Assembly: GCA_022414725.1 (NCBI GenBank) | Contig: CM039462.1 | Location: 7,122,084 to 7,186,083 of the forward strand | Reading direction: 5' to 3' | Length of the DNA stretch: 64,000 nt | DNA from: Microglena sp. YARC | Taxonomy: Eukaryota; Chlorophyta; Chlorophyceae; Chlamydomonadales; Chlamydomonadaceae | Shown: piece by piece, positions 1-64,000 of the stretch | Numbering within the stretch: position 1 is the first letter of the stretch | Layout: the number at the start of each line of letters is the position of its first letter | The notes under the pieces: model-generated | The model's input: only the letters and a program-made list of their open reading frames with translations | What the model was told of the DNA's origin: nothing | Database searches by the model: none | Program-made: the position numbers and the translations under genes

Positions 1-40
1 TAGCGGTTCATCACCACGCGTGTCTCTTCTTTGTGTCCTC

Positions 41-469
41 CTAAGATGATGAAGCTCCAACCCTCACTACAATTTCCAATGTCGTGTCTCGGTGTGGTGC
101 AGCAGTTAGTGTGCACACGAAGCTCTGGGAGTGATAAGCTTGAGACTTCTTTCGAGCGAGTAGATAAACCAACAGCAAGTCAGTGTAACAGCAATCAAGT
201 CTGCGGCAAATTTTGTAAAGGGCGTGTGCAGCAGCATCTGCAGTAATGCGAGCCATGTAAGGGCCTGATAGCTCTGCATCTGCGCACAATATTGTAAGGT
301 CGTTGCGCGAAGTAACACCCTTAGATGCAGTGTCATGATCTTCTGAAACTAGTACCCTGCCCCACCCCAAACCCTTTTTTTCCGCACAGAAAGGCCAGCT
401 GGCATTGTCCTCCGAATACTTGAATGGACATCCTGATTTTGCCAAGGGCGACAGCTGCGACAGCTTCAA
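41..469 (-). CDS. Doubtful 142-aa ORF, unknown function
   Basis: An open frame starts with MKLSQLSPLAKSG and ends ...RVGASSS. It has no recognisable domain, signal peptide or membrane segment. Composition is mixed rather than low-complexity, unlike most ORFs in this window, which is the only reason to list it. It could be a terminal exon of a gene extending beyond the window or chance. No splice signals or conserved motif support it. Confidence 0.22.
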   Translation of the reverse strand: MKLSQLSPLAKSGCPFKYSEDNASWPFCAEKKGLGWGRVLVSEDHDTASKGVTSRNDLTILCADAELSGPYMARITADAAAHALYKICRRLDCCYTDLLLVYLLARKKSQAYHSQSFVCTLTAAPHRDTTLEIVVRVGASSS

Positions 470-1860
470 CCTGATGTTTGCGGTGCATGTACATTCTTTC
501 CAAGTCGTGTGTTACGCTTTTGAAAGCTCAATCTCTTGGCCATGATGTAGGATGCATGTTGTTTTTACAAAGTGATAAATTAAACAATGTCAACACAAGT
601 TACAGGCCATCAGACCGGTCAATAATGTTACAGTATATTGAATTAAATTCCAATTCTCTATGTACACTTGGACAGACGGTCGATTGTTGTACACAATGCG
701 GAGGCTCACATCAATCCCTATTTTAAACGTGTTCACATGAACACATCTGAAAGACTCTTCCATCTCTGTTATCCTGGGGTAGAAATCGAACTCTGTCTGA
801 TGAGAATCGATACCATGTTTATTTTTTCACAAGTAATGTTTCCTCCCGATGACGCGCGTGGCGTGATTGCGTGGAATGAGGGACGAGTTAATGTTTTATG
901 TAAACCATCCACATCCATCCACCAAGGGAGACGTGCTCTCGCCCGCGAACTCAGGATTCATCAGAACCTTGCATACATCACATGTCCTTCCATAGCGCAT
1001 TAGTCAAACTTATGAATGAATAATGCAACTCAATTATAACCGCTGAACAATAGTTACCACGAGTTTGTAAAAGAAAAGAAATATCTTCTCAAATGCACTC
1101 GTGAAAAAGAAATACCATAGAATCGGATGTCCCTGGGTTGTCAATAGCGTATGGATGCGCAGTTTTTCAAGGGGATTGGGATCCCATGTGAATGGACATC
1201 AGCGGAATGAGCTGAGAAGAGTTGGTGGTTGTCATGCATACCTTGGCAGCATCCAAATGCGCTGTTGATGCGCGTATTTTTTTGCCAAGAAGGAATATAA
1301 GTTAGCATGACAAGTTTATATTGATGGTTTGGGTTGTGCTTGTGTCAATAGTCAATGATAGCCAATTGAGAAAGACGGTGGGCATGACCATGTTTGATCA
1401 CTCTAGGGTGCCTCAGAGTTATCTAGCTTCCGCCTCAGAGTTATCTACCTCCGTGGATTTAAATGGCGATTTGGGATGTTGTTGTGTCATGTCAGATGAT
1501 GACCAGTGAGAAAGGGGTGGGTTGACAATGTTGATCACCCTAGGTTGTGCAGAGGTAAAAAAAACAACGGAATTCACTACAGGCGGCGGAACAGTAAAAT
1601 AAAACAGTATATCAGATGGAAATAAATGTTACGACAATAGCGTTTAGAATTTGGCGTTAAGAACATGGTCGCTGACTTGGGTGTTGTTTAAAAACTTCTG
1701 TGTTTTACGAACATCAAGTCGTTCTGTTATGTAAGAAAAAAGGAAAAGAAGATTGAAAAGCAACACTGGTTTTTCTTTTTGAAAAAAAAGTGGTTTTTGC
1801 AACTCGTTTATCTGGAAAAAAAAAAAAAAAATCTTCTGCTTCCCTTTTTTGGGAACCTGG
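470..1860. other. Non-coding stretch, nothing recognised
   Basis: Moderately AT-rich sequence with only short chance ORFs. I see no exon-like homology, RNA gene or strong tandem repeat. Near 1390-1470 the phrase 'cctcagagttatctacct' occurs twice in a small local duplication. Confidence 0.5.
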
Positions 1861-2860
1861 NNNNNNNNNNNNNNNNNNNNNNNNNNNNNNNNNNNNNNNN
1901 NNNNNNNNNNNNNNNNNNNNNNNNNNNNNNNNNNNNNNNNNNNNNNNNNNNNNNNNNNNNNNNNNNNNNNNNNNNNNNNNNNNNNNNNNNNNNNNNNNNN
2001 NNNNNNNNNNNNNNNNNNNNNNNNNNNNNNNNNNNNNNNNNNNNNNNNNNNNNNNNNNNNNNNNNNNNNNNNNNNNNNNNNNNNNNNNNNNNNNNNNNNN
2101 NNNNNNNNNNNNNNNNNNNNNNNNNNNNNNNNNNNNNNNNNNNNNNNNNNNNNNNNNNNNNNNNNNNNNNNNNNNNNNNNNNNNNNNNNNNNNNNNNNNN
2201 NNNNNNNNNNNNNNNNNNNNNNNNNNNNNNNNNNNNNNNNNNNNNNNNNNNNNNNNNNNNNNNNNNNNNNNNNNNNNNNNNNNNNNNNNNNNNNNNNNNN
2301 NNNNNNNNNNNNNNNNNNNNNNNNNNNNNNNNNNNNNNNNNNNNNNNNNNNNNNNNNNNNNNNNNNNNNNNNNNNNNNNNNNNNNNNNNNNNNNNNNNNN
2401 NNNNNNNNNNNNNNNNNNNNNNNNNNNNNNNNNNNNNNNNNNNNNNNNNNNNNNNNNNNNNNNNNNNNNNNNNNNNNNNNNNNNNNNNNNNNNNNNNNNN
2501 NNNNNNNNNNNNNNNNNNNNNNNNNNNNNNNNNNNNNNNNNNNNNNNNNNNNNNNNNNNNNNNNNNNNNNNNNNNNNNNNNNNNNNNNNNNNNNNNNNNN
2601 NNNNNNNNNNNNNNNNNNNNNNNNNNNNNNNNNNNNNNNNNNNNNNNNNNNNNNNNNNNNNNNNNNNNNNNNNNNNNNNNNNNNNNNNNNNNNNNNNNNN
2701 NNNNNNNNNNNNNNNNNNNNNNNNNNNNNNNNNNNNNNNNNNNNNNNNNNNNNNNNNNNNNNNNNNNNNNNNNNNNNNNNNNNNNNNNNNNNNNNNNNNN
2801 NNNNNNNNNNNNNNNNNNNNNNNNNNNNNNNNNNNNNNNNNNNNNNNNNNNNNNNNNNNN
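1861..2860. other. Assembly gap of 1000 N
   Basis: Exactly 1000 N, a standard placeholder length, so the real size is unknown. ORFs read through it are artefacts. Confidence 0.99.
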
Positions 2861-5435
2861 CCGCCAATAACGTGTGAATGTTCTTAAGAATTGCATCGTA
2901 CTAGATTGTTTATAGTTACTATGTAACTGGTAACGGCAAGTTTGACTGACGACATCATATGATGACAATGTACTCGGTAATCATTATCGCCGTTCCCTGG
3001 CTCTATGTTTTGTATATGACATGGCCCATCAGCCGCACACTTGCTTCACCATCCGCCTGTAGAAATGAACAAGGGCTAGTGTAGACAGCTTTATAACTGT
3101 CCATTTCTTGGATACCATTACTCTGTTTCCGTGCTAATGGCGCCCATGGCCACAACGAGTGAGTGGTTTGAACCCCCACCGCTGCCAGGGTATTCAGTTA
3201 ATTGTTCAGAAGGCGGTGAACTACAGAGACACGGGATGCTATATCGGCATCCGGTGTCTAGATTAGCCGTTAGTAGCATCCGTGTGCCCTCTAGTTCATG
3301 TATGTAACAATATCCTCTCTAGTTCACCCGCTGACAGTCTGCACTTGTCACCGTGCGAACTACGGTACGCTTCCTCTTGTTGGACTTGACCTAGTTTGTT
3401 TTCAGGTTTGTGGGGGTGCCTTCAAAACCCTCGTGCTAACGTGTTATAAAATTTGTGGTGAGGCAGGCTGTTGCTGCCTGTCCAGTCTCGACCAGTGATG
3501 TTGCTGAGTTTATGTAACAATCCTTCTTTCGAACTATGAATGACTTGAACTTGATGAAAAAAATAGTATGTCAGCGGTTGGCAGCAGTTTTTGGGAATAG
3601 CTTAAAAACTTGTTCAACAAACTGGTCCCTAAACTCCCTTTGGTATAGATGGAAACACTATAACCTGCGTGTCTGTTACTAAAACTTATAATCGTACTCT
3701 CTGGGTTTCACATTTGGAACTTTGGTATGTTGGGGCCGACATATAACGTACAATATACGTTTAATACGTATAAATACGCCGTATAGTTTTCCCCAATCGA
3801 CCTTATATACAGGGTAGGACAATGGCCTTCCGTGAAAGGCTGGGCCATACCGGAACTCTGTTCTTACCCTTTCCGCGCCCACTTTTCCGGCCATTTTTGA
3901 AATACCGCACCTTTTTGTTTTTCCCTCCCCAAAAAGCTCCGGTTGTGACAGCACTGTTTTGTTTAATACCTTCCGCTTTCTTTTTTCCCACTATTGAGGC
4001 ACAGTTTGGGGGCATTTTCACAAAAAAACGAAGTTGAGTGTTGCCAATATACTTAGTATGAGCATAATAAAGATCACTAGAATAGCAACTTGGAGCCTTG
4101 TGGTTGGGTGCAAACCCTTAACAGTCCTCAAGGAAAGGGACCGCTTCATCGTCATTCATCAGGGAGGCATGCAGCAATGTCCTCATCGTTAAACGTATAT
4201 CCCCAGGATTGGTCAGGACTCATCACCGCTCACTGCTGAGCCTCACTCGCTCATCATCATCCTCTCCAGACTCCGCCACAGAGTCAGTCACAAACTCGTC
4301 GTCTACTCTTCCTTCGTCGAAGGCGCAGGATCATCAAAGGAAAGGAACGGACAACCTGGTTGAACAGCACCTGAACAGCATCGCTTGGATGTTGAGTAGT
4401 CCGCCTGCGACCCCTAGATGACCCCCCAGGGCCCTGCCCTGTACGCCAAGTCAACCTGGTCAACTCTCGCCCAGCATCTTGACCCTCATGAGAGACTTGA
4501 GTCTGAATCTATTATACATGCAGGCTCTCTGAGAATTTTAACTAGCAGCAGGGGTCAATGGCCGGCATGCAGATGGCTGCTGCCACCGTTACACATGTGG
4601 ATGCAAAGTTGTAGCAACCAGATCTGGAATTCGTAAGGCAGCAGGGGACTGCGAATTTCAACTAGCAGCAGGAGAGTTCAACGTGGCCCGGCAATGCAGT
4701 GGGGTGGGCAAATGACGCGACGTACCAGGCTTACATGATTCCGTTCATAAGTGTTTGCTTGACACCTTTGGAACGAGTTGAGTCCACGACGATCAGGCAG
4801 CAAGAGCGAATCAACTCCCTGCAGTTCCTTGCGCTTCAGAAGTCCGGAAGCGGTCAGCAGCAGAAGGGGGGAGGGGTGAATGGGGGAGGAGCGAGGAGGA
4901 TAGGAGAGCCGATGGTAGCCGAAGCAATGCAGGCGAAGAGGAGAGAGGCTGCAGCGGAGGGCGGTAACGACACACCTAGTAGGCTTCAACAAACCGACTT
5001 GTGCCAGTGAAGCTCTTTGCCGATGGAGTGTGCAGGCTATTAATACTCACGGTTTCAGTTCCAAATTTTCTGCTGCTTATAGAGCCCTAACGAAACAGGG
5101 GCACACTTGCAAAAGGGTGGGAAGTGCTTTCATCTTCCTCTTCCAAAAGGGCAGGTGTTGGGAAGGTCAAGGAAGACGAAATTTCAACTGTTCAGAAACT
5201 CATGGGCACCACTCACCATGAAAGCTACTCAGCTACAAGGCTGAGTCTGATACCAGAAACCCTGGTCGGATTTCGGTCGGTCTGACCGGAACTCGCCCTC
5301 AGAATTGGTCGGTGCATACCGGAACGGACTCCCAAGAAAGAAAGTTCCGGGCAAACCGACAATGGGAATTTTGGGCTCCGGTATACCGACCATCAAATAC
5401 CCCAATACCAGAATACCGATCGGTTTGTTCTACCC
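2861..5435. other. Intergenic sequence, no recognised gene
   Basis: Short ORFs exist on both strands (for example 4699-5010 plus, 103 aa, Gln/Gly-rich) but none shows a family signature. At 5265-5430 there is a run of GGTCGGT/ACCGGAAC motifs that pair with one another (accgga / tccggt), and similar ACCGGAAC text occurs near 3850. This suggests a decayed dispersed element. No exon of POLA2 was recognised here. Confidence 0.4.
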
Positions 5436-6110
5436 TGGGCTGGATGACTACCAGACCAAGTCACAAGGCCCATGCCAGCTAGTGCTGCCTGTGGGCTCTG
5501 CCCGGCAGGCCCACTGTAGAACCTAACCTAGGCTGGATGACTACCAGACCAAGCCACAAGGCCCATGCCAGCTAGTGCTGCCTGTGGGCTCCGCGCTGCA
5601 TGGCCCCACTGTAGAACCTAACCTAGGCTGGATGACTACCAGACCAAGCCACAAGGCCCATGCCAGCTAGTGCTGCCTGTGGGCTCCACCTGGCAGGCCC
5701 ACTGTAGAACCTAACCTAGGCTGGATGACTACGAGACCAAGCCACAAGGCCCATGCCAGCTAGTGCTGCCTGTGGGCTCCGCCTGGCAGGCCCACTGTAG
5801 AACCTAACCTAGGCTGGATGACTACCAGACCAAGCCACAAGGCCCATGCCAGCTAGTGCTGCCTGTGGGCTCCGCCTGGCAGGCCCACTGTAGAACCTAA
5901 CCTAGGCTGGATGACTAGCCAGAGCCACCAAGCCACAATGGCCCATGCCAGCTAGTGCTGCCTGTGGCTTCCGCCTGGGAGGCCCACTGTTAGAACCTAA
6001 CCTACGGCTGGATGACTACCACTACACTAAGCACAAGGCCCATGCCGAGCTAGTGCTGACCTGTGGGCTCCGCCTGGCCAGGCCCACTGTCGAGGAACCT
6101 GAACCTACGG
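5436..6110. repeat. 93-bp tandem repeat, about 7 copies
   Basis: Copies begin with GGCTGGATGACTACCAGACC, at about 5440, 5531, 5625, 5718, 5811, 5905 and 6007. The first copies are nearly identical, while the last two carry several indels. The unit has a TAACCTAGG junction and GC-rich halves. It lies downstream of the POLA2 stop and is not clearly related to an exon edge. Confidence 0.92.
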
Positions 6111-6566
6111 TTCTGCTTGTGCTGCTTATAGTAGACCCTCTGTGTAACACTATCGAGTGTCAATATCCATCAGCACACGGAGATCGCTCTTTGCTTGCAA
6201 GTCCATTGCGATGCCGAGCCCCCTGCCTCTTCCACCAAGAGGCGAAGGTGACCTCCCGGCTGCTCTCGTCGTCAGTCATTTTGGCGGAGCCCCCCTGAGG
6301 AGAGCCCCTAGGTGGGCAGGGTCTCCCGCGTTGCATCCCATGGTGTGTCCTGTGTCACGTTCAAAACCTGGGCCTTGCACACCCACTCCCCGCCCTTCCA
6401 AACCTCGGACAGCTCGAACCTCGCCGCTAATTTCGAACCCACTCTACGCCAATTTTCTGCGTCGATTGCGACGCGCCTAGAAATTGTCTTGACCTCAAAT
6501 CCTACGGATTTCGACTCGGATGTTCTCTGCTTGCACCCCACCCGATGCTGAGCCCCCCTGTCAGCA
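6111..6566. other. POLA2 3' flank / probable 3' UTR
   Basis: This stretch lies between the POLA2 stop and the 93-bp array. It contains TTTGGCGGAGCCCCCC at about 6280, a motif also found at 61745 and, inverted, within 57965-58155, so part of it is a dispersed element. The minus strand stays open in another frame to 6308, which may be the true C-terminus if the exon 12 stop is an indel artefact. No clear poly(A) signal was recognised. Confidence 0.4.
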
Positions 6567-6662
6567 TCAACCAAGGCAAAGGGTCGGCCCCCCGAGCTGC
6601 CCTTGTGTCAACTTCCAGGAGTTGATACAAATGGTTGGGATGCGAGGGCCCACCGCGGAGGT
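6567..6662 (-). CDS. POLA2: POLA2 exon 12 (stop)
   Basis: Acceptor CCCTTCCAAG is followed by ACC TCC GCG, giving [20 protein letters not shown], then GQLGG and a stop at 6567-6569. This matches the C-terminal CVNPGRLTKGQVGGTFARL motif, but the conserved TFA follows in another frame (PTLCLG then stop versus ...FALVDADRG). A 1-nt indel near 6580 is likely, and the true stop would be further down, possibly near 6308. Confidence 0.84.
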   Translation of the reverse strand, partial: TSAVGPRIPTICINSWKLTQGQLGGPTLCLG

Positions 6663-9600
6663 CTTGGAAGGGGTGGTCTCACTGGCTGAAGCTTGGCTGC
6701 TTGGGCGATAGCTTCCCTGAGGCAAGACCTGGTTAGAGGTATGTGGGTATGCGGTTATGTCTGGAGGGTGGAAAGATGGATGGATGGACAGGTAGATAGG
6801 TAGGTGGATTTGGATGGGTGAGTACATTGATGGATACTTACGCAAATGAAATGGATGGGTGGATGAATGGATAAGCGGATGCATTTCGATGGATGGATGG
6901 GTGGATGGATGGATAAGCGGATGATTTTGCATGGATGGAATGGGTGATGGATGGATAATGATGCATTTCGATGGATGGATGGGTGGATGGGAAGTGTGAT
7001 GCGGATTTCGTATGATGGATGGGTGAAATGGTGGGATAGCGGGCATTTCGATGGATGGATGGGTGGTGGATGGATAAGCGGAGTGTGCATTTCGATGCAC
7101 TGGCATGGGTGATGGAATGGAGAGGGTGGACAAATGCTATCGCGCACTGAGATTAAGCATGGATGGGTGGTCTGAGGATGGATAAGCGGATGCATTTCGA
7201 TGGATGGATGGGTGGATGATGGGTGGTGGATGGATAGCGGATATTCGATTGGCCCATGGATGCGGGGGATGCATAGCGGGTATGCATTTTGATGGATGGA
7301 CTGGGTGGGATGGATGGATAGCGGATGCATTCGATGGATGGATGGGTGGATGGGTGGATGGATGGATAAGCGGATGCATTTCGATGGATGGATGGGTGGT
7401 TGGATGGATAAGCGGATGCATTTTCGATGGAATGGAGTGGGTGGTGGATGGATAAGCGGCATGTATTTCGATGACGGATGGATGGGTGGGTGGATGGATG
7501 GATAAGCGGATGCATTTCGATGGATGGATGGGTGGATTTAGAGGGGTGAGTACATTAATGGATACGCGGATGGATGGATGGATGGATTTGGAGGGGTGAG
7601 TAAATTGATTGGAATGGGGGTTGATGGATTGGAGGGTGAGTACAAAGATGGGCTTACGGATGGATGGGTCCAATTTAGTAGCTCCACTGGTGTTTGATAG
7701 GAACTGGAAATTCATTTTCTGTCCTTGCCCTTGTTTGTCACTGGGCGTGAAAGGTAATGATAACGCCTGATGGGGTGTGGTGTTAAGGGAGCCCGTCGTA
7801 CGCGGGTGGGGAGCGGTCTCCTACCTCAACTGGACAACTAGCTTATTGCCATGACGCGCGGTGACGACGACTGCAACGCCAAGGAGCGGACGGTAAGGGG
7901 GAGTTGAACCCCCGACTAACTTCTTTCATCCTCTAAGTGACTCAGTCTACCACTAGACCAATGTATTTCACTGTGGGCGCGAGGTTGAAGGAACCTCCCC
8001 GTTCGCTTGCACTGGGGAATGGTTACTATGATGGGTTTGGGTTTTACAGATGCTTACTGCTTGTGCGAGGCAGTTGGACTACCCGCGCGACAGCACGGAG
8101 GGAAGTTCTCTACATCTTCGAAGCGACAGCGTCTGATTGTGGGAATCTGACAAGGCTCAAACTGCAGACCTGTCAGGTTGATGGACTCTAACGGAACCAA
8201 CTAACTACTTGAGACTGAGTCACCACTCTCCCACTCTACTGCTGGTGCTCCCGCCCTTTGTGTGTGTGTGTGTGTGGTGGTGGGTGTGTGGGGTGTGTGT
8301 GGGGTGTGTGGTGTGGGTATGGGAGAGTGGCGGTGGGTGGGGTATGTGTTGTGTGCGTGAGTTTGGGAATCAGGCAAGGGCTCGACTGCAGACCTGTCAG
8401 GTTGATTGACTCTACTGAACCAACCAGCCTGAGCTTGAAACGATGTGTTTTTTGTCTTACCTTGGCAAAGGGGGCCAAGTCTGATGGGAGTACGAGGACG
8501 TTGGGAGGTTGACGTAAGTGTAGCTGCGACGCTTGGCTGCTGTCTAAGCAGGTGCCCACAGCAGCGGGGTAGATGGGGTAGAAGCTCCGTTGGCCTACCC
8601 ACGGAGTAGATGCCACTGCTGCCATTTCAGACGTCTGCCTCCTGTGTGTAGTGGTGTGATATGCCGTGTGTGTGTGTGTGGTTGGTGGTGTGACTCGGTG
8701 GTGTTGTATGTTACAGTCCAGGGAAAGCAGACCAATATTTGAAGGGACTTGCCCAACCGTGACAGGAAGGGCTAAAAAGAAATACTTGATGAACTGAACC
8801 CCAAGAGATACACGGTTTGCGGCCTTTGGGAGCGCGGATGGCCTGCCATGCGGCTGCCCCCTGTGTGCTGACGTGTGTGCGGGTGGCTCTGGTTCGGGGT
8901 GGTGTGCGTATTGTATACAGTCCAGGGAAAGGCCCAATAGGCTGAAGGACTGCCCAACCTGGCCGGAGCTTAGCAGACATCGAGAGGCGTCTAAAAAGAG
9001 AATAACTTGATCTTGATAGGACTGAACCCCAAACAATCGGTTTTTGCTTGCCTGCGTGGGCAACGTGGGGCCAAAGTAGCTTGCTGCCATGCGGTCCTGC
9101 CCCTGTGTGTGTGTGTGGTGGTGGTGGTGTATGTCAAAGTCCAAGGGAAGGCCAAATGGGCTGAAGGGACTCGCCCAATGTGACAGGAAGGGCTACAAAG
9201 AAACAGCGTTGATGAACTGAACCCCAAACAATCGGTGCTTTGCTTACCACGTGAGCAGCGGTACTAAAATTTTGTCAATTTGAGTCCAGCGCTTAAAGCA
9301 GCTGACGATCGTCAAATTGGTCACACTTCGTAGTGCAAAAAGCACAAAAACTGCGCACTGCGCCCACAGGGGGTTGAGGAAAAACCTGCCGTCACGAACG
9401 CGCAGTGGCGGCTCAAAAAGCGTGCGCCGAACAATCGCTAAGCTGCGCGCGCTTTGTAGTACCTCTGCACGTGAGACGCTGATGCTGCCATGCGGTCTTA
9501 GCCTCTGCTTGCCAGGCTACAGACATAAATAAAATAGGAACGCCTTACTACTACGCGGCGTGAGGTGAAGCGTGGTGCCAGCGCGTTTGCTTGCCTGGGG

Positions 9601-12600
9601 CCCACCACCTGCTTGCAGACATTTGGATACATAAATAGTACGCCTTATTACGTGTGTGTGAGGTTGAGGGGCCAGCCTGTTTGCTTGCCAAAAAGGAAGC
9701 AGTGGTCTTACCGCAGGAACTTAGCATGCTCCACACAAGATAGGTGCTGATAAACATCGGTGCTCCATGCGGACACCACCACCGCACCACTCGCAATTTA
9801 CATAGTGACGTCGTGACCCCCCCCCCCCCCCTCCAAAACCCATCCACACACGCAGCCCAAAAAGGAAGTAGTGGTCTTACCGCAGGAACTTTAGCATGCT
9901 CCACACTAGAAAGGTGCTTGATAACATCGGTGCTGCATGCGGACACCACCACTGAGTTCGACGCGTGTGTTGACACAGCGAAAGAGCATGGATTCTGGAT
10001 GCTGCTCACAGCTGCACCATCCATGCTCGCCGCCAGGGCCGCGGCCGCAGGGTTGGATGCAAATCCGGCGTGTCCAGCAGCAGCAGCTGAGGAAGAGGCC
10101 CTGAGGGGCATGGCAGGCTGGGGGAAGACTGGGAGGGCATGCGCGTCCCTAACGGAAGGCATTAGGGTCACATCGGCTGCTTAGGGTTCTGCTGCTGCAA
10201 GAGGAAAGGCGAGAAAGCACCTGCTCTTGGCACAAAGATCTTGTCGAAGGTGCAGTCAAGGGTGCCGCTCTTGATCAGCGGATGCTCGACATCGACAAAG
10301 GGGCCCATCAGGAGTAGCAGGTCGGGCTGCTTCTCTGCACGTGTGTGGGTGGGCGGTTCAGAGTGCGGGTAGGGTAGGGTGGAGAGGGGGGTTCTAGGGC
10401 AGAGTGTACATCGAACAAAGGGCCCATCAGGAGTAGCAGGTCAGGCCTGCTTCTCTGCAAATGTGTGGGTGGGGGGGTGGTTCAGAGAGGGGGGATGGGG
10501 GTTAACAGGGTGAGATCCTACATCAACAAAGGGGCCCATCAGGAGTAGCAGGCCTGGCTGCTTCTCTGCACGTGTGTGGGTGGTGGGGTGGTTCAGAGGG
10601 TGGGGAATGGGGGTTAATAGGGTGAGATTCTACATCAACAAAGGGGCCATCAGGAGTAGCAGGCCTGGCTGCTTCTCTGCACGTGTGTGGGTGGGGGGTG
10701 ATTCAGAGGGGGGGATGGGGGTTATAGGATGAGATCCTACATCAACAAAGGGGCCCATCAGGAGTAGCAGGCCTGGCTGCTTCTCTGCACATGTGGGTGT
10801 GTGCGTGGTTCAGAGGGTGGGTGGGGGGTGTTTAGAGGATGGGTGGAGGGTGGTTTGGAGGGTGGGTGGGGGAGGTTAGAGGATGGGTGGGAGGGTGATT
10901 CAGAGGGGTGGGTGGGTGGTTCAGAGGGTGGGTGGGAGGGGGGGTTCAGAGGGTGGGTGGTAGGGTGGTATGGTGGGAGTGGAATGGGAGGGTGGGTAAG
11001 AGGGTGGTGGGAGGGGGTTCAGAGGGGGTGGTAGGGTGGAGTGGATGGGAGGGGGGGGGGGGTAAGAGGGTGGGTGGAGGGGGGTTAATGGGGGTGAGAG
11101 TCTACATCAACAAAGGGGCCATCAGAAGTAGCAGGCCTGGCTGACTTCTCTGCACATGTGGGGTGTGGGGTGTGTGGGTGGGGAGGGTGGTTCAGAGAAG
11201 GGTGGGGGTGGTTTAGAGGGTGGGGTGGGAAGGGTGGTTTAGAGGGGGGGTGGGGGGTGATTCAGGGGTGGGGGTTAGAGGGTGGGAGGGGGGGTAAGAG
11301 GATGGGGTGTGAGGGGGGGTTCAGAGGGCGGGTGTAGGGTGGGAGTGGATGGGAGGGGGGGTTCAAGAGGGTGGGGTGTAGCGTTGGGAGGGGGGTATAT
11401 AGGGTGAGAGGGTGGTTTGGAGGATGGATGGGAGGGTGATTCAGAGGGGTGGGTGGGTGGGTGGGTGGTTCAGAGGGTGGTAGGGGGGGTGGTAGGGTAG
11501 GAGTGGATGGAAGGGGGGGTAAGAGGGTGTGTGGGGAGGGGGTTCAGAGGGGCGGGTGGGTAGGGTGGGAGGAGGGTTTATAGGGTGAGAGTCTACATCG
11601 ACAAGAGGCCATCAGGAGTAGCAGGTCTGGCTGCATCTCTGCACATGTGTGGGTGGTAGGGTGGTTTCAGAGGGGTGGGTTGGTGGGGTGGTGTGGGGGG
11701 AGTGGGAGGGGAGGTTAGAGGGTGGTTCAGAGGGTGGGTGGGAGGGAGGGTGGTTTAGAGGGTGGGAGGGAGTTTTTTTAGTTGGTCGGTGGGAGAGGGG
11801 TTTAGAGGGGGGGAGGTGTTTAGATGTGTGGGCACTGAGGTGGTTTTACTTAGCTGGATGGATGCTCATGTGTGTGTCTGTTGGTGCGTTTGTTTTGTGT
11901 GCATGCATGTGATCGTTTTGGCGCCTAGATGAGAGTGTTCAGGTGGGTGTCTTTCATTTTCATGTTAGAATGCGCATGCGCAACTAACATAGGTACTAAC
12001 ACTCACACATAATGCTCCCCACCCACCACACACAGGAACCCTCACACACACTCACACTCATGTGCTCCAACACCCACCCACACACAGGATCCCCCAAACA
12101 TAGGCAGAGACATACGCACACTCACACTCCCACCACACTGCTTACTCCCCCCCCCCCCCCCCCACACACACCTACCCACACCACCCCGACCCGTCGCATG
12201 CTGACAAACACCACACTCACACCCTCCCCACCTACCCATACCACCCCCACCTGTCGCATGCTTACAACACCCACACTCACACACCCCCACCTACCTACCC
12301 ATACCACCCCACCCGTCGCATGCTGACAACACCCACACTCACACCCACCACCCCACCCCCACCTCCCTACCATACACCCCCACCCATCGCAGGCTTACAA
12401 CAACCACACTCCCCACCCACCCCCACCTCCCTACCCATACCACCCCCCACCCGTCGCATGCTTACAACTTCCACACCACCCACCCCCACCTCCCTACCCA
12501 TACCACCCCCACCCGTCGCATGCTTACAACTTCCACACCCACCCACCACCTCCCTACCCATACCACCCCCACCCGTCGCATGCTTACAACTTCCACACCC

Positions 12601-15600
12601 ACCCACCCCACCTCCCTACCCATACCACCCCACCGTCGCATGCTTACAACTTCCACACCACCCACCCCCACCTCCCTACCCATACCACCCCACCCGTCGC
12701 ATGCTTACAACTTCCACACTCACCCACCCCCACCTACCCATACTACCCCACCCGTCGCATGCTACAACTTCCACACTCACCCCACCCCACTCCTACTCAT
12801 ACCACCCCCACCCGTCGCAATGCTTACAACTCCACCCACACCCCACCCCCACCTCCTACCCATTACCACCCCCACCCGTCGCATGCTTACAACTTCCACA
12901 CTCACCCACCCCCACCTCCCTACCATACACCCCACCCTTCGCATGCTTACAACTTCACACTCACCCCAACATCCACACTTCTCCCTACCCATACCACCCA
13001 CCCGTCGCATGCTTACAACTTCCACACACCCCCACCCCCACCTCCTACCATACCACCCACCCGTCGCATGCTTACAACTTCCACACTCACCCACCCCCCA
13101 CACTCCCTACCCATACCACCCCCACCCGTCGCATGCTTACAACTTCCACACTCACCCACCCCCACCTCCCTACTCATACCACCCCCACCCGTCGCATGCT
13201 TACAACTTCCACACCCACCCCCACCTCCCTACCCATACCACCCCCACCGTCGCAATGCTTACAACTTCCACACTCACCCACCCCCACCTCCCTACCCATA
13301 CCACCCCCACCCGTCGCATGCTTACAACTTCCACACTCACCCACCCCACCTCCCCTACCCATACCACCCCCACCCGTCGCATGCTTACAACTTCCACACT
13401 GCACCACACCCCACCTCCCTACCCATACCACCCCACCCGTCGCATGCTTACAACTTCCACACTCACCCACCCCACCTCCCTACCCATACCACCCCCACCG
13501 TCGCATGCTTACAACTTCCACACTCACCCACCCCCACCTCCCTACCCATACCACCCCCACCCGTCGCATGCTTACAACTTCCACACTCACCCACCCCCAC
13601 CTCCCTACCCATACCACCCCCACCCCCGTGTGCATGCTTACAACTTCCAACTCACCCACCCCCACCTCCCCTACTCATACCACCCCACCCGTCGCATGCT
13701 TACAACTTCCACACTCACCCACCCCCACCTCCCTACCCATACCACCCCACGTCGCATGCTTACAACTTCCACACTCACCACCCCCACCTCCCTACCCATA
13801 CCCCCCACCCGTCGCATGCTTACAACTTCCACACTCACCCACCCCCACCTCCCTACCCATACCACCCCCACCCGTCGCATGCTTACAACACCCACACTCA
13901 CCAGAGCAGAACTGCAGGAGCTCATTGAGAGGCTCAAAAAGCATGTCGCCCGTGGTGGTATATGGGCCTGCTGCCACCACCATGGTCAGGGGAGCGGCCT
14001 CCTCGTCCCCGCCCTGCTGCAGCCTGGACTTCGTGGTGGCCCTAGCTGGCAAGTGGGTGACCAGCTCCTTGGCCAAGAAGGTATTCCCAGTGGGGTTATT
14101 ACCCTGAGCGGCGACGACCTGGGATGTGATTTAATGTGATGGGTTGGTTGTGATGGGTTGTGATGGTTTGTGATGGGTTGGTTTGTGATAGGTTGGTTTG
14201 TGATGGGTTGGTTTGTGATGAGTTGGACTGGGTTGTGCAAGGGTGTGAGGGAGGTAGTCTGTCGTGTTGGCAGGGGTGTGGGAGGTAGTAAGTAGTGTTG
14301 TGCAGGGGTGTGAGGGAGGTAGTGTGTTGAGTTGGTAGAGGTGTGAGGGAGGTAGTGTGTTGTGTTGGCAGGGGTGTGAGGGATGAAGACAGGTGGAAGG
14401 TATTGGCGCATCTGTAGCATGAGAGGAGTGGAGAGCAACAACCAGTATCACCTCTTTCGTCAAGGTCTGTCACACACACACACAAACTTGGGGTGGGGCG
14501 GGGTGGTTGTGGGGGTGGGGGGTGATCGTGGGGGCGTGTGGGGTGGGTGATGGGTGGGTGGGGGTGGGTGGGGTGGATGGGGTGGGTGATCGTGGTAGCA
14601 GCACATGGGACGAGGAGATAGCAATAACCAGTCTCACCTCTTTTTAAGTAGATCAGACTGGGGATGTCAAGTATAATGAAGTCAAGTATAATATCAAGTA
14701 TATAGTATATAATATCAAGTATATAGTATATAATATCAAGTATATAGTATATAATATCAAGTATAATATCGAGGATACATATACATATATATACTATTAC
14801 AATTATAACTAATTTAATTGAACTTATTACAATAATAATACTACAATTTTAAAACGGATATTTAATCATACCATCATACATTACACTGATATATCGTATG
14901 AAATTGCACGATATACCCAGGAGTAAAAAATAAAACTGCAAAAACGTTGAGCCTAAAAAACCTGAGGGGGGCTGACCCCCCCCCCCCCCCCCTTTAAATA
15001 AAAATACTCTTTTTTACAACTTAGAAATGGATTCAGAGGTTTTAAAGTGTGGCGCATTCAATGGCGTCCTTGGATTTTTAGTGCAGGGAAAACACGATAG
15101 TCAAAACCTGCCCCCCCCCCCCCCAGGTTGTCCAAGTACTAGAGCCACCCTTCGTCGTCGCTGGAGGCGGCCATGTAAAAATATGTAAAAATCAGACCCA
15201 GCACAGACACTCTAAAACGCAATTTGAAAACAAAACGGTGCACATGGTCTGTTTTTTAATCTTGATTCTGGTCTGGTCACTGCCCCTTAAGGTCTATCTG
15301 TCTGGCTTCAACTGCTTGGCAATCTTCCCCATGAACTCTAACTCCTTGGTATGTAGCTCCCACAGACCAGTTGGCGCCACCTCTCGACCGTACTCCCCCT
15401 TCCAGTGGGCAGCCATGCTGTACTTCCGGATGTAATGAGCACACGAGGGGCACTCAAGTGGGGTGTTGGTGCACTTTTCTCCATCCTTGGCACAGGGGGC
15501 CTGGCTGGAAAGACAGAAAGAGAATGCCGAGAGGCGCGGAAAAGGAAAGGAACAGAAGAACGGCGGCGTTTCAATTCAATTCGGTTGCTGTTGGTTTGTG

Positions 15601-18600
15601 GGTGGGGGGCATTGCATTTGGAATGGGCTGTGTGTGGGGTGGTGGGTTTGGGTTTGTGTGTGTGTGCTGGGGGGGGTATATACTTATTGCACGAGGTCTA
15701 AAGTAGTGCCAATGGACTGCCCTTACAAAGCCTACTCATGAGTGGTCTCATAATTGCATTTGGAGGTAAAATAAAATGAGGGCTGACCCCCCCCCCCCCC
15801 CCCCCTCCCCCCCCCTAAATAAGGTGCCCAGAAAAATCTGAAAACATGCTCAATAAATCGCAAATAATTATGTCATATGCATCCTATACTCGGAATACAT
15901 CAATCGGCTTGAATCAACTTTTCGTGGAGGATGCTGCCTCCTGATATACCATACGTTTTTTAATGCAATTTATACAAAATATCGGTGTATTGTATGCTGG
16001 TATGATTGTTTATATCGCATGATATTTTGCACGATAAACTTGGGACCAGGACGATATTATCACTTTTTTTGTTTTTTACAAACCCAGTCACAACTTTATA
16101 ACACCCACTCTATTCACACCTCCCTCCCCCCCCCACCCACTCTATTCACACCTCCCTTCCCCCCCCCCACCCGCACAAACCTCCCTCACCCCTCTACTCA
16201 CTCCTCCCCCCACTGACCCACCTGTCCAGGAAAGATGCGGACCGAAGGCAAAGCACTCATGTCTAGCCTCACTCGAGCACCTTCCGAGGCCATTCGAGAG
16301 CCCTCTAACAACACTGACTCCGCGTTCAGAGCACCTTCACAATCAGAGACGATACGACCCACTACCCAGACATCGTCCTGCAGGGGTAGTGGTAGTGGTG
16401 AGTGTAGTGGTGGTGGTGGTGTGGTAGTGGTGATAGTGGTGATAGTGGTGGTGGTGGTGGTGGTAGTGGAGAGGTGGTGGTAGTAGTGGTAGTGGTGAGT
16501 GTAGTGGTGGTGGTAGTAGTGGAGAGGTGGTGGCTGTGGTGAGGGCTCCCTCACAGCCAGAGAAGATACGACCCAACACCCAGACCATGCTCTGCAGGGG
16601 TAGTGGTAGTTGTGAAAGTAGTGGTAGTGGTGGTGGTGTGGAAGTGGAAGTGAGGTGGCAGTGGGCTCCCTCACAGCCAGATAAGGCACGGATCAATACC
16701 CAGACCATAACCTGCAGGTGTAGTGGTAGTGGTGGTGGTGGTGTCGTAGTGGAGGGGAGGTGGCAGTGGTGTGGGCTCCCTCACAGCCAGATAAGACACG
16801 GACCAATACCCAGACCATAACCTGCAGGTGTAGTGGTAGTGGTGGTGGTGGTGTGGTAGTGGAGGGGAGGTGGCAGTGGTGTGGGCTCCCTCACAGCCAG
16901 ATAAGACACGGACCAATACCCAGACCATAACCTGCAGGTGTAGTGGTAGTGGTGAGAGTAGTGGTGGTGGTGTTGTGGCAGTGGAGAGGTGGTGGAAATC
17001 TCTTACAAAAATGAAAAAACAAAGAAGAAGACAAGAAATGTTTTGTTCGCGTTTACATTTTCCCTGTAATTTAGATTTTTTACTGCCAAAGACAGCGAGC
17101 AGCCAAATTGCTGGCTGAAGCTATGTAACAAAGTTCAAGTTCAAGTAATGAGATTGCATTAATAAGGTTATGATAACGCCTGGTGGGGCGTGGTGTTAAG
17201 GGAGCCTGTTGTACGCAGGTGGGGAGCGGTCTCCTACCTCAACTGGACAAGCTACCATCGCGGTTGACAACGACCTGCTACGCTAAGAGCGACGGAAGGG
17301 GGAGTCGAACCCCCGACTCTTCATCCTCAAGCGATCTGGTCTACCACTAGACCATTGTATATCACTGAAAGGGGCTGCGATTGCATTCTGTACTGAGGGG
17401 TGTTTATTCAGACCCTTTTATTATGCCTGCAGACAGTGGGCAGCCTGAAGTTTGAGCATGTTATGTAAGCGTTTACATTTTCCTGGTACTTCAGATTTTT
17501 TGCTGCCGGCGACGGGGAGACGGCGAGAATGCGACGGCAAGACGGCGAGCAGCCAAATTTCTGGCTGAAGCTATGTAACCAAGTTCAAGTTTGAGCTCAC
17601 CTGTGATTTAGCTGCGACGGAGGACTTATCCACATCAGCAGCTTCCCCACCCATGCATTCCTTGAAGGCTTGGGAAAAGTCGAGGATGCGCTCCTCAATA
17701 GCATTCACCTACACAACAATCAATTAATATTGATTTAAAAGATGCAATTTAATTTATGGGCTCTGCCCCAATGCCCTTACTGTTTTCTGGGCACATTGGA
17801 TTTAAAACTGGATCAACAGGAGGAGTCCCCACCCCTGCCCCCCCCCATTCACCTCGGCATCCACTGTGTAAATCATGAGCACAGCCACTGTGCTTCACTC
17901 AAATATTTCTGAAAGGTAAAACATCCCAACTATTTCAGGGAACAATATTTCAAGTTCAAAGATCATTTTTTTTGCAAGGTAAAGGAAAAGGCCTGACCCC
18001 CCCCCCCATTCACCTTTTATCCACTGTAAAAAAAATTGAAAATTCGAACATCGAAGTAAGTCACACTATCGGGGACAGTTGACCCTACTAAGGACGTGGT
18101 GTTATCGACACCGGTTCGTAAGCTCACCTTGCTCGAAATTGGCAACGAGGCTAGAACCAGTCACGTTTCATACGGTTGAAGGCCACCGTGAGAACCGAAA
18201 CGCTCCCGACGGGGTATCCACTGTATGCACCGTGTGCACAGCCACTCAGCGGTCCGGAGGATCAAAAACAGGCTGCTAGAAAAAATAATGTATACTTGAA
18301 TAAAGATATCCGATCCCCAATATTGCAGGGTGTCATATTGAAGGTCACAACGTTCAAAATACTTTAGCAAGGTGCGCAAAATAGCCCGAAATATCGTGAA
18401 ATAGCCTTAGTTAGCCTGGGGTATCGCGAAGAATCGTGCAAGTATCGTGCAAGTATCGACGAAAAGCCTGTTGGGTTGGCCTGGGTTTATCCAGGGTTAG
18501 CCTGGGTGCCTCACGGGCTGCCTCACGGACCCCCAATGTTGAAGGTCACAACATTCAAAATACTTTAGCAAGGTACAAGAAAAGGCCCGAAATATCGTGA

Positions 18601-21098
18601 AAGAGCCTGAGTTAGCCTGGGGTATCGAGAAGTATCGTGCAAGTATTGTGCAAGTATCGACGAATAGCCTGTTGGGTTAGCCTGGGTATATGAGTATATC
18701 CAGGGTTAGCCTGGGTGCCTCACGGGGTGCCTCACGGACCCCCAATGTTGCAGGTGAAATATCGAAGGTCATAACATTCATAATAGTTCAGCAAGGTACA
18801 AGAAAAGGCCTGCCCCCAATCCCCCTTGGCATCCATTATGTGAACAGCCACTTATCCGAAATATTTCACAGCAGGTCACAATAGTTTATTTAATATTTTA
18901 GTAAGTTAGAAAGGAAAAGGCCTGCCACCCATTCACCTTTTGGTATCCACAGTATCCATCATGTGCACAGCTACTGTGCTTATCCCAAATATTTCAGCGT
19001 CAAAGTCAAAGAAAAGTCAAGTCAAAGAAAAGTCAAGTCAAAGAAAAGTCAAGTAAAGTCAAGTCAAAGTCGAAGTCAAGGATCCAAAATATTTCAGGGT
19101 ACAATATTTCAAGGTCGAAGATCAAAAATATTTTCGCACGTTAGAGGACAAGGCCTGCCCCTCATTCACCTCCGTATCCACTGCATCCACCATATGCACA
19201 GCCACTCTGCGGTCCAACTATTTCAGGGTAAAATATTCAAGGTCAAAGATGCCAGATATTTTAGCAATTTAGTATTTTAGCCTCTTTTAAATATGCAAGG
19301 TACAAGAAGAGGCCTGCCCCCGGAGGGGGGAAGCTACCCTCCAGTGAGCTAGCATCCACAGGCCAGATCTCCTATACCCTAAACCCTTAACCGAGGAGGA
19401 TCTGGCTTGTGGATGCTAGCTCACTGGAGGGTAGCTTCCCCCCACCCCTGCCCCCCCCATTCACCTTGGCATCCACAGTGTCCATCATGAGCACAGCCAC
19501 TGTGCTTCACTCAAATATTTCAGAAAGGTAAAACATCCCAACTATTTCAGGGGACAATATTTGAAGTTCAAAGATCACAAATATTTTTGCAAGGTAAAGG
19601 AAAAGGCCTGCCCCCCCCCCCCATTCACCTTGGTATCAACTGTATCCATCATATGCAGGTGCGCTGCCCCTACATCAAAGAACGTCTCGCCCAGGGTCTG
19701 GATAGTGCATGCAGTCTTGCTGCCTCCTGCCTTCTGTTGCTGCACCACACGGCTCTTCTGCCCCTGGTTCAGACAGCGCCATGCAGGGATTCGTTTGTTT
19801 CGTTATTACTAGGGTTAAGGGTTTGTTGGTGCAACATGTTTGTGTGGTGTGGTGTGTGTGGATAGTGCATGCAGTCTTGCTGCCTCCTGCCTTCTGTTGC
19901 TGCACCACACAGCTCTTCTGCCCCTGGTTCAGACAGCGCCATGCAGGGATTCGTTTGTTTCGTTATTACTAGGGTTAAGGGTTTGTTGGTGCAACATGTT
20001 TGTGTGGTGTGGTGTGTGTGGATAGTGCATGCAGTCTTGCTGCCTCCTGCCTTCTGTTGCTGCACCACACAGCTCTTCTGCCCCTGGTTCAGACAGCGCC
20101 ATGCAGGGATTCGTTTGTTTCGTTATTACTAGGGTTAAGGGTTTGTTGGTGCAAAATGTGTGTGTGGTGTGGTGTGTGTGGATAGTGCATGCAGTCTTGC
20201 TGCCTCCTGCCTTCTGTTGCTTCGCCTCACGGCTCCTCTGCCCCTGGTTCAGACAGCGCCGTGCAGGTATTTGTTTGTTTGTTATTATCCGGGTTAAGGG
20301 TTTGTGGGTGCAACAATGCACTTCAGACAGCGCCGTGCAGGTATTTGTTTGTTTGTTATTATTAGGGTTTGGGGTTTGTGGGTGCAACAACGCACTTCAG
20401 ACAGCGCCGTGCAGGTATTTGTTTGTTTGTTGTTATTAGGGTTTGGGGTTTGTTGGTGCAACATGTGTGTGGTGTGTGTGTGTGGATTGTGCATACAGTC
20501 TTGCTGCCTACTGCCTTCTGTTGCTTCGCCACACGGCTCTTCTGCCCCTGGTTCAGACAGAGCTGAACACGGATTTGTTTGGGTATTGGCTTAGTTGGCA
20601 TTCCCGCCATGTGATGAGGAAGGTGGTGGGTACAAGGCAGGGAGAGGAGGGGGAAGGTGTGAGTGTGGGTTGGTGGTGTTGGTGTTGGTGGAGGGGGTAT
20701 TGGCTTAGTTGGCATTCCACACGGCTCTTCTGCTCCTGGTTCAGACAGCGCTGTGTAGGGATTTGTTTGCTTGTTATTATTAGGGTTTAGGATTTGTCAG
20801 CGCAACAGCATTAATGGGACATTACAAGGACGTGATACACTCAAGAGTGAGTGAACGTTGAATGGACACACAAGGAATTTAATAAGTAATTTAATATAAT
20901 ACATTTATGTCATATCAAATAAGTAATGAGAAGTTGAGAACGTCTGGTGGGTTCTTTGGAAGACGTTTTGAATCGTTTTAGTTCTGCTACAATGAATCAA
21001 TTATATCACCGGATAGCAACTGATTATATTTTTCGAACCCCCTGCTCCAGTCGGCTTCATGTTGAATTACAAACGGCTCTTTAACTCACTCACACTGC

Positions 21099-21129
<31 letters not shown>

Positions 21130-23350
21130 ACAAACACACCCACCACACCGCCCACTCACTCACACCACCCCGCCACCCACCCACCCACCCACACTACCCC
21201 ACCACCACCACCACCCACCCACTCACTCACACTGTCCCCCACCACCCACCCACTGTTCTAGACGGCTTCATACGGTAATGGGACATTCACGAGTCAGTGA
21301 GCGTTTATATCAATTCAGCAGATGATTTGGATTTTAGTTTTTGAAACATTTCGTAGTTTGTGGTTTGTACATTAATCTTGAGAAATTAGCCTGAGAATTC
21401 AAAACTAGCCTGAGAATTCAAAATTAGCCTGAGAATTCTGATATTTTGGCCTAATACTCGAGATTCTGACAATTCTGAGAATTGTAGAAAATTCTGCCTG
21501 GATGGCATGATACCATTTGATGACATGATATCATCTGCCGGTCACTAATTACGTGTGAGGGATGCCTCAGGTTTTTCCAACAGAAAAGGGTGCAGAAAGA
21601 ATTCACATCAATTTGCAGTGGGGTTCAAGAACTTGGCACTCAGCCCACTCTTTTTCTTTTCGGCTAAGAGCAGCAGCTTCTAGGAAGCTCCCCTGGCTGG
21701 CTAATCAGCCAAACCTATCCCATCACACCACATTGGTGCTCTTCGATTACCAAAACGCATCAAATCCCATCCTATGACCTCACGCCACATCACATCTGTT
21801 CACTTGTTGACCTAGTCCCCAAGAAATTGACAAAACAAATCCCATCCTATGACCTCACGCCACATCACATCTGTTCACTTTGTGACAACTCATCCACTCT
21901 GATCCCATAAAACCACACTGCATTGCTTCACTATCTGACAACTCATCCCATCCCATGACAACTCATCCCATCCCATCCTATGACAACACACATCACTTCC
22001 ATCACTATCTGACAACTCATCCAACATTGGCGCCCAAAACCAAACCCACCAACATTGACACCTAAACCCAAAGCCACCAACATTGGCACCCAAACCCAAA
22101 CCACGCACCAGAGGAGTTGTATGCAGGGTTGCTTCATTCAGAGTTGACACCACCATGCCTTTCTGCAGTCATAGACCAGGGTGGGTGGGTTTGGGTTGGC
22201 TTGAGTTTGTTAGGTTTGGGTTTGGGGGTTTGGTTTGCTGGTGGGTTTGGGTTCCTGCAGGGATTTGGTGGGTGGGTTTGGGTTTGGGTTTGGTGTGGGT
22301 GGATTTGGGTTTGTGGTTTGTGGGGGTTGGGTTTGGGTTTGGTGTGGGTGGGTTGGGTTTGTGATTGGTGGGGGTTGGTGGGGTTGGGGTTTGGTGTGGG
22401 TGGGTTGGTTGGTGGTTGGTGGGGTTGGTGTTCATTCAGAGTTTACACCACCATGCCTTTCTACAGTCATAGACAGTCATAGGCCAGGGATTTGGTGGGC
22501 GGGTTTGGGTTTGGGAGTTTGTTTTTAGGTGGGTAGTTTTTGTTGTTGTTGTTGTTGTTGGTGGTGGTGCGTTTGGGTTTGGTGGGTTTGGGGGTTGATT
22601 TTAGGTGGGGTTTTTTGTTGTAGTTGTTGTTGTTTGTGGGTTTGGTTTTTTTTTATAGTTTTGTTTTTGGTAGTGTTGGTGGATTTTGGATTGGTGGGTT
22701 TGGTTTTTTTTTAGGGGTTTTTGTTTTGGTGTTGTTGTTGGTGAGTTTGGGTTTGGTGGGTTTGGGTTTGGCTGTTTGGTTGTAGTTTTCAGTTTTTTTT
22801 GTTCGTGGGTTTGGGTTTGGGTTTGACGTTGGTGGGTTTGGGTTGGGTGTGGGTGGGTTGGGTCTATGGTTGATGGGGGTTGGTGTTCAATCAAAGTCGA
22901 CACCACCCTGCAGTCATAGGCCAGGTAAGCGCTAGTCAAGGGTGGGAATGGTTGTGTGTTGTGTGCTGTTGAGTGGTGTGATTTAGTGTGTGTGGTGTGG
23001 TAGGGTGAATATGGCTTTGTATTGTGTTGTGTGTGTGAGGAGTGTTGTGAGATGGTGTGTGTTGTGGTGTGACGTTGCATGGATTGGTGTGTGTTCGCAT
23101 GTGTGTGGTGTGCAGTGGAGTGTGTGTGCTGTGTTGTTTGTGTGTGGGGTTTGTTTGTGTGTGTGTGTGGTGTGGGGGGGGGGTTGAGTACGGAAGTGTG
23201 TGTGTGTGGTGGTGGGGGGGGTTGTGTACGATGTGTGTGTGTGTGGGGGGGGTGGGGGGTGAGTACGGAAGTGTGTGTGTGTGTGTGTTGTGTGGGGGGG
23301 GGGGCGGGGGGGCGGGGGGGGGGGGGGGGGGGGGGGGGGGTGAGTACGGA

Positions 23351-23382
<32 letters not shown>

Positions 23383-26300
23383 GGAGTATGGAAGTGTTCA
23401 AGTCTGCCAAAATTCTTGATTGCCATTTCAGGCTTTGCATAGCAACTTCTAAGCAGCTCCTGTGGTTATCGATAAAGCTCAACCTACAGCAACCTAGTGC
23501 ACCTGGAGGCTGGCATATTCAGCTTTCCAGCGCTTATGCGATCTTGGGGCTTAGCCCAGGGGCTGGATCAGTGAGCTGACTTGAGCCGGCTGCTATTTAT
23601 AGCCGAATAAAAGAAACACTTTGTTACGAATGCAACCGCCCTTCAAGTCAAGTTAGCCCTGGCAGCGAGCTTATCAAGGGGAGAAATGGTGTTGTGTTGT
23701 GTTGAGTGTAGTGTTGTGGAGTGGTGTGGTATGGTGTGCGTGCATGATGTTTGTGTGCGATGCGGAGTCGTGTGTGTGTTTGTGTGTGTGGTATTTGTGT
23801 GTTTGTGTTGGGAGTAAAGTGTTTGAAATAATAGTTATAGCTAAGTGATGCAAACACTTAGCAAAAGGTAATGATAACGCCTGGTGGGGCGTGGTGTTAA
23901 GGGAGCCCGTCGTACGTGGGTGGGGAGCGGCCTCCTACCTCAACTGGACAAGCTACCATCGCGTTTGACAACGACCTGCATCGCCAAGCGCGACCGAAAG
24001 GGGGAGTCGAACCCCCAACTCTTCCTCCTCAAGCGATCTGGTCTACCACTAGACCATTGTATATCACTGAAAGGGGCTAAACACTTAGCAAAACATACAC
24101 AAGCTCTTCAACTCACATTGGCCATACCTGTCTTGACCTGAGCATGTCTCTAAACTGTGCAAACCTTTGTGCTTACATTCTGTAATCAGGAGTGTGAAGT
24201 AGTAGCGTTCAAGCTACTCATGTTTACTCCGCCCGCAGACGGTGAGCAGCCTGAAGGCTGAGAGGCCATGTAAGCAAATCAACCTAGCTGTCTTTTCTTA
24301 ATCTGCTAATTAGTGGTAGGCCCCATTGCAAGCAAATGGGCTGGCCCCCTCAACCTCACGCCTCCTTATGAGGCATACTATTTATTTGTGTATTTACTCA
24401 CGTTGGTCCTGCCTGTGAACTTGGTGGCAGTGCTTGGAGGCGTGAGGGCAGCCACCAGTTTCTTGGCCGTCACAGGTGTGGTGGCCAGTGGGGTTGGGGG
24501 ACCATAGCTACCCCCTGCTGCTTTGAAAGCCGCCTTTAGAGAGGCCTCAGTAGCTTGGCGCTTGGGCGTGGGGAAGTCCAGCTTGTCTGGGGCACTACAA
24601 GCAGACAGGGAGGGAGTTAGTGGAGTACGGGAGGACGTATATTATTATACATAGGGAACGGCGGTATAATTTCATATGATATCATGTCGTCATACGATAT
24701 CACTCAATATTATATGATGTCGGCAGTCTAGCTAGGCTAAAGTTACCATTTATATAATTATATACAATATCATATGATATCATACACGCCTTTAGCCAGA
24801 ATCATATGATATGCCGGTCACTTTGTATAAATGGCCCTCCTGCCACACATGCACCACGCAATCACATACACACACACCACCCCAACCACACCTCCAGCAC
24901 ACACACACATGCACTACCAGACTCAATCAGTCACTTGTAATCCCAACCACCCATGCTCTATGCACACGCCCCCTAACCACAAATGCTCTATGCATATGCC
25001 CCTAACCACCCATGCTCTATACATATGCCTTTGCATACATATACATATGCCCCTAACCACCCATGCTCTATGCATATGCCCCTAACCACCCATGCTCTAT
25101 GCATATGCCCCTAACCACCCCCTAACCACCCATGCTCTATGCATATGCCCCTAACCACCCATGCTCTATGCATATGCCCCTAACCACCCATGCTCTATGC
25201 ATATGCCCCTAACCACCCATGCTCTATGCATATGCCCCTAACCACCCATGCTCTATGCATATGCCCCTAACCACCCATGCTCTATGCATATGCCCCTAAC
25301 CACCCATGCTATATGCATATGCCCCTAACCACCCATGCTCTATGCATATGCCCCTAACCACCCATGCTCTATGCATATGCCCCTAACCACCCATGCTCTA
25401 TGCATATGCCCCTAACCACCATGCTCTATGCATATGCCCCTAACCACCCATGCTCTATGCATATGCCCCTAACCACCCATGCTCTATGCATATGCCCCTA
25501 ACCACCCATGCTCTATGCATATGCCCCTAACCACCCATGCTCTATACATATGCCCCTAACCACCCATGCTCTATGCATATGCCCCTAACCACCCATGCTC
25601 TATGCATATGCCCCTAACCACCCATGCTCTATACATATGCCCTAACAATGCATATTGCATATGCCCCTAACCACCCATGCTCTATGCATATGCCCCTAAC
25701 CACCCATGCTCTATACATATGCCCCTAACCACCCATGCTCTATGCATATGCCCCTAACCACCCATGCTCTATGCATATGCCCACCCACCCATATGCCATA
25801 CATGCCCCTAACCACCAACCATGCTCTATGCATATGTCATATGCCCCTAACCACAGCCATGCTTACCCATGCATATGCCCCTAACCACCCATGCTCTATG
25901 CATATATGCCCCTAACCACCCCCATGCTTTATGCATATGCCCCTAACCACCCATGCTCTCTATGCATATGCCCCTAACCACATGCTCTATGCATATATCC
26001 CCTAACCACCCATGCTCTATGCATATGCCCTAACCACCATATGCCCTCATGCTCTATGCATATGCCCCTAACCACCCATGCTATGCATATGCATATGCCC
26101 CTAACCACCCAATGCTCTCTATGCATATGCCCCTAACCACAAATGCTCTATGCCCTAACACCCATGCATATGCCCCTAACCAACCCATGCTCTATGCATA
26201 TGCCCTAACACCCAATGCTCTATGCTATAACCATTTCCATGCTCTATGCATATGCCCCTAACCACCCATGCTCTATGCATATGCCCCTAACCACCCATGC

Positions 26301-28374
26301 TCTATACATATGCCCCTAACCACCCATGCTCTATGCATATGTCCCCTAACACCCATGCATATGCCCCTAACCACCCATTGCTCTATGCATATGCCCCTAA
26401 CCACCCATGCTCTATGCATATGCCCCTAACCACCCATGCTCTATGCATATGCCCCTAACCACCCATGCTCTATGCATATGCCCCTAACCACCCATGCTCT
26501 ATGCATATATGCTTCTATGCCTAACCACCTGCTCTATGCATATGCCCCTAACCACCATGCTCTATGACATATGCCCCTAACCACCCATGCTCTATGCATA
26601 TGCCCCTAACCACCCATGCTCTATGCTCTAAACACCCATGCTATGCATATGCCCCTAACCCCCCATGCTTATGCATACATTGTGCCCCTAACCACCATGC
26701 TTCTATGCATATGCCCCTAACCACCCATGCTCTATGCATATGCCCCTAACCACCCATGCTCTATGCATATGCTATGCCCCTAACCACCCATGCTCTATGC
26801 ATTATGCCCCTAACCCCCATGCCTGCTAACCATCGCTTATGCATATGCCCCTAACCACCCATGCTCTATGACATATGCCCCTAACCACCCATGCCTATCA
26901 TATGCCCCTAACCACCTATTGTCTTTACATACTATGCTTTTACACCATGCTCTATGCATAAGCCCCTAACCACCCTCGCACACGGCCCTCTATTCAACTC
27001 CACTATTGCTCTTGGGTCTTCACGTGGCAGATTCTATGCAGCTCCCTTTCCTTGTCTTGGGCTAATTCTGAAGCTAGCTATTGAGCTGGGAAGCTGACAT
27101 AGAGGGCATTCGAATGTAGCTGGAAGCTTTGGGATTGGCCCAGTGGCTGGCTAATGGAGCCGACTGGAAGCTGCCATGCGTAGCCAAAAAAAGGAAAAAT
27201 TGGTCGACTCCAGAGTTCCATCTGTTCCAGAGATGGCAGCCACAGTTTCTATGTGCAGCGCGTTCCCATTCCGTCGCTGCATGGCGATGCATGGATCCGG
27301 CTAGAGTGGTCAGAAATCCCCCCCCCCCCCCTCCGCCTTCGACTCCCCCGACCTAATCTCAGACTTACTCCTCCAAAGTCCTTCGCATCAAGGGGCTCTT
27401 GCCCATGACAATTGGCTTGGCTTTGGCATTCTCCTTGCCAGTGTTGATCTCCTTGGCTAAGAAGGACTTGAAGCCGTTCACGTTGCCCTGGGCGATGTCA
27501 AAAGGCAGGTCCCTTCAGGGACAGTAACAGTGTAAGAAAGGTTGGGAATGCTTTGAATATTGATGTTACTGCCAAAGATGATGAGCAGCCTTACTCATGC
27601 TGATGTTGCTGATGCTAATGATGAAGCTGATGCTGCTGATGATGGTAATGATGATGATAATGATGATTACAAGTTCGGGTTCAATTAAGAATGATTCAAA
27701 TATTGAAAACAATTATCTCTGCCCTTATTCTTGAGCCGCTCGGCCTGGAACCTCCATGCGTCCTCTTTGCTCATGGGCAAAGGGGGTTGTGATGGGGTCT
27801 GTTGATTAACAATGGAATCTGTGTATTTTAGTGATGGTGAATGGGAGATTGGCCAATGGTTTGAGGGGATTGTGACGGGGTTTGATGTATTAGAACGCTG
27901 CTGGATGGTAGTGAGGGTGAATGGGTTATTGGCAAATAGGCACAGGGGATTGTGACAGGGTCCAATGTATTAGAATGGAACCTGATAGTAGTGAAGTTGA
28001 ATGGGATACTGGCCAATAGACAGCGGGGATTATGACGGGGTCCAGTGGAGTAGAACATAACTGGATAGAAATGAGGTTGAACGGCGATGGGAGTGGTGCA
28101 AATGATTGTTAAGTCTTGTATATGGTTGGTCCCTCAGCTTAGATCAACCACCTGGAGATGATTGTGGTATGTCACATCCCAGCGTCTGCAAGATCGACGG
28201 TGCAGCTCACCTCATGGACGCATAGGTGTCGTAATGCGTAGCCAACTGATCAGCATTAAATCCAAGCTCGTCAGCGAGCTCTATGATGAGCTGCGCAGTC
28301 TCGTCATCCTTGAATTTGAAATTTCCTTTGGTTTGGAAGGTATTCGAAAAGTATTGTAGCGCAAATTCAGTCAT
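6567..28374 (-). CDS. POLA2: DNA polymerase alpha subunit B (POLA2), 12 exons
   Basis: POLA2 is the non-catalytic B subunit of DNA polymerase alpha-primase, acting in the nucleus to tether primase and polymerase at origins and lagging-strand starts. Twelve minus-strand exons rebuild the protein in order: an N-terminal helical domain ([17 protein letters not shown]), a Ser/Thr-Pro-rich linker, an OB-fold region (FPGQ then [11 protein letters not shown]) and the inactive calcineurin-like phosphoesterase domain ([81 protein letters not shown]). Junction phases agree at every exon except the exon 2 donor. Coding length of about 1.85 kb (about 615 aa) fits the family (human about 600 aa). The gene spans 21.8 kb because introns are filled by exon-edge arrays. 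It diverges from SBDS across 507 bp. The C-terminus is probably affected by a frameshift. Confidence 0.93.
6740..7660. repeat. GGATG-rich 38-40-bp minisatellite
   Basis: About 20 copies of a unit like GATGGATGGATAAGCGGATG plus CATTTCGATGGATGG lie in POLA2 intron 11. Both strands stay open over long distances, giving His/Pro/Ser- or Trp/Gly-rich ORFs that are artefacts. Confidence 0.92.
7753..7973 (-). mobile_element. tRNA-derived SINE, copy 1
   Basis: On the minus strand the element begins with a tRNA-like head carrying an A-box-like TGGTCTAGTGGTAGAC and a B-box GGGTTCAACTCCC (TTCAA, one change from copies 2 and 3). It ends with the shared tail GGCGTTATCATTACC. Flanks read CACTGGGCGTGA and CACTGTGGGCGCGA, a decayed target-site duplication. 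It lies in POLA2 intron 11. It is the most diverged of the three copies. Confidence 0.83.
8235..8350. repeat. GT/GGGTGT simple repeat
   Basis: A (TG)n tract followed by GTGTGGGG variants in POLA2 intron 11. The phrase CTGCAGACCTGTCAGGTTGA occurs on both sides (8163-8182, 8386-8405), so a segment of about 220 bp is duplicated around it. Confidence 0.85.
8461..8634 (-). CDS. POLA2: POLA2 exon 11
   Basis: Acceptor GGAGGCAG and donor GTAAGACA bound 174 nt (58 codons, phase 0/0). It encodes [20 protein letters not shown], then [16 protein letters not shown], matching TQRSYYPLYPP and DVLIIPSELRYFVK. Decayed copies of its acceptor edge lie in the intron at 8690-9500. Confidence 0.94.
8690..9245. 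repeat. Three ~210-bp units with exon 11 acceptor edge
   Basis: Three diverged copies share CAGTCCAGGGAAAG, AAGGGACTTGCCCAA, TGACAGGAAGGGCTA and TGAACTGAACCCCAA. On the minus strand units contain CAC(A/C)CACAGGGGCAG followed by CGCATGGCAGC, resembling the exon 11 start (GGAGGCAG then GAAATGGCAGC). They lie in POLA2 intron 10, upstream of exon 11. Confidence 0.75.
9290..9500. repeat. Dispersed repeat, partner at 53480-53650
   Basis: It shares AGTGCAAAAAGCACAAAAAC, CACAGGGGG, CGCAGTGG and GCTCAAAAAG-type blocks in the same order with the segment near 53525-53650. Both are rich in AAAAAGCGC. It is probably a non-autonomous mobile element or an old insertion. I see no terminal repeats. Confidence 0.6.
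9705..9800 (-). repeat. Partial copy of POLA2 exon 10 donor edge
   Basis: The phrase GTGGTCTTACCGCAGGAACT and the adjoining ~75 nt (through TCGGTGC.GCATGCGGACAC) repeat the exon 10 3' end and donor at 9871-9955. This copy carries indels that break the reading frame. It is a decayed donor-side duplicate about 165 bp into intron 10. Confidence 0.85.
9881..10176 (-). CDS. POLA2: POLA2 exon 10
   Basis: Acceptor CTAAGCAG is followed by CC, completing Ala, then [20 protein letters not shown], a Ser/Ala-rich loop, and [20 protein letters not shown] (human EPCSLSINGVIFGLTSTDLL). It ends [13 protein letters not shown] before GTAAGACC. It is 296 nt with consistent phases. The Ala/Gly insertion of about 30 residues is longer than in animal homologues. 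Confidence 0.92.
10221..10334 (-). CDS. POLA2: POLA2 exon 9
   Basis: Acceptor CACGTGCAG completes Glu from exon 8 and gives [20 protein letters not shown] ... LDCTFDKIF, matching the LFGPFLDAKH and EDIF motifs. The exon ends GAGCAG before GTGCTT in phase 1. The following 44-nt intron is very short. If it is not spliced, a 1-nt frameshift is needed, and human POLA2 has about 16 more residues at this point. Confidence 0.85.
10335..11640. repeat. Exon 9 acceptor-edge copies plus GGTGGGAGG repeat
   Basis: GGCCCATCAGGAGTAGCAGG, the start of exon 9 on the minus strand, recurs near 10430, 10536, 10651, 10755, 11119 and 11608. Each is followed by the CTGCA(C/T) acceptor and a G-rich intron tail. Spacing is about 105-120 bp in the first copies. 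Between 10810 and 11600 the G-rich intron part has itself expanded (GTGGGAGGGTGGTTCAGAGG). No copy except the exon 9 edge itself continues into coding sequence. Confidence 0.93.
12010..13900. repeat. 63-bp array from exon 8 donor/intron start, ~27 copies
   Basis: Plus-strand units read CGTCGCATGCTTACAACTTC then CACACTCACCCACCCCCACC. On the minus strand each unit carries GGGTGAGTGTGG, the donor and first intron bases of POLA2 exon 8 (TCTGGTGAGTGTGG at 13910-13897). The period is 63 bp, a multiple of 3, so long false ORFs arise on both strands. Some units have single-base indels. The most distal part (12010-12330) is degenerate and CA-rich. Confidence 0.93.
13902..14118 (-). CDS. POLA2: POLA2 exon 8 (OB to phosphoesterase)
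   Basis: Acceptor CATCCCAG and donor GTGAGTGT bound 217 nt, ending in phase 1. It begins [20 protein letters not shown], the strand after FPGQ, and later carries [19 protein letters not shown], the hallmark first motif of the B-subunit phosphoesterase domain. Intron sequence immediately after its donor is amplified into the 63-bp array. Confidence 0.95.
14119..14600. repeat. TGATGGGTTGGT and GTGTGAGGGAGGTAGT repeats
   Basis: Two short-period repeats lie in POLA2 intron 7, just upstream of exon 8. They are followed by a (CA)n tract at 14470-14485 and a GGGGTGGGTGG run. No exon edge is visible in the units. Confidence 0.85.
14655..14790. repeat. AT-rich 28-bp-type minisatellite
   Basis: Repeats of ATATCAAGTATATAGTATAT, about 4 copies, within POLA2 intron 7. 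The flanking sequence to about 14930 is AT-rich with no recognised feature. Confidence 0.88.
14930..15835. repeat. Paired poly-C elements flanking a Zn-finger exon
   Basis: GAGGGGGGCTGACCCCCC at about 14963 and GAGGGCTGACCCCCC at about 15778 both continue as long poly-C then CTTTAAATAA / CCTAAATAAG. A third poly-C run is near 15110. The G-run/C-run arrangement can fold back on itself. The outer pair brackets the zinc-finger exon and may mark the ends of an inserted or duplicated block. Confidence 0.6.
15294..15504 (-). CDS. Terminal exon, Cys/His zinc-finger protein fragment
   Basis: Nested in POLA2 intron 7 on the same strand, an acceptor (CTGTCTTTCCAG) leads into an open frame of about 70 codons ending in TAG at 15296-15294. 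It contains [20 protein letters not shown], then [16 protein letters not shown], and ends [10 protein letters not shown]. The C-x6-C-x6-C-x2-C-x11-H spacing looks like a zinc finger with an HW end, of a type I associate with C-terminal fingers of some eukaryotic DNA transposases. That is inference. No other exon of this gene was found nearby, so it is probably a mobile-element remnant. It is not part of POLA2, since exons 7 and 8 join directly. Confidence 0.5.
16222..16377 (-). CDS. POLA2: POLA2 exon 7 (OB-fold region)
   Basis: Acceptor CCCCTGCAG and donor GTGGGTCA bound 156 nt, 52 codons, phase 0/0. It encodes [20 protein letters not shown], then SVLLEGSR and ends SVRIFPGQ. These match TLLGQI, SVILEGDR and SLFPGQ of animal POLA2. 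Its first ~50 nt are copied four times just upstream in the intron. Confidence 0.94.
16378..16985. repeat. ~115-bp exon 7 acceptor-edge units, 4 copies
   Basis: Units carry CTCACAGCCAGA(T/G)AAGA, ACCCAGACCAT and CTGCAGG(G/T)GTAGTGG at about 16547, 16667, 16781 and 16894. On the minus strand each reads CTGCAG then about 50 nt matching the exon 7 start (GTCTGGGTATTGGTCCGTGT, then TCTGGCTGTGAGGGAGCCC), followed by GTGGTGGTAGTGG intron repeat. The three upstream copies are nearly identical to one another and diverged from the true exon. Confidence 0.93.
17030..17595. repeat. ~100-bp direct repeat flanking SINE copy 2
   Basis: CGTTTACATTTTCC...GATTTTTTACTGCC...GAGCAGCCAAAT and CTGGCTGAAGCTATGTAAC (ending AAGTTCAAGTT) occur at 17050-17147 and again at 17468-17592, next to the exon 6 donor. 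Weaker relatives with GACGGTGAGCAGCCTGAAG occur near 24240 and 27572. It may be a dispersed element, or an exon 6 intron-start duplication later split by the SINE. Confidence 0.75.
17165..17378 (-). mobile_element. tRNA-derived SINE, copy 2
   Basis: On the minus strand AGCCCCTTTCAGTGATATAC is followed by an A-box-like TGGTCTAGTGGTAGACC, a B-box GGGTTCGACTCCC and the tail GGCGTTATCATAACC. GATTGCATT lies on both sides (17151-17159 and just after 17378) as a probable target-site duplication. It lies in POLA2 intron 6. Confidence 0.87.
17601..17708 (-). CDS. POLA2: POLA2 exon 6
   Basis: Acceptor TTGTGTAG and donor GTGAGCTC bound 108 nt (36 codons, phase 0/0). It encodes [20 protein letters not shown] and ends SVAAKSQ, matching the helix before the OB domain (human KIEELGSELKEHYKIE). 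Confidence 0.9.
18398..18745. repeat. ~187-bp direct duplication in intron 5
   Basis: GTATCGTGCAAGTAT, GCCTGTTGGGTT, GGTTAGCCTGGGTGCCTCAC and GGACCCCCAATGTTG occur in the same order in 18398-18545 and 18585-18745. Confidence 0.9.
19325..19443. mobile_element. Hairpin element, 48-bp arms, telomere-like loop
   Basis: Left arm 19325-19372 (GGGGGGAAGCTACCCTCCAG...) and right arm 19396-19443 are near-perfect reverse complements with two or three mismatches. The 23-nt loop contains ACCCTAAACCCTTAACC. It sits exactly at the G/C-rich junction of an exon 5 donor-edge unit (GGCCTGCCCC | CCCCACCCCTG). It may be a foldback/MITE insertion or a snap-back repair product. No target-site duplication can be separated from the C-run. 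Confidence 0.85.
19629..19763 (-). CDS. POLA2: POLA2 exon 5 (source of two flanking arrays)
   Basis: Acceptor GAACCAG and donor GTGAATGG bound 135 nt, phase 0 at both ends, giving [16 protein letters not shown] ... [12 protein letters not shown]. This joins exon 4 (FTGRTN) and exon 6 (VNAIEERI) without a gap. Both edges of this exon are copied into flanking repeat arrays. This copy alone retains both edges in one open frame, so it is taken as the functional exon. Confidence 0.87.
19764..20790. repeat. 160-bp exon 5 acceptor-edge array
   Basis: Starting at the exon 5 acceptor edge, three near-identical 160-bp units (19692-20170) each carry the first ~75 nt of exon 5, the GAACCAG acceptor, then CAGACAGCGCCATGCAGGGA, GTTATTACTAGGGTTAAGGG and TTTGTTGGTGCAACATG. 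Diverged and truncated units follow to about 20790, with a 75-80-bp sub-period near 20310-20400. The units look very recent because lines 19861-19980 and 20021-20140 are virtually identical. Confidence 0.95.
20791..21080. other. AT-rich intron sequence, nothing recognised
   Basis: This part of POLA2 intron 4 has no repeat or exon similarity that I can see. A phrase ending CGGCTTCATA.GGTAATGGGACATT appears both near 20812 and 21265, suggesting a duplication around the CA-rich tract. Confidence 0.45.
21095..21260. repeat. Poly-C / CACACCACCC simple repeats
   Basis: A poly-C run, a (CA)n run and CCACCCACCCACTCACTCAC repeats in POLA2 intron 4. Confidence 0.9.
21640..22075. repeat. MITE-like end and CATCCCATCCTATGAC repeats
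   Basis: At 21650-21715, TTCTTTTCGGCTAAGAGCAG then CAGCTTCTAGGAAGCTCCCC matches one terminus of the foldback element at 63602-63824. After it, ATCCCATCCTATGACCTCAC and CACATCACATCTGTTCACTT occur twice (21765 and 21840), followed by CCAACATTGGCACCCAAACC repeats. Confidence 0.7.
22120..22935. repeat. TTTGGG/GGTTTG repeat in ~300-bp units
   Basis: Three units each start with TTCATTCAGAGTTGACACCA or a variant, then CCATGCCTTTCTGCAGTCAT and AGACCAGGG (about 22130, 22430, 22885), and continue into GGGTTTGGGTTTGG. The middle part also has GTTGTTGTTGTTG and TTTTTTTTAGG blocks. The TTTGGG period resembles telomere-type DNA but is interrupted and intronic. Confidence 0.85.
22955..23395. repeat. GT-rich and long G-run repeat
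   Basis: (GTGTGTG)n alternates with G-runs of 8 to about 20, in units starting GAGTACGGAAGTGTGTGTG (at least four). The 23290-23340 run is almost pure G and likely to be mis-sized in the assembly. Confidence 0.9.
23415..23630. mobile_element. MITE-like element, inverted relative to 63602
   Basis: CAACCTAGTGCACCTGGAGG is the reverse complement of a block near 63712-63732 (AGGTGCACTAGGTTG). Outer parts carry TAAGCAGCTCCTG and AGCCGGCTGCTATTTATAGC, typical of the family's AGCT-rich ends. Borders are approximate. Confidence 0.6.
23640..23851. repeat. GTGTTGTG / GTGTGTTTGTG simple repeat
   Basis: A short-period GT-rich tract precedes SINE copy 3. No other content was recognised. Confidence 0.7.
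23867..24078 (-). mobile_element. tRNA-derived SINE, copy 3, with 15-bp TSD
   Basis: Minus-strand element of 212 bp. The head AGCCCCTTTCAGTGATATAC carries an A-box-like TGGTCTAGTGGTAGACC (24056-24040) and B-box GGGTTCGACTCCC (24014-24002), then a GC-rich body and tail GGCGTTATCATTACC. It is flanked on both sides by AAACACTTAGCAAAA (23852-23866 and 24079-24093), an exact target-site duplication, so this is a genuine retroposed insertion. The A and B boxes imply RNA polymerase III transcription. It lies in POLA2 intron 4. Confidence 0.94.
24402..24594 (-). CDS. POLA2: POLA2 exon 4
   Basis: Acceptor CTTGTAG and donor GTGAGTAA bound 193 nt. One leading base completes the codon from exon 3, and the exon ends in phase 0. 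It encodes a Pro/Thr/Ala-rich linker ([30 protein letters not shown]) ending FTGRTN, which aligns with the end of the linker in animal POLA2 (YNSRSN). Confidence 0.86.
24640..24825. repeat. ATCATATGAT palindrome cluster
   Basis: Overlapping palindromes (CATATGATATCATG, TATGATATCAT, ATCATATGATATG) are separated by 10-60 bp just upstream of POLA2 exon 4. This is possibly an eroded AT-rich minisatellite with cruciform potential. Confidence 0.7.
24935..26975. repeat. 29-bp minisatellite, about 68 copies
   Basis: The unit CCCCTAACCACCCATGCTCT plus ATGCATATG fills POLA2 intron 3. The first ~30 copies are near-perfect and those after about 25620 carry many indels. Each unit holds the palindrome ATGCATAT/CATATG and a CCCCTAACC telomere-like motif. 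The ORFs with THALCICP repeats are false. Confidence 0.97.
27005..27205. mobile_element. MITE-like element, AGCT-rich family
   Basis: It contains GCAGCTCCCTTTCC, GAAGCTAGCTATTGAGCTGG, and near its other end TGGCTGGCTAATGGAGCC and GGAAGCTGCC...AGCC, resembling termini of the elements at 21650, 23430 and 63602. The two ends are imperfect inverted repeats. Borders are approximate. Confidence 0.5.
27369..27512 (-). CDS. POLA2: POLA2 exon 3
   Basis: Acceptor CCCTGAAG and donor GTAAGTCT bound 144 nt, starting with one leftover base and ending in phase 2. The product ([20 protein letters not shown], then [12 protein letters not shown]) corresponds to the linker, where known B subunits carry phosphorylation-site-rich T-P/S-P segments. 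Confidence 0.82.
27575..27690. repeat. GAT/GCT trinucleotide repeat
   Basis: Degenerate TGATGCTGATGATG and AATGATGATGATAATGATG in POLA2 intron 2. Confidence 0.85.
27722..27769 (-). CDS. POLA2: POLA2 exon 2 (donor unresolved)
   Basis: The acceptor CCCATGAG is followed by C AAA GAG GAC, which completes Ser across the junction and gives [17 protein letters not shown]. This matches the helix that closes the N-terminal domain. No GT in the expected phase 2 lies near the end (AAGGGCAGAGAT), so the donor is either GC or damaged by an indel. The low-coordinate boundary is approximate. Confidence 0.7.
27785..28075. repeat. ~70-bp intron repeat, 4 copies
   Basis: GGGGATTGTGACGGGGTC, AATGTATTAGAA, TGGTAGTGA.G.TGAATGGG and TTGGCCAAT blocks recur about every 68-72 bp in POLA2 intron 1. 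The GGGGTTGTGATGGGGTC at the exon 2 acceptor edge (27783) is the proximal member, so the array again abuts an exon boundary. Confidence 0.82.
28211..28374 (-). CDS. POLA2: POLA2 exon 1 (start codon)
   Basis: The start ATG is at 28374-28372 in the context CGCCATGAC. The exon reads [10 protein letters not shown]..., then [20 protein letters not shown], the helical N-terminal domain that corresponds to the start of known B subunits. It ends in phase 2 before GTGAGC. It is 164 nt long. The start is preferred because the similarity runs right up to it. Confidence 0.88.
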
Positions 28375-28881
28375 GGCGATATGTAGCGCAGTGAGAGATT
28401 GCTTTTGGGTGAATTCGCCCGGACAGATTACGACGCAACTTCAAGCTGTTTGAAAAATCGGGGTTCACTTGGTTTGGAAAGTTGCCGGTACAGACGGGGT
28501 TCCACTTTGGTTGGAAAGTGGCGCGGTACAACCATTCTCCCTGCTCAGGCCAGTGAGCACCAAGTTACGAGGGTCCCCTGGTGAGCACTCGCGAGTGCAT
28601 TCGCCGCTCTCGTTCGATGAGCATCCTAGCACTCGACCAGGGCTGCTTCACTTCTTGATAAGATTCGGTTCGAACTCTGTTGTTAGTTGTAAGTTCGCCT
28701 AACCGAGTTGGTTGGTAATCCGTTCAGTTTCTTTTCCAGTTCCTCGGCCCAAAATTCCGCCGCATGTCTACCCTCACATGCGCCCCCATGTCGTTATTAT
28801 TTCCTGTCGCGACGAAACTTGTCCCACACGCTATTGTACCTGGAAATTACTCTCATATCATTAATAGATAGCCATTGGTAA
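28375..28881. promoter_or_regulatory. Shared POLA2-SBDS divergent promoter region
   Basis: Only 507 bp separate the POLA2 ATG (minus) from the SBDS ATG (plus), so both 5' UTRs and promoters must lie here unless there are upstream non-coding exons. No clear TATA box was recognised. A local direct repeat, GGTTCACTTGGTTTGGAAAG / GGTTCCACTTTGGTTGGAAAG, each followed by a CGGTACA-type phrase, occupies about 28460-28535 and could be paired regulatory sites. Function is inferred from gene layout only. Confidence 0.55.
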
Positions 28882-28915
28882 ATGTCCCGAACCGGCGGAG
28901 TCCTCCAGCCAGTCG
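28882..28915 (+). CDS. SBDS: SBDS exon 1 (start codon)
   Basis: ATG at 28882 gives [11 protein letters not shown] and one base of Gly before donor GTGAGAGC. The QPVG phrase is exactly what precedes QKRLTN in plant SBDS. This start was chosen on phase and similarity over ATGs at 28763 and 28788. Confidence 0.87.
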
Positions 28916-31130
28916 GTGAGAGCTGCCTGGAACCTGCTGCTCCTTGCGGTGCTTTATTGCTTTTCATCTCAATTGGAGCTGCAGCATCAATACGAGGTTT
29001 ATGGAGCTCCCACGCCTGTGCATGGGATCTAATTACGTCTTTCGCGTTGCGTGCAGGCCAAAAGAGGCTGACCAACATTGCCATCGTCGGTTGAAGAAGC
29101 ATGGGTCGCGCCTTCGAAATTTGCTTGCTACCAGAACAAGGTCCGAGATTTGGCGCAAATGGCATGTAGGTGGCGCATGGCACGCTGTGCTCGTGCTGGG
29201 TCTGTGTGTGTGTGGTAGTTGGGGGGGGGGGGGGGGGGGCTGCTGGGATTTTCGTAGTCGGGACCCACTTCGAAAGTATGTATACAACCCATCGCCTGCA
29301 TCTTGTGAGCATCCAGCAGACTCATGCACTATGTTATTAAGCTGAACCTAACCCTCTGGTTTACAGAAAACTGGTTTCTTGTCCTCATATGGTGTACTTC
29401 ACAGTCGTGTACTTCTCTCATTCCTGTGATGGTGCACACCTAGAATTTGTAGATGTGGCCTAAGATATGCCCACCTTGGTACTGAACAGAAAGACATTGT
29501 CACAAAATGCTTCAAACCCCTGTTCAACTCCGATTAAAACAAATTGAAATGTGGCGTAGTGTGCCAGGATATCCTCGCATTTCCGCTTGAGCAGAAATAA
29601 ATTGTATAACCTGTCACAATATGCGTCAACCCCCTGTTCAACTCCGTTCAAGACAAATTGAAATGTGGTGTAGTGTGCCAGGATATCCTCACATTTCCGC
29701 CTGGACAGAATAACTTTGTCTAATCTGTCTTCCAACAATTGAAATTATGAGTCTGAAGTATACAATTTCTTATCATTGCAATGTATGTCAGTCAATCAAC
29801 TAAGGCACTGTTGTATCTGCGCAGTGAGAAGGATTTGGATGAAGTAGTCCAGTCAACGACAGTCTTCCACAATGTTGGGAAGGGTATCTTGGCCAAGGAT
29901 AAAGATCTAAGTGGTGAGTCCAACAGAGCATGTAAGCTGGGTTCAGGGTTATCACCACGCCTTCCACCTCCACCACCACGCCCATCACATCCTCATCCTC
30001 ATCCTCATCCTCATCCCCATCCCCATCCCCATCCCCATCCTCACCCTCATCATCTCCCTCATCTTCATCCTCACCCTCATCTTCATCCTCACCCTCATCT
30101 TCATCCTCACCCCATCTTCATCCTCACCCTCATCCTCATCCCCATCTCCATCTCCACCCATCTTCATCCCCACCCTCACCCCATCTCATCCTCACCTCAT
30201 CCTCATCCCCATCTCCATCCCACCCATCTTCAATCTCACCCTCACCCCATCTCATCCTCACCCTCATTCTCATCCCCATCCTCAATTTCAAATCTTACCC
30301 TCACCCTCATCCCCATCCCCACCTTGTCTTCATCCACATCCCCACTTCATCTTCATCCCCACCCTCACCCTCATCCCCATCCTCACCCTCATCCCCATCC
30401 CCACCCCATCTTCAAACCCCACCCTCACCCTCATCCCATCCTCACCTCATCCCCATCCCCACCCATCTTCATCCCCACCCTCACGCCTCATCCCCATTCT
30501 CACCCTCATCCCCATCCCCACCCCATCTTCATCCCCACCCTCACCCTCATCCCTATCCTCACCCTCATCCCCATCCCCACCCCATCTTCATCCCCACCCT
30601 CACCCTCATCCCCATCCTCACCCTCATCCCATCCCCACCCCATCTTCATCCCCCCTTCACCCTCATCCCCATCCCACCCCATCTTCATCCCCACCCTCAC
30701 CCTCATCCCCATACTCACCCTCATCCCCATCCCACCCCATCTTCATCCCACCCTCACCCTCATCCCCATAACTCATCCTCATCCCCATCCCCATCCTCAC
30801 CCTCTCCCCATCCCCACCCCATCTTCATCCCCACCCCCCGCCCAATCCTCAAATTCCAAACCTTACCCCTGGTCTGCAGAGGCCTTTGGTACAACGAGCA
30901 TGAAAGCCATCTGCCTGGTCATCTTGAGCAAAGGAGAGCTACAGGTTTCTGATAAAGAGAGGAAAGTGGAGTACGAAAACCTGTTCCGGGATATATCGAC
31001 TGTGTTGGTGGAGAAGACAGTGAATCCGGAGACCAGTCGGCCTTACACCGTCACAATGATTGAGAGGGCGTTGAAGGACATGCACTTCAACGTTGATCCA
31101 AAGAAGAGTGCCAAGCAGCAGGCCCTGGAG
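28882..31130 (+). CDS. SBDS: Ribosome maturation protein SBDS/Sdo1, exons 1-4
   Basis: SBDS works with the GTPase EFL1 to release eIF6 from nascent 60S subunits in the cytoplasm. Four plus-strand exons give [20 protein letters not shown], then RFEIACYQNKV and WRKG after indel correction, [59 protein letters not shown] and [13 protein letters not shown]. This covers the whole N-terminal FYSH domain and the start of the middle domain (about 150 of 250+ residues). Exon phases match at all junctions. The rest of the middle domain and the C-terminal domain were not found. Beyond exon 4 there is only the 120-bp array and a gap. Exon 2 contains several single-base indels. The gene is therefore partial here, either continuing in the gap or truncated. 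Confidence 0.96.
29057..29165 (+). CDS. SBDS: SBDS exon 2 (frame broken by indels)
   Basis: Acceptor GCGTGCAG leads to [10 protein letters not shown], then the frame shifts. LKKHGSR, RFEI, ACYQNKV and WRKG appear in successive frames, requiring about five single-base changes near 29090, 29112, 29124, 29149 and 29160. The end AT|GTAGGT gives the phase needed by exon 3. Because flanking exons are intact and several errors sit in short homopolymers, sequencing error is likelier than pseudogenisation. Confidence 0.88.
29485..29720. repeat. 117-bp tandem duplication in SBDS intron 2
   Basis: Two copies of a unit with CCCCTGTTCAACTCCG, ACAAATTGAAATGTGG and GTGCCAGGATATCCTC lie in intron 2, with few mismatches. 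Confidence 0.93.
29825..29913 (+). CDS. SBDS: SBDS exon 3
   Basis: Acceptor TCTGCGCAG and donor GTGAGTCC bound 89 nt. The exon encodes [14 protein letters not shown], then [15 protein letters not shown], the signature stretch of the FYSH domain (human [20 protein letters not shown]). It ends in phase 1, completed as Glu by exon 4. Confidence 0.96.
29985..30840. repeat. CATCCT/CACCCTCATC repeat in SBDS intron 3
   Basis: A pyrimidine-rich hexamer-type repeat (CATCCC, CACCCTCATC, CCATCTTCATCC) with a higher-order period of about 46-50 bp. It fills nearly all of intron 3 and runs to within 40 nt of the exon 4 acceptor. The 471-aa ORF through it is false. Confidence 0.95.
30880..31130 (+). CDS. 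SBDS: SBDS exon 4 (source of the 120-bp array)
   Basis: Acceptor GGTCTGCAG and donor GTAAGTGG bound 251 nt. It encodes [55 protein letters not shown] and [17 protein letters not shown]. It ends in phase 0, where other SBDS proteins continue with Val (QQALEV). Its last 48 nt and the donor are repeated about 155 times downstream. Confidence 0.97.
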
Positions 31131-32929
31131 GTAAGTGGTGGTAGGTGGTGGTTGGTGTCCTGGTGGTATCTTAACCTGTGTCGCACATGGGCATGACTGA
31201 TGCACGTCAAAGTTGATCCAAAGAAGAGTGCAAAGCAGCAGGCCCTGGAGGTAAGTGGTGGTAGGTGGTGGTTGGTGTCCTGGTTGTATCTGAACCTGTG
31301 TCGCACATGGGCATGACTGTGTGCAAGCACGTCAGGTAAGTGTGGTAAAGTATTGATCCAAAGAAGCAGTGCCAAGTGCAAAGCAGGCCCTGCAGGTAAG
31401 TGGTGGTAGTTGGTGATAGGTGTCCTGGTGGTATCTGAACCTGTGACGCACATGGGCATGACTGATGCACGTCAAAGTTGATCCAAAGAAGAGTGCAAAG
31501 CAGCAGGCCCTGGAGGTAAGTGGTGGTAGGTGGTGGTAGGTGTCCTGGTGGTATCTGAACCTGTGACGCACATGGGCATGACTGATGCACGTCAAAGTTG
31601 ATCCAAAGAAGAGTGCAAAGCAGCAGGCCCTGGAGGTAAGTGGTGGTAGTTGGTGATAGGTGTCCCTGGTGGTATCTGAAACCTGTAGCGGCACATCGGG
31701 CATGACTGCACGTCAAAGTTGATCCAAAGAAGAGTGCCAAGCAGCAGGCCCTGGGAGGTATTGGTGTAGTTGGTGGTAAAGGTGTCCTGGTGGTATCTTA
31801 ATCCTGTGACGCACATAGGGCATGACTGATGGCCACGTCAAAAGATGATCCCAAAGAAGAGTGCAAGCAGCAGTGCCTGGAAAGGTAATTGTGGTAAGGT
31901 GGTGGTAGGTGTCTGTGGTTCTTGAGACGGAGTAAGTTTGGTAGGTGGTGGTTGGTTCCTTGGGGAAAAACGCACCATGGCATGACTGATACGTCAAAGT
32001 TGATCCTAGTGCAAAGGCAGCAGGCCCTGGAATGTAAGTGGTGGTAGTTGGTGGTTGTGTGGTGGTCCTGGTATCTGTAAAAAAACCTGAAAACCTGTGT
32101 TTTGCCAAAAAAAAACATGGCATGACTGATGCACGTCAAAGTTGATCCAAAGAAGAGTAGTGGTGTTGGGCCTGTGGTATCTAAATGGAGGTCAGTGTAA
32201 GTATCTAACTGTGTCGCACGATGGCAGGTGGTGGTTGGTGTCCTCCTCACGGTGGTGTTGTGTTATCTTAACCTGTGTCGCACATGGGCATGACTGATGC
32301 TCGTCAAAGTTGATCCAAAGAAGAGTGCCAATCAGCAGGCCCCTGGAGGTAAATGGTGATAGGTCGTCCTGGTGGTATCTGAACCTGTGTCGCACAATGG
32401 GCATGACTGTTGCACGTCAAAGTTGATCCAAAGAAGAGTGCCAAGCAAGGCAAAGTGAGGTGAGCACCAAAGCAGGCCAGCACGTGGTATCACTTGGTGT
32501 CCTGGTGGTATCTGAACCTGTGACGCACATGGGCATGACTGTTCCAATGCACGTCAAAAGTTGATCCAAAGAAGAAGTGCCAAAGCTAGCAGGCCTGGAG
32601 GGTAAAGTGGTGGTAGGTGGTGGTTGGTCCTCCGTGTCCGTCACCTATCTAAAACCTGTGTCGCACATGGGCATGACTGATGCATACGTCAAAGTTGATC
32701 CAAAGAAGAGGCCAAAGCAGCAGGCCCCCTGGAGGTAAGTGGTAAGGTGGTTGGTGGGTGTCGACCACCTGGTGGTATCTTAACCTGTGCAACATGGGGC
32801 ATGACTGATGCACGTCACAAGTTAGCATCCAAAGAAGAGTGACAAGCAGCAGGCCCTGGAGGTAATTGTGGTAGTGGTGGTTGGTGTCCTGGTTGTATCT
32901 TAACCTGTGTCGCACAGGCATGACAATGC

Positions 32930-33790
32930 ACGATAAAAGTTTGAATCCAAAGTGTCCGAAAAAGCCAGAGGCTCCTGGCCCTCCTGTAATACCTTGTGGT
33001 GGTTCTTAAGTGATCTGTCGAGGGTGTGCACAGCACATGGGTCAGTTGACCTGAAAAAATGGTCCTCAAAGAGAAACCAAGTGCCACAGCAACTGCACGT
33101 AAGGTGTGGTGATAGTGTCCTAGTATCTGAATGCCGAATTACCACCCAAGGACAAGATGTCATGACTGGTTGTACTGAAATGCATCCAAGCATCGAGTTG
33201 CAGTGCAAGCAGCAGGCCCTGGAGGGGTGGTCCTGGTGGTGGTGACTGTGTCAAGGTGGTATCTTGTGACGCACATGGCATGACTGAGCACGTCAAAGTT
33301 GATCCAAAGACCGTGTCGACACCATTGACTTGCGGCAGCAGGCTGGAGTAAAGCGTGGTAGGATGGTTGGCTAGGTGAGTTGTATCTGAACCTGTATCCT
33401 GCTTGGTCAGACATGCACGATACTGATCACAATCCAAAGAAGAGTGCAAAGCAGCTACCCCGAAAGCAAAAGGGCAGGGTGGCCTGCGTGGCACGTGTCT
33501 TTTGGTGTGGTCAGGCTGGTCTTGGTTTTTTGGATCAACTTTGGTAAGCAGCGGTAGACAGGAGTCCATATTCAACCTGAATGGAATTCCCCTAAGGTGG
33601 TCTGGTTGTGGTGTATCTAGCTACTGCACAGAAGCACACTTGACTGGATGCTACGATCAAAGAAAGAATGTATGCCAAGCAGCATGTAATGCAGTACCAT
33701 AGCCTGTTAAGGCAGCCTGTGTTGAGGTTGTCTGCCCTGCATGTACCGTGTCACGAATGGCATATGCAGCACCTGGAACCTGGTGGTGGG
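32930..33790. other. Disrupted, highly diverged stretch of the array
   Basis: Recognisable unit fragments (GATCCAAAGA, AGCAGCAGGCCCTGGAG, GTATCTGAACCTGT) are separated by unrelated sequence such as GAGGGTGTGCACAGCACATG and GGAATTCCCCTAAGG. It is either an older part of the array, a chimeric join, or an insertion. No exon of SBDS or another gene was recognised in it. Confidence 0.6.
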
Positions 33791-36700
33791 CATGACTGAT
33801 GCACGTCAAAGTGGATCCAAAGAAGAGTGCCAAGCAGCAGGCCCTGGAGGTAAGTGGTGGTAGGTGGTGGTTGGTGTCCTGGTGGTATCTGAACCTGTGT
33901 CGCACATGGGCATGACTGATGTCAAATGATCCAAAGAAGAGTGCCAAGCACTGGAGGTAAGTGGTGGTAGGTGGTGGTTGGTGTCCTGGTTGTATCTGAA
34001 CCTGTGTCGCACATGGGCATGACTGATGCACGTCAAAGTTGATCCAAAGAAGAGTGCAAAGCAGCAGGCCCTGGAGGTAAGTGGTGGTAGTTGGTGATAG
34101 GTGTCCTGGTGGTATCTGAACCTGTGACGCACATGGGCATGACTGATGCACGTCAAAGTTGATCCAAAGAAGAGTGCCAAGCAGCAGGCCCTGGAGGTAA
34201 GTGGTGGTAGGTGGTGGTTGGTGTCCTGGTGGTATCTGAACTGTACTGTGTCGCACATGGGCATGACTGATGCACGTCAAAGTTGATCCAAAGAAGGAGT
34301 GCAAGCAGCAGCCCCCTGTATCTGAACCTGTTGTCGCACATGACTGATGCACGTCAAGTTGATCCAAAGAAGAGTGCAAAGCAGCAGGCCCCTGGAGGTA
34401 AGTGGTGGTAGGTGGTGGTTGGTGTCCTGGTGGTATCTGAACCTGTGACGCACATGGGCATGACTGATGCACGTCAAAGTTGATCCAAAGAAGAGTGCAA
34501 AGCAGCAGGCCCTGGAGGTAAGTGGTGGTAGGTGGTGGTTGGTGTCCTGGTGGTATCTGAACCTGTGTCGCACATGGGCATGACTGATGCACGTCAAAGT
34601 TGATCCAAAGAAGAGTGCCAAGCAGCAGGCCCTGAGGTTGGTGGGTGGTGGTTGGTGTCCTGGTTGTTATCTGAACTGTGTCGCACATGGGCATGACTGA
34701 TGCACGTCAAAGTTGATCCAAAGAAGAGTGCCAAGCAGCAGGCCCTGGAGGTAAGTGGTGGTAGGTGGTGGTTGGTGTCCTGGTGGTATCTGAACCTGTG
34801 TCGCACATGGGCATGACTGATGCACGTCAAAGTTGATCCAAAGAAGAGTGCCAAGCAGCAGGCCCTGGAGGTAAGTGGTGGTAGGTGGTGGTTGGTGTCC
34901 TGGTGGTATCTGAAACCTGTGTCGCACATGGGCATGACTGAATGCACGTCAAAGTTGATCCAAAGAAGAGTGCCAAAGCAGCAGGCCCTGGAGGTAAGTG
35001 GTGTGGTTGGTTGGTGTCCTGTGTAATCTGTGTGTAGTCGCACATGGCATGACTGGATGCACGTCAAAGTTGATCCAAAGAAGAGTGCCAAGCAGCAGGC
35101 CCTGGAGGTAATGGCTGGCTAGTGGTGTAGGATTTTTGATTCCTGGTGGTATCTGAACCTGTGTCGCACATGGGCATGACTGATGCACGTCAAAGTTGAT
35201 CCAAAGAAGAGTGCCAAGCAGGCAGGCCCTGAAGGTAAGTGGTGGTAGGTGGTGGTTGGTGCCTGGTGGTATCTGAACCTGTGACGCACGAATGAAAGGC
35301 ATGACTGATGCACTCAAAGTTGATCCAAAGAAGAGTGGCAAGGCAGCAGCGCATGATCTGGTGTCACATGGGGCCTTGCACGTCAAAGTTGATCCAAAGT
35401 AAGAGTGCCCAATGTGTTCGCACATGGCATGACGATGCACGTCAAAGTTGGAAGCAGTGCCCAGTATCTGAACCTGTGTCGCACATGGGCTATGAACTGA
35501 TGCACGTGTTGAGAAGAGTGCCAAAGCAGCAGGCCCTGAAGTAAGTGGTGGGTAGTGGTTTGGTTCCCTGAACCGGGTTGGCATGATATGCACGTCAAAG
35601 TTGATCGCAAAGAAGAGTCCTGAAGGTAACCTGAACGTGTGTTCGCACGATGGGCATGATGATGCAGTGCCAAGCAGCAGGCCCTGGAGGGTAAGTGGCT
35701 GTAGGTGGTGGTTGTGTGCCTGTTGGTATCTGAACCTGTGACGCACATGGGCATGACTGATGCACGTCAAAGTTGATCCAAAGAAGATGCCAAGCAGCAG
35801 GCCCTGGAGGTAGTGGTAAGGTAGTCTGGTGTCAAACGTCAAAGTTGATCGCAAAAGAGAGTCTGGAGGTAAGTTGGTGGTAGGTGGTGGTTGGTGTCCA
35901 CTGCCAAAGAAGTGCCAAGGCAGCAGGCCCTGGAGGTAGAGTGGTGGTAGGTGGTGGTTGGTGTCCTGGTGGTATCTTGAACCTGTGGATGTGAAATCCA
36001 AAAGAAGAGTGCCAAGCAGGCAGGCCTGGTGTCGACAGTGTGTATCGAACCTGGTTGTGACGTCGCACAATGGGCATGACTGATGCACGTCAAAAGTTGA
36101 TCCAAAGAAGAGTGCAAAAGCAGCAGGCCCTGGAGGTAAGTGGTAGGGGGGGTAGTTGGTGTGGTTGGATGTCCTGGTGGTATCTGGAACCTGTGTCGCA
36201 CATGGGCATGACTGATGCACGTCAAAGTTGATCCCCAAAGAAGAGTGCAGCCAGGCCCTGGGGTAAGTGGGTGGTTGGAGGTGGTGGTTGGTGTCCTGGT
36301 GTATTGAAGCCTGTGTCCGCACTGGGCAGACTGATGCACGTCAAAGGTTGATCAAAGAAGAGTGCCTAAGCAGCAGCCCTGGAGGTAAGTGGTGGTAGGG
36401 TGTGGTTGGTTCCTGGTTGTGGTGTCGCACATGGGCATGACTGATGCACGTACAAAGTTGATCCAAAGAAGAGTGACAGCAGCAGGCCCTGGAGGTAAGT
36501 GGTGGTAGGTGGTGGTTGTGTCCTCGTGTATCTGAACCTGTGTCGCACATGGGCATGACTGATGCCGTCAAAGTTGATCCAAAGAAGAGTGCCAGCAGCA
36601 GGCCCTGGAGTGGTGGAAGGTGTTGTGTCCTAGTGGGTGCGCACATTGATGCACGTCAAAAGTCCAAAAGAGCCAAGCTCCTGGAGGTAATGAGTGGTGG

Positions 36701-39700
36701 TGGTGTTGGTGGTATCGAACCTGTGTCGCACCATGGGCATGACTGATGCACGTCAAAAGTGATCCAAAGAAAAGATGCCAAAGCAGCAGACCCTGGAGTA
36801 ATTTTGGTGGTAGGTGGTGGTTGGTGTCCTCGGGTGGTATCTGAAACCTGTCGGCGCACATGGCCACATCGGCATGGCATGCACGTCAAAGTTGAGTCAA
36901 AACGTTGATCAAAGAAGAGTGCCAAGCAGCAGGCCCTGGAGGTAAGTCGGTGGTAGGTGGTGGTGTCCTGGTGGTATCTGAACCTGTGTCGCAAACATGG
37001 GCATGACTGATGCACGTCAAAGTTGATCCAAAGAAGAGTGGCAGTATCAGGCGCCCTGGGTGTCCTGGTGGTGTAGTGGTGAGATGTGCCCAGATGCACG
37101 ACGTCAAGTTGATCCAAAGAAAGATTCAAGGGCAGCAGGCCCTGGAGGTAAGGTGGTGGTATGGGCATACTGGTTGTATCTGAACCGTGTTGCACCTGTG
37201 TCATGGGCATTTGGGCATGACTGGATGGCACGTCAAAGTTGATCCAAAGAAGAGTGCAGCAGGCAAGGCCCTGGAGGTAAGTGGTGTAGTTGGTGGTAGG
37301 TTGGTGTCCTGGTTGGTATCTGAACCTTGTGTCGCACATGGGCATGACTGATGCACGTCAAAGTTGATCAAAAAGAAGAGTGCCAAGCAGCAGCCCTGGA
37401 GTAAGTGGCGTGTGGTGTGTTGGTGTCCTGGTTGTATCTGAACCTGTGACGCACATGGCATGCGACTGATGCACGTCAAAGTTGATCCAAAGAAGAGTGC
37501 CAAGCAGCAGGCCCTGGATGGTAAGTCGGTGGTAGGTGGTGGTTGGTGTCCCCTGGTGGTATCGGAACCTGGTCGCACATGGCATGACTGATGGGCACGT
37601 TCAAAGTTGATCCAAAGAAGATGCAAAGCAGCAGGCCCTGGAGGTAAGTGTGGTAGGTGGTGGTTGGTGTCCTGGTTGTATCTCTTCGCACATTGGGCCT
37701 GAATGCACAAAGTTGAATCAGGGCTGAGGTAAGTGGTGGTTGGTGGTGGTTGGGTCCTGGGTTGTATGTAATCAGTGGTGGTTGGTGTCCCTGGGTCCTG
37801 GGGTATATACGAACCTGTGTCTGGCACATGGGGTAAAACATGACTGATGCACGTCAAACGTCTGGAGCGTAAGTGGTGGTAGGTGGTGGTTGGTGTCTGG
37901 TTGTTATCTGAACCTGTGTCGTTGATGCACGTCAAAGTATCCAAGAGTCCAAGCAGAAGAGTGCAAGCACCTGTTGAGCATGGCTGAACTTGTGAATGCA
38001 CGTCTGGAGGGAACCTGTAAGTGTCAAATGTTGTCCAAAGAAGAGCAATGCAGAAGCACGGCCCTGGAGGTAGGTGGTGGTGGGTTGCCTGGGGAACCAA
38101 AGAAAGAGTGTGTCGCACTGGAGGTAAGTGTGGTAGGGGTGGTGGTTGGTGTCTGGTGGTATCTGAACCTGTGTATCTGAACCAGGCCTGGAAGTGGTGG
38201 TAGGTGGTGGTTTGGTGCCTGGTGGTTGATCCACATGGCCCTGGAGGTTGAAGTCGGTGTTAGGTGGTGGTTGTGTGTTATCTGAAAGATTGCACATGAG
38301 AACTGACGATCCAAAGAAGAGTGCAAAAGCAGCAAGGCCGTCAAATCTGACATTGGGCAATGACTGGATGCACCGTCAAAGTGATCCAAAAAAGTGCAAA
38401 GCAGCAGGCCCTGGTAGGCTACCTGTGTCGTGGTGGTTGGTCCAAAGAAAGAGTCCGTGGTGTCTGAAGCCTGTCGTGACATGCACGTCAAAAGTAGATC
38501 CAAAGAAGAGTGAAGCAGGACTGCACATGCAGTTGATCAAAGCACAAAGAAGAGTCAAACCGTCGCACATGGGCATGACTGGATTGAATCCACAAGAAGA
38601 TCCAAAGTAAAGAACCTGTGACGCACATGGGCATGACAAAGCAGCAAACAAAGCAGGCCTGGAGGTAAAGTGTGGTACCTGTTGTCGCACATGGCATAAC
38701 TGACACGTCAACGTGATCACAAAGAAGGGTAAGCAGCAGGCCCTGTGAGTAAGTGTGAGGTTGGTTGGTTCCTGGTGGTATCTGAACCTGTGTCCCGCAC
38801 ATGGGCAATGACTGATGTCAAACGTGCAAACTGAATAGAAGAGTGCCCTGGTTGTGGTGGTAGGTGTCCTGTTGTATCTGAACCTGTGTCGCACATGGGC
38901 ATGACTGATGCACGTCAAAGTTGAATCCAAAGCGAGTGCCAGCCCAGCATGGAGGTAATGGTAGGTAGGTTGGTGTGTGTCCTGGTGGTATGCTAACCTG
39001 TGAACGCACCATGGGGCCCATGACTGATGCACGTCAAAGTTGATCCAAAGAAGAGTGCAAAGCAGGCAGGCCCTGAGGTAAGTGGTGGTAGGTGGTGGTT
39101 AGGTGTCCTGTGAGTATCTGAACCTTGTGTCGCACATGGGGACTGATGCACGTCAAAGTTGATCCAAGAAGAGTGCAGCCAAGCAGCAGGCCCTGGAGGT
39201 AATGGTGGTAGGTGGTGGGTTAGTGTCCTTGGTGGGTATCTGAACCTGTGTCGCACATGGGCATGACTGATGCACGTCAAAGTTGATCCAAAGAAGAGTG
39301 CCAAGCAGCAGGCCCTGGAGGTAAGTGGTGGTAGGTGGTGGTTGGTGTCCTGGTGGTATCTGAACCTGTGTCATGGGCACATGGGCATGACTGATGCACG
39401 TCAAAGTTGATCCAAAGAAGAGTGCCAAGCAGCAGGCCCTGGAGGTAAGTGGTGGTAGGTGGTGGTTGGTGTCCTGGTGGTATCTGAACCTGTGTCGCAC
39501 ATGGGCATGACTGATGCACGTCAAAGTTGATCCAAAGAAGAGTGCCAAGCAGCAGGCCCTGGAGGTAAGTGGTGGTTGGTGGTGGTTGGTGTCCTGGTTG
39601 TATCTGAACCTGTGTCGCACATGGGCGGCATGCCCACCAAAGTCAAAGTTGATCCAAAGAAGAGTGCCAAGCAGCAGGCCCTGAGGTAAGTGGTGGTACG

Positions 39701-41759
39701 GTGTGGTTGGTGTCCTTCGGTGGTATCTGAACCTTGTCGCACATGGGCATATGAATGCCGTCAAAGTAGATCAAAGAAGAGGCAAAGCACAGTCCCTTGG
39801 AGTGGGCAATTGAGGTTGGTGGTGGTGTCTGATTGTATTCTTAACCTGTGCGCAAGGGTCTGGATGCAACGGGTCAAAGTTGATCCAAAGAAAGAGTGCC
39901 AAGCAGCAGGCCCTGGAGGTAAGTGTGGTAGGTGGTGGTGGTCGCTGCGTTGTATCATGAACCTGTGTCGCACATGGGCATGACTGCGATGCACGTCAAA
40001 GTTGTCCAAAGAAAGAGTGCACAAGCAGCAGGCCCTTGGAGTAAGTGGTCGTAGTTGGTGATAGTGTCCTTGGTGGTATCTGACTGTGACGCACATGGGC
40101 ACTGACTGATGCACGTCAAAGTTGATCAAAGAAAGAGGTGCCAAAGCGCAGGCCCTGGAGGTAAGTGGTGGTAGGTGGCATGGGTGTTGGTGTCCTGGTG
40201 GTTATTCTGAAACCTGTGATCGCACATGGGCATGAACTGATGCATGCACGTCAAAGTTGATCCAAAGAAGGTGCCAAGCAGCAGGCCCTGAGAGGTTAGG
40301 GGTGTAGGTGGGGGTTGGTGTCCTAGTGGTATCTGAACCTTGTCGCACTATGGGCATGACTGTATGCACGTCAAAGTTGATCCGAAAGAAGAGTGCCAAT
40401 GTCACAGGCCCTGGAGTAAGTGGTGGTAGGTGGTGGTTGGATGTCCTGGTGTATCTGAACCTGTGTCGACAGGGAATTGACGATGCACGTTTTCAAAAAG
40501 TTGATCCAAAGGAAGAAGTGCAAGCAGCAGGCCGTGGAGTAAGTGGTGGTAGGTGTGGTTTGGTGTCCTTGGTGTATCTTAACCTGTCTGTCGCACATGG
40601 ACATGACTTGATGCACGTCAAAGTTGATCCAAAAGAATGGAGTGCAAGCAGCAGGCCCTGGATGTAACGTGGTGGTGGTTGGGTGTCCTGGTTGTATCTG
40701 AAACCTGTGATCGCACCATGTGGCATGGCTGATGCACGTCAAAGTTGAGCCAAAGAAGAGGCCAACAAGCAGGCCCTGGAGGTAAGTCGGTGGTAGGGTG
40801 GTGGTGGTGGTTGAGTGTCCTGCCATGGGTATCTGAACCTGTTGTCGCACATGGGCATGGACTGATGCACGTAAAGTTGATCCAAAGAAGAGTCTGCCAA
40901 GCAGCAGCCCTGGAGGTAAAAAAGTGGTGGTGGTAGGGTGGTGGTTGGTGTCCTGGTATCTAACCTGTGTCGCAACATGGGCTGACTATGCACCAAAGTT
41001 GTCCAAAGAAAGAGTGCAAGAGCAGGCTGGAGTAAGGTGCTGATAGTTTGGTGATGGGCTGGGGGTATGACTGACGCACATTGGCATGACTGATGCACGT
41101 CAAAGTACCAAAGAAGAGTGCCAACAGGCAGCAGGGCCCTGGAGGTAAGTGGTGGTAAGGTGTGGTAGGTGTCCTGGTGGATATTGAACCGTGGACGCAC
41201 ATGGCAACTGATGCAGTAACAAAGTTGTCCAAAGAAGAGCCAAGCAGGCCCTGGAGCGTAAGTTGGTGGTAGGTGATGGTTGGTGTCCTGTGGTATCTGA
41301 ACCTGCTGTCGCCTGGCATGGTAGTTGCCAGTCAAAGTTTTGTCCAAAGAAGGTGCAAAGCAGCAGGCCCTGGATGGAAAGTGGTGGTTGGTGTGGTGCC
41401 TGGTTGTACTATCTTAACCTGTGTCGCACGTGGGCATGGACTGATGCACACGACAAGTTGATCCAAAGAAGAGTAAAAACTTGAAGAGTGCCAAGCAGCA
41501 GGCCCTGGAGGTAAGTGGTGTAGGTGGTGGTTTGGTGTCCTGGTGGTATCTGAAACCTGTTGTCGCACATGGGGCATGACTGATGCACGTCAAAGTTCCA
41601 AGAATCCAAAGAAGAGTGCCAAGCAGCAGACCCCGTGGAGGTAAGTGGGTGGTTGGTGGGTGGTTGGTGTCCTGGTGTATCTGAACCTGTGTCGCACATG
41701 GGCATGACTGATGCACGTCAAAGTTGATCCAAAGAAGAGTGCCAAAGAGGCCTGGAGAG

Positions 41760-41815
41760 TGGCATGGCGTTGGATTTGTGGATATATTAATATATAAAAT
41801 ATATAAACCTGATTG
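41760..41815. other. Small AT-rich insertion in the array
   Basis: GGATATATTAATATATAAAA interrupts one unit after a truncated exon edge. It is self-complementary (TATATTAATATA), so it may be a microsatellite birth or a tiny foldback. Confidence 0.6.
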
Positions 41816-44800
41816 TCGCATGGGGCATGTACTTGATTTCACGCCCAAAGTTGATCCAAAAGAAGAGTGCCAAGCAGCAGGCCTGGAGTAAGTGTGTAGG
41901 TGGGGTTGGTGTCCTGGTGTATCTTAACCTGTGGGCACTATGGGCATTGACTGTTGGCACGCAAAGTTATCAAAGAAGAGTGCCATAGCAGCAGCAGGCC
42001 TGAAGTAAGTGGTGGTAGGTGGGATGGTTGGTGTGAACCTGTTGTACTCGGGCAATGGTTCATGAACTGTGCACGTCAAAGTGATCCACAAGATGCCAAG
42101 CAGGCAGGCTGGAGGTACTGAGTGGTGGTAGGTGTGGTTGGTGTCCTGGTGGTATCTTAGTTATCCCCAAGTAGAGTGCCCAATGGGCATGAGCCCTGAT
42201 GGAGGTCAAGTGTGGTTGGTGTGTGGTTGGTGTTCGTGTTTGTATCTCCAAGGAAGACCTGTGTCGCACATGGGCATGGACTGATGGCACGCCCCTGGAG
42301 GTAAGTGGTGGTATGGGGTTATCCGGTGGTGGTTGGGTGCGGTTGTATCATGAACCTGTGTCGCATGGGATGCTGAATGCACCAAAGTTGATCCACAAGA
42401 GAGTGCCAAGCAGTGGTTGGTAGGTGGTGGTTGGGCCCTGGAGGTAAGTGGTGGTTGGTGGTGGTTGGTGTCGCTGGTAAGTATCTAACCTGTGTCGCAT
42501 CATGGGCATGACTGTGATGGCACGTCAAATTTTAAGTTGAAATCGCAAAGAGAGATCGCCAAGCACAGGCCCTGGAGTAAGTGGTGGTAAGGTTGGTTGG
42601 TTGGTGGTCCTGGTGGTATCCTAACCTGTGTCGTCACATGGCAATGACTGAATGCACGTCAAAGTATCCAAAAGAAGAGTGCCAAGCAGGCAGGCCCTGG
42701 AGGTAAGTGGTGTTTCGGTGGTGGTTGGTGTCCCTGGTTGTATCTGAACCTGTGTCGGGCACATGGCATGACTGATCACGTCAAAGTTGAAATCCAAAGA
42801 AAGAGTGCCAAGCGGCAGGCCCCTGAGGTAAGTGGCGTAGGTGGTGGTTGGTGTCCTGGGTTGAATCTGAAACGCTGTGTTCGGCACAATGGGGCATGAC
42901 TGATGCACGTCAAAAGTTGATCCAAAGAAGAGTGCAAAGAGCGGCCCTGGAGGTAAGTGGGGTAAGTTGGTGATAAGGTGTCTGGTGGTATCTGAACCTG
43001 TGGGACTGGCACATGGGCATGAAATGATGCACGTCAAGTTGAATCCAAAGAAGAGTGCCAAGTAGCAGGCCCATGAGGTAAGTGGTGGTAAGGTGGTGGT
43101 TGGTGTACCTGGTGGTATCTGAACCTGTGGTCGGCACATGGGCATGACTGATGCACGTCAAAGTTATCCAATAGAAGAGTGCCAAGGCAGCAGCCGTGGA
43201 GGTAAGTGGTGGTAGGTGGTGGTGGTGTCCTGGTGGTATCTTAACCTGTGTCGCACATGGGCATGAACTGAATGCACGTAAAGTTGATCCAAAGAAGAGT
43301 GCCAAGCAAGCAAGGCCCTGGAGTAAAGTGGTGGTAGGTGGAGGTTGGTGTCCCTGGTTGTATCTTAACCTGTGTCGGCACATGCATGACGAGCAAGCGT
43401 CAAAGTTGATCCAAAGAGAGTACCAAAGCAGGCAAGGCCCTGGAGGTAAGTGGTGGTAGTGGTAGGTTGGTGTCCCCGTGGTGGTAAATCTAACCTGTGT
43501 CGGGCACATGGGACATGAACCTGAATGCAACGTCAAGTTGATTCCAAAAGAAGAGTGCCAAGCAGGCAGGCCTGGAGGTAAGTGGTGGTAGGTGGGTGTT
43601 GGTGTCGCTGGTTGTATCTTAACCTGTGTCGCAACATGGGCATGATCTGATGCACGTCAAAAGTTGATTCCAAAGAAGATGGCCAAGCAGGCAGGCCCTG
43701 GAGGTAAGTGGTGGTAGGTGGTGGTTGGTATCCTGGTTGTATCTTAACGCTGTGTGTGTCGCACATGGGCATGAGAATGCAACGTCAAAAGTTGATCAAA
43801 GAAGAGTGCCAAGTTCAGGCAGCCCTGGAGTAAAGTGGTGGAGGTGGGTTGGTGTCCTGGTTGTATCTTAACCTGTGTCGCACATGGGCAATGAACTGAT
43901 AATGCACGTCAAAGTTGATTCCAAAGAAGAGTGCCAAGCAGCAGGCCCTGGAGGTAAAGTGGTGGTAGGTGGTGTTGTGTCCTGGTTGTAATCTTAACCT
44001 GTGTCGCACATGGGGCATGCTGATGCACGTCAAAAGTTGATCCAAAAAGAGTGCCAAGCAGGCAGGCCCTGGAGGTAAGGTGGTGGTAGGTACGTGGTGG
44101 TTGTGTCCTGGTGGTATCTTACCTGTGTCGGCACATGGGCATGAACTGATGCACGGTTCAAGTTTGATCCAAAGAGAGTGCCAAGCAGCAGGCCCCTGGA
44201 GGTAAGTGGTGTAGGTGGTGGTTGGTGGGGGGGGTCCGCTGGTTGTATCTGAACCTGTGTCGGCCATGGGCATTGACTGATGCACGTCAAAAAGTTGATC
44301 CAAGAAGAGTGCCAAGGGCAGCAGGCCCTGGAGGTAAGTGGTGGTAGGTGGGTGGTTGGTGTTCCTGTTTATCTGAACCCTGTGTCGGCACAATGGGCAT
44401 GACTGATGCACGTCAAAAGTTGATCCAAAGAAGAGTGCCAGCAAGCAGGCCCTGGAGGTAAGTGGTGGTAGGTGGTGGTTTGTATCCCTGGTTGTATCTT
44501 AACTGTGGTCCGGCACTGGGCATGACTGATGCACGTCAAAAGTTGATCCAAAGAAGAGTGCCAGCAGGCAGGCGCCTGGAGGTAAGTGGTGGTAGGTGGT
44601 GGTTGGTAATCCTGGTTGTAATCTTAACCTGTGTCGCACATGGCATGATGATGCATTCAAAGTTGATCCCAAAGAAAGAGTGCAAGCAGCAGGCCCCTGG
44701 AAGGTAAGTGGTGGTAGGATGTGGTTGGTGTCTGGTGTAATCTGAAACTGTGTCGCACATGGGCATGACTGGATGCACGTCAAATATTTGATGCCAAAGA

Positions 44801-47800
44801 AGAGTGCCAAGCAGCAGGCCCTGGAGGTAAGTGGTGGTAGGTGGTGGTTGGTGTAACTGGTGTATCTGACTGTGTCGTCACATGGGCATGACTGATGCAC
44901 GTCAAAGTTGAATCCAAAGAAGAGTGCCAAGGCAGGCAGCCCTGGAGTGTAAGTGGTGGTAGGTGTGGTTGGTGTCTGTGGTAATCTTAACCTGTGTCGC
45001 ACATGGGCATGACTGATGCACGTCAAAGTTGATCCAAGAAGAGTGCCTAAGGCAGCAAGGCCCTGGAGGTAAGTGGTGGTAGGTGGTTGGTTGGTGTCCT
45101 GGTGGTTCTTACCCTGTGTCGCACAAATGGGCATGACTGGATGCACGTCAAAAGTGATCCCAAAGAAGAGTGCCAAGCAGGGCAGGCCCTGAGGTAAAGT
45201 GGTGGAGGTGGTGGTTGGTGTCGCTGGTGTTATCTGAACCTGGTTCGCAACATGGGCATGGACTGATGCACGTCAAAGTTGATCCAAAGAAGAGTGCAAA
45301 GAGGCAGGCCCTGGAGTAAGTGGTGGTAGGTGGTGGTTGTGTCCTGTTGTATCTGAACCTGTGTCGCACATGGGCAATGACTGATGCACGTCAAAGTTGA
45401 ATCGACAAAGAAAGAGTGCCAAGCAGCAGGCCCCTGGAGTAAGATGGTGGTAGTTGGTGATAGGTGTCGCTGGTGGTATCTTAAACCTGTGTTCGCACAT
45501 GGGCATGACTGAATGCACGTCAAAGTTGACCAAGAAGAGTGCAAGCAGCAGGCCCTGGAGGTAAGTGGTGGTGGTGGTGTTGGTGTCCTGGTTGTATCGT
45601 GAACTGTTGTCGGCACATGGCATGACTGATGCACGTCAAGTTGAATCCAAAAGAAGAGTGCCTAAGCAGCAGGCCCTGGAGGTAAGTGGGTGGTAGGTGG
45701 TGGTCAGGTGTCCTGGTTGTATCTTAACCTGTTGTCGCATATGGCATGAACTGATGCACGTCAAAGTTGATCCAAAGAAGAGTGCCAAGCAGCAGGCCTG
45801 GAAGGTAAGTGGTGGTTAGGTGGTGGTTGGTGTCCTGGAGGTAATCCTGAACCTTGTGGTCGAACATGGGAAGACTGATGCAACGTCAAAGTTGATTCGC
45901 AATAAAGAAGAGTGCCAACAGGCAGGCCCTGGAAGGTAGTGGTGGTAGGTGGTGGTTGGTGTCCTGGTTGTATCTGAACCTGTGTCGCAACATGGGCATG
46001 ACTGAATGCTACGTCAAAGTTGATCCAAAGGAGTGCAGCCACAGCCCTGGAGGTAAGTTTGGTGGTAGGTGGTGGTAGGTGTCCTGGTTGTATCTTAACC
46101 TGTGTCGCATATTGGGCATGACTGATGCACGTCAAAGTTGATCCAAAAGAAGAGTGCCAAGCAGCAAGGCCCTGGAGGTAAGTGTGGTAGGTGGTGGTGG
46201 GTTGGTGTCCTGGAGGTATCTTGAAAGCCCTGTGTCGGCACATGGGCATGACATGATGCAGTCAAAGTTGATCGTACCCAAAGAGAGTGCCAAGCAGCAG
46301 GCCCTGGAGGTAAGTGGTGGTAGTGGTGGTGTGGCTGTCCTGGTGGTATCTGAACCTGTGTCCGCACATGGGCATACTGATGGCACGTCAAAGTTGATCC
46401 AAAGAAGATGCCAATCAGCAGGCCCTGGGAGGTAAGTGGTTGGGTAGTTGGTGGGTAGGTTTGTCCTGGTTGTATCTTAACCTGTGTCGCATGTGGGCAT
46501 GACTGATCCACGTCAAAGTTGAATCCAAAGAAGAGTGCCAAGCAGCAGGCCCTGGAGGTAAAGTGGGTGGTATGTTGGTGGTGGTGTCCTGGAGGTAATC
46601 TGAACCTTGTGTCGGCACATGGGCATTGGAACTGAATGCACGTCAAAGTTGATCCAAAGAAGAGTGCCAAGCAGCAGGCCCTGGAGGTAAGTGGTGGTAG
46701 GTGGTGGTTGGTGTCGCTGGTGGTAAATCTTAACCTGTGTCGCACATGGGCATCGAACTGGATGCACGTCAAAGTTGATCCAAAAGAAAGGTGCCAAGCG
46801 CAGGCCCTGGAGGTAAGTGGTGGTAGGTGGTGGTTGGTGTCTGGTGGTAATCTGAACCTGTGTCGGGCAAGGCATGACTGATGCACGCAAAGTTGAATCC
46901 AAAGAAGAGTGCCAACAGCAGGCCCTGGAGGTAAGTGGTGGTAGTTGGTGGTAGGTGTCGCTGGTTGTATTTAACCTGTGTCGCATGTTGGGCATGACGA
47001 TCCACGTCAAAGTTGATCCAAAGAAGGAGTGCCAAGCAGCAGGCCCTTGGAGGTAAGGTGGTGGTAGGATGGTGGTTGGTGTCCGGAGGTATTGACCTGT
47101 GTGCGCACATGGGCATGACTGATGCACGTCAAAGTTTGATCAAAAGAAAGGAGTGCAAGCAGGCAGGCCGCTAGGAGGTAAAGTGGTGGAGGTGGTAGGT
47201 TGGTGTCGCTGGTGGTATCTACCTGTGGTCGCACATGGGCATGACTGATTGCACGTCAAAGTTGATCCAAGAAGAGTGCCAAGCAGGCAGGCCCTGGAGG
47301 TAAGTGGTGGTAGGTGGTGGTTTGGTGTCCTGGTGCGTATCTAACCTGTGTCGCACATGGGCATGAACTGATGGCAGCGGGTCAAAGTTATCCAAAGAAG
47401 TGCCAGCAGCAGGCCCTGGAAGGTAGTGGTGGTAGGTGGTGGTAAATGTCCTGGTGGTTTGAACCTGTGACGCACATGGGCATGACTGATGCACGTCAAA
47501 GTTGATCCAAAGTAAGAGTGCCAAGGCAGCATGGCCCTGAGGTAAGTGGTGGTAAGGTGGTGGTTGGTGTCGCTGGTGGTTCTTAAACTCCTGTGGTCGG
47601 CACATGGGCATGACTGTGGCACGTCAAAGTTGATGCCAAAAGAAGAGTGCCAGCATGCAGGCCCTGGAGGTAAGTGGTGTAGGTTGGTGGTTGGTCCTCG
47701 CTGGTTGTATCTTTAACCTGGTGTCGCACCATGGGATGGACTGTATGGCACGTCAAAGTTGATCCAAAGAAGAGTGCCAAGCAGCAGGCCCTGGAGGTAA

Positions 47801-49751
47801 AGTGGTGGTAGGGTGGTTTGGTGTCCTGTTGTATCTTAACCTGTGTCGCACATGGGCATGCTGATGCATCGTCAAAAGTTGATCCCAAAGAAGATGCCAG
47901 AGCAGCAGGACCCTGGAGGTAAGTGGTGGTAGGTGTGGTTGGTGTCCTGGTTGTATCTTAACCTGTGTCGGCAACATTGGCAAGAAAAAAAATGACTGAT
48001 GCACGTCAAAGTGATCCAAAGAAGAGTGCTCAAGCAGCAGGCCCGGAGGAAAGTGGTGTAAGGTGGTGGTTGGGTCCCTGGTTGGATCTTAAACCTGTGG
48101 TCGCACAGGGCCATGGAACTGAATGCACGTCAAAGTTGTCCAAAGAAGAGTGCCAAGCAGCAGGCCCTGGAGTAAGTGGTGGTAAAGGTGGTGGTTGGTG
48201 TCCTGGTTGTATCTGAACCTGTGTGCACTATGGGCATGACCTGATGCAACGTCAAAGTTGATCCAAAGAAGAGTGCCAAGCAGCAGGCCCTGGAGGTAAG
48301 TGGTGGTAGGCTGATGTTGGCTGTCCTGGTTGTATCTGAACCTGTGTCGGCAATGGCATGGACTGATGCAGTCAAAGTTGATCCAAAGGAAGAGTGCCGA
48401 AGCAGCAGCCCTGGAGGTAAGTGGTGTAAGGGTGGGTGGTTGGTAATCCTGGTTGTATCTTAACCTTGTCGCACATGGCATGACTGATGCACGTCAAAGT
48501 TGAACCAAAGAGAGTGCCAAGGCAGCAGGCCCTGGAGGTAAGTGGTGGTTAGGTGGTGTTGTAATCCTGTTGTATCTTAACTGTGTCGCACATGGGCATG
48601 ACTGACATGCATGTCAAAGTTGATCGCAAAGAAGAGTGCCAGGCAAAGCAGGCCCTGAGGGTAAGTGGTGGTTAGGTGGTGGTTGGTGTCCTGTGTATCT
48701 GAACCTGTGTCGGCAGCATGGGCATGACTGATGCAGCGTAAAGTTAATCCAATAGAAAGAGTGCAAGCAGGGCAGGCCCTGGAGGTAATGGTGGTCAGGT
48801 GGTGGTTGGTGTCCTGGTGGTAATCTGAACCTGTGTTCCCGCACATGGGCATGACTTGATGCACGTCAAAGTTGATTCCAAAGAAGAGGTGCCAAAGCAG
48901 AGGCCCTGGAGGTAAGTGGTGGTTAGGTGGTGGTTGGTGTTCCTGGTGGTATCTGAACCTGTGTCGGCACATTGGGCATGACTGAATGGCCAGCGTCAAA
49001 AGTTGATCCAAAGGAAAAGGTGCAAGCAGCAGGCCCTGGGAGGTTAAGTGGTGGTAGGTGGTAGGTTGGGTGTCGCTGGTGGTATCTTAACTGTGTCGGC
49101 ACATGGGCATGACTGAATGCAGTCAAAGTTATCAAAGAAGAGTGCCAAAGCAAGACAGGCCCTGGAGGTAAGTGGTGTAGGTGGTGGTTGTGTCCTGGTT
49201 GTATCTGAACTGTGTCGGCACATGGGCATGAACTGATTGCACGTCAAAAAGTTGATCCAAAGAAGAGTGCAAAGCAGCAGGCCCTGGAAGGTAAGTGGTG
49301 GTAGGTGGTGGTTGGTGTCGCTGGTTGTATCTGACCTGTGTCGCACATGGGCATGACTATGCACGTCAAAGTTGAATTCCAAAGAAGAGTGCCAAGCAGG
49401 CAGGCCCTGGAGGTAAGTGGTGGTAGTTGGTGATAGGTGTCCTGGGTATCTAACTGGTCGCACATGGGCATGACCTGATGCACGTCAAAGTTGATCCAAA
49501 GAAGAGTGGCCAAGCAGCAAGGCCCTGGAGGTAAGTGGTGGGTAGGTGGTGGTTTGGTGTCTGGTTGTATTGAACCTGTGTCGCACATGGGCATGACTGA
49601 TGCACGTCAAAAGTTGATTACCAAAGAAGAGTGCCAAGCAGCCAGGCCCTGGAGGTAAGTTGTGGAGGTGGTGGTAGGATGTCCTGGTTGTATCTTAACC
49701 GTGTCGCATATGGGCATGACTGATGCACGTCCAATTGATCAAGAAAGAGTG

Positions 49752-50751
49752 NNNNNNNNNNNNNNNNNNNNNNNNNNNNNNNNNNNNNNNNNNNNNNNNN
49801 NNNNNNNNNNNNNNNNNNNNNNNNNNNNNNNNNNNNNNNNNNNNNNNNNNNNNNNNNNNNNNNNNNNNNNNNNNNNNNNNNNNNNNNNNNNNNNNNNNNN
49901 NNNNNNNNNNNNNNNNNNNNNNNNNNNNNNNNNNNNNNNNNNNNNNNNNNNNNNNNNNNNNNNNNNNNNNNNNNNNNNNNNNNNNNNNNNNNNNNNNNNN
50001 NNNNNNNNNNNNNNNNNNNNNNNNNNNNNNNNNNNNNNNNNNNNNNNNNNNNNNNNNNNNNNNNNNNNNNNNNNNNNNNNNNNNNNNNNNNNNNNNNNNN
50101 NNNNNNNNNNNNNNNNNNNNNNNNNNNNNNNNNNNNNNNNNNNNNNNNNNNNNNNNNNNNNNNNNNNNNNNNNNNNNNNNNNNNNNNNNNNNNNNNNNNN
50201 NNNNNNNNNNNNNNNNNNNNNNNNNNNNNNNNNNNNNNNNNNNNNNNNNNNNNNNNNNNNNNNNNNNNNNNNNNNNNNNNNNNNNNNNNNNNNNNNNNNN
50301 NNNNNNNNNNNNNNNNNNNNNNNNNNNNNNNNNNNNNNNNNNNNNNNNNNNNNNNNNNNNNNNNNNNNNNNNNNNNNNNNNNNNNNNNNNNNNNNNNNNN
50401 NNNNNNNNNNNNNNNNNNNNNNNNNNNNNNNNNNNNNNNNNNNNNNNNNNNNNNNNNNNNNNNNNNNNNNNNNNNNNNNNNNNNNNNNNNNNNNNNNNNN
50501 NNNNNNNNNNNNNNNNNNNNNNNNNNNNNNNNNNNNNNNNNNNNNNNNNNNNNNNNNNNNNNNNNNNNNNNNNNNNNNNNNNNNNNNNNNNNNNNNNNNN
50601 NNNNNNNNNNNNNNNNNNNNNNNNNNNNNNNNNNNNNNNNNNNNNNNNNNNNNNNNNNNNNNNNNNNNNNNNNNNNNNNNNNNNNNNNNNNNNNNNNNNN
50701 NNNNNNNNNNNNNNNNNNNNNNNNNNNNNNNNNNNNNNNNNNNNNNNNNNN
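49752..50751. other. Assembly gap of 1000 N
   Basis: A placeholder of exactly 1000 N starts inside a 120-bp unit, so array length is underestimated and the remaining SBDS exons, if any, may be lost here. A different gene begins on the other side. Confidence 0.99.
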
Positions 50752-51660
50752 GCTTCTACTACGCTGTGGCGCCTTGAACTGGGCCAGTGATTCTGTTGCT
50801 GGCTCTGCCCCAACAGGAGCTACCTGTTTTCAGTTCTGGCTCAACAGGAGCTACCTGTTTTCTTTTCCTTTTAATTGTTGTATGCGCACATGCTTCTACT
50901 ACGACTGTGGCGCCTTGGAACTGGGTAGTATGCTGATGCGGGCTTTTTTGCCCCAGCTTCTGGTTTCATTCAGAGTAGCTCTTTTATTTCAATTTCCTTC
51001 TGATTGTTGTATGCCAATATACTTCTACTAGACCTGTGCGCGCCTTGAACTAGGCCAGTGATGCTGTTGCTGCTCCACCTCAGCTGCTGGCTCAACAGGC
51101 AGCTCCTTTTATTTCATTTCCTTGTCGAATTGTTGTAATGGCGGCATATGCTTCTGTTGAATTTTGCGCGCCTTGGAACTGGCAGTGATGCTGTGCTGGC
51201 TCTGCTCCCAACAGGAGCTACCTGTTTTCAGGTTTCTGGCTCTAATAGGAGCTACCTGTTTTCATTTCCTTTTGATGGTTGTATGCGAGTATGCTTCTAC
51301 TACCTCTGTGCGTGGTGCCTTGGAACTGGGCAGTGAGCTGTTTGCTGGCTCTGCCCAGCCCTTCCTAGCTTCAACAGGAGCTACCTCTTTTCATTTCCTT
51401 TGATGGTTGTATTGCGCATATGCTTCAACTTTACCTCTTGTTGTGACTTGGGAACTGGTCAGGGATTCAGGGCTGGCTTCGCCTCAGCTTCTGGCTCAAC
51501 AGGTAGCTCCTTTTTACATTCCTTTTGATGGTTGTATTGCGGCGTATTTGCTTCAACTACCTCTGGGTGATGGAACTGGTCAGGATTCCAGGTGCTGGCT
51601 TTGCCTCTGCTTCTGGTCAACAGGTAGCTCCTTTTTACATTTCCTTTTCTACAATTTCAC
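50752..51660. repeat. ~120-140-bp tandem repeat, about 7 copies
   Basis: Units read GCTTCTACTAC..TGTG.CGCC, TTGGAACTGGGCAGTGATGC, CTGGCTCAACAGGAGCTACC and TTTTCATTTCCTTTTGATGG, TTGTATGCG. Each holds CAACAGGAGCTACC, an acceptor-like edge, so this could be another exon-edge array whose source exon lies elsewhere. It is upstream of the membrane-protein exons. Confidence 0.9.
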
Positions 51661-51940
51661 CCACAGCTAACCCCTTCAAACTCTTTCCCCCCTGGGGTCC
51701 CACCTCTCTCACTCTCCTTCCTCGCCACACACTGCCCTTCTCTTCTCACTCATCTTCCTCCCTCCGCTCATTACCCTCCCTCCCACATCCCCCCACTCCA
51801 CACACAGCCCCTTGCTCTCACACTCTCCTCCCTCACACACTTCCAGCCCTCCTCTCACCACTTCTCCTCCCTCCACCACTGCCCCTCCTCTCACACTTCC
51901 TCCCTCCACACTCTGCCCCTCCCCCCACACTCTTGCACAG
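51661..51940. repeat. CCCTCC/CACACT pyrimidine-rich intron end
   Basis: C/T-rich sequence with CACTCTCCTCCCTC-type repeats runs directly into a TTGCACAG acceptor. It is probably an expanded polypyrimidine tract. Confidence 0.75.
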
Positions 51941-52737
51941 GCATCTACTTGTGCGTCAACAACACCGGCACCCAATCCTGCGCACCTTCAAACTGACAGC
52001 AGCCACTCACAGCTGCCCCTTCAAGCTTGTCCCCCCCGAAGGAGACTTGTCCATCTGTTCCTCCACACCTACCGACACTCGCTATGATGGGCCTGCCTCC
52101 TGCCCTAGTGGCTCATGTGCCTGTGATGGGTATCTACAAACGACCCAGGCAAGCTGTGTTTCCAGATCTTGGCTTCAGCGACTGTAGTGCAGCTTGTACT
52201 GCCCTGGGTACCAGCTCCAGCGCACACGAGAGTGTGTCTGTTGAGACACAACAGCCTGGCACTTGGCGCTTTTTCAATTTCAGCGTGGAGGAGGGACAGA
52301 GGTTCCTTTCTGCTACGGCAACAGCCAACATTAACACCTCAAGTGACCTGGAGCTGTACGTCAAGTTTCTGGCAGCACTGGCCGCGCAGACTGTGCAGTA
52401 CAGATGCCAGGTCAAGACCCAGCGACTTCAGATCATCTGCCACGTCAGCAGATCTGAGCAGTGGGGTCCAACTGTCGCACACAGGACGCCCGTTTCGACC
52501 AAAGGGACCTTTGGTTCTTGGTGGATATCGGGCAACGCTGCTGTGAGCTACTCCTGGATTCTTTCAAGTCTTCCTGTCCCAACGACTGCTCTGGCGACAA
52601 CAGGGCTCGTGCGATGCCACCAGTGCCAGTGCGCTTTTGCAGCAGACTCCACGTTTGGTGTTGATTGCTCTGGCACGTTCACGGAGCTTCCAGCAAACTC
52701 AGCGCCCCCGAAAGTCGCCACCAGGGCCAAAGTTCGA
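51941..52737 (+). CDS. Membrane-protein exon(s), EGF-like, frame-broken
   Basis: After TTGCACAG the sequence reads IYLCVNNTGTQSCAPSN in one frame, KLVPPEGDLSICSS and CPSGSCACDG in another, DCSAACTALGTSS and GTWRFFNFSVEEGQRFL in a third, then CPNDCSGDN and CHQCQCAFAADSTFGVDCSG. At least four frame changes over 800 nt with continuous coding character imply indels or small missed introns. The end is set at TTCGA|GTGAGG. Cys spacing supports an EGF-like module at the 3' end. Confidence 0.6.
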
Positions 52738-55700
52738 GTGAGGACCATTATCTTAGTGCCTGGACTTGACCTGACTTCTCCCCCCCCCCCCCCCTCCCAT
52801 TGCTGGCGGCCTAAGCGTATGTGACCATTAGGACCCTCTTTGATAGTGGGGTAGGCCCATGCCCGTTTGGGCTCCACGTCGTACCCATTCCATGCTCATC
52901 ACTGCTGCAATTGAGTCCACCTCCCTCGAGACGGCGGAAGCATCGCCTAATGCTGGCGGAAGCTGGAAGCAAGTTACTCAATCAGTTGGAGCCAGCCAGG
53001 GTGGTGGTCAGGCTCAGACGTAGGGCATAAACATACATGTTGTATTAGTATGATGATCTCAAGTTGGCAATGCAATGGCCAAGGAGTCTATCCCTCTCCC
53101 GCGGCGGGGGAGCATCTGTTGATACAGAGACAGCTTGGCACAGAAACTCACCCGGTTGAGCCCAGCCAGGTGGGTAGGCCAACGTTAGGGCCTAAATGAA
53201 TATAAATGGCTGTACTCGCTGCGTCCTCTGATTATCCAAGTCGCAATGCAATGGCCAATGAGTCCTATTCTCTCTCCCGAGTCGGCGGAGCGTCGTGATG
53301 TGACGGAAGCTGGAGCGCTCACTCAGGTATGGGCCCAGCCAGGTGGATGGGCCAGACGTAGGGTATGAACGTAAATGTGTATAATTATGATCTCGTTTAC
53401 ACCCCGGGGCAGCCTTACTAAAGCTACCAGGACATTGCCCCTAGTGGGATACCAGGGTACTCCATGACCAAATTGGCCAGTGCCGCTTTAGTCGGACTTG
53501 AAAAACAAACAAAACTGCGCTTTGTAGTGCTAAAAGCGCAAAAAATTGCTTGCTGCGCTGCACAGGGGGGTGCAAAAAACCTGTGCAAAAAGCGCAGTGG
53601 GGCTCCAAAAAGGCAGCGCGCCAAGCGCGCAAAAAGCGCCGCTTGGCAAATACCCTGAGGAGGACCAGAACCTGACACGCGTACCAGATTCCCACTTTCT
53701 GAACTGAACAAATAATCTTTGAAAAAAGGCCTGCTCGTCTCCCGTTTAAATAGGGCAATTAAACTCCAACACCCAACAAGGCCATTAGTAAAACAGCTGC
53801 AGAGTATTAAAAAAAGCAATTAAAATTGCAACAGCAATCGAATAACAAGTAAAATGACAATTAACTCGCAATTTTAGTATAACAGTTTAAATAACAATGG
53901 AATCACAGTTAAAGAGTAATTAAAGAATTACCTTAATAACTAGACTTAAAATAACATCGAAGGGATCAATCAAATAGCAATTAATAGCAAATCAAATACA
54001 GTTAAAACAAAAATGGAAATATCGATTGAAATACAATTATAAGAACACTGCTTTTGGCACTCTGCCTCCTGACCCACTGCACCCAGATCCCAAGTGGCCA
54101 GCTGTACTAATCACGCTGGACAATCCCTCTGAGCGGATACCCTTACAAGGTGGAGGTACACCTGGAGGTGAAGGTAGCTGCCCAATGCCATCAACGACTG
54201 CAGTGGTCATGAACCTGCTCCAGCCACATGGAACAATGTGTCTGCCCAGTATGTGGGACAGAGGGGAGGGGGGGGGGGGGGGCGGGGGGAGAAGGAGGGA
54301 GGGGAGGAGGAGGGGAAGGTAGCTGCCGAGGTGTATCAACGACTGCGAGTGGTCATGAAACCTGCTCCAGCATCTGGAAAATGTGTGTGCATGTGCCTGG
54401 TATTATGGACAGAAGGGAGGTGGGGGAGGGAATGGAGCGGGGATGGACAGACGAGAATGGAGGCAATATCAGTGAGCTCCTTTTGCTCAAGCATTTGTGT
54501 GTGTTGCCAATAACTCATATACCCCTGGTTTCGTGGGTATTGCACAGGAAGGACTTGGCAATTGGAAAGACGGTGAGCAGCCCAGAGTTTGGCTAGAAAC
54601 CATTTTAACAATTCAACCCACCCGGAACTCGAACCAACCCAACCCAACCCAACCCAACCCAACCCAACCCAACTCCCAACCCAACCCGACCCAACCCAAC
54701 CCAAGATCGCTGTAGGTTATAGATCCTTTTGTTGGGCATTGACAGTCTCGTGAAATCATGCATTGATAATGATTAAGTTTTGAATCATATGCTACTGATT
54801 GTTTGTCTTATAACCCGTAGTGCAGGTTCTTCCTCTATTGGGGCAAGCCTTATTGGATACCCGCAAGAGCAAAGCAGATCGGAATACATATGTTACTGCT
54901 TTTGTCTTCTGCCACTAGGCACCACGCTCGACTCCTCTCTGTTTGGACATGACCTATTTCGTGTGGATACCGTGCACATTAACGTGGAACCGAAGACATA
55001 GGTGTTAATCATTTGGATATGTTATTGCCTAAGTTGCTAACCACCTCGGTTTATCAGTACTGCTTGAAAGCTCCTTTGGTGGCTTGACGACTCGTCGACG
55101 CGACATTCGGTTGTGGATACCATGCAAGAAATCAACTTTGGATAATATGTTACCGATTGTTTGCCTACGAGCCCCACAGTGCTGCTGAGCTCCTTTCTGC
55201 TAATTGACATTCGTGAGAGGCATTGATTCCATGCAAGAAATCAAACTTTGATAAATATGTTTACGATTGTTTTCCACATTGTGTTTGCTCTCCCAACATG
55301 CTGAGCACAGTTGCTGACGCCATTCTTCTTGCTTGTGTGAGATGGCATGAACATTCAAGGTGGCATATGGCAAGAAAGCAAAGTTGTGGTATTTGCAACA
55401 TTGGAGATAATATGTTACCGATGCTGTTTGCCACACCCAGACCACAGTGCTGAGGCTCCTTTGTTGGAGCATGACATTCGTAAGTGGATACCTGCAAGAA
55501 ATAAACAGTCGAGATTGGAATAATATGTTAGTTACCGATTGTTTGCCCTACACCCACAGTGCTGAGCTCTTTGTTGGGCCAGCATGACTCATTCGTGTGG
55601 ATACCTGCAAGAAATCAACTTTGGATAATATGTTACCGATTGTTTGCCTACACCCACAGTGCTGAGCTCCTTTGTTGGGCATGACATTCGTGTGGATACC

Positions 55701-58700
55701 TGCAAGAAATCAACTTTGGATAATATGTTACCGATTGTTTGCCTACACCCACAGTGCTGAGCTCCTTTGTTGGGCATGACATTCGTGTGGATACCTGCAA
55801 GAAATCAACATTGGATAATATGTGCTACGGGGCGATTGTTTGCCTACACCCATCAGTGCTGAGCTCCTTTGTTGTGGGTGGCATGACATTCGTGTGGATA
55901 CCTGGCAAGAAATCAACATTGGATAATATGTTACCGATTGTTTGCCTACACCACAGCTGTCCTATGACATTCGTGGAAAGTGGATACCGCATAGAATCAT
56001 CAAACGATTGTTTGCCTACACCCACAGTGCTGAGCTCCTTTGTTGGGCAAGTCATTCAAGTGGATACCTGCAAGAAATCAACATTGGATAATATGTTACC
56101 GATTGTTTGCCTACACCCACAGTGCTGAGCTCCTTTGTTGGGCAAGTCATTCAAGTGGATACCTGCAAGAAATCAACATTGGATAATATGTTACCGATTG
56201 TTTGCCTACACCCACAGTGCTGAGCTCCTTTGTTGGGCAAGTCATTCAAGTGGATACCTGCAAGAAATCAACATTGGATAATTAGTTTATAGTTTATAGT
56301 TTAGAATTTAGAATTTATAATTTAGAATTTAGAATTTAGAATTTATAGTTTAGAATTTATAATTTATAATTTATAACCGATTGTTTGCCTACACCCACAG
56401 TGCTGAGCTCCTTTGTTGGGCAAGTCATTCAAGTGGATACCTGCAAGAAATCAACATTGGATAATATGTTACCGATTGTTTGCCTACACCCACAGTGCTG
56501 AGCTCCTTTGTTGGGCAAGTCATTCAAGTGGATACCTGCAAGAATCAACATTGGATAATATGTTACCGATTGTTTGCCTACACCCACAGTGCTTGAGCTC
56601 CCTTTGTTGGGCAAGTCATTCATAGTGGATACCTGCAAGAAATCAACATTGGATAATATGTTACCCGCAAGATTGTTTGCCCTACACTCCACAGTGCTGA
56701 GCTCCTTTGTTGGGCATGACATTCGTGTGGATACCTGCAAGAAATCAACTTTGGATAATATGTTACCGATTGTTTGCCTACACCCACAGTGCTGAGCTCC
56801 TTTGTTGGGCAAGTCATTCAAGTGGATACCTGCAAGAATCAACATTGGATAATATGTTACCGATTGTTTGCCTACACCCACAGTGCTGAGCTCCTTTGTT
56901 GGGCAAGTCATTCAAGTGGATACCTGCAAGAAATCAACATTGGATAATATGTTACCGATTGTTTGCCTACACCCACAGTGCTGAGCTCCTTTTTTGCGGC
57001 AAGTCATTCAAGTGAGATACCTTTGCAAGAAATCAAAACATTGGATAATATGGTTACTGATTGTTTGCCTACACCCACAGTGCTGAGCTCCTTTGTTGGG
57101 CAAGTCATTCAAGTGGATACCTGCAAGAAATCAACATTGGATAATATGTTACTGATTGTTTGCCTACACCCACAGTGCTGAGCTCCTTTGTTGGGCAAGT
57201 CATTCAAGAGGATACCTGCAAGAAATCAACATTGGATAATATGTTACCGATTGTTTGCCTACACCCACAGTGCTGAGCTCCTTTGTTGGGCAAGTCATTC
57301 AAGTGGATACCTGCAACAGAAATACATCTATATGTACGATTGTTTGCCTCACCCACAGTGCTGAGCTCCTTTGTTGGGCAAGTCATTCAAGTGGATACCT
57401 GCAAGAAATCAACATTGGATAATATGTTACCGATTGTTTGCCTACACCCACAGTGCTGAGCTCCTTTGTTGGGCAAGTCATTCAAGTGGATACCTGCAAG
57501 AAATCAACATTGGATAATATGGTACTTATTGCTTGCCTGCACCCACAGACTAGATTATACTAATTTTGCAGGGCTCCTTTGTGGGCCTTCTTATACTAAT
57601 ACACTTACACTTACTTTGCAGGGCTCCTTTGTTGGCCTTTTTATACTAATACACTCACACTCACACACTCACACACACACTCACACTCACTTTGCAGGGC
57701 TCCTTTGTTGGGCTTGACTGTGGCGTGGACACAGCGACCATCAGGAATGCGTCATGTGACGAGGGTAGCCAGAAGTGGTCTCCCATCACTGGCCCAAACT
57801 GCGAAGTATTTGCTGTGTGCGTCTGCCACCCTGACCCAAGCTCTCCACATGGAGGCAATACATGCAAGTACAAGGAGGATATTCCTTCAATTGACCAGTT
57901 TGTGGTGATTTGCCATGAGGGTTTCATCCTGAAGGTGGGTACCAGGGTACTTCCAGAAGGGGGGTGGGGGCTCCGCCCAAAACGAGAGTTTGTGGTGATT
58001 TGTCATGAAGGTTACATCCTTAAGGTGGGTACCAGGGTACTTCCAAGCGCGCGGGGGGGCTCCGCCCAAAACGAGAGTTTGTGGTGATTTGCCATGAAGG
58101 TTACATCCTGAAGTTGGGTACCATGGTACTTCCAAGCGCGCGGGGAGGTTCCGCCCAAAACGAGAGTTTGTGGTGATTTCCCATGAAGGTTTCATCCTGA
58201 AGGTGGGTACAGTCAAACCGAAGCACCAGTAGCAAAAATGGAGCAAAACAAAGCCAAGCAGTGCAAATCAAAACAAAGCAACACATCATACCCAAAGTAA
58301 ACAAAGCAAAACAAACCAAAACAAACCGAAACAAAGCAAAACAAAGCCAAGCAAAACAAATCAAAACAAATCAAAACAAAGCAACACATCATACCCAAAG
58401 TAAACAAAGCAAAACAAACCAAAACAAACCAAACCCAACCAAAACGAAGCAAAACAAAGCAAAACAAAGCAACACATCATACCCAAAGTAAACAAAGCAA
58501 AACAAACCAAAACAAACCAAAACAAAGCAAAACAAAGCAAGACAAAGCAAAACAAAGCAAAACAAACCAAAACAAAGCAAAACAAAACAAAACAAAGCAA
58601 CACATCATACCCAAAGTAAACTAAGCATATGTAAACCAAAACAAACCAGATCAAGCAAAACAAAACCATTACTAACATACAAAGCCATACAAAACAAAAC

Positions 58701-61700
58701 AAAATCATTCCAAACAAAACGGAACAAAATGAAACCAAAGTCAAACCCAAGGCAACCCGAGCTTATGTAGAATGTACAGGGTTCTTCGACAGATGACATA
58801 GTGGTTCTTACTACTGGAATGAAGGTGGCTACAGGAAACCAATCGAAACCAAGCCAAACCAAAATAGGCCAAACCAAACCAAACCAAACTGAGCTAGGCC
58901 ATAGAAAAGAAAAGAAAAGAAAGATCACTAACCGTTTGTGTGACTTACCAGGGTTCCTCAATGGAGGACGGAGTGTTTCTGTCTAGTGGAGTGAAGCTGG
59001 CTACATGAACTCAATCGCAACCAAGCCAAACCAAAATAGGCCAAACCAAACCAAACAGAGGTAGGCCAAACAAAACAAAAAAAACAAAAACCCCTCATCG
59101 TTTGTGTTACTTATCAGGGTATCTCGACAGAGGACGGAGTGTTTCTGTCTAGTGGAGTGAAGCTGGCTACAGGAATATAGGAAACCAATCTAAACCAAGC
59201 CAAACCAAAATAGGCCAAACCAAACCAAACCAAACCAAACCAAACCAAACCAAGCGAGGCCAAAACAAAATAGGCTAAACCAAACCAAACTAAACCGAGC
59301 TAGGTCAAACAAAACAAAAGAAAAGAAAGACCACCAACCATTTGTGTTACTTACTAGGGTTCCTCAACAGAGATTGAAGTGATTGTTTCTACTGGAGAGA
59401 AGCTGGCTACTGGAGACCAGTCAAAACCAAACCAAACCAAAGTCAACCCCAAGACTAAGCCAGAGTATTCTCATTCTGCAGGGTTCCTCATCAGAACATG
59501 GGATGGTTCTTTCTTCAGGAGTGAAGGGAGCTGCAGGAGACCTAACAAAACCAATCAAAACCAAACCAAGCCAAACCTGAGTCAAACCCAAGACTAAGCA
59601 AGAGTATTCTAATTCTGCAGGGTTCTCAGCAGAGAATGGGGTGCTTCTTTGTACCGAAGTGAAGGTAGCTACAGATGACCAATCGAAACCAATAGAAACC
59701 AATCGAAACCAAACCAAGCCAAACCTAAGTCAAACCCAAGACTAAGCAAGAGTATTCTAATTCTGCAGGGTTCCTCGACAGCAAATGGGGTGATTCTGTC
59801 TACTGGAGTTAAGGTGGCTACAGGGGGCACCTGCCACCGCCCTCCCCGTCGCGGGACCTCCGGAGGAATGGTCTTCTTCTTTTGTTTGCTATCTATCTTC
59901 TTGGCTGCTGGCTTGGCAGTTGCGGGCAAGCATGGCTGGGCATACTATCAGGTTGGTGGTGATGCTAGGATTTAACCTGGCCTAGCGCAACGTACATACA
60001 CACACACAGGTTACACATACACACACAAAGACATACACATACACACAGAGAGACATACACATTCACACAGAGAGACATACGCATACACACAGACAGGCAG
60101 ACACATATGCACACACAGACATACACATACACACATGCAAACTATCAGGTTGGTGATGATGCAAGGGTTTAGCTATTCACTATTCACACACTCATATGTA
60201 ATACGTGTACCGCTATTCGCTATTCGTCCAATCATATGTAATACTTGTACCGCTATTCGCTATTCACACAATCATATGTAATACTTGTACCGCTATTCGC
60301 TATTCACACAATCATATGTAATACTTGTACCGCTATTCGCTATTCACACAATCATATGTAATACTTGTACCGCTATTCGCTATTCACACAATCATATGTA
60401 ATACTTGTACCGCTATTTGCTATTCACACATTCATATGTAATACTTGTACCGCTATTCTCTATTCACACATGCATATGTCATACGTGTACCGCTATTCGC
60501 TATTCACACATTCATATGTCATACGTGTACCGCTATTCGCTATTCACACATTCATATGTAATACTTGTACCGCTATTCTCTATTCACACGTTCATGTGTA
60601 ATACCTGTACCGCTATTGGCTATTCACACATTCATATGTAAAACATGTACTGCTATTCACTATTCACACTCATATGTAATACTTGTACCGCTATTCTCAA
60701 TTCACACGCGCATATGTAATACTTGTACCTCTATTCGCTATTCACACACTCATGTGTGATACTTGTACCCCTATTCGCTATTCACACACTCATATGTCAT
60801 ACTTGTTGCGCTATTTGCTTTTCACACTAATATGTAATACTTGTACCACTATTTGCTATTCACACTAATATGTAATACTTGTACCACTATTTGCTTTTCA
60901 CACTAATGTGTAATACTTGTACCACTATTTGCTATTCACACTGATATGTAATACTTGTACCGCTATTCGCTATTCACACATTCATGTGTAATACTTGTAG
61001 AGCTATTCGCTATTCACGCACTTGTATGTAATACTTGTACCGCTATTTGATATTCGATATTCACTCTCATATGCTCTTCTTGTTCCGCCTCTGTTTTCCA
61101 CCATAGGCCCAAGGAATTGCCGATTTCTTATGATTATGATAGATTATGGTCTGATAGATTATGTATATGATAGCTTATGATATTGATAAGTTGTGATTAT
61201 GATTATTATATCTGATGATGTTGATACTTGCACCGCTACTTTAGCTCACATTCTCTACTCACGCTGCATATCATTTCCACCACAGGCCCAACGATTTGGC
61301 GATAGATTCTGATTATGACCTTGAAATCTCATGATCTTGAAAGCTTGTGGATTTATGATGTTTTGATATGTATACACTGTTTTTAAGGAGTCCCTCCCGC
61401 CTGGAGGGTGACACTTACTATGTCTGCCATGGTGACTTTCCCCAGCTGCGGCGTACGGGAGGGTCCCCTTAACACCACGCCCCTCCAGGCGTTATCTTTT
61501 TTTTTTTTTTTACACTATTTTGATGTTGATACTTGCACTGCTACCTACTCTCACATTCTCTACTCACACCGCTTATCATTTCCATCATAGGCCCAATGAT
61601 TTGGCGGTAGATTCTGAGTATGACCTTGATATCTCATGATCTTGATAGCTTGTGGATTTATGATATATATTGATATACACGCACACGCTTGTGGATATAC

Positions 61701-62318
61701 GCACGCTTATGGATTTATGATGTATTGATACACATACACTGTTTTTTGGCGGAGCCCCCCTTCTGTCCCCCAGTGTTACCCATTTGTCAGTTCGACCGAC
61801 CGACCATCCATCCATCCATCCATCCGTCTGACCGCAATGAAGCCTGACACGTCAGACAACGGTCTCGTAACTAACTCGCTTCCGTTGCCACCTGTCGATC
61901 CCTCGCGATCACTCTCCGCCATTTTTTAGCGTCGCAGGCGACGCTGCATAGAACTTTTTGATATTGGTACTTGCACCGCTACCTACTCTCACATAATCTA
62001 CTCACACCGCTTATCATTTCCAGCATAGACCCAATGATTTGGCGATAGATTCTGATTATGACCTTGATATCTCATGATCTTGATAGCTTGTGGATTTATG
62101 ATATATATTGATATACACGCACTGTCTTTGATATTGGTACTTGCACCGCTAAGTAAACCCACATAAACCACTCACACTGCTTATCATTTCCACAACAGGC
62201 CCAACGATTTGCCGAGGCTGGGGGTTACTCCGAGCTCCCTGGTGCCACATCTATATTGTCATCCTTCCTCGGTGCTTTTGTGAAGAAAGGGGGTAGCAGC
62301 AACAATGACCCTTGGTAG
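51941..62318 (+). CDS. Cys-rich EGF-like single-pass membrane protein (3' part)
   Basis: I do not recognise the family. Exons at 51941-52737, 57698-57934, 59769-59951 and 62199-62318 encode Cys-rich extracellular sequence, an EGF-like segment (CPNDCSG ... CQCAFAADSTFGVDCSG), a segment CVCHPDP, one transmembrane helix (MVFFFCLLSIFLAAGLAVA) and a cytoplasmic tail of about 50 residues with GGYSELPG. YSEL fits the YxxPhi sorting motif, so traffic to endosome/vacuole or endocytosis is plausible. PGTWRFFNFSVEEGQRFL ... DLELYVKF resembles prepeptidase/PPC-type beta sandwiches, but weakly. The start lies upstream, in or before the gap. The last three exons are each phase 0, and each has an edge copied into a neighbouring array. 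It may be a VPS10- or protease-like receptor. This is unproven. Confidence 0.62.
52885..53400. repeat. ~175-bp tandem repeat, 3 copies
   Basis: GCAATGCAATGGCCAA.GAGTC, CTCTCCCG.G.CGG.GGAGC, GGAAGCTGGA.GC, CAGCCAGG.GG.GG.C and ACGTAGGG.ATAAACATA occur in order in three diverged units downstream of the EGF-like exon. Confidence 0.85.
53470..53660. repeat. Dispersed AAAAAGCGC repeat, partner at 9290-9500
   Basis: It shares TGTAGTGC.AAAAGC.C, CACAGGGGGG and GCGCAGTGG.GGCTC with the segment at 9290-9500, same orientation. It is in an intron here too. Confidence 0.6.
53740..54025. repeat. AT-rich AATAACA/CAATTAA degenerate repeat
   Basis: Loose repeats of 15-25 bp such as GCAATTAA.A...AATAACA fill this stretch. 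No coding similarity. Confidence 0.6.
54026..54600 (+). repeat. Candidate small exon with tandem copy
   Basis: 54026-54165 is open (FGTLPPDPLHPDPKWPAVLI) and could be an exon of the membrane-protein gene, but the family is unknown and splice sites are unclear. GAAGGTAGCTGCC, TCAACGACTGC, GTGGTCATGAA and CCTGCTCCAGC repeat at 54170-54260 and 54315-54405, separated by a GGAGGGG run. One frame reads CSSHMEQCVCPVC, which is EGF-like, so this may again be an exon edge and its copy. Confidence 0.4.
54613..54705. repeat. (ACCCA)n microsatellite
   Basis: Nearly uninterrupted CCAACCCAACCCAACC repeat. Confidence 0.95.
54925..57540. repeat. 95-bp array from the 57698 exon's acceptor edge, ~26 copies
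   Basis: Unit: GATACCTGCAAGAAATCAAC, ATTGGATAATATGTTACCGA, TTGTTTGCCTACACCCACAG, TGCTGAGCTCCTTTGTTGGG, CAAGTCATTCAAGTG. The CACAG..CTCCTTTGTTGGGC part with GTGTGGATAC matches the true acceptor and exon start at 57691 (GCAGGGCTCCTTTGTTGGGC, then GGCGTGGACAC). Copies before 55500 are diverged and those at 56020-56280 and 57060-57290 almost identical. A TTTAGAATTTATAATTTA insertion of about 90 bp interrupts it at 56283-56375. Confidence 0.95.
57541..57697. repeat. Two extra acceptor copies before exon 57698
   Basis: TTTGCAGGGCTCCTTTGT occurs at about 57566, 57617 and at the true exon, with CTTATACTAATACACTTACAC between the first two. All three are good acceptors, so the functional choice is set only by the open frame that follows the last. 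Confidence 0.9.
57698..57934 (+). CDS. Membrane-protein exon, Cys-rich, phase 0/0
   Basis: Acceptor CTTTGCAG and donor GTGGGTAC bound 237 nt (79 codons). It encodes GSFVGLDCGVDTATIRNASC, then NCEVFAVCVCHPDPSS and ends DQFVVICHEGFILK. There are eight cysteines and one N-glycosylation-type site (NAS), consistent with a disulfide-rich extracellular module. Confidence 0.82.
57935..58215 (+). repeat. 88-bp donor-edge copies of exon 57698, 3 extra
   Basis: GTTTGTGGTGATTTGCCATG, AAGGTTACATCCTGAAG|GTGGGTACC and CTCCGCCCAAAACGAGA repeat at about 57989, 58077 and 58165. Each includes the last ~37 nt of the exon, the donor and a short intron with GGGGGCTCCGCCC. The sequence is well conserved, so all could bind U1. 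Confidence 0.94.
58216..58750. repeat. AAACAAAGC / AACAAACC repeat
   Basis: A-rich pentamer-like repeats with CACATCATACCCAAAGTAAA recurring four times (about 58281, 58384, 58471, 58603), giving a higher-order period near 90-130 bp. Minus ORFs rich in Phe/Leu/Cys are false. Confidence 0.92.
58751..59768 (+). repeat. Six decayed acceptor-edge copies of exon 59769
   Basis: AGGGTTCCTC.ACAGA followed by 45-55 nt resembling GTGTTTCTGTCTAGTGGAGT, GAAGCTGGCTAC.GGA occurs at about 58770, 58952, 59118, 59359, 59481 and 59621, before the real exon at 59769. Between copies lie AACCAAACCAAACC repeats. The last two copies carry ATTCTGCAG acceptors as good as the true one. Confidence 0.93.
59769..59951 (+). 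CDS. Membrane-protein exon with transmembrane helix
   Basis: Acceptor ATTCTGCAG and donor GTTGGTGG bound 183 nt, 61 codons, phase 0/0. It reads GSSTANGVILSTGVKVATGG, then TCHRPPRRGTSGG, then the helix MVFFFCLLSIFLAAGLAVA and GKHGWAYYQ. A single hydrophobic span followed by a basic residue fits a type I membrane protein. Confidence 0.83.
59952..60172. repeat. ACATACACAC repeat and one donor-edge copy
   Basis: A CA-rich tract (ACATACACATACACACAGAG) is followed at 60138-60172 by AACTATCAGGTTGGTGATGA, a copy of the exon 59769 donor edge (TACTATCAG|GTTGGTGGTGA). Confidence 0.88.
60173..61065. repeat. 40-bp minisatellite, about 22 copies
   Basis: Unit CGCTATTCGCTATTCACACA plus ATCATATGTAATACTTGTAC. 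The first ~10 copies are near-identical and later ones diverge. It lies in the last intron. ORFs with SYVILVPLF are false. Confidence 0.96.
61388..61515 (+). mobile_element. SINE-like element sharing the SINE 3' domain
   Basis: It starts GGAGTCCCTCCCGCCTGGAG and ends CCCTTAACACCACGCCCC, TCCAGGCGTTATC followed by a T-run of 15. The last ~45 nt match the 3' end of the three tRNA-headed SINEs (CTTAACACCACGCCCCACCA, GGCGTTATC), but the 5' half is unrelated, has no A/B box that I recognise, and is itself partly self-complementary (CGCCTGGAGGG / CCCCTCCAGGCG). Confidence 0.78.
61745..61950. mobile_element. Probable insertion with GGCGGAGCCCCCC
   Basis: A GC-rich block (TTTTTGGCGGAGCCCCCC ... CATCCATCCATCCATC ... 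GCGTCGCAGGCGACGC) interrupts an acceptor-edge unit. The GGCGGAGCCCCC motif also occurs at 6280 and, inverted, in the 57935-58215 units. It ends in the palindrome GCGTCGCAGGCGACGC. Nature uncertain. Confidence 0.5.
62199..62318 (+). CDS. Membrane-protein last exon, cytoplasmic tail
   Basis: Acceptor CACAACAG, 39 codons and a TAG at 62316-62318. It reads AQRFAEAGGYSELPGATSIL, then SSFLGAFVKKGGSSNNDPW. YSEL is a YxxPhi-type sorting signal. A short C-terminal segment FLGAFVKKGG is amphipathic. The last ~60 nt and the stop are repeated downstream. Confidence 0.82.
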   Translation, partial: AQRFAEAGGYSELPGATSILSSFLGAFVKKGGSSNNDPW

Positions 62319-63600
62319 TTCTTGGTGGTAGTAGTCAACATTATTGGAAGTGGTCAACACTATTATGTCATCCTTCCTAGGTGCTTTTGTGAAGAAAGGG
62401 GGTAGCAGCAACAATGACCCTTGGTAGTACTTGGCGGTAGTAGTCATCATTATTGGTAGTGTTCATCCTATATACAATAGCGCGTTGTCCGTGACGGTTT
62501 TAGCCGCTTTTGGCTTAGGCAGTTGGGCTTTTGGTTTCATATCTTGCTGACCTGTCGCTGACGTGGCCACGGGGGTCTTCCCGTCGGTACGAGGGGCTCA
62601 AATGCTAGTCACTATAATGTCATCCTTCCTAGGAGCTGTCGTAAAGAAAGGGGGCAGCAGCAGCAACAATGACCCTTGGTAGTAGTTGGTCATGGTAGTG
62701 TTCATTACTATCATGTCATCCTTCCTAGGTGCTTGCGTGGAGCGGCGCGGCGGCAACAATGGCCCTTGGTAGTGGGTCGTGGTAGTGTTCATTACTATAA
62801 TGTCATCCTTCCTAGGTGCTTGCATGGAGCAGCGTGGTAGTAGGTGGTGGTAGTGTTCATCACTATTATGTCATACCTGCTAGGTGCTTTCGTGAAGAAA
62901 GGGGGCAGCAGCAACAATGACCCATGGTAGTAGTTGGTAGTAATGGTCATCAGTATTGGTAGTGTTCATCACTATTATGTCATGCCTGCTAGGTGCTTTC
63001 GCAAAGAAAGGCGGCGGCAGCAGCAACAATGGCACTTGGTAGTAGTTGGTTGTGGTAGTGTTCATCACTATTATGTCATCCCTCCTAGGCGCTTTCGTGA
63101 AGCGAGGCGGCGGCAGCAGCAACAATGACCCTTGGTAGTAATTGGTGGTAGTGTTCATCACTAATATGTCATCCTTCCAAGGAGCATTCGTGAAGAAGGG
63201 GGCAGCAGCAACAATGTACCTTGGACGTGGTCATCACTATTATGTCATACCTGCTAGGTGCTTTCGTGAAGACAGGGGGCGGCAGCAGCAACAGTGACCC
63301 TTGGTAGTAATTGGTGGTAGTGTTCATCACTATTATGTCATCCTTCCAAGGAGCATTCGTGAAGAAGGGGGCAGCAGCAACAATGTACCTTGGACGTGGT
63401 CATCACTATCATGTCATACCTGCTAGGTGCTTTCGTGAAGAAAGGGGGCGGCAGCAGCAACAATGGCCCTTGGTAGTAGGTTGTGGTAGTAGTTGGTGGT
63501 AGTGGTCATCACTTGTTGTATTGATCATCACTAAAATACGATACCTGCTAGGAGCTTTCGTGAGGTGAGGCGGCAGCAGCAACAATGGCCCTTGTAGTAG
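62319..63600 (+). repeat. ~11 extra copies of the last coding segment and stop
   Basis: TGTCATCCTTCCTAGGTGCT, TTCGTGAAGAAAGGGGGCAG, CAGCAACAATGACCCTTGGT, AGTAGTTGGTGGTAGTGTTC recurs with stops at about 62425, 62678, 62767, 62925, 63040, 63135, 63223, 63303, 63392, 63473 and 63595. Spacing is 80-160 bp. CTAG|GTGCTTTCGTG replaces CTCGGTGCTTTTGTG of the true exon, creating an acceptor-like CTAG. It would form 3' UTR if transcribed, or provide alternative last exons. Confidence 0.92.
62466..62612. mobile_element. Unrelated insertion inside the terminal array
   Basis: About 145 bp (ATATACAATAGCGCGTTGTC ... GGTACGAGGGGCTCAAATGC) interrupts a unit between GTTCATC and CACTATAATG. It has GCCGCTTTTGGCTTAGGC-type inverted bases but no clear terminal repeats. 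Confidence 0.5.
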
Positions 63601-63601
63601 G

Positions 63602-63824
63602 CATATAGTTTTTCTTCTCAGCTACAAGCAGCAGCTTCTAGGCAGCTCCCTGAGTCAGCTACGCGTCCACGCCTCTACATGTCAACAGAACAGGAAATCT
63701 GGTTGTGTCAGCTTCAAGGTGCACTAGGTTGCATCAGGTTAGGCTAGTAAGTAAGTAAGTGAGTAGCCAGTCAGGGGAGCTGCCCAGAAGCTTGTGCTCG
63801 TAGCTGAACAGAAAAGCTATGGTA
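63602..63824. mobile_element. Foldback/MITE-like element with ~58-bp inverted repeats
   Basis: The left end ATAGTTTTTCTTCTCAGCTA, CAAGCAGCAGCTTCTAGGCA, GCTCCCTGAGTCAGCTAC and the right end GTAGCCAGTCAGGGGAGCTG, CCCAGAAGCTTGTGCTCGTA, GCTGAACAGAAAAGCTAT are imperfect reverse complements about 100 bp apart. Relatives lie at 21650, 23430 and 27020. It is non-coding, so a transposase would be supplied in trans. Confidence 0.8.
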
Positions 63825-64000
63825 ATAGGGTTTTCTTCAAGGTGCTATGTGTAGTACGAGTGCTTACTTATGTACCTCATCAAGTGCTGCACCTCACCAA
63901 GCGTGTGCTCGTAGCTGAAAGGAAAAGCTATGGTAGTAGAGTTTTCTTTAAAGTGCTATGTATAGCTCGAGTGCTCACTTGTATACCTTACCAAGTGTTG
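63825..64000. repeat. ~120-bp repeat including a solo MITE end
   Basis: GTGCTCGTAGCTGAA.GGAAAAGCTATGGTA, then GTTTTCTT.AA.GTGCTATGT and AGTGCT.ACTT occurs at 63792-63880 and again at 63904-63985, so the right end of the element has been tandemly duplicated with flanking DNA. Confidence 0.8.

What the first reader, a model, noticed from the sequence alone, without database searches (positions are those of the whole stretch)
8461..63600. Exon-edge satellites: tandem arrays spanning exon-intron junctions in all three genes
At least ten exon boundaries carry a neighbouring tandem array whose unit contains a piece of that exon's edge, the intact donor or acceptor, and adjacent intron. Instances: SBDS exon 4 donor; POLA2 exon 5 donor and acceptor, exons 7, 9 and 11 acceptor, exons 8 and 10 donor; membrane-protein exons 57698 (both sides), 59769 (both sides) and 62199 (acceptor side and stop side). 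Random intronic satellites would not keep starting at splice junctions. Known background is that tandem duplication across AGGT can create introns, and introner-type elements carry splice signals. Here the duplication is recursive, gene-independent and acts on both exon sides. That suggests a biased mechanism, such as repair or template-switching at splice-junction R-loops, or a G-rich motif at donors. I know of no described system of this kind at this density.
Basis: partly seen in the sequence, partly recalled or inferred. Interest (0 to 1): 0.95.

Follow-up and report, generated by a model that had tools for sequence, protein, structure and literature searches.

The report
Tandem-duplicated exon edges in algal introns
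In a green alga with large introns, the ends of exons have been copied, with their splice sites, into rows of repeats inside the neighbouring introns, in this window and in seven of eight other genes examined, most likely because introns grow by local DNA duplications that ignore exon borders.

Summary
In the window 14 of 29 exon edges tested (13 of 28 splice junctions, one stop codon) have a same-strand copy within 3 kb, always on the intron side; 1 of 1,740 shuffled probes reaches that level.

It is not confined to the window, which lies in a 568-Mb assembly. In eight chaperonin genes on four contigs, 29 of 68 junctions show it.

Bias? Repeat coverage passes through the junction without a peak, and units reach about 10-75 nt into exons. 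Yet edges are hit about twice as often as matched intron points, and 39 of 98 array families contain an edge against 7.3 expected. Unbiased duplication starting in short introns can reproduce the junction frequency, with copies per event as a free parameter, but gives 0.24-0.29 of families against 0.40.

Best reading: introns growing by recurrent tandem duplication, tolerated across exon edges. A splice-linked bias is not needed, nor excluded.

The parts
28211..28374 (-). POLA2 exon 1 (start codon to donor)
   Evidence: tblastn with P0001 and P0002; no edge copy
22109..22162 (-). POLA2 54-nt exon ([18 protein letters not shown])
   Evidence: frame, GT/AG and likeness to P0002 KGQVVSTLNE; P0001 lacks it
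22125..22926 (-). acceptor-edge copies of exon 22109-22162
19629..19763 (-).
   Evidence: P0001 100%
19695..20809 (-). acceptor-edge array, about 160-bp unit, 5 copies diverging away from the exon
   Evidence: rho 0.97; P0001 contains one copy as an exon
17825..19659 (-). donor-edge copies of exon 19629-19763
   Evidence: five copies at 10 edits or fewer; six loosely placed copies
12155..13902 (-). 63-bp array next to the donor of exon 13902-14118; holds a donor-like GTGAGTGTGG but no exon sequence: NOT an exon-edge array
   Evidence: 12 edits; 0 spanning copies
9881..10334 (-).
   Evidence: P0001 and P0002
10285..11684 (-). acceptor-edge array of exon 9881-10334, about 111-bp unit, 6 copies
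9685..9954 (-). donor-edge duplication of exon 9881-10334, one extra copy at offset 169, about 74 nt of exon
8612..9120 (-). acceptor edge of exon 8461-8633 with one marginal copy about 466 bp upstream
   Evidence: 10 edits; by eye the copy encodes GQDRMAA as P0001 has there
30880..31130 (+). SBDS exon ending ...AKQQALE at donor GAG|GTAAGT
   Evidence: Pfam SBDS domains; tblastn with P0095, P0097
31080..49751 (+). SBDS donor-edge array: 120-bp unit = last 51 nt of exon + donor + 69 nt of intron, 146 copies matched, ends at an N gap
57698..57934 (+). third gene exon
   Evidence: open phase-0 frame, GT/AG
54720..57734 (+). acceptor-edge array of exon 57698 (95-bp unit; up to 35 nt of exon; AG lost in 21 of 23 aligned copies)
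57895..58214 (+). donor-edge array of exon 57698-57934, 89-bp unit, 38 nt of exon
59769..59951 (+). third gene exon with a transmembrane-like stretch (by eye)
   Evidence: open phase-0 frame, GT/AG
58770..59823 (+). acceptor-edge array of exon 59769-59951, 6 copies diverging away from the exon
   Evidence: rho 0.93
59940..60171 (+). marginal donor-edge duplication of exon 59769-59951 (12 nt of exon, offset 197)
61095..62219 (+). acceptor-edge copies of exon 62199-62318, long unit, 10-17 nt of exon
62240..63604 (+). stop-side array: last 62-68 nt of coding sequence + stop + downstream DNA

Best explanation
Introns in this green alga grow mainly by local tandem duplication of segments of roughly 50-450 bp, followed by further copying. 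The duplications ignore exon-intron structure. One that lies wholly in an exon, or takes in a whole exon, would damage the message and is removed by selection. One that overlaps an exon end is harmless: the outermost donor (or the last acceptor) still bounds an intact exon, and all extra copies, exon scrap and splice site included, lie inside the intron. Repeated over time from the short introns usual in relatives, this makes kilobase introns with donor-edge copies from the 5' end and acceptor-edge copies towards the 3' end. Shown: the anatomy, its recurrence in other genes, its one-sidedness, the coverage profile without a junction peak and the absence of detectable selection on copied splice sites. 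Inferred: growth from short introns, harmlessness, and choice of the outermost splice site.
For: 14 of 29 edges in the window and 29 of 68 in eight chaperonin genes. In the window, copies of hit edges are only in direct orientation and nearby. Coverage of complex 40-mers rises inside the exon (0.14 at -100 nt) to the junction (0.43) and stays at 0.30-0.50 in the intron, with no peak (broadly the same shape). Exon overlap is variable, about 10-75 nt. The gene with almost no intronic repeats (0.03) has 0 of 7 edge copies, though across eight genes the correlation is not significant (rho 0.62, P 0.10). Donors and acceptors are hit alike. Splice dinucleotides in best copies are intact in 36 of 42, context 0.81. 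POLA2 introns are 698-3567 bp and 24 chaperonin introns without a gap in domain coordinates have a median of 1043 bp, against medians of 198-343 bp in core-Reinhardtinia algae (PMC8226300, passages). Simulated unbiased duplication from 120-230 bp introns with about two copies added per event gives 0.43-0.50 of junctions hit; observed 42 of 96.
Against: The number of copies per event was free: with one copy the same simulation gives 0.69-0.75, with four 0.28-0.31. At two copies it gives 0.24-0.29 of families with an edge; observed 0.40, 39 of 98. An earlier simulation with more copies per event fell short: 3.3-4.4 of 18 POLA2 junctions for 60-250 bp introns against 7 observed, and 1.1-1.6 of 5 edges in the third gene for 60-400 bp introns against 5. 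The about two-fold one-sided excess is not fully explained by slower divergence of the exon copy, since exon and intron halves of the copies are about equally similar (0.892 and 0.868, P 0.39). Ancestral intron length in this lineage was not measured, and no transcript data show which splice site is used.
Confidence: 0.68

Rival explanations
1. Exon edges are preferred sites of duplication, for instance through R-loops, paused transcription or splicing-linked breaks at junctions, so that introns are actively fed from both ends.
For: Family excess 39 of 98 against 7.3 expected; one-sided excess about two-fold in chaperonin genes at 4 to 12 edits, and 7 of 19 against 0.168 and 6 of 6 against 0.385 in the window; edge arrays in 15 of 24 chaperonin introns.
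Against: No coverage peak at the junction; breakpoints scattered inside exons; donors and acceptors hit alike (13 of 33, 16 of 35); a stop-codon edge is hit too; the unbiased model can reproduce the junction frequency; copies with 2 edits or fewer show little excess, 4 of 68 against 0.045-0.052 per junction, though at 4 edits it is already 12 of 68, 1.9-2.0-fold.
Confidence: 0.22
2. Exon edges look enriched partly or wholly because the exon copy is held constant by selection, so that old duplications stay recognisable longer there than inside introns. This is compatible with the best explanation and concerns only the excess.
For: Little excess among the youngest copies in the chaperonin genes: 1.1-1.3 at 2 edits or fewer, 2.3-2.5 at 6. 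In the window POLA2 stays between 1.9 and 2.6 at all thresholds, and the third gene goes from 0 to 3.2 and back to 2.2.
Against: Exon and intron halves of detected copies are about equally diverged; intron-only probes 30-50 bp from the junction are covered nearly as often as the junction (0.37-0.40 against 0.43).
Confidence: 0.15
3. The copied edges are functional, as decoy or alternative splice sites that regulate splicing.
For: 36 of 42 best copies keep GT or AG; P0001, a predicted protein, uses one acceptor copy as an exon.
Against: Retention is no higher than the context (0.81 against 0.73 over 11 families, P 0.28); in the SBDS array GT and GTAAGT rank at the 36th and 44th percentile of conservation; one array has lost AG in 21 of 23 copies.
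Confidence: 0.06
4. The arrays are assembly artefacts.
For: Parts of the window seem to carry indels against P0001, the SBDS array is noisy and ends in an N gap, and no raw reads were available.
Against: Copies differ from the exon by 0-10 edits in 40, a spread that collapse or stutter of one sequence would not make; the pattern recurs in genes on four contigs; a variant copy is present in P0001, whose sequence the window does not encode letter for letter, though P0001 may come from a version of the same assembly.
Confidence: 0.03

Closest known systems
Tandem genomic duplication across an intron-exon boundary (potato RdRp intron; PMC4974935, passages seen)
   Same: A tandem duplicate that contains the 3' end of an intron, the acceptor and the 5' end of the exon.
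   Different: There a single duplication that creates a new intron using a cryptic donor; here multi-copy arrays at either intron end in many genes, enlarging introns.
Internal tandem repeats (minisatellites) at exon-intron boundaries of human genes in segmental duplications (PMC2812944, passages seen)
   Same: Minisatellites lying across exon-intron boundaries and changing gene structure; 27 intron modifications reported.
   Different: Average 30-bp units repeated four times in recent primate duplicates, discussed as a source of novel introns and alternative splicing; here units of about 50-450 bp with an exon end and its splice site, at about two in five junctions sampled.
Rogers-type intron gain by duplication of an exonic AGGT segment (reviewed in PMC3443670, passages seen)
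   Same: Tandem duplication supplies splice sites without changing the message.
   Different: There the duplicated DNA is exonic and a new intron arises; here the confirmed units span a boundary.
Human introns from tandem arrays (Zhuo et al. 2007; seen only as a title in the reference list of PMC3488318)
   Same: By its title, tandem arrays linked to intron structure.
   Different: Paper not held; comparison rests on the title alone.
Introners / introner-like elements (features recalled; named in PMC4974935)
   Same: Repeated units carrying splice signals.
   Different: Introners are dispersed among genes; within the window these copies are strictly local and tandem.
Intronic minisatellites in general
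   Same: Head-to-tail arrays of units of tens to hundreds of bases.
   Different: The unit here holds an exon end with its splice site.

Membership tests
Boundary-crossing tandem genomic duplication | duplicated segment spans an exon-intron boundary | tested here: met
   13 of 28 splice junctions in the window, 29 of 68 elsewhere
Boundary-crossing tandem genomic duplication | direct, nearby copies | tested here: met
   same strand and intron side; no distant or opposite-strand copies in the window outside the SBDS array
Boundary-crossing tandem genomic duplication | intact message through use of the outermost splice site | not testable with these tools
   no RNA data; reading frames are consistent
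Rogers-type AGGT intron gain | duplicated segment is wholly exonic | tested here: not met
   the spanning copies contain intron as well as exon sequence
Rogers-type AGGT intron gain | a new intron position arises | not tested
   exon structures of relatives were not available
Introners | near-identical copies dispersed in many genes | tested here: not met
   window only: no copy beyond the local array on either strand; not searched genome-wide
Introners | target-site duplications | not tested
   none looked for
Minisatellite | head-to-tail array with unit above about 10 bp | tested here: met
   Tandem Repeats Finder

The most novel reading that the evidence does not exclude
Exon-intron junctions are active seeds of DNA amplification in this alga: a transcription- or splicing-linked process keeps duplicating DNA across exon ends, the exon staying as constant master copy, so that introns grow from both ends by recurrent edge duplication.
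Probability: 0.2. Interest if true: 0.9.

Novelty: new variant of a known kind. Interest (0 to 1): 0.6.

Why it matters
It offers a concrete, countable route by which introns lengthen, and suggests that exon edges can be multiplied many times without harm. It would make intron growth datable copy by copy, gives a natural test of how a spliceosome picks one of many near-identical splice sites, and explains a class of gene-model errors: P0001 includes an array copy as an exon. If the two- to five-fold edge excess proves to be mutational, it would tie gene transcription or splicing to local DNA amplification.

Tried and rejected
A simple coverage comparison first suggested no enrichment at all. 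I dropped it as the sole test because interior coverage is inflated by copy number, and used a one-sided control and family counts. Both show an excess.

My first POLA2 model held a false exon (27723-27769) and a false intron (10177-10220). Both were removed after comparison with P0001 and P0002. Slow divergence of the exon copy as the whole cause of the excess was not supported. Outward decay of copies, as a sign of repeated seeding at the exon, is clear in two of seven families with at least four copies (rho 0.97 and 0.93) and not in the other five. A search for the third gene found nothing.

Dropped before counting: in the chaperonin set 70 junctions were written down and two were not found by string search. 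Gene E exon 2 and gene J exon 3 were left out as ambiguous. Three of 11 recognised multi-exon clusters (D, H, I) were not fetched. One search counts 28 donor-to-acceptor intervals, of which four span gaps in domain coordinates and may hide exons; one search repeats the control without them (24 kept; the excess is unchanged). The SBDS array is not in the family count. P values are exploratory: thresholds were varied and neighbouring points are not independent.
Full report
WHAT THE WINDOW IS. It is nuclear DNA of a green alga: G000:C1:7122084-7186083 of a 568,105,699-base assembly in 2,390 contigs. POLA2 lies on the minus strand and SBDS on the plus strand. Their Astrephomene homologues carry consecutive gene numbers on a contig of the same length (Agub_g15160 and Agub_g15161), which suggests an alga near the volvocalean greens (inference). 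The species was not identified. P0001, a predicted POLA2 protein from EukProt, matches most window exons at 98-100% and differs where the window seems to carry indels. It comes from the same or a very near genome in another sequence version. A third gene (exons 57698-57934, 59769-59951, 62199-62318) has open phase-0 frames and, by eye, a transmembrane-like stretch. It has no detected homologue and no Pfam match.

THE OBSERVATION. For each of 29 exon edges (28 splice junctions, one stop codon) I took the 40 bases centred on the edge and looked for copies within 3 kb. Fourteen have one with at most 10 edits, always on the intron side. Of 1,740 shuffled probes one reached that level. For these 14 edges no copy is on the other strand of the window, and none is more than 5 kb away except along the SBDS array. 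That array repeats a 120-bp unit made of the last 51 nt of the exon, its donor and 69 nt of intron; 146 copies were matched. Array copies read MHVKVDP where the exon reads MHFNVDP and the Astrephomene relative IHFNLDP, so the exon is the source and the array the derivative.

IT RECURS IN THE GENOME. A search with the chaperonin family PF00118 gave 64 matches. I fetched eight of the 11 multi-exon clusters that I recognised in that list, on contigs C1, C2, C3 and C5. Of 70 junctions defined by frame and GT/AG, 68 were located, and 29 of those have an intron-side copy. None has an exon-side copy at 10 edits or fewer. Seven of the eight genes have at least two such edges. The eighth, with almost no intronic repeats (0.03), has none of seven. 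One search lists 24 introns with edge copies (16 chaperonin, 8 from the window). In the 11 that have both kinds, donor copies always precede acceptor copies; for example one 1,807-bp intron has donor copies to position 1,203 and acceptor copies from 1,393. Edge arrays at the two ends of an intron tend to occur together (8 both, 3 donor only, 5 acceptor only, 12 none of 28 intervals, P 0.05).

IS IT BIASED TO JUNCTIONS? (a) Coverage: in the chaperonin genes the fraction of complex 40-mers with a local copy is 0.14 at 100 nt inside the exon, 0.31 at 40, 0.43 at the junction and 0.30-0.50 in the intron. The window gives broadly the same shape. There is no peak. (b) Matched control: an intron point that is unique on one side has a copy on the other side with probability 0.20; junctions have 29 of 68, a 2.1-fold excess, P about 2e-5; without a complexity filter 0.22 and 1.9-fold. 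Leaving out four intervals that may hide exons gives 22 of 48 against 0.19, 2.4-fold. In the window POLA2 has 7 of 19 against 0.168 (P 0.03) and the third gene 6 of 6 against 0.385 (P 0.003). These P values are exploratory. The excess is about two-fold at most thresholds and slight among the youngest chaperonin copies (4 of 68 at 2 edits or fewer; 12 of 68 at 4, about two-fold). (c) Family counts: 39 of 98 array families in ten genes contain an edge against 7.3 expected if each unit were placed at random along the present genes. Interior families are easier to merge or overlook, so this ratio is likely an upper bound. (d) Model: random duplications on a gene that starts with 120-230 bp introns, rejecting those inside or containing an exon, with about two copies added per event, give 0.43-0.50 of junctions hit and 0.24-0.29 of families with an edge. 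Copies per event is a free parameter: one copy gives 0.69-0.75 of junctions, four give 0.28-0.31. Genes that start with 1.5-kb introns give 0.10-0.32 and 0.10-0.13. Observed are 0.44 (42 of 96) and 0.40. A first simulation with more copies per event fell short: 3.3-4.4 of 18 POLA2 junctions for 60-250 bp introns against 7, and 1.1-1.6 of 5 edges in the third gene for 60-400 bp introns against 5. So arrays placed at random in introns that were always long fit badly, growth from short introns can explain most of the excess, and a residual factor of about 1.4-1.7 in the family count is unexplained.

SHORT ANCESTRAL INTRONS are plausible. Core-Reinhardtinia algae have median introns of 198-343 bp (PMC8226300, passages seen), and Limnomonas has a mean of 788 bp (PMC11228838, passages seen). 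Here POLA2 introns are 698-3,567 bp, the median of 24 chaperonin introns is 1,043 bp, and the SBDS array alone runs 18.6 kb to a gap.

SELECTION ON THE COPIES. Copied splice dinucleotides are intact in 36 of 42 best copies, against a context value of 0.81 (P 0.56), and exon and intron halves of the copies are about equally diverged. In the SBDS array the donor is conserved like the rest of the unit. I find no sign that the copies are kept or removed for their splice sites. Outward decay from the exon is clear in two of seven families.

MECHANISM. The best reading is intron growth by tandem duplication that does not see exon borders, filtered by selection on the message. A process aimed at splice junctions is the main rival. 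Against it: no coverage peak, scattered breakpoints, equal rates at donors and acceptors, and a hit at a stop codon. For it: the residual excess. The rivals are not all mutually exclusive, so their confidences need not add to one.

KNOWN BACKGROUND. A tandem duplication crossing an intron-exon boundary is described for a potato gene, and the same paper cites multiple 24-bp exonic duplications in fission yeast (PMC4974935, passages seen). Minisatellites at exon-intron boundaries that change introns are described for human genes in segmental duplications (PMC2812944, passages seen). Tandem genomic duplication is a recognised route of intron gain (PMC3443670, passages seen). Ten library searches, of which I saw capped lists of titles and abstract openings, showed none that describes multi-copy exon-edge arrays as a general feature of a genome's introns. 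One listing on minisatellites and splicing in C. elegans (PMC4039745) was not opened. The library lacks most subscription papers, and two likely relevant PNAS papers (Zhuo 2007; Gao and Lynch 2009) were not held.

LIMITS. No RNA, no raw reads, no close relative's introns, one gene family plus three genes, and hand-set exon edges.

Noticed in passing
L019-L028 (about 100 kb upstream of the window): Dense long reading frames on both strands, local-repeat fractions of 0.10-0.45 against 0.53-0.86 over most of the window, and a primase/helicase-looking frame about 98.9 kb upstream: it may be an endogenous giant-virus-like insertion. The label is recalled; no family search was run.
   Followed up: no
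7759-7793, 17172-17206, 23873-23907 (+), 61462-61496 (-): Four copies of a dispersed element sharing GATAACGCCTGGTGGGGCGTGGTGTTAAGGGAGCC with up to 3 mismatches, three of them followed by a tRNA-like stretch by eye; ARAGORN calls no tRNA. Possibly a tRNA-derived SINE.
   Followed up: partly
24945-26975: 29-bp satellite inside a POLA2 intron; related stretches at about 65-72% identity occur elsewhere in the genome, the strongest on C4 near 13.84-13.86 Mb.
   Followed up: partly
15297-15505 (-): Cysteine-containing open frame inside a POLA2 intron ([28 protein letters not shown]...), not part of POLA2 and without a Pfam match above cut-off.
   Followed up: partly
49752-50751: 1,000-base N gap at the end of the SBDS array; the rest of SBDS after ...KQQALE was not found in the window.
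   Followed up: partly
56286-56376: A TTTATAA/TTTAGAA short-repeat burst sits inside one unit of the 95-bp array.
   Followed up: no
28211-31130: SBDS and POLA2 are neighbours here, and their Astrephomene homologues have consecutive gene numbers: a conserved gene pair.
   Followed up: no
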